A DNA stretch of 64,000 nt, from assembly GCF_013085465.1 (NCBI RefSeq), contig NZ_CP049838.1:9672001-9736000 (forward strand), read 5' to 3'. A program made the position numbers and the translations under genes. Source of the DNA: Streptomyces asoensis (GTDB lineage Bacteria > Actinomycetota > Actinomycetes > Streptomycetales > Streptomycetaceae). The notes under the pieces were generated by a model. It did no database searches. It was not told the DNA's origin and saw nothing but the letters and a program-made list of their open reading frames with translations. Each line of letters starts with the position of its first letter. Positions within the stretch are counted from its first letter, which is position 1. Shown here piece by piece: positions 1 to 64,000 of this stretch.

Positions 1-153
1 AGGCCGGCGCCTACGGCCGGAGCGCCGGCAGGCCGGCCGCAGCGGGCCGCCTTTCGCTCCCGCCTGCTCCCTCTTCCCTCCTCCCTGGCGCTCATGATCC
101 TGCACGAGGACTTCGCCGGACCGTCCCCGGCCGGCTGTCGGTTGCCCCGCCGG

Positions 154-1557
154 CTATGCCACGGGGCCAAGGAATCCTTCGAGGACGGTCCGCATGATCT
201 GGGGCCGGTCCCAAAGGGCCAGGATTTCGTTGGCGAGGGCCACGATGGGCAGCGGATCCTGGTTTCCGTGTACCACGATGGCGGCGGCCAACAAGCTGCG
301 TGGAACGGCTCGGGCGTCGAGGAGGACGCGCCATTCCTGAGGGCCGAGCTGGAGAAACTCCAGTCCGCTGAGTCCGGCGATCTCCAGAGGGTCGGCCAGC
401 GTGCCGGGGTAGGCGGTAAGGGTACGGAGGCGGGGCAGCCCGGTGACGGGGGCAAGGCTGAAGGGCGCGCTGTCCCACACGCCGATGGACAGGACTTCCA
501 GACCGGGGTGTGCGGCGGCTTGGACGCTCTTCAGTCGTGCGATGTTGACCCAGGCCGCGGCCGGTGGACGCTGTCCCTGCGGGCTGCTGGGTTGCGCGCT
601 GGGCCGGTCCAGTACCAGGTCGGTGAGGGAGTCGGCGACGAGCGCGGCGCCAGTGCTCTCCTCGTGGGAGAGCATGATGACCTGTCCGATGTGTCCGCGG
701 GGGCCGGGTGTCAGATCGATGGCCAGCCGGTCGCCGCCGCCGTTGTCACCGAAGGCGATCCAGCCCGGTGAGCCGACGAGGCCCTGTACTGCGGCGTCGG
801 GCGGGGTGTCGACCGCCTCCATCGCCGCGAACTCCCAGCCGCAGTGGCGCGACGATGCGTCGGCGATGTACAGACCGTCCAAGTCGAAGAGCTCGCAGCC
901 GACCGCTGTGGAATCACGTCTCGCCGCCTCGTAGTCGTCGTTCCAGTCCTCCCACCGTGCTCGTGTCACCCGGTAGAGCACCTTGAGCTCGTCGGGCAGC
1001 GTGATGCCGAGGCGCCCTTCGGCGGCGGTGATCTCCTCCTCCGTCGCGCCGATGGCGTCGGGCAAGCGCTCGCGGAGCTGCCGCTCCAGCAACTCCAGGT
1101 CGGCCGAAGGAGCCGGCTCTGCTCCGGCCACCGGATCAGGGAGGCGGCGCCAGGGCTCGGGCAGGGAGCCGTCGACCAGGACCAGGGCCCCCGGGTGCGG
1201 GGTGCCGATGCCGGGCTCCACGGCCGGGCTGGGCCCGAGCAGACGCAGTACGGCCTTCCCGCTCGGTTGGATCTCCGCGGTGAAGGAGACGTCGTCGACT
1301 CCGGCGTCCGCGAGCGCTCTCCGCACCCGTTCCACCGCGTCGACTTCCTCCTGCATGTCGTCTACCTGGGCGGCCCGTCCCGGCGGCGGCAGCTGTCGCC
1401 GCAGATCCAGGCTCCAGCTGTGTCGGCCGATGCGCCCCGCCACCCGGGTGGACCGGGCGGCATGTTGCTCCTTGCTGCCGGCCAACAGCAGCCGCAGCAC
1501 GGGTTCCCAGGTCGCGAAGTCGCCTATCGACAGCAGGGAGGGTTTCTGATCAGCCAT
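154..1557 (-). CDS. SMI1/KNR4 (SUKH) family protein
   Basis: Protein of about 467 residues. The central part (GATEEEITAAEGRLGITLPDEL, followed by WEDWNDD and a later GSPGWIAFGDNGGGD) is the SUKH/SMI1-KNR4 fold signature: an acidic helix with LPxEL, then a segment on an element ending IAFGDNGGGD. SUKH proteins are often immunity proteins against contact-dependent or polymorphic toxins, or adaptor proteins. No toxin gene is adjacent, so the partner is unknown. The N-terminal 150 residues and the C-terminal segment are unassigned. The ATG at 1557 (MADQKPS) is preferred; in-frame starts exist up to 1662 but they encode a low-complexity extension. Confidence 0.75.
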   Translation of the reverse strand: MADQKPSLLSIGDFATWEPVLRLLLAGSKEQHAARSTRVAGRIGRHSWSLDLRRQLPPPGRAAQVDDMQEEVDAVERVRRALADAGVDDVSFTAEIQPSGKAVLRLLGPSPAVEPGIGTPHPGALVLVDGSLPEPWRRLPDPVAGAEPAPSADLELLERQLRERLPDAIGATEEEITAAEGRLGITLPDELKVLYRVTRARWEDWNDDYEAARRDSTAVGCELFDLDGLYIADASSRHCGWEFAAMEAVDTPPDAAVQGLVGSPGWIAFGDNGGGDRLAIDLTPGPRGHIGQVIMLSHEESTGAALVADSLTDLVLDRPSAQPSSPQGQRPPAAAWVNIARLKSVQAAAHPGLEVLSIGVWDSAPFSLAPVTGLPRLRTLTAYPGTLADPLEIAGLSGLEFLQLGPQEWRVLLDARAVPRSLLAAAIVVHGNQDPLPIVALANEILALWDRPQIMRTVLEGFLGPVA

Positions 1558-1743
1558 GCCGAAACCGTATGCGCCGCCACTGACATCGGGCTCGTCCATC
1601 AAGGGCCGGTGGACCGGTGGACCGGTGGGCCGGTGGACGCCGCCGGTGACCTTCGATGTCACTTGGGCGCGACCGACTCTGCTACGGGACGTGGAAGCCG
1701 GCCCGGCGCTCGCCGCCGTGCCCGCGCCCCGGACCGCCTTGGC

Positions 1744-2706
1744 TCAGCCCAGCGTGTCCATCAGGGCGGTGACGTAGGCATCCAGCCTCTCCTCCACGGC
1801 CCGCGTCGTCAGCTCCGCCCTCCCCGCCTCCTGCCACGGCCGCGCCACCCACTGCACGCCCGCCGCGAACGCCAACCCGTCCAGCAGCCGCCAGTACAAC
1901 CGCTCGCTCGCAGCCGCGGCCAGCACCCCGCCGGCCTCCTCATACGCCTCGGCGAAGCGCAGACCCCACGCCGGGCCGTGCAGCAGTGCGAGATTGGTGG
2001 AGCAGTGCGCCACATCAAGGTCCGCCGGGCCCCAGGAGGTCTGTACCCAGTCGACGACCCCGGTGATCCGGGGCCTCGCCAGGCTTGAGGGCGGCACGTC
2101 GAACAGCACATTGCCCGGGTGGAAGTCCCGGTGAAGGAACCGCCCCTCGTAGCGCGGCGCAGGCTTGCCGATCACGTCGGTCGCCGCGGCCCAAGCCGCC
2201 GCATCGGCGCCGTCTGGAGGGACGACGGCGTCGGCGGTCGTCCACGCCTCGTACACCTGGGGCCGCTCGGCGGGTCGCAACGCGTGGATCGCCACGAGTT
2301 GACGGGCCAGCAGGGGGACGCGCGCCTCCAACCCCTCGTCATCGAGGACCGTCCGGCCCGCGAGATGTGTCATCAGGAGCGACGGATACTCACAATGCGC
2401 GGCGGTCGGATCAACCGCGACCGGCTCGGGAGTCGGCACATCGGTCCCCGCGAGCAGGGTGAGGACGCCGGCCTCGCGCTTCAGCAGGTCCTCGGCGTGC
2501 TCCACGAAGAGCGGGTCGACGAAAGTCCGCAGCACCAGATCGCGGGTGTCTCCGTCCCGCGTACCGACGGTCAGCCGCCGCATTTCGGCGGTGATGCCGC
2601 CGTGAAGCGCCTCGGTTTTGACGATCCGTTCGCCGGCGTCCAGCTGCCGGCCCACCCAAGCCAGGGTCAACGGTCGGACAGCCCCGGCCCCACTGTGGTT
2701 GATCAC
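1744..2706 (-). CDS. Aminoglycoside phosphotransferase-like (APH family) kinase
   Basis: 320 residues, the normal length for the APH/choline-kinase superfamily. The catalytic loop HRDFHPGNVLFD (Brenner motif, around residue 190) and the metal-binding VVDWVQTSWGPADLDVAH motif are both intact, so it should be an active small-molecule kinase using ATP. The substrate cannot be read from the sequence. Chromosomal relatives in Streptomyces mostly have unknown substrates, and a resistance role is possible but not shown. It is monocistronic, with the SUKH gene downstream on the same strand. Confidence 0.8.
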   Translation of the reverse strand: MINHSGAGAVRPLTLAWVGRQLDAGERIVKTEALHGGITAEMRRLTVGTRDGDTRDLVLRTFVDPLFVEHAEDLLKREAGVLTLLAGTDVPTPEPVAVDPTAAHCEYPSLLMTHLAGRTVLDDEGLEARVPLLARQLVAIHALRPAERPQVYEAWTTADAVVPPDGADAAAWAAATDVIGKPAPRYEGRFLHRDFHPGNVLFDVPPSSLARPRITGVVDWVQTSWGPADLDVAHCSTNLALLHGPAWGLRFAEAYEEAGGVLAAAASERLYWRLLDGLAFAAGVQWVARPWQEAGRAELTTRAVEERLDAYVTALMDTLG

Positions 2707-3080
2707 CGTGCCACCCCATCATCCGGACGGCGACCCGCGCAAAGGCTTTCGTTCCGCGCCGCCTGCCTGGACGGCGGGCATCCTCGCACCGCCCCGATCA
2801 TCTCGGCGGCGACAAGACGGACCGCTCCCGCCGCAATGGCCGCGATCCGGCTCTGGCTTCGTTCATGGTCTGCGGGACAGAACGTGGCGGTGAGGCGCTC
2901 GAAAACCGGTGGAGCAGCGCCGCTGTGCGCCATTACCGTGCTGCCGAGCCAAGTCGCCCAGGCAAGGACGTGCCGTTGTACACCGTGTGAGACCTCCCGA
3001 GTGCTGATTCGTCGCGCGTCGCGCATGTTGCGCCGCGCTGCTTTTTGCTGCGGACTTCTCACTGAAACCGGTGTACTTCT
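2707..3080. other. Intergenic region, no gene found
   Basis: About 370 bp between divergently transcribed genes (APH kinase on the minus strand, DUF1062 gene on the plus strand). Open frames here are overlapping GC-driven shadows without coding-like composition. It should contain both promoters, but no clear -35/-10 pair stands out. Confidence 0.4.
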
Positions 3081-3629
3081 GTGCTCGAAAACTGGGTGGT
3101 CGCGCCCACCTGCCTGCCGCTCGTTCTCCGCCGTTGCCACGCCTGCGCGTCCGAGCGCTTCCGGGCGAGCGGCAAATTTCGCGTCAACGCAAACCACAAG
3201 CTCATCGACGTCTGGCTCCTCGTGCTCTGTACGGCTTGCGGGGAAACCGCAAAGCTCACGGTCCTGGAGCGGGTGAATGTGCGCTCCGTACGACCTGAGC
3301 TGCTGGATCGGCTGCATGACAACGACCCTGGCCTGACAGCTGAGCTGCTCCAGGATCCGGTCGTGCGGCGCCGTAATCGCATCGCCCTCGACTGGGACAA
3401 CGCCTGGCGCCTCGACATCGGCGGATCGAATCACCTGGACCGTGAGGTGATCGACGTCTCGGTCCGCTTCGCGGCACGGATCCCTGTCCGGCCGGTGCGA
3501 CTGATCGCTGAAGGTTGCGGTCTTTCGCGAGCCGAGGTCGAGAGACTGATCACGGAGGGGAATCTCGTTTCGGCAGTCCGGCTGAGCGGCAAGCTCTCCG
3601 GCGACTTCACCTTCACGCTCAAGCGCTGA
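3081..3629 (+). CDS. DUF1062 family protein
   Basis: 182 residues beginning with GTG (LENWVVAPTCLPLVLRRCHAC), the typical N-terminus of DUF1062. It has two CxxC-like pairs (CHAC at the N-terminus, CTAC about 35 residues later) that probably bind zinc, and a C-terminal segment resembling an S4-type RNA-binding element (GLSRAEVERLITEGNLV). The biochemical function of the family is unknown. It is monocistronic and followed by a strong hairpin terminator. Confidence 0.8.
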   Translation: MLENWVVAPTCLPLVLRRCHACASERFRASGKFRVNANHKLIDVWLLVLCTACGETAKLTVLERVNVRSVRPELLDRLHDNDPGLTAELLQDPVVRRRNRIALDWDNAWRLDIGGSNHLDREVIDVSVRFAARIPVRPVRLIAEGCGLSRAEVERLITEGNLVSAVRLSGKLSGDFTFTLKR

Positions 3630-3642
3630 GCCCTCTTCGGGA

Positions 3643-3683
3643 CCTGGGGCCTGTCCGGCAGGATCCGCCGGACGGGTCCCAGG
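3643..3683 (+). terminator. Hairpin terminator after the DUF1062 gene
   Basis: A 17-bp stem (3643-3659 with 3667-3683) pairs completely when two G.U pairs are allowed, with a 7-nt loop. It lies 13 bp after the stop codon at 3629. It has no clear U-tract, as usual for Streptomyces terminators. Confidence 0.75.
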
Positions 3684-3789
3684 CCTGCCGTTCACGAGCG
3701 TCCAGGCATGTGGTGGGAGACGCCTCCGGCCGGCCGTACATCACCAGGGCACACAGTCCCGGTACTTCGCCGCCTCCACGGTGCCGGCC

Positions 3790-4386
3790 TCAAACCTGCG
3801 CGTGGCCGTAGCGCCCCCTGACCGAGGTCAGGTCGGGTTCGCCGAACCGGGCACGCAGCAGGCCGAACGCGTGGACCTTGTCCGCGCCGAACTTCTCGAC
3901 GCGCGTGGCATAGGAGTCGGCGGTGAGGAACGTGGGGGGAGTCGTCTTGCTGTGGAACTTGTCCGCGTACATGACCAGTTGCTCTTCGACGGTCTCGGGC
4001 AGATAGTCGGCCTCGGGTATGGCGAGCCCCTGACTGCGGACGTCGTGCCGGGTGAGACCGACTCCCGTGTGGCAGGAGCAGAAGCGGCGCAGGCGCTCCG
4101 GGAATCCCTCCTCGTGGAGGATCTCGTAACCGAGGACGCCATGGCGGATGTAGTTGCGGTGGTCGAGCCGGCCGGCCTGGTCGTACAGCGGGTAGACGCC
4201 GATGTCGTGGAGCAGGGCGCCGACACGGACGAGGTCGGCGTCGACGGGGAGGTCTGTCCGTGCCACCAGCTGTTCGGCGATGCTGGAGACGATTTCGCAG
4301 TGGGTGAAGACGAGGTCCAGGGCCTCATCCGATGGCGCGTACCGCTCGTGCAGCGCGCGTACCTCATTGACCGTCGGAAGGAACAC
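3790..4386 (-). CDS. HD-domain metal-dependent phosphohydrolase
   Basis: About 198 residues. The HD-domain ligands are visible: FTHCEIV (first His), LLHDIGVYPLYD (the HD pair) and the later CSCHTGVGL and YADKFHSKT segments (His and Asp). The pattern matches small HD hydrolases that act on nucleotides or phosphomonoesters. The GTG at 4386 (VFLPTVNEVRALHERYAP) is chosen; the upstream in-frame extension to 4725 is Arg/Pro-rich and non-coding in character. Confidence 0.75.
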   Translation of the reverse strand: MFLPTVNEVRALHERYAPSDEALDLVFTHCEIVSSIAEQLVARTDLPVDADLVRVGALLHDIGVYPLYDQAGRLDHRNYIRHGVLGYEILHEEGFPERLRRFCSCHTGVGLTRHDVRSQGLAIPEADYLPETVEEQLVMYADKFHSKTTPPTFLTADSYATRVEKFGADKVHAFGLLRARFGEPDLTSVRGRYGHAQV

Positions 4387-4850
4387 CTCGGCAGCGTACC
4401 CCCCACCAGCCGGGCAGCCCCGAGGCGTGCTGCTCGACGTACCCCAGACACCGCCCGGTCCGCTCCGAGGCCGGCGTCGGCACACCGGCCGCCACGGCCG
4501 CCGAACAGGAAGGCGGCCACGGCGGCTCACAGCCTCGCGCGGTCCGTCGGCGACGCGGAGACCGGACCGGGGGAGCAGGGGTGGAAAGCGGATGCGTTCA
4601 TGCCCCCATCGGATCAGCGCGACCGACGCCGACCCTTCCAACTCCTTCGTGATCCGCACCTTGTTGGCGCCCGCGATTGCCCAACCCCTGCACCAGGACC
4701 TACGCCGTGATCCTCGGTCGCACACGGGTCGCCCACCTGTGAGCGAAGGAACTGCCGACGGTGACGCACCGCGTCAAGGTCGCCGGCATCCACGATGTCC
4801 TGGTCGGCCTCGCCACGTCACACGCTCAAGTCGGACCTGGCGGAGCCCTG
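4387..4850. other. Intergenic region, no gene found
   Basis: About 460 bp between two minus-strand genes. Long open frames exist on both strands, but they are shadows with Arg/Pro-biased translation. The promoter of the HD-domain gene should be here; nothing else is recognised. Confidence 0.4.
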
Positions 4851-5540
4851 CTAGGGGGTGAAGACCTCGTCGAGGCGGTCGATGGCCCCGCTGCTGCCGA
4901 GGTGGTAGGTGAAGACCAGCCCTGAGTTCGGGTGTGCCTCGAGCCAGTCGAGGAACTCCTGGACTCCGATGGGCTGGTTCTCGGTGCTCTCCACGATGGG
5001 GTTGGTCACCGTGACGTATGCGGCCTGATCCATCGGGATGTAGGTCTCTTTGCCGACTGTCTCGAACGGTGCGCCGTCCGAGTCGGGCAAGCCGCATCCC
5101 CAGTTGCCGTGCTTGACGATCAAGCTCAGGGATCCCCCTTCCGGCGTGTAGCGGTAGACCGCGACCTCGTCGGGGGAGATGGGCATCTTGTGGTCACAGT
5201 CGTCACCATCGCCATCGGCGCCCACCGAGCCCGTCGCCGCGGGAGCCGGGGGCTTGGAGGCAACCGGAACGACACTGGGGGACTTGACGCCGCTGCCCGC
5301 GTCCGTGGATGCCTCCGCGCCGGGCTTCTTGCCCGTCGTGTCGGCGTCCGCCCCTGCCTCCGTCGTGTCGCTGCTGCCGCTCGCCGTCGTCGCGCTCGGT
5401 TTCGCGCCACTGCCGACGCCCGCCGTGCCGCTGTCACCGGAGCAGCCGGTGAGGCCCAGCGCACCTGCGGCGCATACGCCCAGCACGACCGCTCGGACGG
5501 CGCCCGGTCTACGACGGCTCATCCTCGGCGTCAGGTTCAT
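4851..5540 (-). CDS. Secreted lipoprotein, unknown function
   Basis: 229 residues with a lipoprotein signal peptide: a basic N-terminus (MSRRRPG), a hydrophobic core (AVVLGVCAAGALG) and the lipobox LTGC. After the lipid-anchored Cys there is a long Ser/Thr/Ala/Gly-rich linker of about 85 residues. A compact C-terminal domain of about 120 residues follows, with four Cys/Trp-rich positions (DDCDH, NWGCGLPD). No family is recognised. The ATG at 5540 has a GGGGGAC ribosome site 6 nt upstream; an alternative ATG lies 6 codons downstream. Confidence 0.75.
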   Translation of the reverse strand: MNLTPRMSRRRPGAVRAVVLGVCAAGALGLTGCSGDSGTAGVGSGAKPSATTASGSSDTTEAGADADTTGKKPGAEASTDAGSGVKSPSVVPVASKPPAPAATGSVGADGDGDDCDHKMPISPDEVAVYRYTPEGGSLSLIVKHGNWGCGLPDSDGAPFETVGKETYIPMDQAAYVTVTNPIVESTENQPIGVQEFLDWLEAHPNSGLVFTYHLGSSGAIDRLDEVFTP

Positions 5541-5785
5541 GGTTCGTCCCCCACCTTGCTCGTTCGAGATCTTCGTGAGCCTCGCCGGCTCGGAAAGAAG
5601 GGACGAGTTTCAGCCGTCGGCAGTTGCGTCCTGGCCGGATCTTGTCATGCCGACTAGTACTGCATACACCGGACGAACTCGCTGCCTTTGGGGTCACGCC
5701 TTTCGATACCCACCAGGGCTTGGTCGAGTTCATGTGGGTATGGGTATGTTGCGATGACAGGTGGGGGCAGGCGCCGGTCCAGGCG

Positions 5786-5820
5786 GGGCGGCCCGTTCCC
5801 CGAAGGAGTACGGGCCGCCC
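5786..5820. terminator. Perfect 11-bp inverted repeat
   Basis: Arms GGGCGGCCCGT and ACGGGCCGCCC around a 13-nt loop. It could be a bidirectional terminator. No gene ends directly at it, so its role is uncertain. Confidence 0.45.
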
Positions 5821-5931
5821 TGACGATGCTGGGGGCTCGGCGGGGAATGGGCGCGACTGCCGTTCGTCAGCCGCAACTGTCGGTTGCTCTGACCGGCCAG
5901 TCCCGTTCGGGGCGCTGTCGCGTCGATGCGG

Positions 5932-5968
5932 TGGCTCCCTGGCATTGGCTGTTGAGGCCAGGGAGCCA
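5932..5968. terminator. Perfect 12-bp inverted repeat
   Basis: Arms TGGCTCCCTGGC and GCCAGGGAGCCA around a 13-nt loop, about 50 bp before the gene at 6019. Terminator or insulator is the simplest reading. A regulatory hairpin in the leader of the downstream gene is the alternative. Confidence 0.45.
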
Positions 5969-6018
5969 TCGGGCAGAGATCAAGGGATGCTGGTGCCGTG
6001 CAGGAAGGGGGCTGGTCG

Positions 6019-6555
6019 ATGCCGTCCAGCCAGACGCCGTCGATCACCGACTGGCTGAGTGCCATCGGTCAGGTGGTAGGTGCGGTGGGCACGTTGGCCG
6101 CGGTCATGGTGGCTCTCCTGGTTTCCTTCAAGGACAACAGGAGGCTGGTGTCCGAGCTCCGAGATCGCGAAGCGGCGACGGCCCGTTTGGTTTCCGCCAC
6201 AGTCCGGCGTGACCTCGGGCTGACATTCCTCGAGATCCGTAACGACGGCAGGGAAGCAGTCCATGACATGGAAGTGGAATTGACGGGTGCGCAATCTGCG
6301 GAGCTTCGAGTGCGGGGCCAGAAGGTCGAGGAACGCAACGGACGCTTCGTGGCGGCCGGGCCGGGAACGGGAACCGAGAGTGTCCGCGTCCTGCGACCCG
6401 GTGAGGTGCGACGGCTCGTGGTGGAGACTATGGCCACGGCTGCGACCGCTCACGTAGCAGTCCCGGCCGTTGTGATCCTCCGATTCACGGACTCGGCCGG
6501 ATTGCGGTGGCTTCGGCAGGGCCACGAACCACCGACGCGCCAACTCGGCGGATAG
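6019..6555 (+). CDS. Membrane-anchored protein, unknown function
   Basis: 178 residues. One N-terminal transmembrane helix (residues about 10-35, IGQVVGAVGTLAAVMVALLV) is followed by a short charged helix and a soluble beta-rich domain. The pattern (LTFLEIRNDGREAVHDMEVEL) resembles small actinobacterial membrane proteins with an immunoglobulin-like cytosolic domain. The ATG at 6019 has GGAAGGGGG 7 nt upstream. A GTG at 5998 is in frame but less well placed. It is convergent with the large gene that ends at 6584. Confidence 0.6.
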   Translation: MPSSQTPSITDWLSAIGQVVGAVGTLAAVMVALLVSFKDNRRLVSELRDREAATARLVSATVRRDLGLTFLEIRNDGREAVHDMEVELTGAQSAELRVRGQKVEERNGRFVAAGPGTGTESVRVLRPGEVRRLVVETMATAATAHVAVPAVVILRFTDSAGLRWLRQGHEPPTRQLGG

Positions 6556-6583
6556 GACGCTGATCCGGGTGGATCGTAAGCGG

Positions 6584-9500
6584 TCATGGCCACCGCCACT
6601 GGTTGAACACCTGGCGGATGCTCCGCGCGAGCATCAGCCGCTCGGAGTCGTCGAGGAAACCATTGACCACGGCCATCTCGCCGGCGAGGGCGCGCAGGAA
6701 CCGCACAGGCGGCAGCCGCGAGAGCTCCGAGAAGCGCCGGTGTACAGCGGACAGCAGTGCCACCGCGCTCTCACCGCCCGCGCCGACACAGTCATGCAGA
6801 TGCATGCCGGAGCGGCCGAACATGAGCATCGCCTGGAACTGTGCTTCTGGTGAGGACAGTTGCATCACCAGACAGGACAGCCGTTCGCGGTGTCCCGTCT
6901 CCTGTCCGATCCTCACGGCGAGGGACATCAGTTTCAGCCTGTCATCGTCGCCGGCACGTCTGGCCTGTTCCAGGATGATGTCGAACGCGCGGTTCACGCC
7001 TAGATGCCCGACCATCAGAAGGGCTGCCGCTCCCTTCGCCGTGGGCGTTTCGAACGAGGCGATGACCGCCTCGGCCCTCGCTGTGACGTCGATACCCATG
7101 CCGCCCAGGTTGCCTTGCCCCTGCCAGAGCACCCAGAGCCGTGCGAAGCGGGATTCCAGCGCGTCAATTTCCGCGCGGACGAGCCTGGCGTTGCCCTTGG
7201 CGAACATGGGGAGGAGAGCGACGAGGCCTGAGGCGCGCTCGGCTTCGGGGAAATCACGCAGGATGTGCAAGGCGTCAGTGATGTCGCCCTGGGACAGGTG
7301 CGGTGCCAGAGCTGCCAGGAAGCGCACCCGTGGGGTCACGAAGTGGTAGGACTTGCGGAATCGTTCGCGCTGGAATCGGTTGCCGAGCTCTTGCGCTGCT
7401 ACGGACCTGCCAATGTCCGCGTACTTGGGATGAGGACGCAGGATGCGGCCCCAGTCGTGGTAGATCTCCTCCAGCGCCTCGGCCTCGACCTCCTCCGCCG
7501 ACGTGGCGTCGAAGGCGGGCAACTCCGTGACCAGGGGGAGGAACAGCCCCCGGTCGCTTGTGGGTAGGTGCTCGACGACCTTGGCGAGTTCGGCCAGGTC
7601 GTCGTCGCCGAGAAGGTGTGCATGGCGGACAAGTTCCTGGATCGACTCGGTCAGTACGGTCCCGTGCAGCTCCTCCGGCAGAACTTCCGAGAGGCGTGAG
7701 AGCGCCCGTACCCGGCTGGTGACCGGTGATTCCAGCAGGAGGGCCTTGAGGAATTCGTCACGCTGTCGGTGCGCGATGGGACTGAGGATCCACATCGCTG
7801 CTCGTGCCCTCAGCTCGGCTTCGGTTGGGTCGTGCTCGTCCTCGCCTTGCCGCGGCAGGCGGTCCATACCGGTCAGGCGGATGTATTCGGACTGTTCGTC
7901 CGCTTCTAACAGTCGGCCGTGAGCCTCGTCGAGGAAGAGCTCCTCGAAGTCCGGGAATCGCGACGCGACGAACCGTGTCAGCGCCGCTTGCTCTGCCGCG
8001 GCGTGACGCTCGGTATGGGGTAGGAGATCGATCAGCAGGTCGATGCGCGCCGGGTCGGAAGCGACGTAGCTGTAGGCGTCTACCAGTGCCATGCCGGTCA
8101 AGAGCGCCGCGTCCACATGGTCGTCCTCCGCGAGGTGTTTCAGAATCGCTGCCCCCAGCCATGCGCAAGGTCCGGTGGCCGAGAAGCCCATGGCCATCTC
8201 TGCGGCGACTGCACGGCGCTCGCCGTTCAAGCGGTCCACGATCGCGGCGATGATCTCCGCGGTCTGTACTTGACGGTGCATCTGAAACATCGCCGTGGTG
8301 TCCATGCAAAGAGCTTGCTCGATGACGCTCGGCGGTGGTGAGTCCTCCAGCAGCAAGTACGTCTGATAGCGCTCGACCGTGTGATCGAACAGCAAGCTGG
8401 CCAGTGGGGGATCAGCGGTCTCTGCCAGGGTGCGGAACACAGGTTCGCGAGCTATGTACGGCAGGGTCCTCGCGTAGTCGAATGCCCGGCGCGCGTCGGA
8501 CGGAGCCATCGCCGGGACGAGAGCGTTCACCACGGCCGCGCGGAGGAACTCGGTCGTCCAGTCATGCCCCCACGCCTGGCTGGAGCCGGTGGTGAATCGC
8601 TCCGGGAGCTCCATGGCGGAATCGAGGGCCGCCCCGGCCATGGATGCGTCGAGAAGCCCGGCACAGGCGACCAGGGCAGTCCCGCGCCAGCTGTAGGTGC
8701 CGCTTGCGTTCATGCCCGGCAGCTTCAGGATCTCCTCGAGCACCGCAGCGGGAACGATCGTGTCGCGGTCTGCGTGATGAGACAGTCCGCGCAGGGCGTC
8801 AGCTCGGTTGTTGACGCTCAGACGCCGTACCGTGGCCAGCACTTCGGGACGCGCGACCGTCGCCGCGGCGCTGGAGGGCTCCCCGTCATTGGTATGCAGC
8901 AGCGTGTCGACGTAGGCCCAGCCGTCCTCGATGCCGTCCGCTGCCTCGAGAGCCATGCCTTCGATGAGCTTCCGCACGTCGGCGCCGTCGGACGAGCAGC
9001 CGGCGGCGATCTCGCGCAGCGCCCAGACCTGCTCCCGCGCGTCGGCCGGCCGCCAGTTCAGTGCGAGGACGCGTTCGACGACCTCCCGGGGCAGACGCGG
9101 GGCCATCAGGTCCAGGCCGCGGTTGCGCACAGGCGTGCTCGGCACTGCCAGGAGTGCGTCCGTGACACGCACCGCGCTCGTCTTATCGAGGTGCTCGGCG
9201 ATCGCTTCGAGCACGGTCAGCATGGGTACGTCCTGGACCCTGACGTCGTACGATTCGAACAGAGGGCTGGCATGATCGCGTTCCGGCTCCGTCGGCAGAC
9301 CCAGCACGAAGTCGAGGACGGGTGTCAGATCCGCGGCTACGATCAGTTCGGCGTCCACATCGGCCCACGCTCCCGCAGCGCCCCGCGCGAGATGGGCTGA
9401 TTCGAGTGCATGACGCAACAGCCCGCCCATCGCGCGTCTTGCCAACTCGGGTGGCACCTGCGCGTCCGCTGCGGCGTTGGCGAGGTTGAGTAACTGGAGA

Positions 9501-10993
9501 GTCAGGTACTCGTCGTCGAACGCTTCAGGCATAAGGCCGTCGATCATCTCCGGAGGCGCTCCGCTGGCGGCCACCACCATCACGGCCACGATCGGGGCGG
9601 TGCCGCGCTTCACCACGTCCATCAGGAGCGATTCGGCCTCGGGCCCGGGCGCCGCCTCCCGCTCGGTCTCCGGCTCCGGCGCATCGACCCGGCGTGGCGA
9701 CACCTCGGGGACATGGGGTTCTTCAACCACGGTGTCTGCGTGCGCTGAAGGGCTGTCGGACCTGTTCAACACCGCGAGGGCACGCTGCACCCACCCATGC
9801 CGCGCCGCGCCGAGGGTGGGCCAACCAATGGGGTCTTCGTCCTGCGGGATATGGACCTCCCGCCGGTTGCCCATCTTGGACTGGAGCTGCTGCTGCCACC
9901 AGAGGCGGTCTTGGTCGCGGGGCCAAAACGGAGACGTGTAGCGGGCCGCCTGCCGGTGTACGGAAGGCTGCCAGTGAACGCCCGCCTCGTGCAGGCCCGC
10001 GGCACAGGCTGCGGAGAACTTCGCCCACTCTTCGGCCGACGCGGCACACCCCATGCAATCGGCGAAAGCGGACGGCAGGCGCCCTGGGTCGGGGTAGGCA
10101 GACAGGAACGAGGCGACTGCGACCAAGGATGACAGGACTTGAGGCCTGGCCACGTAGTCACCGTAGGTGCTCTCTGTGAGATCGGCAGCCATGACGTCAT
10201 TGAGGGAGGACGCGGACCGGAGCGGGTCCTGGTACTCCACCATGGCGTTGCGGCTGATGCGGATCGCCTCTTCGAGAAGCGTGTCGACGGTCTTCCTCAC
10301 TAGGGCCGGTCGCCGTGTCTCCGGAACCGCAACCATCGTCGTGACCACGTCGGTCGCATCGAGGACGCCGCCCCCGCCGCGAGCGCGTCGCTGCCACAGA
10401 GCGCTCGGGCCATGCGGTGCCATGGGGCACAGGGCGAGCCGGTCCGCCACGGCCCTCTGGTCGGGCGCATTCAGGAATGGGACACCTCGGAGCAACTCGG
10501 CCGCCGGGACGTCGTCGGGTCTGACGAAGGCCAGGGAGGCGAGCGTCCTTTGCACCGCGGTGCGGCCGGAGGCGTCCAGGCCAGTGCTCAGCATGGAGAC
10601 ACAGGCCGACGCCTGGCGGCCGCGGTCGGCGTAGCGTTCGATCGTCGAAGTGACGCGCTTGTCCTGCCAGGCGCCCGTGCGGAGGGCGCCCAGAAGGACA
10701 CCCTCCGGGATATCGGTTGCCGCCGCGAGCGCTGAGCGCACCAGGCACAGTCGTGACAGCCGCAACACCGTCTCACCTGCCCGTGCCTTTCCCGCCTTGA
10801 TGTCCTGGGCCAGGCTGTCGAAGGCGAGGGAAAGGTCCGAGGCGTAGCCCGACCACCCCAGTTCCCTGTCACCGAGGTGCTTCATCAGCCACCAGTCGGA
10901 CTCGAACAGCCAGTGGATGCGGTCGGACTGCCCCGTGGCGTGCAGGAGGGGGACCATCCTCGTCAGGCCGAAGTCGTCCAGAACGCCGGTCAT
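6584..10993 (-). CDS. Very large alpha-helical protein, partner of the STAND NTPase
   Basis: 1,469 residues, no recognised catalytic motif and no transmembrane segment. Most of the sequence has helical, Leu/Ala/Arg-rich character with recurring short helix pairs (for example LRGLSHHADRDTIVPAAVLEEIL, LLTGMALVDAYSYVASDPARIDLLIDLLP). This suggests an alpha-solenoid (HEAT- or TPR-like) scaffold. Its ATG overlaps the stop of the upstream NTPase gene by 4 bp (ATGA at 10990-10993), so the two are translationally coupled. An ATG 10 codons upstream exists but would overlap the NTPase gene further. Its function may be sensing or effector assembly in a STAND system (inference). Confidence 0.7.
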   Translation of the reverse strand: MTGVLDDFGLTRMVPLLHATGQSDRIHWLFESDWWLMKHLGDRELGWSGYASDLSLAFDSLAQDIKAGKARAGETVLRLSRLCLVRSALAAATDIPEGVLLGALRTGAWQDKRVTSTIERYADRGRQASACVSMLSTGLDASGRTAVQRTLASLAFVRPDDVPAAELLRGVPFLNAPDQRAVADRLALCPMAPHGPSALWQRRARGGGGVLDATDVVTTMVAVPETRRPALVRKTVDTLLEEAIRISRNAMVEYQDPLRSASSLNDVMAADLTESTYGDYVARPQVLSSLVAVASFLSAYPDPGRLPSAFADCMGCAASAEEWAKFSAACAAGLHEAGVHWQPSVHRQAARYTSPFWPRDQDRLWWQQQLQSKMGNRREVHIPQDEDPIGWPTLGAARHGWVQRALAVLNRSDSPSAHADTVVEEPHVPEVSPRRVDAPEPETEREAAPGPEAESLLMDVVKRGTAPIVAVMVVAASGAPPEMIDGLMPEAFDDEYLTLQLLNLANAAADAQVPPELARRAMGGLLRHALESAHLARGAAGAWADVDAELIVAADLTPVLDFVLGLPTEPERDHASPLFESYDVRVQDVPMLTVLEAIAEHLDKTSAVRVTDALLAVPSTPVRNRGLDLMAPRLPREVVERVLALNWRPADAREQVWALREIAAGCSSDGADVRKLIEGMALEAADGIEDGWAYVDTLLHTNDGEPSSAAATVARPEVLATVRRLSVNNRADALRGLSHHADRDTIVPAAVLEEILKLPGMNASGTYSWRGTALVACAGLLDASMAGAALDSAMELPERFTTGSSQAWGHDWTTEFLRAAVVNALVPAMAPSDARRAFDYARTLPYIAREPVFRTLAETADPPLASLLFDHTVERYQTYLLLEDSPPPSVIEQALCMDTTAMFQMHRQVQTAEIIAAIVDRLNGERRAVAAEMAMGFSATGPCAWLGAAILKHLAEDDHVDAALLTGMALVDAYSYVASDPARIDLLIDLLPHTERHAAAEQAALTRFVASRFPDFEELFLDEAHGRLLEADEQSEYIRLTGMDRLPRQGEDEHDPTEAELRARAAMWILSPIAHRQRDEFLKALLLESPVTSRVRALSRLSEVLPEELHGTVLTESIQELVRHAHLLGDDDLAELAKVVEHLPTSDRGLFLPLVTELPAFDATSAEEVEAEALEEIYHDWGRILRPHPKYADIGRSVAAQELGNRFQRERFRKSYHFVTPRVRFLAALAPHLSQGDITDALHILRDFPEAERASGLVALLPMFAKGNARLVRAEIDALESRFARLWVLWQGQGNLGGMGIDVTARAEAVIASFETPTAKGAAALLMVGHLGVNRAFDIILEQARRAGDDDRLKLMSLAVRIGQETGHRERLSCLVMQLSSPEAQFQAMLMFGRSGMHLHDCVGAGGESAVALLSAVHRRFSELSRLPPVRFLRALAGEMAVVNGFLDDSERLMLARSIRQVFNQWRWP

Positions 10994-12123
10994 GGGCCGT
11001 TGTCCCCGATCATGTGCTCCCACAGCAGGTCGGCGATCGTTGCGCGGACGTTGGTGAGGTCGACGGCAGCATTGGCGACTATGTCGTGACGGTGCAGGAA
11101 GTCACGGAAACTGGCGTGGTAAAGGCTGTACTTGGCCGGTGAGGTTGAGCCGTCCGCGTGCAGGAACTGCCGCCAGTCGATGAGGCGGCGCTGTACAAAG
11201 GTGGGGTCCGCCTGCGTCGTCACACGGGTGACGACGCGCGAGATGATCCAGGCGGGCAGGGGAGTCTCCGCTTCGCACAGCACGTACAGGATCCAGGCGT
11301 TCACCGTCGGCGCTTCGGCGGCTGCCATACCCATTGACTCCCAGTGGGCGGCGTAATAGTTCTCCAGGCCCTGAGGCAACTCGCTGAGGAAGCGGTCCAG
11401 GTCAAGGTTGGGTGACCGCACAAGGTCGATGAGCGTGTAGTAGAGGTACATGAAGTTGCCCTCGCTCATCTCGCCGAGCCGGTCGACGACCGCGTCCCTG
11501 CTCAGGTGGGAGTCGTCCACCAGACGTGCCAGGGCCTCGTCGGACAGCTTGTTCTCGAGGTGACGGCGTACGTCCTCCATGGTCTGGTCGTGGAAGTCCC
11601 TCAGGTCGATCCTCTGGAACGGGCCGTCGGCACGGAGCGGAGTCGTGTTCCTGCGCGTCGTCAGCACGAAGTAGACCCCCTTGTCCAGGACTCCCGGCAG
11701 GTAGAGCGGATTCGCGGCGAGGGGGGCCGCCTCCGCCTCGTCCAGGGCGTCCACCGCGATCACCAGAGGGAGTTCGTCCGGAAGTCCGGCCCTGATCTCT
11801 CTGAGCATGTGGGACACCGATTCGCCGCTGTCGGTGCTCCCTGCCGGATGTGCGCCGTATCGAGCTGTGAGCTGCTGGGAAAGGCCCCTGATGAAGTGTC
11901 CGGCAGTGTTCAGCCCTTGGGCCCGCAGGTTGAAGTGTCCAATGCAGTGGGTCCGCCGGATGTACTCGGCGAGGATGGCGGTCTTGCCCGCGCCGGGATC
12001 GCCTTCGAGGATCAGGAATCCACGGTCGTGGTGCTCGATAAACTTCTCCATGGCGGTGAAGATGTAGTCGCGGCCGACAAAGTCAGCCGTCTTGGTCTCG
12101 ATGATGTCCTCAGCAGCGATCAT
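10990..12123 (-). CDS. STAND/NACHT-like P-loop NTPase
   Basis: 377 residues. It opens with DFVGRDYIFTAMEKFI, the 'VGR' start of NACHT/STAND ATPase modules. The Walker A motif is GDPGAGKT (residues 41-48), Walker B is LVIAVDALDE (residues about 120-129), and a sensor-like LTTRRN follows. A winged-helix-like region and an HASFRDFLH segment, a frequent post-NTPase motif in NACHT proteins, come later. STAND NTPases are signal-dependent switches, frequent in programmed cell death, anti-phage defence and transcription control. The protein carries no effector domain of its own; the coupled 1,469-residue protein probably supplies the rest. The ATG at 12123 has GAGGGGGG upstream. Confidence 0.85.
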   Translation of the reverse strand: MIAAEDIIETKTADFVGRDYIFTAMEKFIEHHDRGFLILEGDPGAGKTAILAEYIRRTHCIGHFNLRAQGLNTAGHFIRGLSQQLTARYGAHPAGSTDSGESVSHMLREIRAGLPDELPLVIAVDALDEAEAAPLAANPLYLPGVLDKGVYFVLTTRRNTTPLRADGPFQRIDLRDFHDQTMEDVRRHLENKLSDEALARLVDDSHLSRDAVVDRLGEMSEGNFMYLYYTLIDLVRSPNLDLDRFLSELPQGLENYYAAHWESMGMAAAEAPTVNAWILYVLCEAETPLPAWIISRVVTRVTTQADPTFVQRRLIDWRQFLHADGSTSPAKYSLYHASFRDFLHRHDIVANAAVDLTNVRATIADLLWEHMIGDNGP

Positions 12124-12382
12124 TCCGCCCCCCTCGTACGCCGAGTGAACGCCCAATCCCTAGCTTGGGCGGCAGCAACGCAGCCGCGCAAGAGGTGGGC
12201 GAGCGGACCCGGACCGCGTCAACTGTTCGATATAGAGCGGGAGTTCGACCGATCGCTGCTACCCGGGTCCCAATGGGGCCGGAAGCGCCCCGGTACACCC
12301 GAGCCCCCCTGACAGGGCGTGATCCTCTGAGACTCCTCAAGTTCCTTGGCAGACACGGAAGCTGACGGCCAGGATGATTCAC

Positions 12383-12718
12383 ATGACGGGAATCGCGGAG
12401 CTGAACAAGAAGCACAACTTCGTGCTGACGATCCGGGACGCGGACGTGGTCGCCGCGGCACTGCGCCAGGCGCTCGCCGAGGCGGCGCCCGAGGAGCGTC
12501 CGGGGCTGGAACGCGCCGCGGCGCTCGTGGAGTCCAGCGCCGCCGCCGATGAGGCACGGCTGCGCGCCCGCTGGGTCCGCTCGCGTCTCGTCGCCGTCGG
12601 CTTCCAGGGGGACATCACCTCGGTCGCGGCGCTGAAGGCCCTGCGCCGGGCAGAGCCGCAGCTGAGCCTGCTGGCCGCGGTGCAGCTCCAGCGGGAGGCC
12701 GCGGCTCACCCGGAGTGA
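12383..12718 (+). CDS. Conserved hypothetical protein
   Basis: 111 residues, Ala/Arg/Glu-rich and mostly helical (LRQALAEAAPEERPGLERAAALVE). No known domain is recognised. The ATG at 12383 has AGGA 8 nt upstream; the ATG at 12374 is badly placed relative to this site. The stop overlaps a GTG (12715) of a downstream interrupted frame, which suggests a former two-gene operon. It is divergent from the STAND operon; the 259 bp between them must hold both promoters. Confidence 0.55.
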   Translation: MTGIAELNKKHNFVLTIRDADVVAAALRQALAEAAPEERPGLERAAALVESSAAADEARLRARWVRSRLVAVGFQGDITSVAALKALRRAEPQLSLLAAVQLQREAAAHPE

Positions 12719-13257
12719 ACCGGCCTACCGCCCCGGCGAGCGGCGTAGCAAACTGGACGGATCCGTCCCTCGTGGACCCCGCATCCTGGACGGCGCTGCA
12801 CCGGTGTCCGGCCCAGGGGGAGGCATGGCGGACGGACAACTCGAACGTCAAGGCCACCATGGATTCAATGGCCGGCCGGAGCTCGGAGTCAACTATCCAT
12901 ATCGCGGGAGCCCTTGACGGCTTTGGCCTCCCGCCCCGCACGCTCCGCAGCGCCTGTCGTGTCGACCTGGTAGGCACCATGGAACCCCAACTCGTTGGCA
13001 CGGCCTTCGGCGTGGACCCGCAAGCCACTCTGATCGATCTCGCCGACCACGCCGCCCGTTGAGCGTCGGCGGACGCCAACATGGTCAAGGGCATTGCCAC
13101 ACACGCGGAAGCCGTCCGCCCCGAACTCGCCGAGGTGGTGGAGCGCGTCGAGAACTACGTCACGACGGCCCCTCCCGACCCGGGCCTCAACATGAAGGTG
13201 TCCCTCCTGGAGCATCGCGCCCGACTCGTGGGAGCCATGACGCACGCTGCCGCGTAG
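12715..13257 (+). pseudogene. Interrupted reading frame, unknown protein
   Basis: A frame starting with GTG (4-bp overlap with the previous stop) runs to a TGA at 13060-13062. It continues in the same frame from the next codon through to a TAG at 13255-13257 with good coding character (MVKGIATHAEAVRPELAEVV, RARLVGAM). The simplest reading is one former gene of about 180 codons with a nonsense mutation. Alternatively, only the 58-codon frame from ATG 13081 is real. No family is recognised. Confidence 0.35.
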
Positions 13258-13647
13258 CGGCAGGCTGAGAGGGCTCTGCTCCCAGTTGGGCCCCACGAGG
13301 GGACCGGTCTCGTCGAGATACCCGCGCAGCCCGGCCTGCGGGTACTCGATGATGTCGTCGGGCAGCTCATCCACGTGAACCAGGTCGGTGCGAGGAACTT
13401 GTCCGGTTCGCTCAGATGGGGTGTAGGTGCTAGGGCAGCGGCCCATACGCGCTCGCGCAGCAAGCGCAGGCCGTTGAGGCCGACGATCACTACGTCACTT
13501 GAGCATGGGGTGGAAGATATCGAAGTAGACGGTCGATCGCGAGGATCCGCATACGCTGGCCGAACGGCCGGCGATCAAGGATTCCGCGTAGCGCAAGCTG
13601 TTCATGCTGAGCGGCAATGAGTGGGTGTTGAACCTCAAAACTGAGGG
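13258..13647. other. Degenerate region without intact gene
   Basis: Short pieces with protein-like composition occur on the minus strand in two different frames (for example VHVDELPDDIIEYPQAGLRG near 13380 and HEQLALRGILDRRPFGQ near 13590), but no frame is continuous. This looks like gene decay. The parent gene is not recognised, and no transposase or inverted repeat boundary is visible. Confidence 0.4.
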
Positions 13648-14835
13648 TCATGAGATTGGGACCAGGGAACCGAGCCCTGCGAGCTGGCGGCCCTCTTCAG
13701 GAAGGACAACAAAGACCCCGGAGCCAGGTGGATTCTCAACGGATGCTCTATGCATACGACTTGCCCACTCGAGGGTGGGCCACTGGGTATCGCTGTCCCA
13801 GCGAACCCCTGCCAGGTTGAATTCAGCAAGGTTCACAGTGGTGAGGTCGGCACCAAGGAAGTCGTTTGCGGCGTCAGTCAGGTTGCCATGAGCTTTGGTG
13901 AAGTCACCTTCAAGGTCGCGGGCGCGGTCAAGGTCAAGGTCAAGGGCAAGTGCGCGGTCGAGTGCGCGGTCGAGCGCGCGGGCGATGCCGAACTCGGAAC
14001 CAGCGTCGACGGTGCGATCGCAGGCGCGGGCTGGGCCGTGGGTAGGGGCAAGGGCGCGGTCGAGAACGCGGGCGCGCGCGAGGGCATGGACGCGGTTGTG
14101 GAAGCGGTCGCGGTCGCGGGTGAGGGCCAGGAAGAGGGCGGGGTCGCGAGCGCGGTCGAGTTCGCGAACGAGGGTGTGGACGCGAGCGAGGGCAAGGTCG
14201 CGATCTGAGTCAGAGCCAAGGTCGCGGACGAGGGTGCGGGCGAGGTCGCGGACGAGGGTGCGGATCTGGCTGAGGTCGATAGCTCGGCCGGCATCACGGT
14301 CGAGGGCGCGATTCTGGTCGAGGGCGCGGACACGGTTCAGGGCGCGGACGCGGACACGATCAAGGTCGACGTCCAAGGCAGGGTCCCGGTCGCTGAGGAG
14401 AGTGAGGGCGCGTTCGAGGTCAAGGATGCGGTCGAGCGCGATGTCGTGGGCGTGGTCACGGGCGGCCTCAAGATCCCTGGCGAGGGCGCGAGCGAGCGCG
14501 AGGGCGAGAGTAAGGTCCACGGTTGCAGCAACAGTGTCCAGGAAGCCGGCGATTCTCAGAAGGTCTCCGCGATGCCGGAGCCTTTCCTGTGGATAGATGG
14601 ACTTCCAGTGAGCCGACACGTCGGCCAGAGTCGGCCCCGCGCCGCTCTGGGGCGGCTCGGCTTGGGGGGTCTCAGGAAGTCGAAGAATCTCTGGCACGAG
14701 TGCAGGAGGAGACGTAGCGGGATGTTTCGGCTCCAGCAGCGGTCCGGAGGCTTTCAGCGGAGGTTGGAAGCCGGGAGAGCGGCGTGAAAAGACGGCCAGG
14801 ACGCGGCCGACGAAGGACTCAGCAAGAATCGTCAT
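13648..14835 (-). CDS. Asp/Arg/Leu-repeat protein with pentapeptide-like C-terminus
   Basis: 395 residues in three parts. Residues 1-100 are Pro-rich. Residues about 105-315 are a dense repeat of short blocks such as RALDRALD, RDLARTL and ALDLDLDRARDLEGD, in which Arg, Asp, Leu and Ala make up nearly everything. Finally comes a short pentapeptide-like stretch (DFLGADLTTVNLAEFNLAGVRW) of the type found at the ends of actinobacterial repeat proteins. The repeat spacing predicts a long, heavily charged helix. The start overlaps the stop of the upstream membrane-protein gene by 4 bp (ATGA), so the two probably act together at the membrane. Function unknown. Confidence 0.65.
   Translation of the reverse strand: MTILAESFVGRVLAVFSRRSPGFQPPLKASGPLLEPKHPATSPPALVPEILRLPETPQAEPPQSGAGPTLADVSAHWKSIYPQERLRHRGDLLRIAGFLDTVAATVDLTLALALARALARDLEAARDHAHDIALDRILDLERALTLLSDRDPALDVDLDRVRVRALNRVRALDQNRALDRDAGRAIDLSQIRTLVRDLARTLVRDLGSDSDRDLALARVHTLVRELDRARDPALFLALTRDRDRFHNRVHALARARVLDRALAPTHGPARACDRTVDAGSEFGIARALDRALDRALALDLDLDRARDLEGDFTKAHGNLTDAANDFLGADLTTVNLAEFNLAGVRWDSDTQWPTLEWASRMHRASVENPPGSGVFVVLPEEGRQLAGLGSLVPIS
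13915..14520 (-). repeat. Degenerate short tandem repeats encoding (R/A)DL(D/A) blocks
   Basis: Within the gene above, about 600 bp consist of loosely repeated 6-12 bp units (GCGCGGTCGA-like on the plus strand). They keep reading frame on the minus strand. Such arrays change length easily by slippage. Confidence 0.6.
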
Positions 14836-15398
14836 GCCGTACCTCCTCCGCGCGTTGGATCCTGGCGCGCAGCAACCCCCGTGTCTGGCAGTGGAACTTC
14901 CGCTGGGGGACTGCCCGTCTGGATCCCTGGTAGAGCACCGTTCGACTGCCCCGGTCCGGGCTGCTGTCCATTCTGTGGAAGGGCCTGCGCCTGCTGTTGA
15001 GCCTCCTCTACCACACCGCCGAGGGCAGCCCGGCCTGCGCTCTTAACCATCAACGGCACCAGTGTGGTGACCTGCTGGACAGCGGACAGCGCACCCAACC
15101 CGAGAAGAAACGCTACTAGTGGATTCGTGCTCTGCGGATAGCTGGCTGCCACGGCGCCGGTCAGCGCTCCGCTGACGAGTAGCCGCAACACCCCGGCCAC
15201 GCAGTACGCCTTCCAGCCGGGCGCGGGCAAGTGCTCCTCACCTGGCCGAACATCGGCTCTGTGCTGGGGTGGATCGACCGTGTCCGACTGGACGTTCCAC
15301 GGCATCTGGCGATGCCACTTGATCGACTTGATTACGTCGACAGCCTCAATGGAGGCGCCTCCGGCAGCTCCCACCATCGCCGCCATGAACCAATCCAT
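14832..15398 (-). CDS. Small membrane protein, operon partner of the repeat protein
   Basis: 188 residues with a short N-terminal hydrophobic stretch (MDWFMAAMVGAAGGASIEAV) and a central hydrophobic block of two helices (VAGVLRLLVSGALTGAVAA and NPLVAFLLGLGALSAVQQV). The C-terminal tail is Gln/Pro/Gly-rich and probably disordered. It is the first gene of a coupled pair (ATGA overlap with the repeat-protein gene). No family is recognised. Confidence 0.6.
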   Translation of the reverse strand: MDWFMAAMVGAAGGASIEAVDVIKSIKWHRQMPWNVQSDTVDPPQHRADVRPGEEHLPAPGWKAYCVAGVLRLLVSGALTGAVAASYPQSTNPLVAFLLGLGALSAVQQVTTLVPLMVKSAGRAALGGVVEEAQQQAQALPQNGQQPGPGQSNGALPGIQTGSPPAEVPLPDTGVAARQDPTRGGGTA

Positions 15399-15852
15399 GG
15401 TCCGAGGCTAGAGGGAGCCCTAGTGCTGGGAGGCGGTTCTGGGTAAACGACTTGCAGCCTCCCGGAGCCAAAGGGCTTGCGGGCGACCGAGCCGGAAGCA
15501 CTGAGCAGGTCGTTGACGAGGCACTTGGTCGCCTTCTCCAGGGAACAGTCCAATGCCCGATTGACCTGTTGGATCCGGGTGATCGCGGTGTGTAACCCCT
15601 GCTGGCTTCCGGCTGCATGCTGTATCCGGAGCCAGTCCCGATCCAGCAGTCTCTGTGTCCTCGGCCTCGAGGCCGGTCGCGACGTGTGGCGGACCGCGCT
15701 GAGGTACTGGTCGTTCGACAGGGGCCAGGGGCCAGGGGAGGGCCATGTTCCTGCATCACGTCCCTGCACGGCCGCCGAGGAAGGCACGCCGGGCTGTCGA
15801 TACAGCGCGCCACCGCTTGAGAACGCCTGACGGCAGGCACACAGTGGGATGC
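15399..15852. other. Region without a confident gene
   Basis: About 450 bp. A minus-strand frame (15332-15877) contains a stretch of protein-like composition (QYLSAVRHTSRPASRPRTQ, then HTAITRIQQVNRALD, residues about 45-140). It runs antisense into the start of the downstream plus-strand gene and overlaps the membrane-protein gene, so it could be a decayed gene. No start site supports it. Confidence 0.35.
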
Positions 15853-16647
15853 ATGAGCCGCCACCGAAATCCACCACGCAGGGCGCCGTGGATCATGGGT
15901 GGGGCAGCCGTCCTCGTGGCGGGTGGCCTGGGAATCTGGGGGCTGACGGCATCGGACGGCGGTACTCCTCGACCGGCGCCGTCGGCATCGAGTGACCTGT
16001 CCTTGCCCACGCTCGACCCACTGCCCTCCCTGACGGCTGAGCCGGAAACCTCCAGTACGGCGCGTCCCGCCCCCACGGATACCAGGACCGCCCCGTCCAC
16101 GGCGACGGCCGGGCAGCCCACGCGCCCCAGCGCCCAGGGGAGCGCCCAGGGGACAGCCGACCGCACCCCTTCCCCCTCGCGGTCCTCAGCCGTGCCGAAG
16201 ACGTCATCGACGTCGGTACGGCCCGAGACGCCTGCACGGTCACCACAGCCATCGCACACTGCGTTGACAGCCCCGCGACCGACGCCCACGCCCACGCCCA
16301 CGCCGACGCCCACGTCAATGCCGACGATGACGCCGACGCCGACCCTGTCCGCACCCTCTTCGACCCCCGTACCCGCACAGTCACCGACGGTCGAAAGCAG
16401 CCCCACGATCGGAAGCAGCCCCACGATCGGAAGCAGCCCGACGGCCGGCAGCAGCCCGGGGACAACGACGATCTGGTACACGTCTTCCGTGGCTCAGGCC
16501 GCTGCCCAGCGCATGGCCGCCTCAGGGACGGTGGGTGACCCGGCGTGCTCCATGTCGGCCCTGGGCGCCCCCGACCCGACGCTCGTGCCGCAGGTCGGCC
16601 GAATCGGGATCGGCACATATGACCACTACTGGTGCCTGATCTGGTAG
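15853..16647 (+). CDS. Membrane-anchored Pro/Thr/Ser-rich exported protein
   Basis: 264 residues. A short basic N-terminus (MSRHRNPPRRAPW) leads into one transmembrane helix (IMGGAAVLVAGGLGIWGLTA). A low-complexity extracytoplasmic region of about 180 residues follows, with PT repeats and three to four copies of SSPTIG/SSPTAG. It ends in a compact domain of about 50 residues with two Cys (DPACSMSAL, YDHYWCLIW) that could form a disulfide. The long linker suggests a stalk holding the C-terminal domain in the cell wall. Unknown function. Confidence 0.65.
   Translation: MSRHRNPPRRAPWIMGGAAVLVAGGLGIWGLTASDGGTPRPAPSASSDLSLPTLDPLPSLTAEPETSSTARPAPTDTRTAPSTATAGQPTRPSAQGSAQGTADRTPSPSRSSAVPKTSSTSVRPETPARSPQPSHTALTAPRPTPTPTPTPTPTSMPTMTPTPTLSAPSSTPVPAQSPTVESSPTIGSSPTIGSSPTAGSSPGTTTIWYTSSVAQAAAQRMAASGTVGDPACSMSALGAPDPTLVPQVGRIGIGTYDHYWCLIW
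16342..16452 (+). repeat. In-frame repeats in the Pro/Thr/Ser stalk
   Basis: AGCAGCCCCACGATCGGA units repeat near 16398-16435 and encode SSPTIG, SSPTIG, SSPTAG. Upstream, CCCACGCCCACG-type units (about 16290-16320) encode PTPTPT. Slippage-prone coding repeats. Confidence 0.6.
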
Positions 16648-16866
16648 CGATCGCGCCGGACCGCCGACAGCACCGGCCCGGGCAGGTGAGGTCGGCCGGA
16701 TTCGATCGGGCCGGGAACAGCCTCCCGGCCGCTCTCCTCGCGGCGGGGACGTTTACCGCGGCCGCTGCGGGTCACGCGGCTCACGGAAAGCGAAAGGCGC
16801 CACCAGGATCCGCTGAGGACGACTCGAGCGTGTCCGTGCGGCCCGAGCCGGGGCAGAGCGTGCCCC

Positions 16867-16901
16867 GCTCACTGCGCAGGGCGGATGTCCGCGCAGTGAG
16901 C
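16867..16901. promoter_or_regulatory. Perfect 11-bp palindrome upstream of catalase
   Basis: Arms GCTCACTGCGC (16867-16877) and GCGCAGTGAGC (16891-16901), loop 13 nt, ending 46 bp before the catalase start. It is either an operator or leader hairpin controlling the catalase gene or the terminator of the upstream gene, which ends about 220 bp away. The distance to the upstream gene makes a regulatory role at least as likely. Confidence 0.5.
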
Positions 16902-16947
16902 GCCGGACCAGCCCGCTCGTCGCAGCCGCGAGACGAAAGGCAGACGT

Positions 16948-18468
16948 ATGACGGAGATCCGACCCGCCACCACGACCGACTCAGGCGCCCCGGCGGAGAG
17001 TGACGAACACTCGCTGACCGTGGGGCCCGGGGGGCCGATCCTGTTGCAGGACGCCTATCTGATCGAGCAGATGGCGCAGTTCAACCGGGAGCGGATCCCC
17101 GAGCGCCAGCCACACGCCAAGGGAAGCGGGGCCTTCGGCCACTTCGAGGTGACGCACGACGTCAGTGCGTACACCAAGGCAGCCGTGTTCCAGCCGGGTA
17201 CCCGTACCGACCTGGTCACTCGCTTCTCGACCGTGGCCGGCGAGCGCGGCAGCCCGGACACCTGGCGCGACCCGCGCGGCTTCGCGGTGAAGTTCTACAC
17301 CAGCGAAGGCAACTACGACATGGTCGGCAACAACACGCCGGTGTTCTTCGTGAAGGACCCGATGAAGTTCCAGCACTTCATCCGCTCACAGAAGCGCCGC
17401 GCGGACAACAACCTGCGCGACCACGACATGCAGTGGGACTTCTGGACCCTCTCTCCCGAATCCGCCCACCAGGTCACCTGGCTGATGGGAGACCGCGGCA
17501 TTCCGCGGACCTGGCGCCACATGAACGGCTACACCTCCCACACCTACATGTGGATCAACGCCGAGGGTGAGCGGTTCTGGGTGAAGTACCACTTCAAGAC
17601 CGATCAGGGTGTCGAGTGCTTCACCCAGCACGAGGCGGACCAGATGGCCGCGGTCGACACGGACTACCACACGCGTGATCTTTTCGAACACATCCGGGAC
17701 GGTGAATTCCCCAGCTGGACCCTCCACGTGCAGGTGATGCCGTACGGGGACGCGGCGGGCTATCGATTCAACCCCTTCGATCTCACCAAGGTGTGGCCGC
17801 ACGGCGACTATCCGCTCATCCCGGTCGGCCGCATGACGCTCGACCGCAATCCGACCGACAACCACGCCGAGATCGAGCAGGCGGCCTTCCAGCCCAACAA
17901 CCTGGTCCCCGGCATCGGACCGAGCCCGGACCGTATGCTCCTGGCCCGGCTGTTCTCGTACGCGGACGCGCACCGCTATCGCATCGGCGCCAACTATCAG
18001 CAGCTTCCCGTGAACGCACCGGTCGTGGACGTCCATACGTACTCCAAGGACGGGGCGATGGCCTACCGCAAGACGACCGATCCGGTCTACGCGCCGAACT
18101 CCAAGGGCGGTCCCGCGGCCGACACCGCCCACTACGGCAGCCCGCCCAGCTGGGAGGCCGACGGCGAGATCACCCGTACCGCCTACGTCTCCCACCCGGA
18201 GGACGACGACTGGGGACAGCCCGGCACCATGGTGCGCGAGGTCTTGGACGACGCCGCCCGCGACCGTCTGGTCGACAACGTCGTCGGACATCTCCTCAAC
18301 GGTGTCACCGAGCCTGTCCTCGAGCGTGCCTTCGCGTACTGGTCGAACATCGACGAGTCCATCGGCAAGCGCATCGCGGACGGTGTACGAGCGAAGTCCG
18401 ACGAGAAGGATCCCAAGGCCGCCGAACAGGGCAATCCCGCACGACGGGCCATGCAGCACAAGGCATGA
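16948..18468 (+). CDS. katA: Monofunctional haem catalase
   Basis: 506 residues, the length of small-subunit (clade 3 type) catalases. The active-site region [20 protein letters not shown] contains the catalytic His, and the distal Asn is in [14 protein letters not shown]. The proximal haem ligand region [14 protein letters not shown] carries the Tyr that binds haem iron. All catalytic residues are present, so it should convert hydrogen peroxide to water and oxygen in the cytoplasm. No Fur-family regulator gene is adjacent. Start ATG 16948 with GAAAGGC upstream. Confidence 0.97.
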
Positions 18469-18708
18469 GGCTCACTCGGCGCCCATAGGTCGTGCAACGG
18501 GTTGTGCGAGCGGCACGACGGTCTCGTGCCGGGAGGGGCGACGCGTCCGCCGAGGCGAAGGCCGCCACCGGTGAGCGTCATGCGCACCGGCTCGTCGTCG
18601 AGGGCCGGGTGCGCGGACGTGCCATTGTCAGTCCTGACCAGGCCGCCGACCGTCCGGCGAGGGGTGTCGCCACCCTCGACGGCCGTCCACCACACACCAG
18701 GAATGCTC

Positions 18709-19041
18709 ATGATCTTCATCACCGCCCGGTTCCGTGTCCTTCCCCAGCACGCGGACGACTGGCCCGACATCACCCGAGCGTTCACCCTGGCCACGCGCGA
18801 CGAGCCCGGGTGTCTGTGGTTCGACTGGTCGCGCAGCGTCGACGACCCTGCCGAGTACGTGCTGACCGAGGCGTTCCGCGACGATGAGGCGGGTGCGGCC
18901 CACGTCTCCTCCGAGCACTTCGGCGCGGCCTGCGCCGAGCTGCCGTCGTACCTCGCCGAGACCCCCAGGATCGTGAACGTGACCGTCCCGCAGGACGACT
19001 GGTCCCTGCTCGGGGAAATGGCGGTACAGGACAACCGCTGA
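18709..19041 (+). CDS. Antibiotic biosynthesis monooxygenase (ABM/YgiN) domain protein
   Basis: 110 residues. A single ferredoxin-like ABM domain starts at IFITARFRVLPQHADDW and contains EPGCLWFDWSRS and the YVLTEAFRDDEAGAAHVSSEHF stretch typical of the family. Such small dimers act as quinol or flavin-independent monooxygenases, or as stress-related enzymes. Its position after catalase suggests oxidative stress more than antibiotic synthesis. The ATG at 18709 has AGGA 6 nt upstream; the ATG at 18703 is too close to that site. Confidence 0.8.
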   Translation: MIFITARFRVLPQHADDWPDITRAFTLATRDEPGCLWFDWSRSVDDPAEYVLTEAFRDDEAGAAHVSSEHFGAACAELPSYLAETPRIVNVTVPQDDWSLLGEMAVQDNR

Positions 19042-19202
19042 CGCGCGGCCTGGGAGGCGTGGCGCGCCTCGTCGTCGAGCGCTACCGAGACCAAGGGCTG
19101 CACTGCCTGCGCGGGGTGCTGATCGCCGACGTGGGCCGGTACAGCCCGGCCGCACACCCCGGCTCGGCAACTCGCGCAGAAAGCGGTCCAGTTGCACACG
19201 GT

Positions 19203-19230
19203 GAGCCTCTCCTTGCTTCAGGAGGGGCTC
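19203..19230. terminator. Terminator at the end of the XRE regulator gene
   Basis: An 11-bp stem with one G.U pair (19203-19213 with 19220-19230) and a 6-nt loop. It overlaps the regulator stop codon and lies between convergent genes, so it can serve both. Confidence 0.65.
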
Positions 19231-20149
19231 ATTTGCTCATGCCGGATCGCCGAACGAGTTCTGTGTGCTTCGGCCTCAGGTCGCGGGTGTCGGAGGTGTC
19301 GGAAATGACCTGAGCGAGTAGCCGCAGTGCGCTCTGAGACGCAGAGTCACGTGCAGCCGTGGCGAGCACCAGGTGGAATTCGCCGTTCTGTGGTGGTCGC
19401 AGGCTCTGCTGAGTGACGGTGAGGACGCCGACCGAGGGATGGTGCATCTCGAACACGACCGAGTCGCAGGGACGCACACGGTGATCGGCCCACATCGAGG
19501 CGAATTCGGCGCTGTTCATGGCCAGTTCGCCGACGAGGGAGGTGAGTCGGGCATCGTCCGGGTGGCGCCCCGCGACCATTCGCAGGTTCTGGATGACCGA
19601 CCTGGCCTTTTCGGGCCAGTCGGCATAGAGGGCGCGGATATGGGGGTCGAGAAAGACCAGCCGGGCCAGGTTGGGGCGGCCGTCCGGATACTGCGGCCCG
19701 GAGAAGTCGACGTGGGAGGCGAAGAGGGCGTGGCCCATCCGGTTCCACGCCAGCACATCGCCGCGCCGTCCGCTGACCAGGGCGGGCACGTCACCGAGCG
19801 ACTCCAGCAGTTCGAGCGTGGAGGCGTCGGCGTGTTCCTCGGGCGGCCGACGGACGACCGGCGGCCGTCTCACACTGCCGGCCAGGTCATGAAGGTGGTG
19901 GCGTTCGGCCTCGTCCAACCGCAGGGCCTGGGCGAGGGCGTCCAGGACCTCGGGTGAGGCTCCCACGGACTGTCCCTGTTCGAGACGCGTGTAGTAGGAG
20001 GGGCTGACTCCGGCCAGCATCGCCAGCTCTTCGCGTCTGAGCCCCGGCACCCGGCGCCGGTCTCCGTAGTCCGGCAGCCCGACATCCTCCGGGCGCAGGC
20101 GGGCTCGCCGGGTCTGGAGGAAATCCCCGAGTTCTCTCTGACCGTGCAT
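19229..20149 (-). CDS. XRE-family regulator with MmyB-like ligand-binding domain
   Basis: 306 residues. The N-terminal helix-turn-helix (GLRREELAMLAGVSPSYYTRLEQG, residues about 35-60) is preceded by the characteristic LGDFLQTRRARLRPEDVGL. The C-terminal half (VPALVSGRRGDVLAWNRMGHALF, and later FEMHHPSVGVLTVTQQSL) is the MmyB-like domain that binds fatty-acid-like small molecules. Relatives usually control a divergent neighbour; here that is the SRPBCC gene at 20388. The ATG at 20149 starts at the conserved domain boundary; the upstream frame is non-coding in character. Confidence 0.9.
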   Translation of the reverse strand: MHGQRELGDFLQTRRARLRPEDVGLPDYGDRRRVPGLRREELAMLAGVSPSYYTRLEQGQSVGASPEVLDALAQALRLDEAERHHLHDLAGSVRRPPVVRRPPEEHADASTLELLESLGDVPALVSGRRGDVLAWNRMGHALFASHVDFSGPQYPDGRPNLARLVFLDPHIRALYADWPEKARSVIQNLRMVAGRHPDDARLTSLVGELAMNSAEFASMWADHRVRPCDSVVFEMHHPSVGVLTVTQQSLRPPQNGEFHLVLATAARDSASQSALRLLAQVISDTSDTRDLRPKHTELVRRSGMSK

Positions 20150-20387
20150 GACATCCAGTATGCGATCGCAGGCCACACGGAGCCCGACCCTGCGAGGGAT
20201 AGGCACGAGCGGGTCTGGTGGCCCTGTCTGACCTGGGGTGACAGTGATCCGGCAACGGTTCACCGGAGGCGGCACGGACCAGTCCTGCGCCGCACCCACG
20301 TCCTTCGAGGATCCCTTCGTGCCCCAGATGTCCGACCCCGCCGACCTGTCTGCGGCATCACCAGAGCCGCAAGAAGCCGGAGTTGTC
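20150..20387. promoter_or_regulatory. Divergent promoter region of the XRE regulator and SRPBCC gene
   Basis: 238 bp between divergent starts. The regulator should act here. No clear palindrome is recognised by eye. Confidence 0.45.
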
Positions 20388-20894
20388 ATGAGTATCCCCA
20401 TGAACAGGTCGGACCCGCTGTCCGCGCTGGAGGCCGCGGACTACGCCTTCACCCGCAGCGCCTGGATCGCCACCACACCCGCGGTCGCCTTCGGACTGAT
20501 CAGTGACGTGTCGATGATCGGAACCTGGAGTCCCAGCGCCAGTGACGTCGCCTACGAGGAGGGCGGCGGCCCCTGGCCCGGATCCTGGTTCAGGGGGCGC
20601 AACCGCAGCGGAGACCGGGAGTGGGCCAGCCGCTCACAGGTCGTCGAGAGCGTCCCCGGCAGTGTCTTCGCGTTCGTCGTCGACGACCTCGTCCGATGGC
20701 GCTGGTCGTTGCGTGCGGAGGGAGCCGGGACCGTGGTCGAGCAGTCGTGGCAGCTGCTGCGGCTGGAGCCGGTCCTGGGGAACACCCGCGAGGACCTCGA
20801 GACGCTGCGTGACCACATGGCCGCCAGTGCCGAGCAGACCCTGGTCTCCCTCTCACGCTGGGTCAGCGAGCAGCGTGCCGCTCCACGCGACTGA
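20388..20894 (+). CDS. SRPBCC (START-like) family protein
   Basis: 168 residues with the START/polyketide-cyclase pattern: an early strand (FTRSAWIATTPAVAFGLISD), WSPSASDV, a GPWPGSWFRGRNR loop, and a C-terminal long helix (REDLETLRDHMAASAEQTLVSL). The family binds hydrophobic ligands. It is divergent from the XRE regulator, which suggests it is the main regulated target. Start ATG 20388; longer upstream starts lack coding character. Confidence 0.75.
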   Translation: MSIPMNRSDPLSALEAADYAFTRSAWIATTPAVAFGLISDVSMIGTWSPSASDVAYEEGGGPWPGSWFRGRNRSGDREWASRSQVVESVPGSVFAFVVDDLVRWRWSLRAEGAGTVVEQSWQLLRLEPVLGNTREDLETLRDHMAASAEQTLVSLSRWVSEQRAAPRD

Positions 20895-20986
20895 CACGGA
20901 AGGGACGTCCCGTTCCCGACCGTCTCTCTCCGCTCTCATCGGGCGACTCTTCTCCGTCCACCCTCACTTCACGCACTGAAGGAATC

Positions 20987-21955
20987 ATGCAGAAAATCAT
21001 CAAGCAAGCTGTCGTCGCCGCCGGCGTTTCCCTCGTGGCTCTCACCTCGGTGACTCCCGCCGACGCGGTCTCGGCGCCCCTGTCCGAGTCTCGGATCGTC
21101 AGCCACTTCGACGCCGCGCAGGGGCAACTGCCGGAGAATGTCGTCATCGGGCGCCACGGCTCGGTGTACGTGACCTTCGCCGCGGCCCGGCAGGTGGCGC
21201 GCGTCGACCGGAACGGTACGACACAGATCCTCGCGACTCTTCCCGCGCCGGCCGACGGCGGTGCTGGCACGCCCGTGCTCGGCTTCGCGCTGACCACCGG
21301 CCTCGCGCGCACCGACGACGGCTCGCTCTACGTCCTCTACGCCACCGGCACATCGGAGCTGACCGGTCTGTGGCGTCTGAAGCCGGGACAGGACAAGGCG
21401 GAGCGGATCGCAGCCCTCCCTGCCGACGGACTGCCCAACGGGCTCGCCTACGACAGCAGGACGCACGCCTTCTACATCACGGACTCCGTCCTCGGCACCG
21501 TGTGGTCCGTGCCGCTGAAGGGAGGAAAGGCCACACCGTGGTCGACCGCGCCCGAGCTGGCCGTGGGGGGCTTCCTCGGGGCCAACGGCATCCGCGTGCA
21601 CCGGGGTGCGCTGTGGGTGACCAATCTCGATCAGGGCACCGTCCTCAGCTTCCCGCTGCGCAACGGCCACCGCGGGGGCACTCCCAGCATCAGGGCGACC
21701 GGCTTGGAAGGCATCGACGACTTCGCCTTCACCGGCCGGGGCAACGAGCTCATCGCCACTCTCAATGGACCCAACAAGGTCGTGCGGGTCACGTCCGGCG
21801 GCGCGAGCAGTACGGTTCTGAACGCGTACGACGGTCTACAGAACCCCAGCTCCGTCGCGGTCGACGGGCAGAACGTCTACGTGACCAACTCCGCTTACCG
21901 CACCGCCACCGACCCCAATCTGCTGCGCGCCAAGCTGGACCGCCTCGGCCGCTAG
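20987..21955 (+). CDS. Secreted beta-propeller protein (SMP-30/NHL-like)
   Basis: 322 residues. A Sec signal peptide (KIIKQAVVAAGVSLVALTSV, cleavage after ADA) precedes a series of strands typical of a six-bladed propeller: YVTFAAARQVARVDRNG, LYVLYATGTSELTGLWRL, FYITDSVLGTVWSVPL, LWVTNLDQGTVLSFPL. It resembles SMP-30/gluconolactonase-like or streptogramin-lyase-like propellers. No catalytic metal site can be assigned confidently. Confidence 0.75.
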   Translation: MQKIIKQAVVAAGVSLVALTSVTPADAVSAPLSESRIVSHFDAAQGQLPENVVIGRHGSVYVTFAAARQVARVDRNGTTQILATLPAPADGGAGTPVLGFALTTGLARTDDGSLYVLYATGTSELTGLWRLKPGQDKAERIAALPADGLPNGLAYDSRTHAFYITDSVLGTVWSVPLKGGKATPWSTAPELAVGGFLGANGIRVHRGALWVTNLDQGTVLSFPLRNGHRGGTPSIRATGLEGIDDFAFTGRGNELIATLNGPNKVVRVTSGGASSTVLNAYDGLQNPSSVAVDGQNVYVTNSAYRTATDPNLLRAKLDRLGR

Positions 21956-22005
21956 TTCGATCGACGGCCGCCTACGGGGTGCAGCCGCCAGAACTGAGCC
22001 GTCAC

Positions 22006-22045
22006 GAGACCTCGGGCCCTCCAGGGCCGGAGGGCCCGAGGTCTC
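22006..22045. terminator. Strong bidirectional terminator at the left edge of the cluster
   Basis: Perfect 17-bp inverted repeat (22006-22022 with 22029-22045) with a 6-nt loop, lying between two convergent genes and abutting the stop codon of the first cluster gene. It separates the flanking propeller gene from the biosynthetic cluster. Confidence 0.9.
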
Positions 22046-22297
22046 TCAGGCACGGGGAAGCTTCGACAGGCTGCCCCACAGCGTCGACGGCGTCGCGAAG
22101 GTTTCCATGACCAGCATCTCGTCCGGCAGTTCCACCGAGAACCTGTCCTCCAACTCCGCCACCAGGCCGAGCAACGTCAGCGAATCCAGGCCCAGTTCCG
22201 TCAGGCTCGCGTGCTCGTCGACGGGTGTCTCCTCGTCGAGGAAGGGCAGTGACCGCCGGAGCACGGATTCGAAGTCGCTGTAGGAAAGGTCGTTCAC
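22046..22297 (-). CDS. Acyl carrier protein
   Basis: 83 residues, a complete free-standing carrier protein. The phosphopantetheine site is TELGLDSLTLLGL (Ser39). Helix 1 is short and acidic. It is the outermost gene of the cluster on the minus strand and divergent from a second carrier gene. Its cargo is unknown; partners may be the free-standing condensation domains or the BtrH-like acyltransferase. Confidence 0.85.
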   Translation of the reverse strand: MNDLSYSDFESVLRRSLPFLDEETPVDEHASLTELGLDSLTLLGLVAELEDRFSVELPDEMLVMETFATPSTLWGSLSKLPRA

Positions 22298-22425
22298 GGG
22301 CTGCTCCTCGATGCTGTGGGCCTGTGGGCGACGGCTGCGCCCCCGTACGGGTCAGGGTAGTCCGTACACGATCAAGAAGGGAGCCATTGCTGAAACAATT
22401 TGTTCATGTTTGGCCAACGATATCC
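22298..22425. promoter_or_regulatory. Divergent promoter between two carrier-protein genes
   Basis: 128 bp between divergent starts, unusually A/T-rich near 22375-22415 for this genome. It contains a small palindrome AACAATTTGTT at about 22393. Both promoters should lie here. Confidence 0.4.
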
Positions 22426-22719
22426 GTGAGCAAGTATGCCGATGTGACGAGCCATCAGAGGGATGAATTATTCTGTGATGTATCCACACTTCTGAAGTCG
22501 GTCGACGACACATTCGACCCGGACCGAATCGCACCCGATGCGCATTTGCTTTCCCTCACCCTGGGATCACTTCAGCTGCTCGAGTTCTTGAACCGTCTGG
22601 AGGAGCGGTTCCGGATATCCATTCCCGACGAGGATCTCGTCATCGACCGTTTCTCGACCCTGGAGAAAATCGTCGCCTACGTCGCCTCGCGTCAGGCGGA
22701 AGCCGGGGACGGGCGGTGA
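22426..22719 (+). CDS. Carrier protein with TTA codon
   Basis: 97 residues. The site for the pantetheine arm is in LTLGSLQLLEFLNRLEERF (Ser48), followed by the conserved IPDEDL element. It starts with GTG at 22426 (SKYADVTSHQRDE); a GTG 6 codons later is an alternative. Codon 15 is TTA, so translation probably depends on the bldA leucyl-tRNA. Base composition is lower in GC than in the neighbours. The stop overlaps the next start (GTGA), so the carrier and the aminopropyltransferase-like protein are coupled. Confidence 0.75.
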   Translation: MSKYADVTSHQRDELFCDVSTLLKSVDDTFDPDRIAPDAHLLSLTLGSLQLLEFLNRLEERFRISIPDEDLVIDRFSTLEKIVAYVASRQAEAGDGR

Positions 22720-23871
22720 GTGCGGAGCAACACGCCGAGTGGTCCCGTGCTCTGCGGGCTGAGGGGCCGGACGACGCACGCGACCCGCGGGCCACCGTGC
22801 GCGCGGTGGCCCAGTTCGTCCAGCGCGCGGGGCGGCGGACGGCTCGACGACATCGTCCGTGGCCCGATGACGGTCAACTCCGGGCTGTGGCTGCTCTCCC
22901 GCATGTGCCGGGACGGGACGGTGCGCGTGGAACCCGGCGGTACGGTCCGGCCCACGGCCGTCGTCCCGGCCGCCCGCGACGACGGCGCGCCGGGGCTGGT
23001 CGACCTCACGCTCGCCGACGGGCTCGTCGACTGGGAGGTCCTGGCCGACGTCCTGGCGCGGCGCACCTACACACCGGACCCGGAACTGCACCAGAGCTTC
23101 GACACCTTCGCCTCGCTGCGGCGACGGCTCGCGGTCATGGACTACTACGACGACCTCGACGGCCGGACGATGCTCCAGCTCGGCGACGACGAGATGTTCG
23201 GCGTGGCCGTCGGCCTGGCGGACGGTGTGCGGCACGTGCATGTCGCGGACACCGACGAACGCGTGCTCAAGGCCATCGGGGACGAAGCGGCCCGTCTTGC
23301 TCTGGGCCTCACCACGCACGCCGTCGACGTACGCCGGGACAGGCCGAATCTGTCCGACGTGGACACGTTCTTCGTGAGCGGGCTCAAGGACCCCGGCGGT
23401 CTCTTCCTGTTCGTCGCGACCGCCGTGTCGACCGTGTCGGGAGCGGGCGCGGTCGGTTACGTCAGTTTTGATCTCGACGTTTACAGGGCCGGCACCGGTG
23501 CCGGCTCGGGTGGGGAGCCGGCGCAGCGAGAGGTGCTGCGGATGTTCGACCGACTCGACTGCACCGTCACCGCTCTCCTGCCCGGCGACGACGGGCTGCT
23601 GGAGGACTCCGTCCTGGCGGATCTGGCCGAGGCCACCCGGGACGCGGCGCGGTACGCCGCCTCACCGACGGAGCTCGGGGCACGGCTGCGGAGACTGCTC
23701 GCCCAGCGGCCCGCCGGTGCCGACCTGTCGCTCTACCAACCCGGATTCCCGCACGCGCAACTCAGGCCCATCTCGCTCGCCCGGATCGTGACCGGCCCGG
23801 AGAGCAGGCGGCTGGCGAGCCGTTACCTCGGGTTCCTCCAGAGCGCGGTGCCGGCCGAGGGCGGCGGCTGA
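22716..23871 (+). CDS. BpsA-like aminopropyltransferase homologue, apparent frameshift
   Basis: The C-terminal about 330 residues match the catalytic domain of the branched-chain polyamine synthase family (DUF43): a D(L/F)xGRTMLQLGDDEMFGVA segment similar to the GDDD loop, then VADTDERVLKAIGDEAA and a HAVDVRRDR stretch. The downstream DPPY-type motif is replaced by SGLKDPGG, so activity is doubtful or altered. The natural start is GTG 22716, coupled to the carrier gene. This frame is lost near 22829-22832, where one extra G in a GGGG run moves translation out of register. Removing one base gives QRAGGGRLDDIVRG and a continuous protein of about 384 residues. It may be a sequencing error or a real mutation. 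Confidence 0.6.
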
Positions 23872-23909
23872 GAGCGGGAGTCAACGTCGACGCCGTACCG
23901 ATCGTGGAG

Positions 23910-25196
23910 TCAGGGCTGGATCCCCTGGGCGGGAGCCGGAGCCTGTTGGGGAGGTGCGGCTTGCTGGGCCGGGGTCGGGGGTTGTTCGGCCGGGGTGGTC
24001 GGGTCCTCGGCGGGGACGAGGCGGCCGGGGCGGAAGGGGCCTTTGCCGCAGTTGGGGCAGCCTTCCGTGCGCAGGGCGGCGACCGCGGTCCAGCGGGCGC
24101 CGGGTCCGACGCGCAGCCGGGTGTTGCATGCCACGCAGGTGTATTCGCGCTGCCGGGTCCGTTTGTCGCCGGTGTAGAGGGGGCCGCTGAACTCGCCCTC
24201 GTGGGAGGGGGCCGTGGAGGTGGTCGTGAGCAGGTGCTGGAAGAAGCCGACGCCGCCGAGGATGCCGCTGCCCTCGTACTCGTTGAAGTTGCGGATGAGT
24301 GCGTTGGTGACCAGGCCGAGTCCCATGATCTCCCGCTGCACCTCCAGCATCTCGTCCGGGCTCTTGCCGCCGAAGGAGAAGAAGATGCTGTGTGCGGGGC
24401 CGGGGCGCAGGCCCTCCACGGCGCGGGAGAGGAAGAGGCGGGCGCCTTCGGGGGTGTAGGGCGGGTCGGTCATGGCCACGTCGTGCTGCCCGCGGATCTC
24501 GGCGGGCAGCGGCAGGCGCAGGTCGTGTCGGACGGTCTCGACGCGGGTGCCGAGGCCGGCCGACACCTTCCGGATGTAGTCGAGGATCTCCGGGGAGATG
24601 TCCACGACGGTCACCCGCTCGACGATCGGAGCGCCGAGCACGTCGCCCACCACGGCGACGGCGAGGGAGACCAGGTCGTCGTCGCCGATCAGCAGCAGCG
24701 AGCCGCCCGGCAGCGCGCCCGCGGTGAGCAGCGCGAGGACCCGGCGGACCTTGGTCTCGGCCGTGCAGTGCGACTGGTCGATGGCCATGTCGGCGGCGGG
24801 ACCCGACTCCATGAGGGCGCGCAGCCGCCGTACGGCTTCGTCCAGGACGTCGGGGATCACGAGCTCGCGCCCGTCGCAGGTGGTGCAGGTGGCGTCGAGG
24901 GACAGGTCCATGCCGAGCCGGGCGACGAGGTCCAGGCCGTCCTCGGTCAGCCGGGACGGGCGCTGGGTGGTGATGAATCCCCGGCGGCGCAGTTCGTTGC
25001 CCAGGGCGGCCACGATCGGGACGGGCAGGCCGGTCGCGCGGCTGAGGTCCTTCGTGGAGGCGGGCGCCAGACGGCGCAGCGCACGCAGGACGGACCGCAC
25101 TCCGGGCGGGCCCTCCTGGAGCCGGACGGCTTCCGCGACTTCCGTGAGCACGGAATCCGCGGTGGCACGCCGGCGGTGTCGAGGCGCGTCCTTCAC
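23910..25196 (-). CDS. bpsA: N4-bis(aminopropyl)spermidine synthase-like aminopropyltransferase
   Basis: 428 residues. The order is a winged-helix-like N-terminus, a zinc-type CTTC motif (residues about 100-104), and then the Rossmann-like catalytic core. The core has LLIGDDDLVSLA (the GDDD loop, residues about 169-172, which in the archaeal enzyme supplies the catalytic Asp), VVDISPEILDYI, and AMTDPPYTPEGARLFLSR. A CxxC pair (CVACNT, CPNCGK) and a long Pro/Ala/Gln tail follow. The known reaction adds aminopropyl groups from decarboxylated AdoMet to the secondary amine of spermidine, giving branched polyamines. Start GTG 25196 overlaps the stop of the BtrH-like gene by 4 bp, showing coupled expression. 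The gene converges with the divergent paralogue. Confidence 0.85.
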   Translation of the reverse strand: MKDAPRHRRRATADSVLTEVAEAVRLQEGPPGVRSVLRALRRLAPASTKDLSRATGLPVPIVAALGNELRRRGFITTQRPSRLTEDGLDLVARLGMDLSLDATCTTCDGRELVIPDVLDEAVRRLRALMESGPAADMAIDQSHCTAETKVRRVLALLTAGALPGGSLLLIGDDDLVSLAVAVVGDVLGAPIVERVTVVDISPEILDYIRKVSAGLGTRVETVRHDLRLPLPAEIRGQHDVAMTDPPYTPEGARLFLSRAVEGLRPGPAHSIFFSFGGKSPDEMLEVQREIMGLGLVTNALIRNFNEYEGSGILGGVGFFQHLLTTTSTAPSHEGEFSGPLYTGDKRTRQREYTCVACNTRLRVGPGARWTAVAALRTEGCPNCGKGPFRPGRLVPAEDPTTPAEQPPTPAQQAAPPQQAPAPAQGIQP

Positions 25197-26323
25197 AAGG
25201 CAACTCCGGGCGGGCTGAGGGGATCGGGGCCGCTCAGTGTACGGTCGGCGGATTGTGGGCCCGACCCGGCGAGGGATTCCCGCAGTTTCGCGTTCCACTC
25301 TGTTTCCAGCGTCGCCGTCTCGGCGATGAGGTCGCCGATGCGCCGTACGGCCACGGATCCCTTCCGGAAACGCAGGAAGAAATAGTTCCGGGTCATCTCC
25401 CAGCGCCGGGAAAGGGCCTCCGCGTCGGCGGCCCGATCGTGCAGGGACGGGAGCGCGCAGGTCTCGGCGGCGGCCCGCAGGAAGCGCGCGTTCAGGGCGC
25501 GTTGGCTGGCCAACTCGCCGAACCAGGCGCTGACCTCGATCGTTCCCACGGGGCTGAGGGAGGTGAAGGCGTCCGGGGTGGCGCGCAGTTCGTCCGCGCA
25601 CGCGGTCACCAGATCCGCGCCGGCGGCGGAGTGCGCGTTCCGGGCGACGGCGGAGCGGAACCGCTCCTGCTGCGTCTCCTTGCGTGTCTCTTTGTGCGCC
25701 GCCTTCTCGGCTTCCCCGGATTCGAGCGGGCCGGCCTTCACGACCACCGTGCGATTTCGCCAATCGGGGTCACCCCTGCGGGCTTCTCCGAGCGCGTCCG
25801 ACGACATGGCGGTGAACAGCGTGCTGCTCTCCATGAAGCCGTCGAAGAGGGACCCCTGATAGCGGTCGACGATCCGCAGCGAACCGGCCCTTTCCTCGTC
25901 GTTGCCGTCCCCGGGGCGGATCACGATCCGGTGAGAATGATGCTGTTGACGGTGGAACGAGCTGTGGGGGACATGGAAAGTGTCCACCCAGGCGATGACC
26001 GGATGCCCCTCCAGCAGCCGAGCCCGAATATATTCCTCGGCTCGTCGCGAGTCGGCGTGATGCACGTGGTCGGCGGCCAGACCGTACCAGTCGTGCAGGA
26101 TCTCCTCGGGTGTCCGACGCTGGATCCCGAGGTGTTCCACGGGCCATTCGGTGTCGACGGTGTCCGTCCTGCGGTGGTATCCCCAGTGGTCTCCCAGAAC
26201 GCTCGGATCGTGACCGAGCCAGGCCGCCGTGATACCGAAGGTCGCCGAAATACAGTCAAGTGCCGAGAAATCCGGGTCCGTTGCGCCCTGCCGCTCCAAG
26301 AACTCCGCTCCTTCGTTGCTCAT
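25193..26323 (-). CDS. BtrH-like acyltransferase/peptidase-fold protein
   Basis: 376 residues. The N-terminal half has the BtrH N-terminal domain pattern: an early Cys (LDCISATFGITAAW, Cys24), a WYGLAADHVHH motif, then GHPVIAWVDTFHVPHSSFHR and HHSHRIVIRPGD with a His. This is a papain-like catalytic arrangement. In butirosin biosynthesis BtrH transfers a carrier-bound acyl chain to an amine. The C-terminal half is helical and charged. By analogy this enzyme may move an acyl group from a cluster carrier protein to a polyamine (inference). Two starts are possible: ATG 26323 (chosen) and TTG 26347, which has GGGAGG upstream. The gene is coupled to bpsA. Confidence 0.7.
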   Translation of the reverse strand: MSNEGAEFLERQGATDPDFSALDCISATFGITAAWLGHDPSVLGDHWGYHRRTDTVDTEWPVEHLGIQRRTPEEILHDWYGLAADHVHHADSRRAEEYIRARLLEGHPVIAWVDTFHVPHSSFHRQQHHSHRIVIRPGDGNDEERAGSLRIVDRYQGSLFDGFMESSTLFTAMSSDALGEARRGDPDWRNRTVVVKAGPLESGEAEKAAHKETRKETQQERFRSAVARNAHSAAGADLVTACADELRATPDAFTSLSPVGTIEVSAWFGELASQRALNARFLRAAAETCALPSLHDRAADAEALSRRWEMTRNYFFLRFRKGSVAVRRIGDLIAETATLETEWNAKLRESLAGSGPQSADRTLSGPDPLSPPGVAL

Positions 26324-26537
26324 CGCCGTCCACAGTGTTCCGGCCAATCCGACGTGACCTCCCGTGGCCCCCTTGACGCGGGGTGCCCGCGCGTCCTACG
26401 GCGCGCCGGATGCTACGCTGCGCCCCGCCGGACCGTCAGTGAACCGGCCTCGCCGACCTTCCGCTACGGCCGCGCAGACCAGCACATCTCTATCGGAAAG
26501 GAGACGGGGGCGAGCGACCAGTGGCCCCCGGTTCCCC
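26324..26537. promoter_or_regulatory. Divergent promoter of the polyamine genes
   Basis: 214 bp between the BtrH-like gene (minus) and the speD-like gene (plus). A GAAAGGAG site near 26500 is too far (about 30 nt) from the chosen speD start, so the real start or leader of speD needs checking. Confidence 0.4.
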
Positions 26538-26918
26538 ATGACCAACTCCAGCAGTCCCGCCACCGAGGAAATAAACGTCGACGATCTGTGCTCGTACGCA
26601 GTCGACGTATGGGTGAGCGACCACAGCATCCTGACCGACGAACAGCGCCTCCTCAAGATCCTGCGCACGGCCGCCGAAAAGGGAAACGCCACGGTACTCG
26701 GTGAGTCCTCGCACGTCTTCCCGAACGGTGCCGTCACCGCCATCCTCCTTCTCTCCGCCTCGCACCTGAGCATCCACACCTGGCCGGAATTCAGCCTCGC
26801 CAACATCGACCTGCTCGCGTACGGCCGCCTGAACGGCGAACGGATGATGCAGAGCGTGGAGTTGGGTCTCTCGCCCACGAGGATCAACGTGACACGCATG
26901 CTGCGCGCGGTGCACTGA
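26538..26918 (+). CDS. speD: S-adenosylmethionine decarboxylase proenzyme
   Basis: 126 residues, the size of bacterial class 1b SpeD. The self-processing site is SASHLSIHTWPE with the pyruvoyl-forming Ser75; the usual Glu before it is Ala here (ASH instead of ESH). The catalytic Cys region and the SSHVFPNGAVTA stretch are present. The product, decarboxylated AdoMet, is the aminopropyl donor for polyamine synthases. Its place next to two BpsA-like genes makes this a dedicated supply gene. The start is uncertain because no ribosome site is well spaced; the longer frame from 26364 is not supported. Confidence 0.85.
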   Translation: MTNSSSPATEEINVDDLCSYAVDVWVSDHSILTDEQRLLKILRTAAEKGNATVLGESSHVFPNGAVTAILLLSASHLSIHTWPEFSLANIDLLAYGRLNGERMMQSVELGLSPTRINVTRMLRAVH

Positions 26919-26928
26919 CCCGCACCGT

Positions 26929-27624
26929 TCACAGCCACCCCGAAAGCGACGCGAGGAACGCGTCGAAGCTGTCCCGGTGGATCGCGTGCGTGGCGTCCGG
27001 CACGGTCCGCACCTCGAACCCCCGCCGTGTCAGCTCCGCCCGCATCTCCCCGCTCACCAGCGTGCTCGGCTCCGCCGCCTGGACCAGGGAGCGGACGAGC
27101 GGCTTCGCCGGCATGTGATCGGCGGCCCGGTACGCGGAGAGGGCGAGCGCCGACCGCTCGTCCCAGGCGTCCAGCGCCGCCAACTCGGCCGCGACCTCCC
27201 GCTCTCCCCACTCCGGGCGCAGACTCCTGATGAGCAGCCGAGGCGCGCGCTTGAAGAGGGTGAAAACGGCCGGGTCGAGGGTGCCGTCCGGGCCGCCGAG
27301 CCGCCAGGCCGGCTCCGAATAGACGGCACGCTCCGGTTCCAGTTCCGCCACCGCGAGCGCCAGGGCCAGGGCGCCGAGCGAGTGGCCCAGCGCCAGCTCG
27401 GGGCCGCGGGGCAGCGTCTCCAGCAGGTCCTGTGCGAACAGGTGCGGCGCGTACGCCCCCCGGCCGCTGCCACCGTGGCCGCGCAGGTCCACGGCGAGGA
27501 CGCGGTAGCCCCGGCCGGTCAGGACCGGGACCAGCTCGTGCCAGGTGCGGTGGTCGGCCATGAGGCCGTGGACGAGGACGGCGACGCGGTCGCCGGTGCC
27601 CCACTCCCGGGTGTGCAGTCGCAT
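26929..27624 (-). CDS. Alpha/beta-hydrolase
   Basis: 231 residues. The typical elements are VLVHGLMADHRTWHELVP (oxyanion hole), VDLRGHGGSGR, LALGHSLGALALALA (nucleophile Ser), and a C-terminal DATHAIHRDSFDAF with the catalytic His. It could be a hydrolase, thioesterase or acyltransferase. Within the cluster it may release a carrier-bound product or trim an ester. It lies 13 bp downstream of the LmbE-like gene on the same strand and is probably co-transcribed. Confidence 0.85.
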   Translation of the reverse strand: MRLHTREWGTGDRVAVLVHGLMADHRTWHELVPVLTGRGYRVLAVDLRGHGGSGRGAYAPHLFAQDLLETLPRGPELALGHSLGALALALAVAELEPERAVYSEPAWRLGGPDGTLDPAVFTLFKRAPRLLIRSLRPEWGEREVAAELAALDAWDERSALALSAYRAADHMPAKPLVRSLVQAAEPSTLVSGEMRAELTRRGFEVRTVPDATHAIHRDSFDAFLASLSGWL

Positions 27625-27637
27625 GCCGCGGCCGCCC

Positions 27638-28711
27638 TCACCCGGCCGCGGCGGCTTCCTCCGCCGCCGCGGACGCCAACTCCCCGAAGGCGTCGGCGGA
27701 TTCCGGCAGCACCCAGAGGCGCTCCGCCCACCCCGGCGCGCCGAGCCGCCGGCCATGGCGGACGATGCGTTTCGAGACCGCCTCCAGAACCTGGAGCCGG
27801 TAGGGCCACAGCGCCTCCTGCTTGGTGCGTACCGCCGCCTCCGACGCCGGGATCAGCACCGGGACCGGCGCGGCCGCCGCCGGCCCGACCGCGAGCCGGC
27901 CGGCTTCGGCCGCGGCGTCCGCGAACAGCGAGTACGGCATGTCCTCGTAGAACGCGACCCGTTCGGGTTCCAGCGTCTTGCGGGCGATCAGTTCCAGTGC
28001 GGCCTGCCGGGTCAGGACGTGGTCGACATGCCCGCCCACGGCCAGCGGAACGAGCACCGGGCGCCCGCCCGCCACCTCGCCGGCCAGATCGGCGGTGACG
28101 CGCTCGAACAGCTCCGGCTCCGTCGCGCGGGCCGCGTCCACGGCGTGCGGCTCCAGGAAGTAGCCCTCCCGCCAGGCGGCCCGGTCGGCGGCGTCCAGGT
28201 GGCCGAGCACGGTCAACTCCGCGCCCAGTACCCCGCACGCCACCCGCTCCTCCTCCAGCAGCAGGCGCGAGGCGAGCGCGGGACGGCTCCGATAGTGCGG
28301 GTGGCGCGTCCAGGTCTCGTGCGAGAACACGTCCACCACCCGGCCGCCGAACCGGGCGAGCAGTCCGCCCAGGGCCAGTTGGGCGTCGTCCGGGTGGGGA
28401 GAGAGGAAGACCGGGGCGCTTGACGGCTGCGTGCGGGGCGGCGGAGCGGCGACCACCAGTCCCGCCGCATGCCAACCGGCGATCAACTCCCGTTCCAGGG
28501 AGGACCAGGAGCGGTACGGCCGGGTTCCGTCGCATGCGTGCCACAGTTCCGCGGCCGACGCGGGGAAGACGGCCGGATCGACCGGCTCGCCGAGGAACCG
28601 CACCTCGGCACCGTCGAACTCGGTGTGCGGCAGCCGAATCGGCCGGTCGTCCGCCGAGAGTGCGTGCGTTGTGCGCCGGACCAGGGGGGCGGGGGAGGGG
28701 CGCTCTGGCAT
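27638..28711 (-). CDS. LmbE/PIG-L deacetylase with PqqD-like N-terminal domain
   Basis: 357 residues. The C-terminal domain (from about residue 100) is LmbE-like: SPHPDDAQLALGG (zinc-binding HPDD), and GGHVDHVLTRQAALEL (the third zinc ligand). Members deacetylate N-acetylglucosaminyl compounds; MitC has this role in mitomycin biosynthesis. The first 90 residues (PIRLPHTEFDGAEV, then ASAAELWHACDG and LIAGWHAAGLV) look like a PqqD-type winged helix, the fold of RiPP recognition elements. That assignment is tentative. It is followed by the alpha/beta-hydrolase. Start ATG 28711; an ATG 10 codons upstream is also possible. Confidence 0.75.
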   Translation of the reverse strand: MPERPSPAPLVRRTTHALSADDRPIRLPHTEFDGAEVRFLGEPVDPAVFPASAAELWHACDGTRPYRSWSSLERELIAGWHAAGLVVAAPPPRTQPSSAPVFLSPHPDDAQLALGGLLARFGGRVVDVFSHETWTRHPHYRSRPALASRLLLEEERVACGVLGAELTVLGHLDAADRAAWREGYFLEPHAVDAARATEPELFERVTADLAGEVAGGRPVLVPLAVGGHVDHVLTRQAALELIARKTLEPERVAFYEDMPYSLFADAAAEAGRLAVGPAAAAPVPVLIPASEAAVRTKQEALWPYRLQVLEAVSKRIVRHGRRLGAPGWAERLWVLPESADAFGELASAAAEEAAAAG

Positions 28712-28830
28712 GCGCAGGAGTGTAGACCAAGGGTCGATCATGGAACTATGGGAAGGAGAACGAGAGTTAGAGCACGCGACAGGTCTGTGATCCACTCCGT
28801 GATCCGCACGCGACGAGAGGCTCGAACAGC

Positions 28831-29475
28831 ATGTACGTACTCACCCGGGGACTTGCCGCGCCCGATGCCGCCCGCTTGCGGGAGGCCTGTGAGCGCACCG
28901 CACTGCCGCTGAAGGAGGCGGCGGCGCAGGACCCGCGGGGAATGGCCGCGCATGTCGCCGACGACCTTCTCGTCGCCTTCGTGGCCGCCGAGGCAGACGG
29001 CTCGGCCCCGCTCGAACTGCGCGAGATCACCCGCGAAGGCGCCTACGCCGTGCTCGTACAGCCGACGCCGACCGCCAAGGGCACGCTGGCGGCGATCCGT
29101 TCGGGCGCCGGATTCGTCATGGCCGCGCCGCTGGGCGTCGAACGCCTCGTGTCCTTCCTGACCTATCTGCGGGACGTCGCCGCCCCCGCGTCCGCCCAGG
29201 TCCTCGACCTGGACGAGAACGGCGTGCTCACCACGCCGTCCGCGTCCGTGCGGCTGTCCGAGGCCGAGGCCAAGGCACTGCGCGCGCTCGCCGACCGCCG
29301 GGCCGTCATCGTCCCCCGGCCCGACCTGTTGCGGCTGACCGGCGAGGACCCGCGGGACGTCATCGAGGCGCTGCGGGCCCGGTTCCGGGAGGTCGGCTCG
29401 GGCGCCCAGATCCTCAAGGTGCCGCACATGGGGTTCCGGCTCGTCGGGGAAGTGCGGCTGAAGGCCACCGCGTGA
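28831..29475 (+). CDS. OmpR-type transcriptional regulator with atypical receiver
   Basis: 214 residues. The C-terminal half (RLSEAEAKALRALADR, then PRDVIEALRARFREVGSG and ILKVPHMGFRLVGEV) is a winged-helix DNA-binding domain of the OmpR/PhoB class. The N-terminal half has a receiver-like length but no phospho-acceptor Asp pattern that I can identify, so it may respond to a ligand rather than a kinase. No histidine kinase gene is adjacent. It overlaps the next gene by 4 bp (GTGA). Likely cluster-situated regulator. Confidence 0.75.
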   Translation: MYVLTRGLAAPDAARLREACERTALPLKEAAAQDPRGMAAHVADDLLVAFVAAEADGSAPLELREITREGAYAVLVQPTPTAKGTLAAIRSGAGFVMAAPLGVERLVSFLTYLRDVAAPASAQVLDLDENGVLTTPSASVRLSEAEAKALRALADRRAVIVPRPDLLRLTGEDPRDVIEALRARFREVGSGAQILKVPHMGFRLVGEVRLKATA

Positions 29476-30218
29476 CAGCGGCGGACCGTCCGCCGCGCCC
29501 GGTGCAGGTGTGGTGGGCCCGCCTGGCCGACGCACGCCCGGGCCTGGTCGGACTGCTCGATCCCGTGGAACTCGCCCGCTACGAGGCGACGGTCGACCAC
29601 GACAACAGGCTCCGCTTCCTGGCCGGTTGCGCGGTCAGCCGGGTGGTGCTCGGCGAACTGCTCGGCCTGCCGCCCGCCGACGTGCCCCTGCGGCGCGTGT
29701 GTCCGCGCTGCGGCGGACCACACGGCAAGGTCACGCTCGACGTACCGACCGGGAGCGTCCACGCGGACGTCCGCTTCTCCGTCTCGCACAGCGGTGACGT
29801 GATCGGGCTCGCCGTCTGCCGAGGCGCGGACGTCGGGCTCGATGTCGAGGACGGCGCCGGCACCGATGTGGAGAAGGTGGCTCCCCGCGTCCTCACCGAG
29901 ACGGAACTGGCCGCCCTGTACGCCCGCCCGCCCGCCGAACGGACGCCGGCTTTTCTGCGCTACTGGACGCGCAAGGAATCCGTGCTGAAAGCGATCGGCG
30001 TCGGCCTGCGCGTTCCGCTACGCCGCCTGGAGGTATCGGATCCCAAGCTGCCGCCGGCCGTGTTGAGTTGGCCTGAACAGATGGATGCCTGCCATGAAGT
30101 GCGCATGGCGGATACGGTGGTCGATACGACGCACCCCGCGTCGGTCTCGGTGACGGGAACAACCGAAGTGACACTCGTGCGCCACGACACCTCGGCGATG
30201 CTCCGGGCGTGGCGGTGA
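29472..30218 (+). CDS. Sfp-type phosphopantetheinyl transferase
   Basis: 248 residues with the Sfp motifs in order: VRFSVSHSGDVIGLAVC, VGLDVEDG (magnesium ligands) and RYWTRKESVLKAIGVGL. It attaches the 4'-phosphopantetheine arm to carrier proteins from CoA. The cluster has four free-standing carriers and one NRPS T domain that need this. A CPRCGG motif near residue 75 is an additional metal-binding element seen in some actinobacterial relatives. Confidence 0.93.
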   Translation: MTAADRPPRPVQVWWARLADARPGLVGLLDPVELARYEATVDHDNRLRFLAGCAVSRVVLGELLGLPPADVPLRRVCPRCGGPHGKVTLDVPTGSVHADVRFSVSHSGDVIGLAVCRGADVGLDVEDGAGTDVEKVAPRVLTETELAALYARPPAERTPAFLRYWTRKESVLKAIGVGLRVPLRRLEVSDPKLPPAVLSWPEQMDACHEVRMADTVVDTTHPASVSVTGTTEVTLVRHDTSAMLRAWR

Positions 30219-30272
30219 CTCCGCTTATTTGCATCGACTTCTTTATGGACCACGGGGAAGGGTTAGGGTCAG

Positions 30273-32015
30273 ATGTCGGACGTCGTGCTGTTGACTCCGC
30301 GTGAGATAGCCACGGGGGCACTCAGCCTGAACAACCAGAACGTGACCGTCACCGACGAGGAGTACGTCCAACTCGACCCGGCACTGCGGATTTTCTACGA
30401 GAAGGTCCGGGAGAATCTGGGCCTGGCCTGCATCACCGGATATCTGCGCAACGCCGGACACTCCGTCACATCGCTGAATCTGCACGGCCGTACGCCCAGC
30501 GATGAGGCCATCATCGAGCTCATCCGCCGGGAGCGCCCCCGCTTCATCGGCATCAGCATCATGTACGACCTGCACATCATCGACGCCATCCGGCTCATCC
30601 GGTGTGCGCGGATCGCGGACCCGGACGTCTTCATCGCCATCGGCGGCGCCTTCTGCACCTACAACGCGAAACTCATCGCAGAGCAGGTACCCGAGGCCGA
30701 CTGCGTCACCTTCGGTGAGGGCGAGTTGACGGTCGTGGGCATCATGGACCGGCTGACCGCCGGGACCGACTGGCGGGAGACGCCAGGGCTGTTCTACCGC
30801 GACGGCGACCGGGTGCGCACCAGCGGTATGCCCGTGCTGCCCGACCTCGGCAACCTCGTGTGGCCGGCCCGTGACGTGCTGGAGTACCACAAGGCGGCGG
30901 GCATCGCGACGCCCGTGGCCTCCACGTTCACCAGCCGAGGCTGCCACGCCAAGTGCACCTTCTGCTACGCGCCCCGCCAGCCCGGCGTGGTCGACGGCTT
31001 CTGGCGGATGCGGCCGCCCGGTGACGTCGTCGACGAGATCGAGTACCTGCAAAGGGAGTTCGGGACCCGTTTCATCTGGTTCAACGACGACAACTTCGGT
31101 GGGGCGTTCGGCGACGGTTTCGCGCATGCCGTCGAGTTCGCCGAGACGGTCCTCAGCCGTGGTCTGAAGTTCCAGTTCCACTGCGAGTTCCGGGTCGACT
31201 CCGGGCTGATCGACCACGAGGCTCTCGACCTGCTGCACCGGGCGGGACTCTCGTCCGCCCTGCTGGGCATCGAGTCCGGGTCGCCCGGCATGCTGCGGCG
31301 GTTCAAGAAGGGCACCACGGTGGCCTACAACCTGGACGCGGCCCGTATGTTCAAGCGCAAGGGCCTCGGCCTCGATCCGGGCTGGATCATGATCGAGCCG
31401 AAGACCACCATCGACGAGCTCTGGGAGAACCTCGAGTTCATCGTGGCCGCGCGGATCCACGAGGCCGACAACCCGTTCTTCCTGATCAACCGTGCCATCG
31501 CACTGCGCGGCACCGAGATGTACGACAAGATCGAGGAGCCGCTGCCGCTGGCCGACATCGAAGGCCTGGAGGGCGACGCCTACGAGATCCTGCGCACCGC
31601 TCGTCGTGACTACCGGGTGCCGGACCCCCGCGTCGAGGCCCTGTGGAGCGCGTGGAGCGAGGTCGGTGAGGAGATCAGCGACCGCAAGGAGAACGTCCTG
31701 CCGTTCATCGCCCAGAAGATCGCCCTGGGCGCCCGTCGGCTACGAGGCACCGAGCACAACCCGCGCGCCTTCCTCAGCCGGCTGCGGGCCTGGCGCAACG
31801 GGCTGCCGGAGCTGTTCCTCGCCTTCATGAACTACGGACTCGTCCTCGCCGAGACCGACCCGCCGGACCTCGCCGCACGGCTCACCGCCGACCTGCGGGA
31901 CCTGGTGGCCGACTACGACGCCGAGCACCTCGGCGAGTCCTTCCAGGAGTTCGGCGAGCGGGTCGAGCGCGTCTGCGGCGCCGAGGCCCTCGTCGCGGCG
32001 GGAGTGGGCCGATGA
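30273..32015 (+). CDS. B12-binding radical SAM enzyme
   Basis: 580 residues. The N-terminal part has a cobalamin-binding (B12-BD) pattern (GYLRNAGHSVTSLNLHGR, then FIGISIMYDLHIIDA, IAIGGAFCTYN, VTFGEGE). The radical SAM core follows with the cluster motif CHAKCTFC (Cys224, Cys228, Cys231), and a helical C-terminal tail of about 130 residues is last. The family includes methyltransferases and the BchE-like oxidative cyclases. The mitomycin cluster also encodes enzymes of this class. The substrate here is unknown; methylation or a radical cyclisation of the AHBA-sugar intermediate is plausible (inference). It overlaps the next gene by 4 bp. Confidence 0.9.
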   Translation: MSDVVLLTPREIATGALSLNNQNVTVTDEEYVQLDPALRIFYEKVRENLGLACITGYLRNAGHSVTSLNLHGRTPSDEAIIELIRRERPRFIGISIMYDLHIIDAIRLIRCARIADPDVFIAIGGAFCTYNAKLIAEQVPEADCVTFGEGELTVVGIMDRLTAGTDWRETPGLFYRDGDRVRTSGMPVLPDLGNLVWPARDVLEYHKAAGIATPVASTFTSRGCHAKCTFCYAPRQPGVVDGFWRMRPPGDVVDEIEYLQREFGTRFIWFNDDNFGGAFGDGFAHAVEFAETVLSRGLKFQFHCEFRVDSGLIDHEALDLLHRAGLSSALLGIESGSPGMLRRFKKGTTVAYNLDAARMFKRKGLGLDPGWIMIEPKTTIDELWENLEFIVAARIHEADNPFFLINRAIALRGTEMYDKIEEPLPLADIEGLEGDAYEILRTARRDYRVPDPRVEALWSAWSEVGEEISDRKENVLPFIAQKIALGARRLRGTEHNPRAFLSRLRAWRNGLPELFLAFMNYGLVLAETDPPDLAARLTADLRDLVADYDAEHLGESFQEFGERVERVCGAEALVAAGVGR

Positions 32016-32959
32016 CCCTGCGCTACGGAGTGGTCGGCTGTGGTCGCGTCTTCCAGCGCTATCACCTGCCCGCCGTCACCGACCACGAGGACTACACCTT
32101 CGTCGCCGCCTGCGACACCGACGCCGACAGCGCGCGCTCGGTGCTCGGCGCGGCGGCCGACGGCGTCCTGGTCACCACCAGCCTGGAGGAGTTCCTCAGG
32201 GTCGGCAGGCCGGACGTGGTGGCGGTGTGCACCCCCAACGACGCCCACACCGAGCCCGTGCTGGCGGCACTCGCGGCCGGTGCCCACGTCCTGTGCGAGA
32301 AGCCGCTGGCCGCCGACGTGTCCGAGGCGCGCCACCTGGCCGGGGCGGCGGGCGCCGACCGGCTCGCGGTCAACCTGCCCTACCGCTTCCACGAGCTGGT
32401 GCCGGCGTTCCTCAAGGCGCTGCCCGAGGGCCCCTGTGAGATCACCCTGACCTTCACCACGGCCGGCCAGCGGCTGTGGCGGCCGGTGACGAACTGGTAC
32501 GGCGACGCGGCGCGGGCCGGCGGCGGGGCGCTGGTCGACCTCGGTGCGCACGCCCTGGACCTGCTGATCACCGTCTTCGGCCGGCCCCGTCCGGTCGCCT
32601 GCCGGGTCGACGCGGCCGGCGTGGAGGAGCGGGTGGTCGCCGACCTGGAGTTCCCGGCCGGTCACGCGAAGCTGCGCATCGATCGCCGCAGCCGGGTCAT
32701 GGGCCTCACCCTGGAGGCCACCGCAGGCAATGGCGAGAGCACCGTGCTGGACCTGCGGCGCGGCGAGGTGCGCAGCGCCGCGGGCACCGTCACGGCCGAG
32801 GACCGTCGGCCCGAGCTGGCGGCGATCCGCGGCTTCCTCGACACGGTGGCGGGCCGGGCCCGGGGCCGCACGGTGGCCCCGGCCCAGGCGCTGGAGGTGC
32901 AGGAACTCATCGCGGCGCTGTACGCCGACGCCGAGTGCGATCAGGAGCTGACGCTCTGA
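32012..32959 (+). CDS. Gfo/Idh/MocA-family oxidoreductase
   Basis: 315 residues with the N-terminal NAD-binding GVVGCGRVFQRYHLPAV, and the signature VLCEKPLA. NAD(P)-dependent dehydrogenases of this family oxidise or reduce sugars, often as the first step of amino-sugar formation. It is distinct from the RifL-like gene at 41511, so the cluster has two. Coupled to the radical SAM gene. Its 3' end overlaps the convergent minus-strand radical SAM gene by 19 bp. Confidence 0.88.
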   Translation: MTLRYGVVGCGRVFQRYHLPAVTDHEDYTFVAACDTDADSARSVLGAAADGVLVTTSLEEFLRVGRPDVVAVCTPNDAHTEPVLAALAAGAHVLCEKPLAADVSEARHLAGAAGADRLAVNLPYRFHELVPAFLKALPEGPCEITLTFTTAGQRLWRPVTNWYGDAARAGGGALVDLGAHALDLLITVFGRPRPVACRVDAAGVEERVVADLEFPAGHAKLRIDRRSRVMGLTLEATAGNGESTVLDLRRGEVRSAAGTVTAEDRRPELAAIRGFLDTVAGRARGRTVAPAQALEVQELIAALYADAECDQELTL

Positions 32960-34110
32960 GAGACGCCCTGCCCGGTTGCGGGGGCGTCGGATATGACCGG
33001 CCGGAACGTCTCCTTCAGCTCCCGCAGCCGGGCGCGTGAGCGCTCTCCCGAGTACAGGTGCGTCGCGCCGATCTCCTCCTCCGTGATCCGGTCCAGGAAG
33101 AACAGGTTGATGACGTCGGACGGCGTGGCGCACGTCTTGCAGAAGCTGAACCGCGGCCGGTCGTGCATGAACAGGTCGTAGTGCTGGTGCGAGCCGTACT
33201 GGTCGAGCAGCAGCTTCCGGTCCTGCGCCAGGTTGCCCATCGGTTTGACCCAGGCGTGCGGGCATGCGGAGACGTCGCCCTGGCCGAAGAGCTGGGCCAT
33301 GGTCGCCGTGACGAAACAGCCGAGGGTGCGCACGTTCGTCTTGAGCTGCTCGGCCATGTGCTCGACGTAGGCGCGCGGCGGCAGGACGTCCGCGAACTCG
33401 TCGTAGTGCTCCACCAGCGGCATCAGGTGGTCGCCGGGCGGCGGGCCCATGCGCTCGGCGGTGTCGCCGCGCACGGGGAAGAAGTACAGCGTGGTGCTGC
33501 CCGCGACCTCGTCGCGCAGGTACCGGGCGAACTCCAGCTGGCCCGTGTAGTTGGCGTCGGTGAGCACCGACTGGATGTCGATGCGCAGCCCGGCCTCGGC
33601 CGCCGCGTGGAGACTGCGCATGATGACGTCGTGCAGCTTCGCCTGCTTCGGGGGCAGGCGGTGCCGGTTCAGTTCCAGCGTGTGCCCGTCCAGGGAGATG
33701 TTCAACTGGACGTTGCCCATGGCCGCGAGGGCCTCGATGCGCCGCTCGTTGAGAAACACGCCGTTGGTGATGACCTGGACGGTCTCGTAGCGGCGGCTGG
33801 CCTCCTGGACGAACTCGGTGGACCCCTTCAGCCAGAAGAACTCACCGCCGGAGAGCCGCAGAATGGGCGCGTCCACGTGCTCGTGGTACATGTCCAGTAT
33901 CTCGTGCCAGTCCTGACGGCGATCGGTGGTGAGCCGCAGCCGCGCGTCGGGCACGTTCATGAGGAGGTTGTACTCCTCGGTGAGGCAGTAGGAACAGCGC
34001 ATTTGGCAAAGCTGTTCCTCGATGACCATGTCGTTCATCAGGAACGGGAGTCGCCCGCCTTCTGCCGCCGAGGCGGTAAGTGCGGCACGAAACTTTTCCT
34101 TAAGGCGCAT
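32941..34110 (-). CDS. Radical SAM enzyme with SPASM-like C-terminus
   Basis: 389 residues. The 4Fe-4S motif is CQMRCSYC (Cys35, Cys39, Cys42) and a core RLSGGEFFWL follows. The C-terminal region has extra cysteines (LGCFVTATM, VSACPHAW, FCKTC) that could bind an auxiliary cluster, as in SPASM/Twitch proteins. SPASM enzymes modify peptides or sugars and carrier-bound substrates. It is the only gene on this strand between 28,711 and 51,965, facing the divergent DHQ-synthase gene. The ATG at 34110 has GGGGAA upstream. Substrate unknown; the 24-residue frame at 50472 is one candidate. Confidence 0.85.
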   Translation of the reverse strand: MRLKEKFRAALTASAAEGGRLPFLMNDMVIEEQLCQMRCSYCLTEEYNLLMNVPDARLRLTTDRRQDWHEILDMYHEHVDAPILRLSGGEFFWLKGSTEFVQEASRRYETVQVITNGVFLNERRIEALAAMGNVQLNISLDGHTLELNRHRLPPKQAKLHDVIMRSLHAAAEAGLRIDIQSVLTDANYTGQLEFARYLRDEVAGSTTLYFFPVRGDTAERMGPPPGDHLMPLVEHYDEFADVLPPRAYVEHMAEQLKTNVRTLGCFVTATMAQLFGQGDVSACPHAWVKPMGNLAQDRKLLLDQYGSHQHYDLFMHDRPRFSFCKTCATPSDVINLFFLDRITEEEIGATHLYSGERSRARLRELKETFRPVISDAPATGQGVSQSVSS

Positions 34111-34343
34111 GAAATTCCCCGTTTTGCGGTCGGCTTGAGATGTGCGGCCAGGTCGCTCGACCTGTCAACCCTAACTGTTCGTCAACCACACGGCTATAGG
34201 ACCGAGTTGGTGCTCGCCGAGCGTGAAACACTCTGTACATGTGCAGAACTGACGGTCCGCACGATTGAGGGGTGGACCTTGATCCGCACCGTTGGCTAGC
34301 ATGCCGTCGGTGAAGGCCGGACAGCCACGGGGGCACTGAAGGC
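34111..34343. promoter_or_regulatory. Divergent promoter of the SPASM gene and the long AHBA operon
   Basis: 233 bp. It contains two direct GTCAACC heptamers (34164-34170 and 34181-34187, 17 bp apart) and a small palindrome GGTCGctCGACC (34151-34162), possible sites for a cluster regulator. All genes from 34344 to about 50289 run in one direction and may be transcribed from here, with an additional promoter before 37496. Confidence 0.45.
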
Positions 34344-35393
34344 ATGAGCGCAATCCGCCGTATCGACGTCACACTGAAAGACCACGACTACGCCGTCCAC
34401 GTCGGATCCGGCGCCCGTCGGCTGCTGCCCGCCGTCCTGGAGGAACTGGGCGTCGGCCGCGTCGCCCTCGTGAGCGCCGTACCGGAGAGGGAACTTCCCG
34501 ATCCCGGTGTGCCGTTCACGGTCGTGCCGGTGGCCGACGGCGAGCGGCACAAGACGCTCGCGTCGGTCGAGTCGTACTGCCGCGCCTTCGTCGAGGCGGG
34601 GCTGACCCGGTCCGACGCCGTGGTCGCCTGCGGTGGCGGCACCACGACGGACACCGTCGGCCTGGCCGCCGCCCTCTACCACCGCGGCATCAAGGTCGTA
34701 CACCTGCCGACCACCCTGCTCGCCCAGGTCGACGCGAGCGTCGGCGGCAAGACCGCGGTCAATCTGCCCGAGGGCAAGAACCTGGTCGGCGCCTACTGGC
34801 AGCCCAGCGCGGTGCTGTGCGACACGGACTTCCTGCGCACCCTGCCCCGACGCGAACTGCTCAGCGGCTACGGGGAGATAGCCCGCTGCGCCTTCATCGG
34901 AGCCGGCGATCTGCGCGGCCTCGACCTGACCGAGCAGATCGTGGCGAGCGTGACGCTGAAGGCGTCGGTCGTCGCCCGCGACGAACGCGACCAAGGCCCG
35001 CGCCACATCCTCAACTACGGCCACACCCTCGGGCACGCCATCGAGCGCGCCACCGACTACGCCTGGCGACACGGCGAGGCGGTCGCGGTCGGCACCGTGT
35101 TCGCCGGGCTGCTCGCGGGCCGGCTGGGCCGCGTCGGCCAGGACCGGGTGGCCGAGCACCGGGAGATGGTGGAGAGCTTCGGACTGCCGACCTGGCTGCC
35201 GTCCGGCGTGCCCGTGACCACGCTGGTGGAGCTGATGCGGCGCGACAAGAAGAAGGGGAAGGACGCCGACGCCGGGCTGACGTTCGTCCTGGACGGCCCG
35301 CGTGGGGTCGAGCTGGTGCCCCGGGTCGACGAGCACCTGGTCTCCTCCGTCCTGGCGGACCTGCCCTCGGGCCCCGCCCCCACCCCGGCCTGA
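34344..35393 (+). CDS. 3-dehydroquinate synthase-like, aminoDHQ synthase (RifG-type)
   Basis: 349 residues, DHQ synthase family. The nucleotide-binding segment is GGGTTTDTVGLAAALYHRG, the substrate region VDASVGGKTAVNLPEGKN, and the metal-binding region HILNYGHTLGHAIE. In the aminoshikimate pathway it would convert aminoDAHP to aminodehydroquinate. Its neighbours (AHBA synthase and RifI-, RifJ-, RifL-, RifM- and RifN-like genes) support this role over primary shikimate metabolism. Confidence 0.88.
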   Translation: MSAIRRIDVTLKDHDYAVHVGSGARRLLPAVLEELGVGRVALVSAVPERELPDPGVPFTVVPVADGERHKTLASVESYCRAFVEAGLTRSDAVVACGGGTTTDTVGLAAALYHRGIKVVHLPTTLLAQVDASVGGKTAVNLPEGKNLVGAYWQPSAVLCDTDFLRTLPRRELLSGYGEIARCAFIGAGDLRGLDLTEQIVASVTLKASVVARDERDQGPRHILNYGHTLGHAIERATDYAWRHGEAVAVGTVFAGLLAGRLGRVGQDRVAEHREMVESFGLPTWLPSGVPVTTLVELMRRDKKKGKDADAGLTFVLDGPRGVELVPRVDEHLVSSVLADLPSGPAPTPA

Positions 35394-35401
35394 GGAGCGC
35401 C

Positions 35402-36253
35402 ATGCCCGACGCCCCGCCCGGCCCGAGCGCCATTTCGGGCACGACCCGGCTCTACGTGGTCCTGGGTGACCCGGTGGCCCAGGTGCGCGCCCCCGGCCTG
35501 CTGAACGACCTGTTCGCGCGCACCGCGCGGGACGCGGTGCTGGTCCCCGTGCACGTGGGCCCCGACGACCTCGAGGAGGTGATGCGCGGACTGCGCCACA
35601 TGCGCAACCTCGACGGCATACTCGTCACCGTGCCGCACAAGATCGAGGTGTGCCGGTACGCCGACCTGCTGGGCCCGGCCGCCGAAGTGGCCGGAAGCGC
35701 CAACGCCCTGCGCAGGAACCCCGACGGGACCTGGCTCGCCGACAACTTCGACGGCGCCGGCTTCGTCCACGGACTGCGCGACAACGGCCACGACCCCGCG
35801 GGCACGACCGTCGCCCTGGCCGGAGCCGGCGGCGCCGGACGGGCCGTCGCCGCCGCCCTGCTCACCGCCGGCATCGCACAACTGCGGCTGTACGACCCCG
35901 ACTCCACCCGCCGGGAAGACGTGCTCGCCCGGCTGGAGGCACGTTGGCCGGGTCGCGTGACGGTCGGCGCGGAGGGCGACTTCGACGGCGACGGCGTCGA
36001 CATCGCGGTGAACGCGACCCCGCTGGGGATGCGACCCGATGACCCGCTGCCCTTCGACCTCGCACGCCTGCCGCATACCTGCGCGGTCGCCGACATCATC
36101 ATGAAGCCGGCCGAGACCGCCCTGCTCAAGGCCGCACGGGACAGCGGCCGGCCCGTGGTGCACGGCCGCCACATGCTCGACAGCCAGGTGCTCCTCTACG
36201 AGGAGTTCTTCGCACTGCACGCACCGGAACGAAAAGGGAGGTTGGAGCCGTGA
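35402..36253 (+). CDS. Shikimate/quinate dehydrogenase-like (RifI-type)
   Basis: 283 residues, shikimate dehydrogenase family: VVLGDPVAQVRAPGLLND at the N-terminus, GILVTVPHKIEVCRYAD (catalytic Lys), the NADP-binding VALAGAGGAGRAVAAALL and the C-terminal ATPLGMRPDDPLPFD. RifI-type enzymes act on aminoquinate. It follows the RifG-like gene by 8 bp and overlaps the Rieske gene by 4 bp. Confidence 0.88.
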   Translation: MPDAPPGPSAISGTTRLYVVLGDPVAQVRAPGLLNDLFARTARDAVLVPVHVGPDDLEEVMRGLRHMRNLDGILVTVPHKIEVCRYADLLGPAAEVAGSANALRRNPDGTWLADNFDGAGFVHGLRDNGHDPAGTTVALAGAGGAGRAVAAALLTAGIAQLRLYDPDSTRREDVLARLEARWPGRVTVGAEGDFDGDGVDIAVNATPLGMRPDDPLPFDLARLPHTCAVADIIMKPAETALLKAARDSGRPVVHGRHMLDSQVLLYEEFFALHAPERKGRLEP

Positions 36254-37401
36254 TCGACCATGCCCAGGCCGTGGCCCTCGCGCAGCGGGCCCTGGCGCAC
36301 CTGGAGGCCGGCACGACGGACCAGGCCGAGGACGTGCTGCGGGTCCCCGTCACGGAGTACCTCGACCCCGACCGGTGGCAGCGGGAGATCGACGTCGTCT
36401 TCAAACGGGTCCCGCTCGCTCTCGCGTTTTCCGTCGAGCTCCCGGGCGCGGGCTCCTACAAGGCCCTGGACGCCCTGGGCACCCCGGTCCTGCTCACCCG
36501 TGGACAGGACGGCGTCGTACGGGCGTTCCTCAACGTCTGCCGCCACCGCGGCGCCCAGCTGTGCCCGGCCGGGACCGGCACCCGGCACCGCTTCCGCTGT
36601 CCGTACCACGCGTGGGTGTACGACGATCAGGGCGGTCTCGTCGCCGTGCACAAGCCCGGCACCTTCGGGGACGTCGACACCGCCGAGCTGGGGTTGCGTC
36701 CGCTGCCCGTCGTGGAGCGCCTCGGCTTCGTGTGGGTGTGTCTCACCCCGGGCGCCGCGATCGACCTGGACGCCTGGCTCGGGGACTACGCGCGCGAGCT
36801 GGAGCGGCTCGAACTCGACAAGTGGCACGTCTACGAGCAGCGCGAACTGGCCGGGCCCGGTTGGAAGGTGGCCTTCGACGGCTATCTGGAGAGCTATCAC
36901 ATCCAGGCGCTGCACCGCACCACGTTCGCCCCGACGTCCACCTCCAACCTGATGGTCGTGGACTCCTTCGGGCCGCACCAGCGGATCCTGTACCCGGTCA
37001 AGTCGCTCCGGACGCTGCGGGACGTCCCGGTCGAGGACTGGGACCCCGCTCCGCACTGCGGCACCGTCTACACCGTCTTCCCCAACGTGTCGATCGCCGG
37101 CGCCTGGGAAGGACACGGAGTGGTCTCCCAGATCATGCCCGGCCCGGGCGTGGACCGAAGCAGCACCGTGCAGACCATCCTGACGCGCGTGCCCCCGGTC
37201 ACCGAGGAGGACCGGCGCTACACGGCGGAGTTCAGCGAACTCGTCGAAAGGGGCGTGGCGGACGAGGACTATCGCACCGGATTCGACGTACAGGCGGCTT
37301 TGTCCTCCGGGGCGAATACGCACTTTTTGTTCGGACGCAACGAGTTGGCGTTGCAGCATCACCATCGCTGGTTGGACCGCCTGCTTGCAGAAGCCAACTA
37401 G
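36250..37401 (+). CDS. Rieske non-haem iron oxygenase
   Basis: 383 residues. The Rieske cluster motif is CRHRGAQLC with CPYHAW (Cys97, His99, Cys117, His120). The mononuclear iron site is in DGYLESYHIQALHR. The family hydroxylates or dihydroxylates aromatic substrates with a reductase partner, which is not in this operon. AHBA or an aromatic derivative is the natural candidate substrate (inference). Ring hydroxylation is needed in mitomycin-type products. Coupled to the RifI-like gene. Confidence 0.9.
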   Translation: MIDHAQAVALAQRALAHLEAGTTDQAEDVLRVPVTEYLDPDRWQREIDVVFKRVPLALAFSVELPGAGSYKALDALGTPVLLTRGQDGVVRAFLNVCRHRGAQLCPAGTGTRHRFRCPYHAWVYDDQGGLVAVHKPGTFGDVDTAELGLRPLPVVERLGFVWVCLTPGAAIDLDAWLGDYARELERLELDKWHVYEQRELAGPGWKVAFDGYLESYHIQALHRTTFAPTSTSNLMVVDSFGPHQRILYPVKSLRTLRDVPVEDWDPAPHCGTVYTVFPNVSIAGAWEGHGVVSQIMPGPGVDRSSTVQTILTRVPPVTEEDRRYTAEFSELVERGVADEDYRTGFDVQAALSSGANTHFLFGRNELALQHHHRWLDRLLAEAN

Positions 37402-37435
37402 TCTGTCCACAAGTGTTTTTGAGGCTTAGTCAGGA

Positions 37436-37464
37436 TGGACAGCCTCTGACCCACCGACTAGATT
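37436..37464 (+). promoter_or_regulatory. Candidate sigma-70-type promoter before the carrier gene
   Basis: TGGACA (37436-37441), 17-bp spacer, TAGATT (37459-37464), about 30 bp before the carrier start. This matches the principal-sigma consensus fairly well and lies in the only gap of note in the operon. Confidence 0.55.
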
Positions 37465-37495
37465 GTCACTCGTCCGAACGAATGAAAGGCTGTCT

Positions 37496-37747
37496 GTGAA
37501 CCGCGACGAAGTGCTCCAGGAGATCCACCAAATCGCCAAGGAGTTTGCCGCCTCCAGTGGTCGTACGGTGAATGAGAACAGCAGCAACTTCCTCGAAGCC
37601 TATGGATTCACCTCGCTGGACGCGCTGGAGTTCCTGCTTCTCCTCGAGGAGCGCTTCGGTGTGACGTTCGAGGACGAGGACCTCACCGAGGACACGCTCA
37701 CGTCCGAGGACCGGCTGGCCGACTACGTCGTCGAACGTCTCGGCTGA
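37496..37747 (+). CDS. Acyl carrier protein (MmcB-like position)
   Basis: 83 residues. The pantetheine site is YGFTSLDALEFLLLLEERF (Ser40) and VTFEDEDL follows. In mitomycin biosynthesis a dedicated carrier holds AHBA while the sugar is attached; here the gene sits between AHBA-pathway genes and the carbamoyltransferase. GTG 37496 has AAAGG 6 nt upstream; the longer frame from 37463 has no ribosome site. Confidence 0.85.
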   Translation: MNRDEVLQEIHQIAKEFAASSGRTVNENSSNFLEAYGFTSLDALEFLLLLEERFGVTFEDEDLTEDTLTSEDRLADYVVERLG

Positions 37748-37765
37748 GCGCCGGAGCCTCGGTCT

Positions 37766-38512
37766 ATGACACCCCCCAAGCTGACGGAAGTCGCCGAGGG
37801 ATTCTCCGTGCACGCCGTCAGCGCGCTGGACGCACGCTTTCTGTACCGCGAGATGTTCGAAGGCGGAACCTACGCCGGTATTTCCCTTCCCGACGAGCCG
37901 TTCGTCATCGACGTCGGGGCGAACATCGGGCTCTTCACGCTCTTCGTGAAGCAACGGCGGCCCAAGGCCCGCATCGTGGCCTTCGAACCGCTGCCCGAAC
38001 TCGTCGCGGCTCTGCACGCCAACGTGGCGGAGTTCGGTCTCCATGACGTGTCCGTGCACGAGACGGCCCTGGGGAGCGAGGCGGCGGCGGGTGTGTCCTT
38101 CCGCTACTACCCGCTGCTCCCCAGCAGTTCGACGCTGTACCCGCAGGATCAGGGGCAGTTGAGGGAACTCCTGGGCAAGAGCTTTCCGCCGCGGGTCGTG
38201 GAGCGGATGTTCCAGGGACGCGAGATCACCGTCACCGTCGACCGGCTCTCCCGCCACATCGGCACCGACCGGCCCGTGGATCTCTTGAAGATCGACGCGG
38301 TGGGCTCCGAACTGGAGATCCTCCGGGGCATCGACGTGGGCCTGCGTCCCCTGCTGCGCAACGTGTTCATCGACGTCCAGGACGTGCACGGCCGGGTCGC
38401 CGAACTCTGTCTGTATCTGCGGGAGATGGGCCTGGAGCCCAGCGTTCTGAAGCCGCCGATGGCGGACGGGGACGACACACTGAACCACCTGATCCACGCC
38501 GTGCGGCCGTGA
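37766..38512 (+). CDS. FkbM-family methyltransferase
   Basis: 248 residues. The AdoMet site is FVIDVGANIGLFTLFV, with IVAFEPLPELVAALHANV and a later LLKIDAVGSELEILRG (KIDxxGxE signature of FkbM). FkbM enzymes methylate hydroxyl groups, often on natural-product side chains. A methoxy group in the product is likely (inference). It is 18 bp after the carrier gene. Confidence 0.88.
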   Translation: MTPPKLTEVAEGFSVHAVSALDARFLYREMFEGGTYAGISLPDEPFVIDVGANIGLFTLFVKQRRPKARIVAFEPLPELVAALHANVAEFGLHDVSVHETALGSEAAAGVSFRYYPLLPSSSTLYPQDQGQLRELLGKSFPPRVVERMFQGREITVTVDRLSRHIGTDRPVDLLKIDAVGSELEILRGIDVGLRPLLRNVFIDVQDVHGRVAELCLYLREMGLEPSVLKPPMADGDDTLNHLIHAVRP

Positions 38513-38552
38513 CACAAGGAATCCTGCGAGCTCGAAGAGGGGAAACACGGGG

Positions 38553-40280
38553 ATGCTGACTCTCGGCCTGGGCGGGTCCAACCACGACTTCGCCGCGTGC
38601 CTCGTCTCGGACGGCGTCATCGCCGCCGGAATCGAGGAAGAGCGGGTACGCCGGGTCAAGTACTCGGTCGGAGTCAACTCGCTGTTCAACGAGTCGTGGC
38701 GGTACTGCCTCGACATGGCGCAGGCACGCCTCGCGGACGTCGACGTCATCGTCGCCGACGACACGCTGCTGGCGCCCGCGTACTTTCCCTTCCGTAAGCG
38801 CATCCACCTGATACGCCATCACATGGCCCACGCGGCCAGCACCTTCTTCCCCTCGCCCTTCGAACGGGCGGCCATTCTCGTGGTCGACGGAGCCGGCAGC
38901 CTGATCGACGACCAGGGCGTGGAAACCCTCACCACCGCCGTCGGCGAGGGCACCACCATCACCGAGCTGTCCAAGGTGCTCGGCACCAACTGGTCCACCG
39001 ACGGCCTCAGCGCCCTCCGGGTCTACCAGGCCGGCGACAGCGACCACTCCCTCGGCTACATGTACAAGGCGGTCAGCAAGGCCATCGGCTTCGTCCTGTA
39101 CGAGAACGAGTACGAGGGCCGCCACTGGTACCTGTCCGAAGACGGCAAGACGATGGGCCTCGCGCCCTACGGAACCCCGCGCTACTGCAAGGAGTTCCGC
39201 GAGTACCTCACGCTGCTGCCCGACGGCCGCTACGAACTGCACCTCAAGAACGGCGGACTGCTCGACTTCATCGAGCACGCCCTCGACGGCTACGCGGGCG
39301 ACGAACGCTTCGCCCGCGCCGCCGATCTGGCCTACGCGGCCCAGGACACGCTGGAGGAGGCCCTCCTGCACGTGGCCCGGCGGCTGCACGCGGACACCGG
39401 GCTCACCGACCTGTGCCTGGCCGGCGGCGTCGCGCTGAACTGCGTGGCCAACGGCCGGCTCCTGCGCGAGACCCCCTTCGAGAACGTCTTCGTGCAGCCC
39501 GCCGCGGGCGACGGCGGCTGCGCCGTCGGCAACGCCTACTACGGCTACCACGTCATCGCCGGACAGCCCCGCGAAAAGCCCGCTCGCACCGCCCAGCGCC
39601 ACGCCTACCTCGGCCGCACCTACGACGACTCCGAGGTGCGGGCCGCGCTCGACGCCTCCGGACTGCCCTACCGCAAAGTGGACGAGCCGTCCCGGATCGG
39701 GGCCGAACTGCTCGCGCAGGGCAAGCTGCTGGGCTGGTTCACCGGTGGGTCGGAGTTCGGGCCGCGCGCCCTGGGCCACCGCAGCATCCTGGCCGACCCC
39801 CGGCGCGCCGAGATGAAGGACATCATCAACGCCCGCGTCAAACACCGGGAGCCCTTCCGGCCCTTCGCCCCGGCGGTGCTGCGCGAGCACGCGGCCGACT
39901 ACTTCGACCTGGACATCGAGTCGCCGTACATGCTCATCGTGGCCCCGGTCCGGCCCGAGAAGCAGGGCGAGGTCCCCGCCATCGTGCACGTCGACGGCAC
40001 CGCCCGGGTGCAGACCGTGACAGCCGAGGACAACGGCGCCTACCACCGACTGATCGCGCACTTCCACCAGTTGACCGGCGTTCCGGTGGTGCTCAACACG
40101 TCGTTCAACGACAACGGTCAGCCGATCGTCGAGACCCCGCAGCAGGCCCTCGAGTTCTACGGCGGCAGCCGGCTGGACTGGATGATCATGGAAGACTACG
40201 TGGTGGCGCACTCGGCCGACGACCTGGACGCCCTGGCGTCCTCCCCGTCGCCGGCGACCGGCAGCCCCGCCAACGACTGA
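38553..40280 (+). CDS. NodU/CmcH-type carbamoyltransferase
   Basis: 575 residues. The N-terminal YrdC-like/Kae1-like ATP-carbamoylation part begins GLGGSNHDFAACLVSDG and contains the two metal-binding His in IRHHMAHAASTFF. The C-terminal transferase part has FGPRALGHRSILADPR and NTSFNDNGQPIVETP. The enzyme transfers a carbamoyl group from carbamoyl phosphate to a hydroxyl. Mitomycin, novobiocin and cephamycin clusters have such enzymes. It predicts a carbamate on the final product. Confidence 0.93.
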   Translation: MLTLGLGGSNHDFAACLVSDGVIAAGIEEERVRRVKYSVGVNSLFNESWRYCLDMAQARLADVDVIVADDTLLAPAYFPFRKRIHLIRHHMAHAASTFFPSPFERAAILVVDGAGSLIDDQGVETLTTAVGEGTTITELSKVLGTNWSTDGLSALRVYQAGDSDHSLGYMYKAVSKAIGFVLYENEYEGRHWYLSEDGKTMGLAPYGTPRYCKEFREYLTLLPDGRYELHLKNGGLLDFIEHALDGYAGDERFARAADLAYAAQDTLEEALLHVARRLHADTGLTDLCLAGGVALNCVANGRLLRETPFENVFVQPAAGDGGCAVGNAYYGYHVIAGQPREKPARTAQRHAYLGRTYDDSEVRAALDASGLPYRKVDEPSRIGAELLAQGKLLGWFTGGSEFGPRALGHRSILADPRRAEMKDIINARVKHREPFRPFAPAVLREHAADYFDLDIESPYMLIVAPVRPEKQGEVPAIVHVDGTARVQTVTAEDNGAYHRLIAHFHQLTGVPVVLNTSFNDNGQPIVETPQQALEFYGGSRLDWMIMEDYVVAHSADDLDALASSPSPATGSPAND

Positions 40281-40302
40281 CACCGACTGAGAGGGACGCA
40301 CT

Positions 40303-41511
40303 GTGGCTCTGGCACTCGACGGTGGCAATCCGGTCCGCCGCCACGACTTTCCGGCCTGGCCGTACCACGACGACACCGAGCGCGCGGCACTGATCCGCGC
40401 GGTCGACCAGGGCCAGTGGTGGCGAGTCGGCGGCTCCGAGATCACCTCGTTCGAGGCGGAGTTCGGCGAGTACCACGGCGGCACGACGCTCGCCGTCACC
40501 AACGGCACACACGCCCTGGAACTCGGCCTGGAGCTGCTGGGCCTGAAGCCGGGCGACGAGGTGATCGTGCCCGCCTTCACCTTCATCTCCACCTCCATCG
40601 CCGTACAGCGGGCGGGCGGCATCCCGGTCCCGGTCGACGTGGACCCCGTGACGTACTGCCTCGACCCGCAGGCCCTGGAGGCCGTCCGCACCCCGCGGAC
40701 GCGCGTCGTCATCCCTGTGCACATGGCCGGGCACGTCGCCGACATGGATGCCATCGGTGCCTGGGCGGCCCGGCACGACGTCGTCGTCTTCCAGGACGCC
40801 GCGCACGCGCACGGCGCCGTCTGGTCCGGCCGGCGCATCGGCGACTTCGGCACGCTCGCCGCGTTCAGCTTCCAGAACGGCAAGCTGATGACGGCGGGCG
40901 AGGGCGGGGCACTGCTCCTGCCGTCGCAGGAGTGGTTCGACGAGGCGTTCGCCCGGCACAGCTGCGGCCGGCCCCTCGGCGACACGCACTACGAGCACCG
41001 CACCCCGTCGTCCAACTACCGCATGACGGAGTTCGCAGGCGCGGTCCTGCGGGCCCAGCTGGGGCGGCTCGCCGAGCAGAACGCGCGCCGCGAGAGCCGC
41101 TGGAAGACGCTGTCCGCGGCGCTGCGCGAGATACCCGGCGTGGTCCCGCAGGGCCGCGACCCCCGCTGTGACCTCAACCCGCACTACATGGCCATGGCCG
41201 CCCTGGACCCCGCAGCGCATTCCGGGACCGACCGCGACCTGGTGGTCAGGGCGCTGGTCGCCGAGGGCATCCCCGCCTTCGTCAACTACCCGCCGGTCTA
41301 CCGGACGCAGGCCCACGAGGCGCTGCGCGGCAACGGACTGCCGGACACGGCCGAACTCGCCGAGCGCAACCCGGTCAGCGAACACCTGGGCGCGCACGGC
41401 TTCTGGCTGCACCACCGGGTGCTGCTCGGCACGGACGCCGACTGCGCCGATGTCGCGGAGGCCGTGGCCAAGGTGCTGTCCGAGCTGGCGGGGAAGAAGC
41501 GTTCGGCTTGA
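40303..41511 (+). CDS. rifK-like: 3-amino-5-hydroxybenzoic acid (AHBA) synthase
   Basis: 402 residues, DegT/DnrJ/EryC1 family. The diagnostic N-terminus DFPAWPYHDD and GQWWRVGGSEITSFE matches RifK, and the PLP lysine lies in SFQNGKLMTAGEGG (Lys194). FTFIST and HGFWLHHRVLL match as well. It makes AHBA from 5-amino-5-deoxy-3-dehydroshikimate, and in rifamycin biosynthesis also transaminates UDP-3-ketoglucose with RifL. It is the key marker of this cluster. GTG start with GAGAGGGA. It overlaps the RifL-like gene at TGATG. Confidence 0.95.
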   Translation: MALALDGGNPVRRHDFPAWPYHDDTERAALIRAVDQGQWWRVGGSEITSFEAEFGEYHGGTTLAVTNGTHALELGLELLGLKPGDEVIVPAFTFISTSIAVQRAGGIPVPVDVDPVTYCLDPQALEAVRTPRTRVVIPVHMAGHVADMDAIGAWAARHDVVVFQDAAHAHGAVWSGRRIGDFGTLAAFSFQNGKLMTAGEGGALLLPSQEWFDEAFARHSCGRPLGDTHYEHRTPSSNYRMTEFAGAVLRAQLGRLAEQNARRESRWKTLSAALREIPGVVPQGRDPRCDLNPHYMAMAALDPAAHSGTDRDLVVRALVAEGIPAFVNYPPVYRTQAHEALRGNGLPDTAELAERNPVSEHLGAHGFWLHHRVLLGTDADCADVAEAVAKVLSELAGKKRSA

Positions 41512-42581
41512 TGAGGGTCGCCGTCGTCGGGCTGGGCTGGGTGGCCCGCGAGGTATGGCTGCCCCGGCTGGTCAAGCACCCGGACTTCGAGGTCGTCGCC
41601 GTGGTGGAGCCGCGGCCGGAGGCCGTCGAGCGGGCCACCGCCCTGGTGGGCGGGGCGCGGGTGTACGGCGGGTACCAGGAGCTCGGGCCGGACGAGGCCG
41701 ACCTCGTCTTCGTCCTCACCCCGAACCACACCCACGGCACCCTCGCGGGCCATTTCCTGCGCCAGGGCCTCGCCGTCTTTCTGGAGAAGCCCACCGGTAC
41801 CGACTTCGGCCACCTGCGGCTCCTCGAAGACGCGGCCCGCGACGGCGGGGGACGACTGCTGCTGTCCACCGCCGCCCGCCACCGCACGGACGTGGGGGAG
41901 CTGGCGCGCCTTGTCGCGGACGGGGCGCTCGGCACGCCCCGCCTCGCCGAGCTGAGCTGGGTCCGCTCCCGGGGCATTCCCGGCAGCGACTGGTTCGCCC
42001 GCCGGGAGACGGCCGGCGGCGGCGTCCTGGTCGACCTGGGCTGGCACGTCATCGATGTTCTCCACCATCTGTGGGGCGCCTCCGGCGTGCGCCACGCCAC
42101 CGCTCTCGCCTCCTGCGACTTCCTCACCCGTGAAGGCTGGGGCGCGGACTGGCACGCCGGCACGGCCGCCCTCGGGAACGCCGACGTCGAGGACCAACTC
42201 ACCGCCCTGGTGGCCACCGAGCGATACGGCATGCAGCTGCGCTTCGCCTGGGCGTCGCACGAGACGGTCGACCGCACCCGGCTGGTGCTGCACGGCACCG
42301 CGGGCACCGCCGAGCTGACCACGACGTTCGGGTTCAGCCCCCGACGCGTGACCGAACCGACGCTCACGCTCCGCCAGGAAGGCGGAGAGCGCCGAGTGCC
42401 GCTGCCGCCGGCCGGCGTCGGCGACGAGTACGACCAGCAACTCGACGCGCTGGCATCCGAACTGGCCCGGGCCGACGCCACGGGCCGGGCCCTGCGCGAG
42501 GCCCGTGAAGCCCTCGCCGTCGTCGAGGCCTGTTACCGCGCCACGTCCGCCCGCTGGACAGCACCGGAGACGAATTCATGA
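41511..42581 (+). CDS. rifL-like: Gfo/Idh/MocA oxidoreductase (RifL-type)
   Basis: 356 residues. VAVVGLGWVAREVWLPRLVK is the NAD-binding start and matches RifL closely; FLEKPTGTDF is the EKP signature and GGVLVDLGWHVIDV the substrate His region. With RifK it produces UDP-kanosamine from UDP-glucose. ATG at 41511 overlaps the stop of the AHBA synthase; the TTG one codon upstream is not needed. Confidence 0.9.
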   Translation: MRVAVVGLGWVAREVWLPRLVKHPDFEVVAVVEPRPEAVERATALVGGARVYGGYQELGPDEADLVFVLTPNHTHGTLAGHFLRQGLAVFLEKPTGTDFGHLRLLEDAARDGGGRLLLSTAARHRTDVGELARLVADGALGTPRLAELSWVRSRGIPGSDWFARRETAGGGVLVDLGWHVIDVLHHLWGASGVRHATALASCDFLTREGWGADWHAGTAALGNADVEDQLTALVATERYGMQLRFAWASHETVDRTRLVLHGTAGTAELTTTFGFSPRRVTEPTLTLRQEGGERRVPLPPAGVGDEYDQQLDALASELARADATGRALREAREALAVVEACYRATSARWTAPETNS

Positions 42582-43798
42582 CTGCATCCCTGTCCGAGCC
42601 CACGACGCTGCGCTACGAGCCGCTGCGCGGCCTGGCCCTGTGGGGCGAGGAGGAGAAGGCCGCCGCGCTCGACGTGCTGGAGAGCCGCTCCCTCTTCCGC
42701 TACTACGGTCCCGCGCTCCAGCACCGCGTCGAGCGGTTCGAGGAGCGCTTCGCCGCCCTTCACCAGGCACCCCACGCCGTCGGCGTGTCCTCCGGCACTG
42801 CCGCCCTGACCTGCGCCCTGGTCGGCCTGGGGATACCCGAGGGCGGCGAGGTCATCGTGCCGTCGGCGACCTTCGTCGGATGCGTCAACGCCGTCGTGGC
42901 CGCACGCGGCATCCCCGTCTTCGCCGACATCGACGAGTCGCTCACCCTCGACCCCACGGCGTGGGAACAGCTCGTCACCGAGCGGACCTTCGCGGTGATG
43001 CCCGTCCACCTCAACAACGCCGCCGCCGACATGGACCCGATCCTGGCCGTCGCCCGCAAGCACGGCCTCCGGGTACTGGAGGACGCCGCCCAGGCCTGCG
43101 GGGTGAGCTACCGGGGACGTCCGGTGGGGTCGATCGGCGACGCGGGCGCCTTCAGCTTCCAGCTGGAGAAGAACATCACCGCCGGCGAGGGCGGCGCCGT
43201 CGTCACGACGGACCCCGACGTCCACGACCGCGCGGTCCGTTACCAGGACCAGGGCGGGCAGTTCACCACCTCGCGCAGCGGCGAGCGCGGCGGCGGCGCC
43301 GGTGAGGCCTTCCTCGGCGCCAACCTGCGGATGACCGAGATCGCCGGCGCCCTGCTGTCCGTCCAGCTGGAACGGCTCACGCCGATGCTGCGACGGCTGC
43401 GCGACATCGCCCGGACCGTCCGAGCCGACCTTGCCGACCTGGAGCTCGAGTGGCGGCGGCTGCCGGACGAGGAGGGCAGCGGCGGCGATCTCACGGTCCT
43501 GCTGGACAACCGCATGGCCGCCCGTCGGTTCGTCACCGTACTCACCGCGGCCGGCATCCCCGCGGCCACGCTCTACTCGGGCCGACTCGTCCAGCAGAAC
43601 CCCGCCGTCCGCGCCGGCCGCACCGCCTGGGGCACCGCCTGGGACGCCACCGCGCGCCTGCGCGCCAGCGAGGCCGTCCTGGGCCGGTCCGTCACCGTCG
43701 GACTCGGCGCGACCATGACGGACGACGACGTCACCCATCTGACGGCGAGCCTGCGGACAGCGGCCGAAGCCGTCCGAAAGGGAGCGAACGGTGAGTGA
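42578..43798 (+). CDS. Second DegT-family PLP aminotransferase
   Basis: 406 residues, distinct from the AHBA synthase. It has the family motifs FRYYGPALQHRVERFE, VGVSSGTAALTCALVGLG, and FSFQLEKNITAGEGG with the PLP lysine (Lys198). It resembles aminotransferases that aminate keto-sugars or cyclitols more than RifK. It may serve a second amino group, for example with the Gfo/Idh enzyme at 32012 (inference). Overlaps the preceding gene by 4 bp and the following phosphatase gene by 8 bp. Confidence 0.88.
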   Translation: MTASLSEPTTLRYEPLRGLALWGEEEKAAALDVLESRSLFRYYGPALQHRVERFEERFAALHQAPHAVGVSSGTAALTCALVGLGIPEGGEVIVPSATFVGCVNAVVAARGIPVFADIDESLTLDPTAWEQLVTERTFAVMPVHLNNAAADMDPILAVARKHGLRVLEDAAQACGVSYRGRPVGSIGDAGAFSFQLEKNITAGEGGAVVTTDPDVHDRAVRYQDQGGQFTTSRSGERGGGAGEAFLGANLRMTEIAGALLSVQLERLTPMLRRLRDIARTVRADLADLELEWRRLPDEEGSGGDLTVLLDNRMAARRFVTVLTAAGIPAATLYSGRLVQQNPAVRAGRTAWGTAWDATARLRASEAVLGRSVTVGLGATMTDDDVTHLTASLRTAAEAVRKGANGE

Positions 43799-44450
43799 CC
43801 TCAGGCCGCGGGCGGTCGTCCTGGACCTGGACGGCGTGCTCATCGACAGCATCCACGTGATGCGCAGGGCCTTCCAGCGCGCCTACGACCTCACGGTCGG
43901 CGACGGCGAGGCACCCTTCGAGGAGTACCTGACCCACCTCGGGCGGCACATGCCCGACACCCTGACGATCATGGGCCTGCCCGCCGGGATGTACGAGCCG
44001 TTCGTCGTCGAGAGCCGCAAACTCGTTCACGAGATCGAGCCGTGCCCCGGCGCCGCTGAGCTCCTCGCCGGACTGCGCGAGGCGGGCGTGCCCACCGCCG
44101 TGGCCACCGGCAAGACCCATGGCCGTGCCGTCGAGGCCCTGGCGGCGACCGGCCTGCTGGACCTGGTGGACGCGGTGTGCGGCAGCGACGAGGTGGCTGA
44201 GGGCAAACCGGCTCCGGACATCGTCCTGCTCGCCCTGGAGAAGATCGGAGCCTCCGCCGAGGGCGCCGTCATGGTCGGCGACTCCGCGCTGGACCTCCGG
44301 GCCGGCCGCGCGGCCGGCACCCGGACGGCCGCCGGTCTCTGGGGCCAGGGCGACCGGGAGGAACTGCTCGCCCACCAGCCCGACCTGGTGGCCGGCTCGT
44401 GCGCCGAACTGGCCGCCCTGCTGCACCGCCGTGAAGGGATCCCCGCGTGA
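43791..44450 (+). CDS. rifM-like: HAD-family phosphatase (RifM-type)
   Basis: 219 residues, HAD superfamily: VVLDLDGVLIDS (nucleophile Asp), AVATGKTHGRAVE (motif II Thr/Lys), and VMVGDSALDLRAGRAAG (motif IV). The N-terminal GDGEAPFEEYLTHLGR and MGLPAGMYEPFVVES segments match RifM, which removes phosphate in the kanosamine part of the AHBA route. GTG start with GGGAG upstream. Confidence 0.9.
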   Translation: MSDLRPRAVVLDLDGVLIDSIHVMRRAFQRAYDLTVGDGEAPFEEYLTHLGRHMPDTLTIMGLPAGMYEPFVVESRKLVHEIEPCPGAAELLAGLREAGVPTAVATGKTHGRAVEALAATGLLDLVDAVCGSDEVAEGKPAPDIVLLALEKIGASAEGAVMVGDSALDLRAGRAAGTRTAAGLWGQGDREELLAHQPDLVAGSCAELAALLHRREGIPA

Positions 44451-44920
44451 CCATCGCCTCGACCTCCCGTGACCTGCTGCTGCTCAACGGCCCCAACCTG
44501 GGCACGCTCGGCACGCGCGAACCCGGGATCTACGGCACCACCACCCTCGCCGAGGTGGAGGAGGCCGTGGCCGAGCTGCTGGCCCGCGGAGGATACGGAC
44601 TGCGCAGCGAACAGCACGACGGTGAGGGCGAGTTGATCCGGGCACTGCACAAGCACCGGGACACCGTCGCCGCGATCGTCAATCCCGGCGCGCTGATGAT
44701 CGCCGGCTGGAGCCTGCGCGACGCCCTCGCCGACTACCCGGCGCCCTGGGCCGAGGTGCACATCTCCAACGTCTGGGCCCGCGAGTCCTTCCGGCACAAC
44801 TCCGTCGTCTCCCCGCTCGCCGTGGGCGTCATCGCGGGCTTCGGCACCCACGGGTACGAGCTCGCCGCGCAGGCACTGGTGCGCCGGCTGGAGACGGCGG
44901 CGCAGGGTACGGCGAAGTGA
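44447..44920 (+). CDS. rifJ-like: Type II 3-dehydroquinase, aminoDHQ dehydratase (RifJ-type)
   Basis: 157 residues. It has the type II motifs LLLNGPNLGTLGTREPGIYG with the catalytic Tyr/Arg region, GEGELIRALH, AIVNPGALMIAGWSLRDAL, and EVHISNVWARESFRHNS. The usual THTS is replaced by MIAG, which may fit the amino substrate. It converts aminodehydroquinate to aminodehydroshikimate. GTGA overlaps on both sides. Confidence 0.92.
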   Translation: MTIASTSRDLLLLNGPNLGTLGTREPGIYGTTTLAEVEEAVAELLARGGYGLRSEQHDGEGELIRALHKHRDTVAAIVNPGALMIAGWSLRDALADYPAPWAEVHISNVWARESFRHNSVVSPLAVGVIAGFGTHGYELAAQALVRRLETAAQGTAK

Positions 44921-47058
44921 CGGCCGCGGACCTGTGGGAGGCGTTCTCCCGGGCGGACCTGGACCCGGACGCACTCGCGCTGGGTGATCTGACCCGCCGT
45001 ACCGCCGTCGCACGGGTGACAGAGCTGGCCGAACGGCTGCGCGCACAGGGCGTACGGCCCGCGGAAGCCGTCGGACTCCAGGGGCCCAACCAGCCGGAAT
45101 GGGTGCTGGGCCTGCTCGCGCTGACCGCGGCGGGCGCCTGCCCCCTGCTGCTGCCCACGGACTCGCCACCGGCGGAGACCCGCAGGCTGCTGAGGACTGC
45201 CAGGGCCCGCCGGACGCTCGTGGCGGACCACGACGAGGCCGACTGGACGGTACTGCGGGCGGCGGACGACGAGGCGAACGGGGCGCTCGTCGGTGACGGG
45301 ATCACCGCTGCCGACGCGGGCTCCGATACGGCCGCACACACCCCGGGCACGGTTCTGCTCGTCTCCTCCGGGTCGACCGGGACACCCAAGCTGGTGGCGC
45401 GGTCGCCGCGTTCCGTGCTCGACGAGGGCGTGCGCTACCACCGCGCCGGTCTGGCGCGGCCCGACGACTCCGTACTGCTGCCGTTGCCGTTGAGCCACGC
45501 CTACGCGCTCGGCTGGCTGGCCGGCGCGCTGGTGGCCGGGGCGCACGTGGACCCGGTGCCGCCGCGTGCCGTCGGCGCGGTGCACACCCGGCTGCGCGAG
45601 CGGGCGACGGTCCTGGTCACCGTGCCCGGCCTGGCCCGTGTCCTGGCGCGCCGCCGGGCCCTGGCCGACGACGCGCCCTTCCCCGCGCTGCGCCGAGTGA
45701 TGGCCGGCGCCGGATACGTGGACGCCGAGCTGGACGCGCTGTGGACCCGCACACTCGGTGTGGGCGTCTCCCGCAACTTCGGCTCCAGCGAGACGGGCTC
45801 CGTACTGTGGGGGGACCCGGGACTGCCGTCGGGAGCCGTCGGCCGTCCGATGCCCGGCGTTCGGGTCGACCTGCTGGACCCCGACGGCACGCCCCTGCCC
45901 GGCCAGGGCGCGGTCCAGGGCGAACTCGCCGTCGTCCTGGAGGACGGCTCGACCCACCGACTGCACGATCTCGCCGATCGCGACGAGCGGGGTGTGCACC
46001 GCATCCTGGGCAGAGCCCGGCTCGGAGTGGTACGCCGGGGGGCCCGCTGGGTCTCCACGATGGAGGTGGAGTCGGTGCTGCGGGCGGCCCCCGGAGTCGC
46101 CGACGTCTCGGTCACGGCGACGGGACCGGACGACTCGGACGACCAGGGTCTCACCGTCGAGTACGTGCCCGCCGACGCCGAACTGGCCGCACCGCAGCGG
46201 GTGCAGGCGTATGCCCGCACCGAACTGGCCGCGTACAAGGTGCCCGACAGCTTTCAGCCGCGCTACCGGCTGCGCCGCTCCGCCGTCGGCAAGGCGCAGG
46301 CGGCCCCCGTGTACCGCCTCGCACGCGCCGCCGCCCGCCCCGGCGACACAGCCGAGCAGGTCCTGGCGGCGGCCCTCACCGAACTCGGCCTGCCCCCGCG
46401 CCTGGCCGACGGCGGCACCGCCGCCGACCTGGCCCGGACGGCGGGGCTGCGCGCGGACGTGCTGTCGTCCGTGCTGGACACCGCCTGCGCAGTGGGGCTG
46501 TTGGTCACGGACACCCCATCCGCGGGTACTCCGGACGCCTGGTCGTATGCCCCGGACGTCGTGTCGGCCGGCCGGACCCTGGCGGCCCGGGTGCGCGGCG
46601 AAGCGCCGGGCGAGGCACCGCGGCTGCCCGCCGGACCCCCGGCACCGGAGAGGGCCCTGCGCGCGACCGTCGAGGCGTTGCTCGCCGAGGTCGCCGTCGA
46701 CGGTGCGCTCCTGGAGATCGGCGCCGACGGAGCCCCGACGGCGGGCGAAGCGGAGTACGGCGCCTGCGTGGTCCTCGGCGGTGTCCACGGCCCGGCTGCC
46801 CAACTCGGCTCGCTGGCCGCACTGCTGAAGCCGAAGGGCCTGCTCGTGGTGGCCGACGCCTTCGTGCCCGACCCGCTCGCCCTCACCGACGCGACGAGCC
46901 GTACGACGGTCGTCCGCTGGCTTGTCGACGGACACCTCCACTGGTGGACCACGCAGGAGCTGCGGGGAGGCCTGGAGGCGGTGGGGCTGCGGGTGGAGGA
47001 GAGCCACGGTGTCGAACAGGCGCCGTACGCGATCCTCGCGGCCCGGAAGCCGTCGTGA
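44917..47058 (+). CDS. AMP-dependent ligase fused to methyltransferase-like domain
   Basis: 713 residues. Residues 1-470 are an acyl-adenylating enzyme: VLLVSSGSTGTPKLVAR, RNFGSSETGS, HDLADRDERGVHRILGRAR and ELAAYKVPDSFQPRYRLRRSAVGK with the A10 Lys. Residues about 480-713 look like an O-methyltransferase: an N-terminal dimerisation helix-turn-helix (ADLARTAGLRADVLSSVLDTA), a degenerate AdoMet loop (LLEIGADG), and HWWTTQELRGGLEAVGLRVEE. By position and context it should activate AHBA onto the carrier protein, the role of MitE in mitomycin biosynthesis (inference). The C-terminal domain has lost the GxGxG pattern and may be structural. Confidence 0.8.
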   Translation: MTAADLWEAFSRADLDPDALALGDLTRRTAVARVTELAERLRAQGVRPAEAVGLQGPNQPEWVLGLLALTAAGACPLLLPTDSPPAETRRLLRTARARRTLVADHDEADWTVLRAADDEANGALVGDGITAADAGSDTAAHTPGTVLLVSSGSTGTPKLVARSPRSVLDEGVRYHRAGLARPDDSVLLPLPLSHAYALGWLAGALVAGAHVDPVPPRAVGAVHTRLRERATVLVTVPGLARVLARRRALADDAPFPALRRVMAGAGYVDAELDALWTRTLGVGVSRNFGSSETGSVLWGDPGLPSGAVGRPMPGVRVDLLDPDGTPLPGQGAVQGELAVVLEDGSTHRLHDLADRDERGVHRILGRARLGVVRRGARWVSTMEVESVLRAAPGVADVSVTATGPDDSDDQGLTVEYVPADAELAAPQRVQAYARTELAAYKVPDSFQPRYRLRRSAVGKAQAAPVYRLARAAARPGDTAEQVLAAALTELGLPPRLADGGTAADLARTAGLRADVLSSVLDTACAVGLLVTDTPSAGTPDAWSYAPDVVSAGRTLAARVRGEAPGEAPRLPAGPPAPERALRATVEALLAEVAVDGALLEIGADGAPTAGEAEYGACVVLGGVHGPAAQLGSLAALLKPKGLLVVADAFVPDPLALTDATSRTTVVRWLVDGHLHWWTTQELRGGLEAVGLRVEESHGVEQAPYAILAARKPS

Positions 47059-48020
47059 CCGGTACCCGCCCGCGCACGGACTCCGGTACGGCGGCCGGCA
47101 TTCTCGCCGTGGACATCGGAGGCACCAAGCTCGCCCTGCGCGCGGTCGCCGCCGGTGCGGCCGTGTACGAGCGCACCGTGCCGTGGCCTGTCGGCGGTGA
47201 CGCGGGAGTCGAGTCGGAGCTGCTGGAGGCGTCCGTGGCCGAGGCGGTCGGCGCGCTGGGGGAGGCCCCCGTCCGTATCGGCGTGGCGGCGGCGCCCAAT
47301 GTCGGAGTCGACGGGACGGTCGTGAGTTGGCCCAACCGGCCCGGCTGGGTGGGCCGTTCGCTGCGCGCGCCCTTCGCGGGCAACGGCGCCGAGGTCCTGT
47401 TCGGCGACGACGCGACGCTCGCCGCGCTGGCCGAGGCCCGCTCCACGGGCAGTCGTGACCTGGTCTACCTGGGCATCGGCACAGGCGTCGGCGGCGGGCT
47501 GGTCAGCGGTGGCCGACTGCTGACCGGCGCCTGGGGCACGGCGGGCGAGCTGGGCCACCTGGTGGTCGACCCGGAGGGCCCGCACTGCCGGTGCGGCACC
47601 CGCGGCTGCCTTCAGGCCGCGGTCTCGGCCGAGGCGCTGGCCGCGCACGCCTGTGTGGACCGTGGACTTCCCACGACGACCGCCGAGTTGGTGGCGGGCG
47701 TGGACCGCGCCGAACCCTGGGCGGAGCGCACCCTCGATCACGCGGCCGACTCGATCGCCCGCGCGTTGCGGGTCCTCGTGGAGCTCGTCCAGCCCGCGCA
47801 GGTACGCATCGGCGGCGGCCTCGGAGCCGCGCTCGCGCCCCTGCCCCGACGGATCGCGCGGCGCCTGGCCGCGACCGGCCGCCCGGGCCGGCCGCTCCCC
47901 GAGGTCGGACCGGCCGTCCATGGTCCGCACTCCTCCCTCGCAGGCGCCGCCCTGCTGGCCGCCCACGGCACGAGCCTGCTCGGTGGGTCGGACCTGCTCC
48001 GCGAGGGGAGCCCGACATGA
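47055..48020 (+). CDS. rifN-like: ROK-family sugar kinase (RifN-type kanosamine kinase)
   Basis: 321 residues. ATP-binding AVDIGGTKLALRAV, the glucose-type site GTAGELGHLVVDPEG, and the ROK zinc motif CRCGTRGCLQ are present. RifN phosphorylates kanosamine at O6. A general glucokinase cannot be excluded by sequence alone, but the operon position with RifJ-, RifK-, RifL- and RifM-like genes supports a kanosamine role. Coupled on both sides by 4-bp overlaps. Confidence 0.88.
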   Translation: MTGTRPRTDSGTAAGILAVDIGGTKLALRAVAAGAAVYERTVPWPVGGDAGVESELLEASVAEAVGALGEAPVRIGVAAAPNVGVDGTVVSWPNRPGWVGRSLRAPFAGNGAEVLFGDDATLAALAEARSTGSRDLVYLGIGTGVGGGLVSGGRLLTGAWGTAGELGHLVVDPEGPHCRCGTRGCLQAAVSAEALAAHACVDRGLPTTTAELVAGVDRAEPWAERTLDHAADSIARALRVLVELVQPAQVRIGGGLGAALAPLPRRIARRLAATGRPGRPLPEVGPAVHGPHSSLAGAALLAAHGTSLLGGSDLLREGSPT

Positions 48021-48889
48021 CCCGGCCGACGGTCAGCGTGGTCATCCCCACCCGCGACAAGGCGGACAGTCTGCGGCTCGTCCTGGCCTGCCTGGCCCGT
48101 CAGGTGTGCCCGGAGCCCCACGAGATCGTGGTCGTCGACGACGGTTGCACCGACGGCACCGCCGACGTCGTGGCGGCCGCCACCGCACGGCTGCCCCTGC
48201 ACACCGTGCCGGGACCGAGGGCGGGCCGCGCGGCCGCACGCAACGCCGGGGCGGCCGCGGCCCGGGGCCGCCTGCTGATCTTCCTGGACGACGACATCCT
48301 GCTCCCGCCGCCGGCCCTGGCAGCCCACGTCGCCGAGCACACCGGCCGGGAGCCCGCCTGCGTCCACGGTCCGGTCCGCGAACTTCCCGCCGCCCGGCGT
48401 CTGCTGGCCACCGACCCGGACGAACTCCTTCCCGATCCCCATGCGGCGGCGACGGGCGGCCGGTTCGGGCGCACGGTGGCGAACGCCCTGGAAACCTTGG
48501 TCACCCGCATGGCGGAGGGTGAACTGGAGGCGGTGGCACCATGGTTGACCTGCATCGGCGCCAACACCTCCATGCCGCACGGGCTGTGGGAGCGATCCGG
48601 GGGCTACGACGAGACGTTCGGTACGACATGGGGGTGCGAGGACCTCGAACTCGGCCTGCGCCTGTGGTCGTCGGGGGTCGGGATGCGCCTCGCTCCCGCC
48701 GCACCGGGCGTGCACCTCACCCACGAACGCGCCGACCGCTGGGAACAGCACACGGTGAACCTCACCCGGTTCACCGAGAAGCACCCCGTGCCCGCCGTAC
48801 GCGCCCTGCCGGAGCTGCTCGGTCCCTCGGGAAGCAGCCGCCGGTACGTCGCGGCCGTACGCACCCTGGAAGAGAGCGCCCACCCATGA
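48017..48889 (+). CDS. Family-2 glycosyltransferase
   Basis: 290 residues, GT-A fold: VSVVIPTRDKADSLRLVL, IVVVDDGCTDGTADV, LLIFLDDDILLPPPAL (the DxD), and GCEDLELGLRLW. In mitomycin biosynthesis the family-2 enzyme MitB joins an N-acetylglucosamine unit to carrier-bound AHBA. Context with a carrier, an AHBA ligase and an LmbE deacetylase supports the same role here (inference). Confidence 0.88.
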   Translation: MTRPTVSVVIPTRDKADSLRLVLACLARQVCPEPHEIVVVDDGCTDGTADVVAAATARLPLHTVPGPRAGRAAARNAGAAAARGRLLIFLDDDILLPPPALAAHVAEHTGREPACVHGPVRELPAARRLLATDPDELLPDPHAAATGGRFGRTVANALETLVTRMAEGELEAVAPWLTCIGANTSMPHGLWERSGGYDETFGTTWGCEDLELGLRLWSSGVGMRLAPAAPGVHLTHERADRWEQHTVNLTRFTEKHPVPAVRALPELLGPSGSSRRYVAAVRTLEESAHP

Positions 48890-50289
48890 TCCACCAGGCC
48901 CGGACCCACCCTCCCTCGGCCGGTCTCGCCCCGCTGCCCCTGTTCTCCCGCCAGGACTGGTGCTGGGAGTGGACCCGCAGCTACACCGGTGACTCCACGC
49001 CGATCGAGTCGTCCGAGACCCTGCTGTTCCAGGGCCCGCTCGACACGGGAGCACTGCGGGACACGCTGGCCGAGATAGGTACCCGGCACGAGGCGCTGCG
49101 CCTGCACCTCGTGGCAGCCGCCGGGCCGGACCCGTCCGCGGCCTGGCCCGGACAGGCGCTGCGGCCCGAGCCGGGACCGCTGGACACCGTACGGGTCGCG
49201 CCGCAGGAGCGTGTGGCGGAGGTGACCCGGGTCCTCTCGCGACCTCTCGACCTGACGGACCGCATGACGCGCACGACCCTGGTGCGCACGGCCGAGGAGG
49301 AGCACGTCCTCGTCGCGCAGTTCCACCACCTGATCTTCGACCGCACGTCCCACCTCCTCTTCCGGGAGCTGCTCGCCCACGGCTACCAAGAGCGCGTCTC
49401 ACCGGGCCACGGCATCGCCAAGCGCCGTACCGAGCACGCGAGTTATACCGGGCTGATCAGCGGGGAGCACACGCCCGAGGTGCGCTCCGCCGTGCGGGGG
49501 CGGGCAGCCACCCTTGCCGGGGAGCTGCGGGCGTACGGTGCGGCGGACCCGCTGGCGGGCGACGCCGGGGCGGTCGTCGCCGGGGCGGAGTTCGGCTCCG
49601 TACCGCTGACGCTGACCGCCGAGCGGACCCGGCTGTTGCTGCGGCGCTCGCGTGCCGAGCGCGTCACGCTGCACACCGTCCTGCTGGCGGCCCTCGGTCA
49701 CGCTGTCGCCACGGAGTACGAGCGGGACCGCCTGGTGTGCTCCGTATACACGCATGGGCGGACCTCCGCGAGCGCCCGCGAGACGCTCGGTCTGTTCAGT
49801 ACCGTGGTCCCGGTGCCGGTCGACACGGAGTTCCGGTCCCTGTCGGTGTTCGTCAAGGCCGTCCACGGCAGCGTCCGGCGTGCCTCGGACCGCGCCGACC
49901 TGCCGTTCAGTGAGGTCGCCTCCCGCGTCCTGGACCGCCCGCCGGGCGACGGGGCCTACTACCGCAGCGCTCTGGCCCATCTGGAACTGCGGCTGAGCGG
50001 AGTGACCGGCTGGCTGCCGGAGGAGCCGGACCGACCGCTGCCGTTGCCTCCCGGGCTCACCGTGACCCCGCAGGGCCTGGATCCCGACCACCCGTTCCCG
50101 GTCTTCGCCGGCCCCGAGCAGGCGCTGGCATGCGCCAGCACCCTCTTCGCCGATCTGGACATGGCGGACGGGGCTCTCACCGGCTCGCTGTGGTACGAGA
50201 ACCACTACCACGACGCCGGAAGGGCGGCACGGGTGGGCGAGATATTCATGCACTTCATTGAACGATTGATCGAAGAGGACACGCAGTGA
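48886..50289 (+). CDS. Free-standing condensation-domain protein 1
   Basis: 467 residues. It begins LFSRQDWCWEWTRSYTGDS, has RHEALRLHL (C2-like) and the catalytic motif FHHLIFDRTSH (His147, His148, Asp152), with Arg in place of the usual Gly. The second His, needed for catalysis, is present. A conserved GLFSTVVPVPVD segment (C5-like) follows. Free-standing C proteins such as VibH condense a carrier-bound acyl group with a free amine, including polyamines. It is closely similar in plan to the protein at 52406, suggesting duplication. Coupled to the glycosyltransferase gene. Confidence 0.85.
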   Translation: MIHQARTHPPSAGLAPLPLFSRQDWCWEWTRSYTGDSTPIESSETLLFQGPLDTGALRDTLAEIGTRHEALRLHLVAAAGPDPSAAWPGQALRPEPGPLDTVRVAPQERVAEVTRVLSRPLDLTDRMTRTTLVRTAEEEHVLVAQFHHLIFDRTSHLLFRELLAHGYQERVSPGHGIAKRRTEHASYTGLISGEHTPEVRSAVRGRAATLAGELRAYGAADPLAGDAGAVVAGAEFGSVPLTLTAERTRLLLRRSRAERVTLHTVLLAALGHAVATEYERDRLVCSVYTHGRTSASARETLGLFSTVVPVPVDTEFRSLSVFVKAVHGSVRRASDRADLPFSEVASRVLDRPPGDGAYYRSALAHLELRLSGVTGWLPEEPDRPLPLPPGLTVTPQGLDPDHPFPVFAGPEQALACASTLFADLDMADGALTGSLWYENHYHDAGRAARVGEIFMHFIERLIEEDTQ

Positions 50290-50471
50290 AGCGCACGGTG
50301 ATGTTCCGTCAGAAATGCGTACTGCAAGGGATATTGCCGAAACCTGGCGGATATCCGGAACCAACCCGACCCTGTGGCGATTCTTGTTGACGGGAGATCA
50401 CCCGGCCTGGAAGCATTCCCCTGCCACCGACCGGTGGTTGAGGAACCCTCCTGAATAGATGGGAAGTTGAG
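50290..50471 (+). promoter_or_regulatory. Intergenic leader region before the small peptide gene
   Basis: 182 bp, with lower GC around 50330-50460. It includes a short palindrome CCACCGacCGGTGG (50424-50437) about 35 bp before the small ORF and a TTGACG-like hexamer near 50377. It probably holds a promoter for the small ORF and the following genes. Confidence 0.35.
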
Positions 50472-50546
50472 ATGACCAAGGTCAACTCCGTAGGCCTCGC
50501 CCTCATCAACCTCGAGCAGCTCCGCCGGCAGGCCGCGGCGAAGTAG
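50472..50546 (+). CDS. 24-residue peptide, unknown role
   Basis: A short frame ATG to TAG with a ribosome-site-like GGAAG before it. The peptide begins MTKVNSVGLALINLEQLR and ends in three Ala and a Lys. It has an isolated position between two condensation-domain genes and is followed at once by a strong hairpin terminator. Two readings are possible: a small translated precursor or scaffold peptide, or a leader peptide for attenuation of the downstream condensation-domain gene. The cluster has a SPASM-type radical SAM enzyme and an RRE-like domain, which keeps the first option open. Not proven to be translated. Confidence 0.45.
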   Translation: MTKVNSVGLALINLEQLRRQAAAK

Positions 50547-50552
50547 GACCAC

Positions 50553-50600
50553 CGACAAGTGCCGCACGGGGAGTCACTGTTTTCCGTGCGGCACTCGTCG
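50553..50600 (+). terminator. Hairpin terminator or attenuator after the small peptide gene
   Basis: A perfect 12-bp stem (50558-50569 with 50584-50595) extends to 16 bp with one mismatch (50554-50599). The 14-nt loop has a run of T. It lies 7-12 nt after the stop of the 24-residue frame and before the next condensation-domain gene. Confidence 0.8.
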
Positions 50601-50629
50601 CACCTTCGGGCGAGGGAGTGCACGGACGC

Positions 50630-51928
50630 GTGGACCAGGCAAATGGAAGTGCGTACGCCACGGAATTGAGCCGTCAGCAGCAACGGCTCTGGGAAGTGGA
50701 ATGCGTGGTTCGAGGAAGCGCGCTGCTGCACACCGGTATTGCGCTGCGCCTCGACGGAATGCTCGACGAGAAAAGGCTTTCCCACGCCGTCACGGCCGTA
50801 TTTCAGCGCCATGAACTGCTCAACACGGGCTTCCGCGCCGATGGCGAGACACTGACCCTCGGCCCGGCCACGCACCACGAGCTGCGCGTCCTGCACCGCC
50901 CGGACCTGTCTGCCGACCAGGCCGGGCACCTCGCCGAGGTACGTCGAGCGACGGCCGCGGCCCACGCGGAGATCTTCCCCCTCGTCGGCGAGCCCTTGGC
51001 GCGCGCCGACCTGACGCTTCTCGGCGACGGCAGCGGCGTCCTGCTTCTCACCTTCCACCGGCTCGTGATGGACCTGTTCTCCCTGCACCAAGTGGTGACT
51101 GACCTTCAGGAGGCCTATCTGCGCGGGCCGGACGAGCCGCTCGCAGCGGCGGACCGGTACTCCTCACTCCTGGCGGCGCGCGAACCCCGCAGGTCCGCCG
51201 ACTGGGAGTTCTGGCGTACGGAGCTGTCCGGCTTCCCCACGCCGTGGATCGGCGAGCGGCGGCCGGAGCCGGGCTGGCTGCCCGACGGCGCCGAACTGCG
51301 CGTTCCCCTCGACCCCGCCCTGCCCGGCCTCCTCCACACGAACGCCCGCGCCGCCCGCTGCACGCCCACCGTGTACGTCACGGCCGCGGCGGCCCACCGG
51401 GTGCTGGAGCGCTCCGGGGCCGCCGACCTCGTCCTCGGCACCATGTCCGCGAACCGCATGAACTCCGATGCGGTGGGCCCGCTCGCCCAGGCGGTCCTCG
51501 TCCGCGTCGGCCGCTCGGGCCCGTACGGTGACCAAGGGGTGCTCGCCCAGGTGCGGCGCGGGCTGCGTGAGGGAATGGCCCACCAGGGAGTGGAGTTCGA
51601 GGAGATCGTCGATCTGCTCACGGACGGGATGGGTGTGGCGCGCGACGACCTGGCCCCGCTGAGCGTGAGCGTGACCGCGGACTCCTGGCAGGGTTCCGTG
51701 GCGGGGCTCGCCTTCACCCCCTTCGACCTGGACGACGATCAGGGCGAAGGGGAGGACGAGGGCACCGCCACGCCGGTGGTCCGCCCGTCCCAGCTGGACC
51801 TGGAGCTCAACCTGTCCGGAACGCAGCCACAGTTGATCCTCACCTACGACCGCCGGTGCTTCGGTGCGCAGTGGTGCGAACGGTTCGTGGCCGACCTGTT
51901 GACCGACCTGGCGACCGGTCGCGGCTGA
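50630..51928 (+). CDS. Free-standing condensation-domain protein 2, catalytic His replaced
   Basis: 432 residues. C-domain elements are ELSRQQQRLWEVECVV, HELLNTGF and the core motif TFHRLVMDLFS (His143, Arg144, Asp148). The second His of HHxxxDG is Arg, and Gly is Leu, so standard amide formation is unlikely. It may be a structural or pseudo-C domain, or catalyse another reaction. The start is uncertain: GTG 50630 (chosen) or GTG 50618. The preceding terminator suggests partial or regulated transcription. Confidence 0.75.
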   Translation: MDQANGSAYATELSRQQQRLWEVECVVRGSALLHTGIALRLDGMLDEKRLSHAVTAVFQRHELLNTGFRADGETLTLGPATHHELRVLHRPDLSADQAGHLAEVRRATAAAHAEIFPLVGEPLARADLTLLGDGSGVLLLTFHRLVMDLFSLHQVVTDLQEAYLRGPDEPLAAADRYSSLLAAREPRRSADWEFWRTELSGFPTPWIGERRPEPGWLPDGAELRVPLDPALPGLLHTNARAARCTPTVYVTAAAAHRVLERSGAADLVLGTMSANRMNSDAVGPLAQAVLVRVGRSGPYGDQGVLAQVRRGLREGMAHQGVEFEEIVDLLTDGMGVARDDLAPLSVSVTADSWQGSVAGLAFTPFDLDDDQGEGEDEGTATPVVRPSQLDLELNLSGTQPQLILTYDRRCFGAQWCERFVADLLTDLATGRG

Positions 51929-51964
51929 CCGGACGGTCGGCCCGGCCGTGCCACCGTCGCTCGG

Positions 51965-52288
51965 TCAGGCAGACCCACTCCGTGCGTGGTCGATCGACTC
52001 CAGTCCCAGCCGTCGTACGTCCCCGAAGCGCGCCTCGTCGAGAAGCGCGGTCATCAGCGTGACGTCCAAGTCCTCGACGTCCGGGGCGAATTCGGCGGTC
52101 TGCGAGGCGATCCGGGCCGCGTCGATCGAGGTGCCTCCGGCGTTGTAGAAGTCCGAGTCCTCCTCCGGGAGGGAGCCGAGCACGCCGTGCCACGCCTGCG
52201 CGAGGGCCGCCGCGAGACCGTCGAGTCCGTTCGGACCCTGCCGCGTTGCCGAGGTGTCCACATCCGCCATGGCAGGAACATAACGCAC
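51965..52288 (-). CDS. Peptidyl carrier protein
   Basis: 107 residues from the chosen GTG, which has GGGAG 7 nt upstream; ATG starts at 52303 and 52270 are possible. The carrier site is DSDFYNAGGTSIDAARIASQ with Ser54. The GG(T)S form is PCP-like. It lies between two condensation-domain genes on the opposite strand, convergent with one and divergent from the next. It probably carries an amino acid from the NRPS A domain or from an unlinked source. Confidence 0.75.
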   Translation of the reverse strand: MRYVPAMADVDTSATRQGPNGLDGLAAALAQAWHGVLGSLPEEDSDFYNAGGTSIDAARIASQTAEFAPDVEDLDVTLMTALLDEARFGDVRRLGLESIDHARSGSA

Positions 52289-52405
52289 CCCGTTCACTCC
52301 CATCCGGAGTTTTACAGTTGTGTGGCATGACCGCTTTGACGAGGGGCTTTGCCCTGCGCCGCGGGTAGCGTCGACAGCGTTCGGACGTCTTCTCCAAGGC
52401 AGGTC

Positions 52406-53812
52406 ATGACGGCGACATCACATGGGCCGGATCAGGGACTTCCTCTCTCCTCGCGCCAGGAGTGGTGCTGGGAGTGGGAGAGGTGTTACGACGAGCCCTA
52501 CCCCAAGGCCGTCTCCCTCGACTGCTCCACCACCCTCCGTATGCGGGGTCCCCTGGACGTCGGCGCGTTACGCGACGCACTCGCCGAGGTCGCCCTGCGC
52601 CATGACGCGTTGCGACTGCGGTTGCTCGACACCGGGACGCCGGTCGAGCGGGTGGTCCGACCACGGCAGGCCCTGCGCCCGGAGCCGTTCCCCCTGGACA
52701 CGGTGGACCTGGGCGACGCACTGCGCCGACGGGAACTGCACGAGATCCTCCTCGACCTGACCACGCGCCCCTTCGACGTCACCGAATGGCTGTCCCGGGC
52801 CACCCTGCTGCGGCTGGCCGCCGACGACCACGTCCTGCTGACCAGCTTCCACCACATGGTCTTCGACGAGCCGAGCCATCAGGTCTACCTGCGCGACCTC
52901 GCCGACTTCTACAACCGCCGCGTGGCCGCTCCCGTCGCCGACGGAGGCCGACCCCCCTTCTCCTACGTGGACTTCGTCCGCGCCGAGAACACTCCTCAGG
53001 CCCGCCTCGACACCGCGTCCCGCCTGGCGGACTGGGCGGACCGGCTGCGCGCCCACGGCTCCGGGGACCTCCTGCCCGGCCGCACCACCGGGTTCCTCCC
53101 GCTCCAGCACCACTACGAAAGCGTTCCCCTGGACCTGTCGGCCGAAGAATCCCGGCGGCTGCTGCGCACGGCCCGCGCCGAGCGGGTCTCCCTGTACGCG
53201 CTGCTCGCGGCGGCGCTGACCCGGACCCTCGGCGGCTTCTACGGCCGCGAGCGGCTGATCCTCTCCACGCCCTCGCACGGCCGTCTGCGCCCCGAGACCC
53301 GCTCCGCCCTGGGCCTGTTCTCCAACATGATCCAGGTGCCGGTGGATCTGAGGCGGGCCTCGCCGAGCGGACTGTTCCGGCAGGTCGACGGCCGCATCAG
53401 GGACGCCTCGGCGGCGGTCGACCTGCCGTTCGGCCGGCTCGCCGAAACCGTCCTGGGCCGCCAGGGCGACGCGGCCTTCTTCCGCCACGCCCTGGCGCAC
53501 GCGGAGTTGCGCCTGTACGGGGTGACCGGCTGGATCGTCGACCGACGGGAACACGAGTTACCCATGCACGGACTGCGCACCGGCCTCGCCCCCTACCACC
53601 AGGATTTCTCCCGGCTCAAATACGCGACACCGCAGTCCTCCCTGGCCGGCGCGGCCACTCTCTCGGTCGGCCTGACCATGGAGTCGGGCCGGCTGACCGG
53701 CGCGCTGCGCTATGAGACGACGTATCACGGACGCCGTACGGCCGAGGCCCTGGCGAACGGCTTCCGGGGACGTCTGACGGACCTGGCGCGGGTCGGGGCC
53801 ACAAGGCGGTGA
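52406..53812 (+). CDS. Free-standing condensation-domain protein 3
   Basis: 468 residues, same plan as the protein at 48886 (QEWCWEWERCYDEPYPKAV start). The core motif is FHHMVFDEPSHQ (His149, His150, Asp154), so the catalytic His is present. A GLFSNMIQVPVD segment follows. Two TTA codons (codons 55 and 385) make it a bldA-dependent gene candidate. ATG 52406 with AGGCAGGT upstream. It faces the PCP gene at 51965 across a 117-bp divergent promoter. Confidence 0.85.
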   Translation: MTATSHGPDQGLPLSSRQEWCWEWERCYDEPYPKAVSLDCSTTLRMRGPLDVGALRDALAEVALRHDALRLRLLDTGTPVERVVRPRQALRPEPFPLDTVDLGDALRRRELHEILLDLTTRPFDVTEWLSRATLLRLAADDHVLLTSFHHMVFDEPSHQVYLRDLADFYNRRVAAPVADGGRPPFSYVDFVRAENTPQARLDTASRLADWADRLRAHGSGDLLPGRTTGFLPLQHHYESVPLDLSAEESRRLLRTARAERVSLYALLAAALTRTLGGFYGRERLILSTPSHGRLRPETRSALGLFSNMIQVPVDLRRASPSGLFRQVDGRIRDASAAVDLPFGRLAETVLGRQGDAAFFRHALAHAELRLYGVTGWIVDRREHELPMHGLRTGLAPYHQDFSRLKYATPQSSLAGAATLSVGLTMESGRLTGALRYETTYHGRRTAEALANGFRGRLTDLARVGATRR

Positions 53813-53818
53813 GCCCCG

Positions 53819-55666
53819 TCATGTCCGGGTCGTGTCCGGGTCATGCCGGGCGGGGGACTCCCGGCCCGGACCCTCCGCGAGGACGTCGTACCGGCGCCAC
53901 TCCTCCTGCGTGGCGGGCCCGTCGGGCCCTGCCGCGCAGACGACGTACCGGTGCGGGGCCATCACGAACCTGCGCCCGCGCAGGGCGGCCAGCAGCAGCC
54001 GGTGCACCTCCGGCGGCCCGGGTGGCCGCTGCGCGTGCGCGGGTACGAGGTACGCCGTCAGACGCGGGCTGCCGGTGGCGCCCGGTTCTAGGAAGACCTG
54101 GGCGGACCGGGGGGACAGGGCCTGCGTGAGCAGTGCCTGCACCTCGGCCGGATCGACCCAGCAGCCGTCCACGAGCACCAGACCCTCGCGTCGCCGCAGC
54201 CCGGCGAGTGCCTCGGCGTCCCGGACGAGGTCCTTCGGTCGAGGCGCATCGCCGGCGGCGGCCCTCAGGAGGATGTCCTCCAGGCAGGTGAGGAAGCCGG
54301 TGAGCCGGTCGCGGGAGAAGAGTGCCGTGTCCGCGGAGAGCGTGACCTCCAAGCACCCCGACACACGCCATACGTCGACGTAGAACTTGCCCGGCTCCCA
54401 CTCCTCGATGCCGCCGTCGTCGTCGAAGGCCGTGAGCTCGTGCGCCGTCCCCTGGGCCGTCAGGGTCTCACTCTCTTCCTGACCGCCGTATCCGTGGATG
54501 TTGAGGAAGCACTCGAGGTCGAGGTCGACTCCTCGGACGGACGCCACCGACTCGGTGACCCGGTCGAGCCGGCGCGGGTCGCGCTCGCCGACGCGGTAGG
54601 CCCGCAGGGACGCCTGCCACGCCGCGTGCGCGATGTCCCGGAAAGGGAGGTCCGCGACCGTGAGGGCCACCGGGATGGTCTGGAAGAAGGTGCCGACCGA
54701 GTTGCGGCTCTCCACGGACGTCCGGTTGGCGCAGAAGAGCCGGAACGTGACGTCCTCCAGCTCGCTGATCGCGCTGATCAGCACCGCGAGGGCGCCGGTC
54801 AGCACGGCGTTGACGGTTGTGCCGTGGCGTGAAGCCGCCTCCGCCAGCGCGCGCGCCGCCGTTCGGGAGCGCATGGTGATCTTCGGGAACCGAGGGGATT
54901 CGGGAGTCCGCAGGGGGAAGGGGAAACGGTCGTTGGGGAAGCGCGAGAGCTGGGCGGTCCAGAACGCCTCGGCCCGGGCCTCGCTCCGGCCGCCGGCCCG
55001 GCGCTGCGCCGCGGCGTGCTCCCGCGGCTGCACCAGAGGGCGGGGCGGTCGGGCGGACAGGACGTCACGTTCCTCCGGCGCCGCCGCCAACAACTCTCTG
55101 ATGTCACCGGCGATCACCTCGATGCCCCAGCCGTCGGTCGCGACATGGGAGAGACACAACGCCACACCGGAGACGATGCCCGAGACGGTGACCACCGCGA
55201 CGCGCAGGGGCCACTCGAACACCGTGAAAGGAAGGCGTCTGAGCTCCTCCAGGACCGCCTCGGACGCCTCGAAGGCGGCACAGTGGTGGACCTGGACAGG
55301 GACCCTCCCGCTCGCGCAGACGAACTGCCGGTACCCACCGTCCTTCTCTACGTTGAGCCGCGTCCGCAGGGACTCGTGGCGCTCGATCACCACCCGGAGA
55401 GCCTCACGGACGTCGTCGAGCGTCGTCCTCGCGCCCGTCTCGCACTCGATCAGCACATCGAGGTTCATGTGCTCTATGTGAGGGGCGGAGTTCTCCATCC
55501 ACAGACACACCTGTTCCTGACCCCAGGTGAGGTCGGCGACGCCCGAGGTGCCGGCGCTGAACTCGACCAGGACCAGCTCGGTTTCGTGGCGTTCCACAGG
55601 ACGGCCGACTCCTCGCTCGCTCGGGTCGTACGGGACAGCCGGCCAGTCGCTCGGACCCGACGTCAC
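53819..55666 (-). CDS. Condensation domain with truncated adenylation C-terminus
   Basis: 615 residues. The C domain has LTWGQEQVCLWM (C1-like), RHESLRTRL, and CLSHVATDGWG (Ser in place of the first His, then the catalytic His174 and Asp178, Gly kept). NSVGTFFQTIPV and the GGQEESETLTA region follow. Residues about 500-600 (LVLVDGCWVDPAEVQALL, MAPHRYVVC) resemble only the C-terminal subdomain of adenylation enzymes, without any core A domain. It may be a remnant of a lost C-A protein. The start is GTG 55666, with a weak ribosome site. Confidence 0.78.
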   Translation of the reverse strand: MTSGPSDWPAVPYDPSERGVGRPVERHETELVLVEFSAGTSGVADLTWGQEQVCLWMENSAPHIEHMNLDVLIECETGARTTLDDVREALRVVIERHESLRTRLNVEKDGGYRQFVCASGRVPVQVHHCAAFEASEAVLEELRRLPFTVFEWPLRVAVVTVSGIVSGVALCLSHVATDGWGIEVIAGDIRELLAAAPEERDVLSARPPRPLVQPREHAAAQRRAGGRSEARAEAFWTAQLSRFPNDRFPFPLRTPESPRFPKITMRSRTAARALAEAASRHGTTVNAVLTGALAVLISAISELEDVTFRLFCANRTSVESRNSVGTFFQTIPVALTVADLPFRDIAHAAWQASLRAYRVGERDPRRLDRVTESVASVRGVDLDLECFLNIHGYGGQEESETLTAQGTAHELTAFDDDGGIEEWEPGKFYVDVWRVSGCLEVTLSADTALFSRDRLTGFLTCLEDILLRAAAGDAPRPKDLVRDAEALAGLRRREGLVLVDGCWVDPAEVQALLTQALSPRSAQVFLEPGATGSPRLTAYLVPAHAQRPPGPPEVHRLLLAALRGRRFVMAPHRYVVCAAGPDGPATQEEWRRYDVLAEGPGRESPARHDPDTTRT

Positions 55667-55763
55667 CCGAGTGGTCTTCGCAGGCCAGGTGGAGCGAAAC
55701 AGACGGGCAGGACCGTAGTGGAGCGATCACGCGCCGCGCAAGGGTTTGGTCGCGTTGCGCCAA

Positions 55764-55784
55764 CTGCCTTGCCTGGCAAGGCAG
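55764..55784. promoter_or_regulatory. 21-bp perfect palindrome in the divergent promoter
   Basis: Arms CTGCCTTGCC and GGCAAGGCAG around a single central T. The centre is too short for a hairpin loop, so it is a protein-binding operator, of the size used by dimeric TetR- or MarR-type repressors. It lies between the C-domain gene (minus) and the MFS exporter gene (plus). Confidence 0.7.
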
Positions 55785-55967
55785 GACGACAGTGGTGTGA
55801 AGATTCCCAAGGACTGGTGATCACCCGATCGAACTCACATATTCTGTCCGGCGTCGCGTTCGGAAACATAGGGCTTGCGTGGCGCGGGTGCGCTGGGCAG
55901 GCCGGGAGAGGAGCGGACGGGTGAGTCACGCACGCGGTCCGGAAACGGACCCGACGGGGGACATGCG

Positions 55968-57263
55968 ATGACCGACGGTCTGGCGGCTCGACTACCTCTG
56001 GACCTACTGCGCGAGCGCAACCTGCGACGGTTGTTCTGCGCGCAGGCCGCCTCGGTGCTGGGCAGCAGCATGATGCCCATCGCCCTGTCCTTCGCCGTGT
56101 TGGAGCACGGCGGCGGGGCGAGCGGGGTGGGCCTGGTGCTGGGCGCGCAGACCGCGCCCCTCATGGTGTTCCTGCTGGCGGGCGGTGTGCTCGCGGACCG
56201 GTGGGGCCGCCGGGTCACCATGATCGGGAGCGACCTGGTCCGCGCGGCCATCGAAATCACCGTGGTGGTCATCCTGTTGACCGTCGGTATGCCGCTGGGC
56301 GGCTTCGTCGCCTTCGCCGCGGTGCTCTCGGTCGCCGCCGCGTTCTTCCACCCCGCCTTCCACGGCTTCGTCCCGGAGGTCGTCTCCGGCAAGCGCCTCC
56401 AGGAGGCCAACGCCCTCGGCTCCACCCTCAATTCGATCGGCTCGCTGTTCGGACCGGCCGTCGCCGGCGCGCTCGTGGCCTGGACCGAGCCGGCCTGGGT
56501 CATCGCCATCGACGCGGCCACCTTCCTGGCCAGCGCGCTGTTCCTGGCCGGAGTGCGCACCTCGTCCTCCGCCACGGACCCCGCTCGCGAGGACGAGAGC
56601 TTCTGGCACCAACTGCGGCACGGGTGGCGTGAGTTCAGCTCCCGCACCTGGCTGTGGTCCCTGCTCGCCTACACGTCGTTGGCGTCCACCTTCGTCCTGG
56701 GGCCCGTGATGGTGCTGGGGATCACCTTCGTCGGCGGTAAGGAGAACGGTGCCGCCCAATGGGGCACCGTCATGGCCGCGCAAGGGGTCGGCTCACTCCT
56801 CGGCGGATTCGTGGGAATGCGGCTGCGCTTCCGCAGGCCGCTGCTGGCGTCCGTCTTCTGTACGTTCGGCCTGGGAGCCTTCGCCGGCCTCCTCGCGCTG
56901 CGCGCGCCCGTCTACGTCCTGGTCGTGGGCTCGTTGCTGTCCGGCGCGGGATTCGCGCTGCTGCACATCCTCTGGACGAGCAGCCTCCAGGCCGATGTGC
57001 CGTCCGATGCGATGTCCCGCGTCAGCGCGTACGACGGTGTGGCGACCGTGCTCTCCATGACCGTGGGCTACTGGTGGGCGGCTCCGACCGCGGACCGGGT
57101 CGGGGCCGCACCGTTGCTGTGGTTCGGCGTGGTGTGGACCGTGGCGAGCGCCGCCGTGATGGTCACGCTGCCGCAGATCCGCCGGTCCGCGCCGGGCGCG
57201 GAGAAGGGCGGGGGCGACGACGGGGTCACCGCGGAGGCGCGAGAGCCCTCCACGGCGCGCTGA
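55968..57263 (+). CDS. MFS drug exporter
   Basis: 431 residues with about 12 hydrophobic segments. The loop 2-3 motif GVLADRWGRRVTMIGSDLVRA is the MFS signature motif A variant. Cluster context predicts export of or resistance to the product. It is 300 bp from the oppositely oriented C-domain gene with a palindromic operator between. ATG 55968 has GGGGGAC upstream. Confidence 0.9.
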   Translation: MTDGLAARLPLDLLRERNLRRLFCAQAASVLGSSMMPIALSFAVLEHGGGASGVGLVLGAQTAPLMVFLLAGGVLADRWGRRVTMIGSDLVRAAIEITVVVILLTVGMPLGGFVAFAAVLSVAAAFFHPAFHGFVPEVVSGKRLQEANALGSTLNSIGSLFGPAVAGALVAWTEPAWVIAIDAATFLASALFLAGVRTSSSATDPAREDESFWHQLRHGWREFSSRTWLWSLLAYTSLASTFVLGPVMVLGITFVGGKENGAAQWGTVMAAQGVGSLLGGFVGMRLRFRRPLLASVFCTFGLGAFAGLLALRAPVYVLVVGSLLSGAGFALLHILWTSSLQADVPSDAMSRVSAYDGVATVLSMTVGYWWAAPTADRVGAAPLLWFGVVWTVASAAVMVTLPQIRRSAPGAEKGGGDDGVTAEAREPSTAR

Positions 57264-57380
57264 GAAGCGTGACGGGCGACAAGGGGCGGTAGGGCGGCGC
57301 CTGCTGCCCAGGGGGAGCCGGCCGCTGTTGCCCTCCCGGGTGGCGGGCGTTGCCCTGCCGCGCGATCCCCGGTTCCCCGA

Positions 57381-57406
57381 GAGGTTTCCCGAAGAGGTTT
57401 CCCGAA
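57381..57406 (+). repeat. Perfect tandem 13-bp repeat before the NRPS gene
   Basis: Two copies of GAGGTTTCCCGAA in direct, immediate succession (57381-57393, 57394-57406), preceded by a partial copy. They lie 55 bp before the NRPS start, in its upstream region. Direct repeats of this kind can be binding sites of a regulator; slippage repeat is the alternative. Confidence 0.6.
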
Positions 57407-57461
57407 GTGGCAGGTCCCCGAGCGGGATGCCGTCCAACCGCAAGGAACGAAGGGGAAGTCG

Positions 57462-60400
57462 ATGCCGGAGCCCGGTCTGTCGATCATCGCCGGAGCCATG
57501 AGCCCTGTCCCCGACCACGTGTACGCCATGTTCCGCGCCCAGGCCGAACGCCACCCCGGGCGGACGGCGGTCCGGCATGGTGGCGAGGCCTGCACTTATC
57601 TCGAACTGCATGCCAAGGCGGAGGAGTTGGCAGCTCGGCTGTTCCGCCGAGGGGTACGCCCCGGCACACCGGTCGCCGTGTACACGGAGCGCGGCCTCCA
57701 CGCGGTCGGTGCCCTGCTGGCCATCCTGCGGCTGGGAGCCACGTATGTGCCGATCGACGTGCACCATCCGCTGGAGCGTTCCCGGGCCGCCCTGCGGGCC
57801 GTCGGTGCGACCTGCGTACTCGCCTGCGGCGACGTGCCGTTCGACTGCGCCGAAGCCGTGGATCTGCGCCGTCCCGAGCCGGGGGAGGAGGTTCCCGCCA
57901 CCGCGCCGCTGCCCGCCCCCGACGATCCCGCCTACATCCTGTTCACGTCGGGTTCGACCGGCGTGCCCAAGGGAGCCCTGCTTCCCTATCGTGCCCTGTC
58001 GAATCTGGTCTCCTGGTTACGGCGTATGGCGAGCGTGGGCGTGGGGGCCCGTACGGTCCAGTTCTCCCGGGTGAGCTTCGACGTCTTCCTCACGGAGGTG
58101 CTCGGCACTCTGACCACCGGAGGTGAGCTGCTGGTGCTCGACGAGTCCCGCCGGGCGGACGTCGAATACCTCCTGCGGTTCTGCGAGGACCGGCATGTCC
58201 AGCGGCTCCATCTGCCGTTCTCGGCGCTCCGCCCCTTCGCCGAATGGGCGGAGTACAAGAAGGCGTTGCTGCCGAGTCTCGTCGAGATCTCCACGGCCGG
58301 CGAACAGCCGTATGTGACAGCCGCGTTGGAGCGGCTCCTGGGCGGTGGCGCCCGGCCGATCCGGCTCACGAACCAGTACGGCCCCACGGAGACCCACGTG
58401 GTCACGGAGGCGATCCTCACCGGCGATCCGGCCGGCTGGCCGCGCACGCCGTCGGCCGGAGTCGCTCTCGACAACACCGTCGTCGCCCTGCTGGACTTTG
58501 CGGGCGCCGTCGTACCGGTCGGCGACGAGGGCGAGGTGAGCGTCGTCGGCGCGCCGGTGGGGCTGGGCTATCTGGGGCCGGCGTCCACGGAGTCGGGCGC
58601 GGGTTTCGGCCCGATCGAAGCGCTGGGGGGACGCTGGGGTTACCGCACCGGCGATCTGGGTCGGATCGAGGGCCGCGAACTGCTCCTGCGCGGCCGGATC
58701 GACGACCAGGTGAAGATCAGCGGACACCGGGTGGAGCCCGGCGAGATCGAGATCCTCGCCGACCGCGCCGCGAGCCTCGCCGAAGTCGCCGCCGTGGCCG
58801 TGGACGCGCCCGGAGGTACGCGGGCCATGGCGCTGTTCGCGGTACCGGCGCCGGGGGCCACCGTGGACCCGGACGCCCTGCGCAGTGCACTGGCCCGCCG
58901 CCTGCCGGAGGCCGTGGTGCCCAGCCGCATCGTCCTGTGCGAGGCGCTGCCCCGCACCAGCACGGGCAAGATCGACCGCAGAACCCTGGCCGAGCGGCCC
59001 GCCGAGCGCGAAGCCGACCGAGCAGCCCCGGCCGTCCTGTCGGCCCCGAAACCCGCGCTGACGGCGGACGAGGCACGGATCGCCGGACGCCTGGCCGCGG
59101 TGCTGGGCCTGGAGGAGGTCCTTGCATCGGATTCCTTCCTCTCCCTGGGCGGCAGCTCGTTGCAGGCGATGACCCTGATGACCGGGCTGGCGGCCGAGTT
59201 CGGCAGCGCGCCCGGGATCGACCGGCTGCTGGCCGGAGCGACCGTGTCCGACCTGGCCGGTCAGCTGCGGGCGGGCCGCTGGGAGGAGGCCGACGACAAC
59301 CGCTCGCCCCACGAGGCGAATCCCTCCGTCCCGACCGCCCCCTCCGGCTCCCACGTCCCGACCGTCCCGAGCGACCCGACCGTCCTGTCCGTGCCCGCCG
59401 GCGCATCCGGGGAGAGAACGACGCGGTTGCTCCCCGCATCCACCGTGCAGTCCGAGATCTGGCTGGCCGGCCGGCTCGGAGACCCGACGGCGTACAACGT
59501 GACGATCGCCCTCGACGTCACCGGCACGCTGGACCACGCACGACTGCGACACGCCCTGCGGCGCACCATCGCCCGGCACCCGGCTCTGCGCGCACTCCTG
59601 ATGCGCAGGCGTGACCGTATCCTCGTCCACCACCCGGAGGACTGGCCCACCCCGTTCGAGTTCGAGGAAGTCGGCCCGGCGGAGACCCGGACCGGCGCGG
59701 AAGCGAGTGAACGAGCCTTCGCGGAGCGGCCGTTCGACGTGCGAACGGACCTGCCGATCCGCCTGGCCCTGCTGCGCGGCCCGAGCCGGGACCGGCTGGT
59801 GGTCGCCTTCCACCAGCACGCGGTGGACGCCCCCGCCATACAGACGGTCATCGACGATCTGGCCCACTGGTACCGCAGCCCGGACGGGGCCCCGGAAGGG
59901 GCTGCGGATGACACCACGGGCGCAGCGGCGTTCGGTCCGCAAGCCGGTCCGGGCCCGGCGGAAGCCGCCACGCTGGCGTACTGGAGATCGGCTCTCGCGG
60001 GCGTCGCCCCGGCCCATACGACCTGGCTGCGGCGTGAGGGCGCGTCCCCCTCCGGACGGCCGGTGCATCGGCGCCTGGAACTTCCCTACGATGTGCTGCG
60101 CCCGGACCGGAGCGCACCCGAGAGCGGCACGGTCACCCGGTTCGCGAGGATCATCGGCGCCTTCGCCCACGCCGCGCACGCTGTCGGAGCACCCGAGGAG
60201 TTCCTCACCGGTGTCGTCTCGACGCGCCGAGTCCCAGGGGTCTCTCCCTCCGTGGGCTGCCACTTGGGCCTCCTGCCGATCCTGCTGCGGCCGGCGGCCG
60301 AGCTCTCCGAGACGGTGACCGCCGTACACGCCACGATGGCGACGGCGCTGTCCCACCGGCAGATCTCCCTCGGCGAGCTGGCCTCCGTCCTGCCGAGGGG

Positions 60401-60656
60401 CTCGGCCGTGACCACGACGTTCGGACTCGACGACGCGGAGACACGCGAGATCGACTTCGCGGGAACGCGCGCCACGACCCGCTACGTCCACGCGCGCACT
60501 CTCCAGTTCCCCCTCGCCCTCACCCCGTGGACGAGCCCGCTGGGCACCGCGGGCCTGGACGCGGTCTTCGACGACGGCCTCTACCTGCCCCACACGGTCG
60601 ACGCCCTGCTCAGCGAATGGTCCCGCCTCCTCCGCCACTCCGCGAAGCCGCGCTGA
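57462..60656 (+). CDS. NRPS module A-T-C
   Basis: 1,064 residues. The A domain (residues 20-530) has LFTSGSTGVPKGALL (A3), FDVFLTEVLGTL (A4, with the Asp that binds the alpha-amino group), NQYGPTETHV (A5), YRTGDLGRI (A7), GRIDDQVKISGHRVEPGEIE (A8) and RTSTGKIDRR (A10). The T domain is LGGSSLQAMTL (residues about 560-570). The C domain (residues about 650-1050) has a core motif AFHQHAVDAPA, with Gln for the catalytic second His, so its normal condensation function is doubtful. The order A-T-C places the C domain downstream of loading. The substrate cannot be read safely. Codon 186 is TTA (58017-58019). Confidence 0.93.
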   Translation: MPEPGLSIIAGAMSPVPDHVYAMFRAQAERHPGRTAVRHGGEACTYLELHAKAEELAARLFRRGVRPGTPVAVYTERGLHAVGALLAILRLGATYVPIDVHHPLERSRAALRAVGATCVLACGDVPFDCAEAVDLRRPEPGEEVPATAPLPAPDDPAYILFTSGSTGVPKGALLPYRALSNLVSWLRRMASVGVGARTVQFSRVSFDVFLTEVLGTLTTGGELLVLDESRRADVEYLLRFCEDRHVQRLHLPFSALRPFAEWAEYKKALLPSLVEISTAGEQPYVTAALERLLGGGARPIRLTNQYGPTETHVVTEAILTGDPAGWPRTPSAGVALDNTVVALLDFAGAVVPVGDEGEVSVVGAPVGLGYLGPASTESGAGFGPIEALGGRWGYRTGDLGRIEGRELLLRGRIDDQVKISGHRVEPGEIEILADRAASLAEVAAVAVDAPGGTRAMALFAVPAPGATVDPDALRSALARRLPEAVVPSRIVLCEALPRTSTGKIDRRTLAERPAEREADRAAPAVLSAPKPALTADEARIAGRLAAVLGLEEVLASDSFLSLGGSSLQAMTLMTGLAAEFGSAPGIDRLLAGATVSDLAGQLRAGRWEEADDNRSPHEANPSVPTAPSGSHVPTVPSDPTVLSVPAGASGERTTRLLPASTVQSEIWLAGRLGDPTAYNVTIALDVTGTLDHARLRHALRRTIARHPALRALLMRRRDRILVHHPEDWPTPFEFEEVGPAETRTGAEASERAFAERPFDVRTDLPIRLALLRGPSRDRLVVAFHQHAVDAPAIQTVIDDLAHWYRSPDGAPEGAADDTTGAAAFGPQAGPGPAEAATLAYWRSALAGVAPAHTTWLRREGASPSGRPVHRRLELPYDVLRPDRSAPESGTVTRFARIIGAFAHAAHAVGAPEEFLTGVVSTRRVPGVSPSVGCHLGLLPILLRPAAELSETVTAVHATMATALSHRQISLGELASVLPRGSAVTTTFGLDDAETREIDFAGTRATTRYVHARTLQFPLALTPWTSPLGTAGLDAVFDDGLYLPHTVDALLSEWSRLLRHSAKPR

Positions 60657-61143
60657 CCTGCTTTCGGCGTCTCGCTCCTTCCCCGAGGGATCGCGACGCG
60701 GACTCCCACGTGTGGTCCTCACACGAAAGCGGTGAGTGTCCGGGGGACGGAGCTGCTCTGCTCTGGGCGCGTGACGTTGGGAAGACTTCACAGGCAGCCG
60801 CCCGCTGCGCGCCGTCGCACACGCCCGGTTCGCCCGCTGGCGCCCGGCCGCCCGCGGGGCGACGACCGTCACACCGTCCTCCGACCCCCTCACTCCCCTC
60901 GGGCACCGCTTCGCCCAGCACATGCTGACCACTCTGGACACCCTGTGCCGTCCGCGCGTCCCGGACCCGGCCCTGCGCCACGCAGAATCGGCGGCCCGCG
61001 CCCACCGCAGTGCCTGGCGGAACCGGAACGGGGACGGGCCCCGGAAACGGCCGGCATGACTCCGGGCGGCCGACGTGCCCCCGTTGTGAATGAGCAGTGC
61101 GTTGGCCGGTCCGAGCGTCGTCCGTGGTTGGGCCCGTCCCAAG
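60657..61143. other. Intergenic region right of the cluster, no confident gene
   Basis: About 490 bp. A 94-codon frame without a start (60775-61059) has protein-like composition near its end (LGHRFAQHMLTTLDTLCR) and may be the remains of a gene. No terminator hairpin was identified by eye. Confidence 0.4.
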
Positions 61144-61644
61144 TCACTGATCGCCGGCCGACGGTTGTCGGGCCAGGAATTCTTCGAATGCCGCCGCCTG
61201 CTTGGGGTCCATGAATCCCTGGCGCGTATGCATGGCTCTGTCCACGAACCATGCCGCCTCGTCGGCGGTCATCTGCACGGCCACCACCGTCCCGGCCCGG
61301 GCGAAGCTGACGCGCCTGCCATCGGCGCGCACGTACCGGGTGTAGGGCCCGTACTCCTGCGGGCGGGCCAACGGTTCGACCCGCAGTCGTCCGACGTCCC
61401 ACGTCGTCTCGTTCGCCTCCTCCTCTTCCGGGGCCTGCGGCATCGGTGCGGGTGTGGGGTGGTCGGCCCGGGCCCAGTGCTCCAGCTCGGCCACCACCCG
61501 CGCCGGGAACAGCACGCTCACCGGCACATCGGCCTCGGTGAGCACGACGCGTTCGCCGGTGGACTCGACCAGCGAGACAAGACGCTCATAGTCGATCGGT
61601 TCCGGAACGTAACGGCGCTCAACAACGATTTTCACATCTTCCAC
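61144..61644 (-). CDS. Small protein with Phd/YefM-like antitoxin N-terminus
   Basis: About 166 residues. The N-terminal YERLVSLVESTGERVVLTEADVPVSVL pattern fits the Phd/YefM antitoxin fold (a beta-strand, GERVVLT, then VPVSVLFPARVVAELE). The second half (VSFARAGTVVAVQMTADEAAWFV) is unassigned. No RelE/Doc toxin gene is next to it. Start uncertain: GTG 61644 (chosen) or GTG 61635, neither with a good ribosome site. Confidence 0.5.
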   Translation of the reverse strand: MEDVKIVVERRYVPEPIDYERLVSLVESTGERVVLTEADVPVSVLFPARVVAELEHWARADHPTPAPMPQAPEEEEANETTWDVGRLRVEPLARPQEYGPYTRYVRADGRRVSFARAGTVVAVQMTADEAAWFVDRAMHTRQGFMDPKQAAAFEEFLARQPSAGDQ

Positions 61645-61822
61645 GGAGTCGGACGCTATCCGTTGAGCCTCGGCTCCAGGCGGTCGGCAGTGCCCAGCCG
61701 GTAAGTCTTGTACGGCTCCATGAGTTGCGGGGCCGTTGTGGGATTCGGAGGAAGTGGTGCCCCGAGGGGGACGGTTCTGCCACGATGACCTCGGCACGCC
61801 GGCGCGGACTTACGGGGGAAAG

Positions 61823-62179
61823 ATGGGGGAAGCGGAGGTCGTCGAACTGGAGTTGCCCGACGGCGGCGCGCTGTTGGTACGAGCGTTGCCGGTGTCGGTC
61901 AGCGGGGACGATCTGGATCACGAGCATGGCGGGCCGTCGAACATCGGGCTCCGTGACGCTCTCTCCTTCACGGCGGTGAGCACCGCGCTGCGAGGAGTGG
62001 CGGCCACCGTGCAGGACGCGCTCCAGTCGGTGCGACCTGATGTGGTGGAGGCCGAGTTCGGACTCGAGTTCGCGCTGAAGGGCTCGCAGGTGGTGTGCCT
62101 GCTGGTCGGCGGGGAGGCCACAGCCACCTTGCGCGTACGCCTGGAGTGGCAGAACGGTTCGGTATCCGGCGGCCGGTGA
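61823..62179 (+). CDS. Trypsin-co-occurring domain (TCD1, CU044_2847) protein
   Basis: 118 residues: VVELELPDGGALLVRALPV at the N-terminus, a central amphipathic helix (LRDALSFTAVSTALRGVAATV) and a C-terminal strand pair (VEAEFGLEFALKGSQVVCLL). This is the CU044_2847 small beta-rich domain, usually found next to trypsin-like proteases in predicted conflict systems. It lies 5 bp before the protease gene, so one operon. ATG 61823 has GGGGGAA upstream. Confidence 0.8.
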   Translation: MGEAEVVELELPDGGALLVRALPVSVSGDDLDHEHGGPSNIGLRDALSFTAVSTALRGVAATVQDALQSVRPDVVEAEFGLEFALKGSQVVCLLVGGEATATLRVRLEWQNGSVSGGR

Positions 62180-62184
62180 CGCGT

Positions 62185-64000
62185 ATGGACACCGGTTCAC
62201 GAGAAGTCCTCGACCTACTGGGCGGCTTCGTCGTTCGAGTCAGCGGTCCTGGGCTGCGCGGGGGCAGCGGATTCTTCGCGGGACGTGGCCTCGTTGTCAC
62301 GTGCGCTCATGTCGTCGCACTGCCGCCTGAGCGAGGTGGCCGGGCGACCGCCGGGCGGGCCCAGGCCACCTGGCGGGGCGGCCACGCCGAGGGAACCGTG
62401 GTTGCGTTGCCGCCGACACACAGCGGCGAGGACTTGTGGACGCCTCCGGACCTGGCAGTGATCCAGCTGGACGAGCCGGTGCCGGATCACCCATGGATCC
62501 CGATGGCCGCACAGTCGCCGGGCCTGGGACAGCGGCTGTACGCTGCCGGCTACAGCACGGTCTACGAGCGGACTCCGAGACTGGGAGTCAGTGCGGTGGA
62601 GTACGAGGGGCCGCAAGAATTCGACGGCACCGGCCAGGTCTTCCTTCAGTTGAAGAACGGCGAGCTGGCCCCTGGGAAGTCGGGCGGACCGCTGCTCGAC
62701 CTGGAACGGGGTGAGGTGTGCGGGGTCGTCACCACCACCCGCAGGGAGAACCTCGACATGGGCGGCCTGGCGCTCGATGTGTCCACGATACGGGCCGAGT
62801 TTCCTGAGCTGTGGCAGGCGAACAAGGCCCCGAATCCGTTGGACACGGAGCTCTGGCGGCTGCGCGCTGCGCTCCAGCACGAGTACGCGCCGGGCGGGGT
62901 ACTGTCGCTGCGCGAGGAAGAAATGCTGCTCCGCTCGGCTCAACGCTGCGGTCTGGCGCCCGCCGCCTTGTACTGGCGCTCGGTCCATCGCGACTACGGT
63001 GAGCCGTCCGGCCCTCTCGACAACATGGCCGACGTGCTCCGGGAGGTCGCGGACGCACCGGCCATGCTGGACGGACCGCATCCACTTCTGATGTTCATCC
63101 GGCAGGTCGCCGATGCGGCCCCGCCGAAGGGCGTCGGTCCGCTCACGCGATTGATCGGTCTGGTGGCCCATCGGCTGGGTGTGTCCGCGCCGCCTCCCAC
63201 AGCCGGACTCTCGGTGGCTTCGAGCGACCGTGTCGCAGCGATCAGCGTGCACCTGGACGCACAAGGTCCGGACAGTGAGCACTACTTCCTTCGCGTATGG
63301 AAGTACCCGGATGTGAACGAGCCGCCTTACGCCGTCCTGTGCGACGACCGACCGCTCACCCTCGCCGAGGCACAGGAACAGTTCCGGGCCGTGGTCCCGC
63401 CGGCAGTGGGGGACCTCGCGGAGATCAGCAGCAATGTGCTCATGGAATTCGCGCTGCCCGCAGCCAAGTTGAGTGCCGTGGACGTCGACTCCTGGTACCT
63501 GTCACAGTCGTGGGCGCCGGTCAGTCGCCAGTACCCCGTGGTGCTCCGCGTCCTGGACCGGAAACTGGAGACGTACCCGTCCTGGACAGCGCGATGGCGA
63601 CGTCTGCGCCATGGTTGCCTCGACGGCGGTCCGGCAACGATGGACTGGGTGGACTGTCACAGTGACATGCGCCCCGAGCAGTTCTACGCCCGGTTGCAGC
63701 AGCGGCCGGCCCTGTCCGTGCTGGCGCTCCCCTTCAGCCCGGACGCCACGGAGCGTCAGCACGTGCTCGAGACGGCGTTGTACGCGGGCATCCCGGTGGC
63801 TGTGTGGACACGCGCCGGATGCTCGGCGCAGTGCCGCCTCAGGCGCACGCCGGGTCAGGACGAGAGAGCCACTTCCGGGGCCGACGAAGCTTCCGGGGCA
63901 TGCGCCGGCGTGGACTTTCGCGACGCGGTCGACGCGGAACTCGCCAGCAGCAGTATCGGCAACCTCCCGGAGTTGATCATGAAGCTGCGCGTCGATGCCG
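62185..64000 (+). CDS. Trypsin-like serine protease with VMAP-type C-terminus, partial
   Basis: The frame is open from ATG 62185 to the end of the window (at least 605 codons). The N-terminal protease has TCAHVV (His42), PPDLAVIQL (Asp89) and APGKSGGPLLD (Ser166), a complete catalytic triad. The middle region (LSLREEEMLLRSAQRCGLAP, then LLMFIRQVAD) matches the helical adaptor found in vWA-MoxR-associated proteins, and the end (EHYFLRVWKYPDV, LMEFALPAAKLSAVDVDSWYL, YPVVLRVLDRKLE) the VMAP-C domain. The known system type pairs these with TCD1, MoxR AAA ATPase and vWA genes, which would lie beyond the window. Confidence 0.85.
   Translation, partial: MDTGSREVLDLLGGFVVRVSGPGLRGGSGFFAGRGLVVTCAHVVALPPERGGRATAGRAQATWRGGHAEGTVVALPPTHSGEDLWTPPDLAVIQLDEPVPDHPWIPMAAQSPGLGQRLYAAGYSTVYERTPRLGVSAVEYEGPQEFDGTGQVFLQLKNGELAPGKSGGPLLDLERGEVCGVVTTTRRENLDMGGLALDVSTIRAEFPELWQANKAPNPLDTELWRLRAALQHEYAPGGVLSLREEEMLLRSAQRCGLAPAALYWRSVHRDYGEPSGPLDNMADVLREVADAPAMLDGPHPLLMFIRQVADAAPPKGVGPLTRLIGLVAHRLGVSAPPPTAGLSVASSDRVAAISVHLDAQGPDSEHYFLRVWKYPDVNEPPYAVLCDDRPLTLAEAQEQFRAVVPPAVGDLAEISSNVLMEFALPAAKLSAVDVDSWYLSQSWAPVSRQYPVVLRVLDRKLETYPSWTARWRRLRHGCLDGGPATMDWVDCHSDMRPEQFYARLQQRPALSVLALPFSPDATERQHVLETALYAGIPVAVWTRAGCSAQCRLRRTPGQDERATSGADEASGACAGVDFRDAVDAELASSSIGNLPELIMKLRVDA

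Follow-up and report, generated by a model that had tools for sequence, protein, structure and literature searches.

In the cited parts of two studies (PMC8788734, PMC8621148), 3-amino-5-hydroxybenzoate (AHBA) is presented as a precursor in the biosynthesis of ansamycins, saliniketals and mitomycins. In the mitomycin pathway, carrier-bound AHBA is glycosylated and then deacetylated, according to the cited parts of PMC9570651 and PMC8621148, a logic that the locus described here shares. Pactamycin is a small-subunit ribosome inhibitor whose toxicity limits its use to that of a tool (cited part of PMC11397182). Here we describe a locus within a 64,000-nt stretch of the Streptomyces asoensis chromosome (the window) that combines a mitomycin-type starter module with a pactamycin-type ring module and that probably encodes a pactamycin-like aminocyclopentitol carrying AHBA in place of 3-aminobenzoate, as judged from the relatedness of its proteins.

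Extent and unity of the gene cluster

A preliminary description had placed an unusual combination of gene families at positions 22046-60656. Pfam scans of the 40 proteins g13-g52 located all of them there (Table 1): an AHBA synthase (g35) with its six partners (g29, g30, g36, g38, g39 and g41), carriers (g16, g17, g32 and g45), a ligase (g40), a family-2 glycosyltransferase (g42), an LmbE deacetylase (g23), a carbamoyltransferase (g34), an NRPS (g49) and four condensation proteins (g43, g44, g46 and g47). Seven genes not listed at that time but central to the present analysis are g25, g26, g27, g28, g31, g33 and g37. No aminoDAHP synthase (RifH) family was detected among the 40 scanned proteins (g13-g52), nor any PKS family.

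Table 1. Genes of the cluster, with amino acid identities to the sister, pactamycin-type and mitomycin clusters
Gene	Product class	Position	Strand	Evidence	Sister	Pactamycin-type	Mitomycin
g16	acyl carrier protein	22046..22297	-	PF00550; kept in L018, L019, G045	40% (carrier)		
g17	acyl carrier protein	22426..22719	+	PF00550; start GTG 22426 read by eye (gene caller 22546)			
g18	divergent BpsA-like, no DPPY motif	22720..23871	+	PF01861; 6j27 E 6e-13			
g19	BpsA domain, truncated recent copy of chromosomal BpsA-GNAT gene	23910..25151	-	98.5% nt			
g20	BtrH-like acyltransferase	25193..26323	-	PF14399; 79-82% in L018-L020	49%		
g21	SpeD-family protein	26538..26918	+	PF02675; alignment to 1tlu			
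g22	alpha/beta hydrolase	26929..27624	-	Pfam scan; 73% chromosomal paralogue	72%		
g23	LmbE/PIG-L deacetylase, PtmG-like	27638..28711	-	PF02585	62%	45-52%	37% over 177 aa
g24	regulator-like, counterpart of gene at PtmF place	28831..29475	+	no Pfam match	61%	39-40%	no match
g25	phosphopantetheinyl transferase	29502..30218	+	PF01648			
g26	B12-binding radical SAM, PtmL/PtmM-like	30273..32015	+		85%	64-68%	28%
g27	GFO/IDH oxidoreductase, PtmN-like	32012..32959	+		72%	47-52%	absent
g28	radical SAM, PtmC-like	32941..34038	-		87%	63-64%	32% (MitD-like)
g29	aminodehydroquinate synthase (RifG-like)	34344..35393	+	PF01761	no match	no match	65%
g30	aminoquinate/shikimate dehydrogenase (RifI-like)	35402..36253	+	PF08501			58%
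g31	Rieske oxygenase	36250..37401	+	PF00848, PF00355	73%	no match	no match
g32	acyl carrier protein, PtmI-like	37496..37747	+		87%	45-48%	38% over 53 aa
g33	FkbM methyltransferase	37766..38512	+	PF05050	73%		
g34	carbamoyltransferase, PtmB-like	38553..40280	+		85%	69-71%	48%
g35	AHBA synthase	40303..41511	+	1b9h E 1.7e-124			56%
g36	oxidoreductase (RifL-like)	41511..42581	+	Pfam scan, reference-cluster comparison			
g37	DegT aminotransferase, PtmA-like	42578..43798	+		81%	66-68%	absent
g38	HAD phosphatase (RifM-like)	43791..44450	+	Pfam scan, reference-cluster comparison			
g39	type II dehydroquinase (RifJ-like)	44447..44920	+	Pfam scan, reference-cluster comparison			
g40	AHBA ligase, MitE-like	44917..47058	+	tree		29-32% (PtmS-like)	43% (MitE-like)
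g41	ROK kinase (RifN-like)	47055..48020	+	Pfam scan, reference-cluster comparison			
g42	family-2 glycosyltransferase, MitB-like	48017..48889	+	tree		33-41% (PtmJ-like)	50% (MitB-like)
g43	free-standing condensation domain, HHxxxD intact	48886..50289	+	PF00668	43%		
g44	condensation domain, HRxxxD (degenerate)	50630..51928	+	Pfam scan, motif check			
g45	carrier protein	51965..52270	-	Pfam scan			
g46	condensation domain, HHxxxD intact	52541..53812	+	Pfam scan, motif check			
g47	condensation domain, SHxxxDG	53819..55597	-	Pfam scan, motif check			
g48	MFS exporter	56055..57263	+	Pfam scan	73%		
g49	NRPS, A-PCP-C; C domain HQxxxD (degenerate)	57462..60656	+	Pfam scan, motif check			

The region 22046-60656 is one biosynthetic gene cluster. 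Genes g29-g43 form a row of 15 same-strand genes in which no intergenic gap exceeds 94 bp, and all eight junctions from g35 to g43 overlap. This tight row counts against a pair of independent clusters lying side by side, one AHBA/pactamycin-like and the other polyamine/NRPS. Such a pair would fit the 340-bp gap that separates g43 from g44-g49, and a chromosomal cassette (3.796-3.8005 Mb) in which paralogues of g19, g21, g22 and g25 are ordered and oriented as they are here. However, the block g19-g25 contains the PtmG- and PtmF-like g23 and g24, the main row includes g43, which overlaps g42, strain OV320 keeps all genes except g19 together, and a sister cluster (see below) has homologues of g20, g22, g25, g43 and g48, so that we consider two clusters very improbable.

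The complete cluster occurs in one other genome, OV320, and parts of it in three more. Every gene except g19 was found in OV320 (82-100% identity), including both edges, g16 and g49 (loci L018 and G041); g17 is uncalled in the OV320 annotation, yet its sequence is visible there. Several genes are missing or shortened in the G045 copy, where the g20 counterpart is uncalled. A dead or decaying cluster yielding no product could be read from that copy and from two degenerate condensation domains of the window, but the window frames are open, their products are conserved in OV320, and the degenerate motifs are also found in the OV320 orthologues; decay is accordingly very unlikely.

Two other AHBA loci of the same genome, assumed to be of ansamycin type, share the AHBA gene set (AHBA synthases 58-59% identical) but adjoin large synthase-like genes, whereas g13-g52 hold no PKS family, and hence no AHBA-primed modular PKS with amide synthase as expected of an ansamycin pathway. 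The proposal of an AHBA cluster of neither ansamycin nor mitomycin type, to whose single unit the condensation-domain genes also belong, is borne out.

A mitomycin-type starter module

The AHBA genes, MitE-type ligase and MitB-type glycosyltransferase expected of a mitomycin/FR900482 pathway are present. The closest solved structure to g35 is an AHBA synthase (1b9h), and g35 is no nearer to the mitomycin copy than to 16 other AHBA synthases (all 54-59%). The mitomycin comparator was a single cluster (mit/mmc, in G086), identified by its gene content (MmcR, E 8.5e-180). Both g40 and g42 are closer to their mitomycin than to their pactamycin-type counterparts (Table 1), and in trees with long branches, whose groups were named once the identities were known, each joins the mitomycin cluster with support of 100/100. 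Placement of g40 and g42 with the sister cluster was rejected (p-AU 4e-5 and 3e-44, respectively). Judged by sequence, the mitomycin-like parts of the locus are only the AHBA genes, g40 and g42.

A pactamycin-type ring-building module

As pactamycin-type references we used clusters of S. acidiscabies, Crossiella sp. SN42 and Streptomyces sp. AJS327, assigned by gene content and not by product. The S. acidiscabies genes follow the ptm letters alphabetically and include a type I PKS of 1724 aa, a KASIII and a class III aminotransferase, a content that agrees with the ptm gene classes given in the cited part of PMC13402214. All eight proteins compared (g23, g24, g26, g27, g28, g32, g34 and g37) are nearer to the pactamycin-type clusters (n=3; 39-71%) than to the mitomycin cluster (28-48% or absent). 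Homologues of PtmA, B, C, G, I and N and of at least one PtmL/M radical SAM are present at 45-71% to the three references, and the PtmF counterpart at lower identity. S. pactum also carries a g26 homologue (65-66%), and g37, previously overlooked, has matches of at least 65% in 10 of 10 genomes. In four back-end trees, grouping the window and sister proteins with the single mitomycin comparator was rejected in none (p-AU 0.06-0.27), so that the assignment draws on identity and on genes with no mitomycin counterpart (g37, g24 and g27). Because the MitD-like and PtmC-like proteins are themselves remotely related (32%), family membership by itself does not reveal the ring type.

The preliminary description had proposed mitosane-type tailoring; the corresponding product would be a carbamoylated mitosane of AHBA and glucosamine that bears additional amide-linked groups. 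AHBA genes, a MitE-like ligase, a MitB-like glycosyltransferase, a deacetylase, a carbamoyltransferase and a radical SAM are indeed what such a pathway would use. However, the deacetylase, carrier, both radical SAMs and carbamoyltransferase are 45-71% identical to pactamycin-type proteins versus 28-48% to the mitomycin ones (45-64% versus 32-37% for the counterparts of the MitC/MitD-like proteins), the closest relatives are thus not mitosane-forming or late genes, and the PtmA-like g37 and PtmN-like g27 have no mitomycin counterpart. MmcR and other mitosane-specific genes were not found in the window, where the mitomycin proteins at the MitF and MitH places also have no match. The proposed tailoring therefore gives way, the post-glycosylation genes being pactamycin-type by identity, and a mitosane is improbable. 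The locus further departs from the mitomycin cluster by its NRPS and condensation genes.

The locus also differs from the pactamycin cluster. AHBA genes stand in place of PtmT, whose reference proteins have no match in the window, and the ligase and glycosyltransferase are of MitE/MitB and not PtmS/PtmJ type. The window contains no close counterpart of PtmH (the protein at that place is only 27-30% identical to g26), one of PtmL/M, PtmD, PtmK, or the methylsalicylate genes PtmQ and PtmR; for PtmK and the PtmQ/PtmR branch, none of the reference KAS, PKS and KASIII proteins has a match, although of the three references G049 and G050 likewise showed no PKS or KASIII. With these genes missing, the pathway must end in something other than pactamycin. 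Genes for a Rieske oxygenase, an FkbM methyltransferase, BtrH, SpeD, condensation proteins and an NRPS are added.

A sister cluster with another starter set

S. niveiscabiei NRRL B-24457 carries a sister cluster (G044:C517) that shares homologues of g20, g22-g28, g31-g34, g37, g43 and g48 with the window, the eight back-end proteins at 61-87% and those of g20, g22, g25, g31, g33, g43 and g48 at 43-73%. By contrast, it has its own PtmJ-, PtmS- and PtmT-like proteins (45-53%, 50-53% and 62-65%, respectively), no AHBA genes and no SpeD. This common back end with differing starter genes makes it likely, at the level of sequence, that the starter set has been exchanged whole in nature.

The polyamine genes

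SpeD (g21), BpsA-like proteins (g18 and g19) and BtrH (g20) are present as first described, but the aminopropylation deduced from them finds weak support. g19 is a recent and shortened duplicate of the BpsA-GNAT gene that lies at 3.7987 Mb in the chromosome (98.5% identity over 1288 nt); it is missing at its place in L018 and L019, and each of the four relatives shows a single BpsA match, located on a different contig. g18 matches 6j27 (E 6e-13), lacks the DPPY motif and, among the loci compared, is limited to the window and L018, being missing in L019. Branched-polyamine synthesis would call for a conserved BpsA in the cluster and a SpeD with S63, H68 and C83 (residues from the cited part of PMC10407285). 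Aligned to 1tlu, g21 keeps serine and histidine (S75 and H80) but has Y95 in place of the catalytic Cys83, and the sole other SpeD of the genome likewise lacks this cysteine.

Condensation domains can acylate polyamines, as VibH does in vibriobactin biosynthesis, and an AHBA-polyamine conjugate could be formed if SpeD and BpsA-like proteins made a branched polyamine that the free-standing domains then acylated. SpeD lies within the cluster in five of five genomes, the cluster copies forming one clade (support 96/92), and the chromosomal BpsA-GNAT gene, present in all five, could serve in trans. Set against the state of g18, g19 and g21, and a sister cluster in which BtrH and a condensation protein occur without SpeD, such a conjugate is improbable. 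Even so, SpeD and the BtrH-like g20 have long belonged to the cluster.

Proposed route and significance

We return to the pactamycin-like product, for which every step is proposed from homology and from the roles of the Ptm enzymes. AHBA would be made by g29, g30, g35, g36, g38, g39 and g41 and loaded by g40 onto carrier g32, g25 arming the carriers. GlcNAc would be added to the AHBA amine by g42 and deacetylated by g23, and the sugar closed to a five-membered ring by the radical SAM g28. Ring oxidation and amination by g27 and g37, C-methylation by g26, carbamoylation by g34, and oxidation and methylation by g31 and g33 might follow. As there is no PtmK-like ketosynthase, the AHBA carboxyl would not be extended to an acetophenone but remain a thioester; the free-standing condensation domains g43, g46 and g47 may then free it in amide form, using an amino acid that g49 activates. 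BtrH-like g20 could place an acyl group from carriers g16/g17, and g48 would export the product.

No product of this cluster was found in the literature searched; by homology, the cluster likely yields a novel pactamycin-like antibiotic in which the aromatic unit differs. The broader idea is evenly balanced in our judgement: mitomycin- and pactamycin-type pathways may be alternative results of a single modular scheme (an aminobenzoyl-carrier combined with GlcNAc) whose starter is swapped whole, this cluster making the first AHBA-based pactamycin-like antibiotic, with the aryl carboxyl amide-released by free-standing condensation domains rather than ketone-extended. The window and sister clusters offer a natural experiment on module exchange, asking which carrier, radical SAM and deacetylase accept both 3-aminobenzoate and AHBA. 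If the proposal is true, it would add a new class of AHBA natural products beside ansamycins, saliniketals and mitomycins, and an AHBA-primed pactamycin-type pathway would furnish the aryl end of the inhibitor with a phenol handle and an amide.

Gene content and organisation of the cluster

Gene models and Pfam scans of proteins g13-g52 confirmed every gene family that a preliminary description had listed for the cluster, and added a second DegT aminotransferase (g37), a B12-binding radical SAM protein (g26), a further radical SAM protein (g28), a GFO/IDH oxidoreductase (g27), a Rieske oxygenase (g31), an FkbM methyltransferase (g33) and a phosphopantetheinyl transferase (g25). An Rfam search gave no matches. 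Genes g29-g43 are 15 same-strand genes with intergenic gaps of at most 94 bp, and all eight junctions from g35 to g43 overlap. The AHBA genes, the PtmA-like g37, the ligase g40, the glycosyltransferase g42 and the condensation protein g43 are therefore mixed along a single operon-like row. The individual Ptm letters are presumed assignments that follow gene order in the S. acidiscabies cluster (G046).

Features of the window (bases 9672001-9736000) and of the 10.04-Mb, single-contig S. asoensis chromosome
Feature	Frame	Coordinates	Loci
Cluster, g16-g49	window	22046-60656	
g19, truncated BpsA	window	23910-25151	
SpeD with Tyr for catalytic Cys83	window	26538-26918	L006, L007, L089-L094
Trypsin-co-occurring domain and VMAP-type proteins (Pfam), right of cluster	window	61823-63999	
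PPTase-hydrolase-SpeD-BpsA-GNAT cassette	G000:C1	3796163-3800529	
Further AHBA gene set	G000:C1	1341371-1351011	L012-L013
Further AHBA gene set	G000:C1	8605871-8624155	L014-L015
DegT match near one chromosome end	G000:C1	119406-120302	
DegT match near the other end, opposite strand, identical score	G000:C1	9923999-9924895	

The core resembles pactamycin clusters

A profile search of genome contigs with an alignment of g26 relatives yielded 15 loci, of which 14 were annotated; the remaining one is an archaeal protein of 25% identity. The closest relatives of g26 lie in Streptomyces-named genomes. Tandem g26 homologues occur in seven loci (L023-L029), with pieces of two in L031 and one piece on a short contig (L030). 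Three pactamycin-type clusters were read more fully (G046, S. acidiscabies; G049, Crossiella sp. SN42; G050, Streptomyces sp. AJS327). The order in G046 is aminotransferase, carbamoyltransferase, radical SAM, methyltransferase, AAA-like, regulator, deacetylase, radical SAM, carrier and GT2, followed by ketosynthase, two B12-radical SAMs, oxidoreductase, hydrolase, a 1724-aa PKS (KS-AT-KR-ACP and a weak DH match), KASIII, AMP ligase and class III aminotransferase. G049 has the same order, with no GT2, PKS or KASIII called, and G050 carries the first part as rearranged blocks; PKS, KASIII, ligase and class III aminotransferase were not seen in the stretch of it that was read. These gene classes agree with the S. 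pactum listing in PMC13402214, which gives ptmC/H/L/M as radical SAM, ptmJ as glycosyltransferase, ptmA/B/G/N as sugar-modifying and ptmI/K/O/Q/S as PKS genes.

Identity of back-end proteins (%) to three cluster types
Protein	Pactamycin-type (G046, G049, G050)	Mitomycin (G086)	Sister (G044:C517)
g37	66-68	cross-match	81
g34	69-71	48	85
g28	63-64	32	87
g26	64-68	28	85
g27	47-52	cross-match	72
g23	45-52	37 over 177 aa	62
g32	45-48	38 over 53 aa	87
g24	39-40	no match	61

The preliminary description had proposed mitosane-type tailoring. A mitosane core was rejected on comparing the back-end proteins with both cluster types, which favours a pactamycin-type back end; in the mitomycin cluster, g37 and g27 found cross-matches only, to the AHBA synthase and the RifL-like protein. 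A g37 homologue of at least 65% identity was present in all ten genomes searched. Trees placed the window with the sister cluster of S. niveiscabiei NRRL B-24457 for LmbE (90/95), carbamoyltransferase (92/90) and carrier (78/43); for the radical SAM protein the two were not joined (62/52 against; p-AU 0.295 for holding both together). Because none of the four back-end trees rejected grouping the window with the single mitomycin row (p-AU 0.06-0.27), whose branch is very long, the assignment of the cluster core as pactamycin-type rests on identity and gene presence.

A mitomycin-type starter module, probably swapped between sister clusters

An AHBA synthase at E <= 1e-100 was found in 16 of 121 genomes of the genus, the window genome included, and the AHBA loci of the other 15 were read, some ending early at contig ends. 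One of these, G086, holds a row of AHBA synthase, GT2, deacetylase, radical SAM and a 762-aa ligase, and a methyltransferase about 21 kb away matches MmcR, the mitomycin 7-O-methyltransferase (E 8.5e-180); together these identify it as a mitomycin cluster. The ligase g40 is 43% identical to the MitE-like protein of G086 versus 29-32% to pactamycin-type ligases (none found in G050), and for g42 the figures are 50% with the MitB-like protein and 33-41% with the glycosyltransferases of pactamycin-type clusters, G049 having none called. Trees of 13 rows each split window-type and mitomycin sequences from sister and pactamycin-type ones at 100/100, and a constraint joining window and sister was rejected (glycosyltransferase, p-AU 3e-44; ligase, p-AU 4e-5), on long branches and with groups named after the identities had been seen. 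The AHBA synthase g35 is not specially mitomycin-like, being 54-59% identical to all others in the 16-genome set. As judged from these comparisons, the starter module is mitomycin-type.

The sister cluster also matches g31 and g33 (73% each), g22 (72%), g25 (58%), g20 (49%), g43 (43%) and g48 (73%). AHBA genes are absent from it, and its starter genes are a PtmJ-like glycosyltransferase (45-53%), a PtmS-like ligase (50-53%) and a PtmT-like class III aminotransferase (62-65%). The two cluster types probably reflect a natural swap of starter modules, in either direction. S. niveiscabiei NRRL B-24457 (L051-L054, L030) appears to carry a pactamycin-type locus alongside the sister cluster.

The cluster found in the window recurs in other genomes, whole in OV320 and partial in S. 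phaeoluteigriseus, S. bobili and Streptomyces sp. IBSBF 2953. Gene order is kept in the first three, with 79-100% identity where read: the OV320 cluster spans g16 to g49 without g19, that of S. phaeoluteigriseus has its AHBA synthase split into two frames and a contig end in g42, and that of S. bobili reaches a contig end in g43. A search of ten of the g26-locus genomes found an AHBA synthase at E <= 1e-40 in seven, four of them at 94-97%, and added the fourth cluster-bearing genome, IBSBF 2953, whose copy has genes missing or shortened and no g43-g49 found next to g42. Elsewhere in that genome, G045:C142 (L102-L103) is a further partial relative, with homologues of g20, g24, g26, g31, g33, g46 and g48, other genes interspersed and no starter genes seen. 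Contig G045:C146 was rejected as another hybrid, since its AHBA locus comes with large synthase-like genes and resembles the 1.34-Mb locus of the window genome.

Polyamine genes

Polyamine aminopropylation had been put forward as a defining trait and was rejected as such: g19 is strain-specific, g18 degenerate and the SpeD lacks its cysteine. Gene g19 shares 98.5% identity over 1288 nt with the chromosomal gene, at 3.7987 Mb, for a 618-aa BpsA-GNAT protein, ends short of the GNAT part and is absent at the cluster position in OV320 and S. phaeoluteigriseus. The four other cluster-bearing genomes have one BpsA match each, not on the cluster's contig. The product of g18 is a weak match to BpsA structures (E 6e-13) and has no DPPY motif, which g19 retains; the gene is present in the window and OV320 and was not found in S. 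phaeoluteigriseus or IBSBF 2953, and the S. bobili locus ends before its position.

The SpeD copies of five clusters form one clade separate from chromosomal copies (96/92), which makes SpeD an old member of the cluster. No third SpeD was found in the window genome at the family cut-off. Aligned to T. maritima SpeD, g21 retains S63 and H68 (as S75 and H80) and has Y95 for C83, a change shared by chromosomal copies of seven genomes. According to PMC10407285, all three residues are essential for processing and two also for catalysis; a neofunctionalised SpeD (ornithine/arginine decarboxylase) is no simple fit for g21, since its authors expect the three conserved there too. This Tyr-bearing Streptomyces subfamily adjoins BpsA in chromosomal loci retrieved by BpsA searches.

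The chromosomal cassette matches g25-g22-g21-g19 in order and orientation, with g23/g24 and g20 lying between the shared genes in the window; in G013 the hydrolase is missing from the cassette. The matching arrangement indicates common ancestry or recombination with the chromosomal cassette, whose BpsA part has been copied almost unchanged into the cluster as g19.

Condensation domains and predicted amide release

The HHxxxD motif is intact in g43 and g46; g47 has SHxxxDG, and degenerate forms occur in g44 (HRxxxD) and the C domain of the NRPS g49 (HQxxxD). The OV320 orthologues show the same state for each domain. No ketosynthase family was found among g13-g52 by Pfam, which would leave the AHBA carboxyl without the extension of the pactamycin pathway; release of that carboxyl as an amide by a condensation domain would be the simplest exit.

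Other loci

The window genome has three AHBA loci; the two outside the cluster adjoin large synthase-like genes. The paired DegT matches suggest that the chromosome ends carry inverted repeats about 120 kb long. The proteins right of the cluster are possibly a conflict system.

A chimeric pathway

What had been observed in the preliminary description is confirmed and its interpretation stands in part. Among the titles and abstract openings listed from the literature on pactamycin, mitomycin and AHBA, no report of such a hybrid was found, nor anything linking AHBA with spermidine or concerning branched-chain polyamine gene clusters. We infer the product and every enzymatic step; what is new, as the sequence comparisons show, is the chimeric pathway, with a mitomycin-type starter and a pactamycin-type core, together with the starter-module swap.
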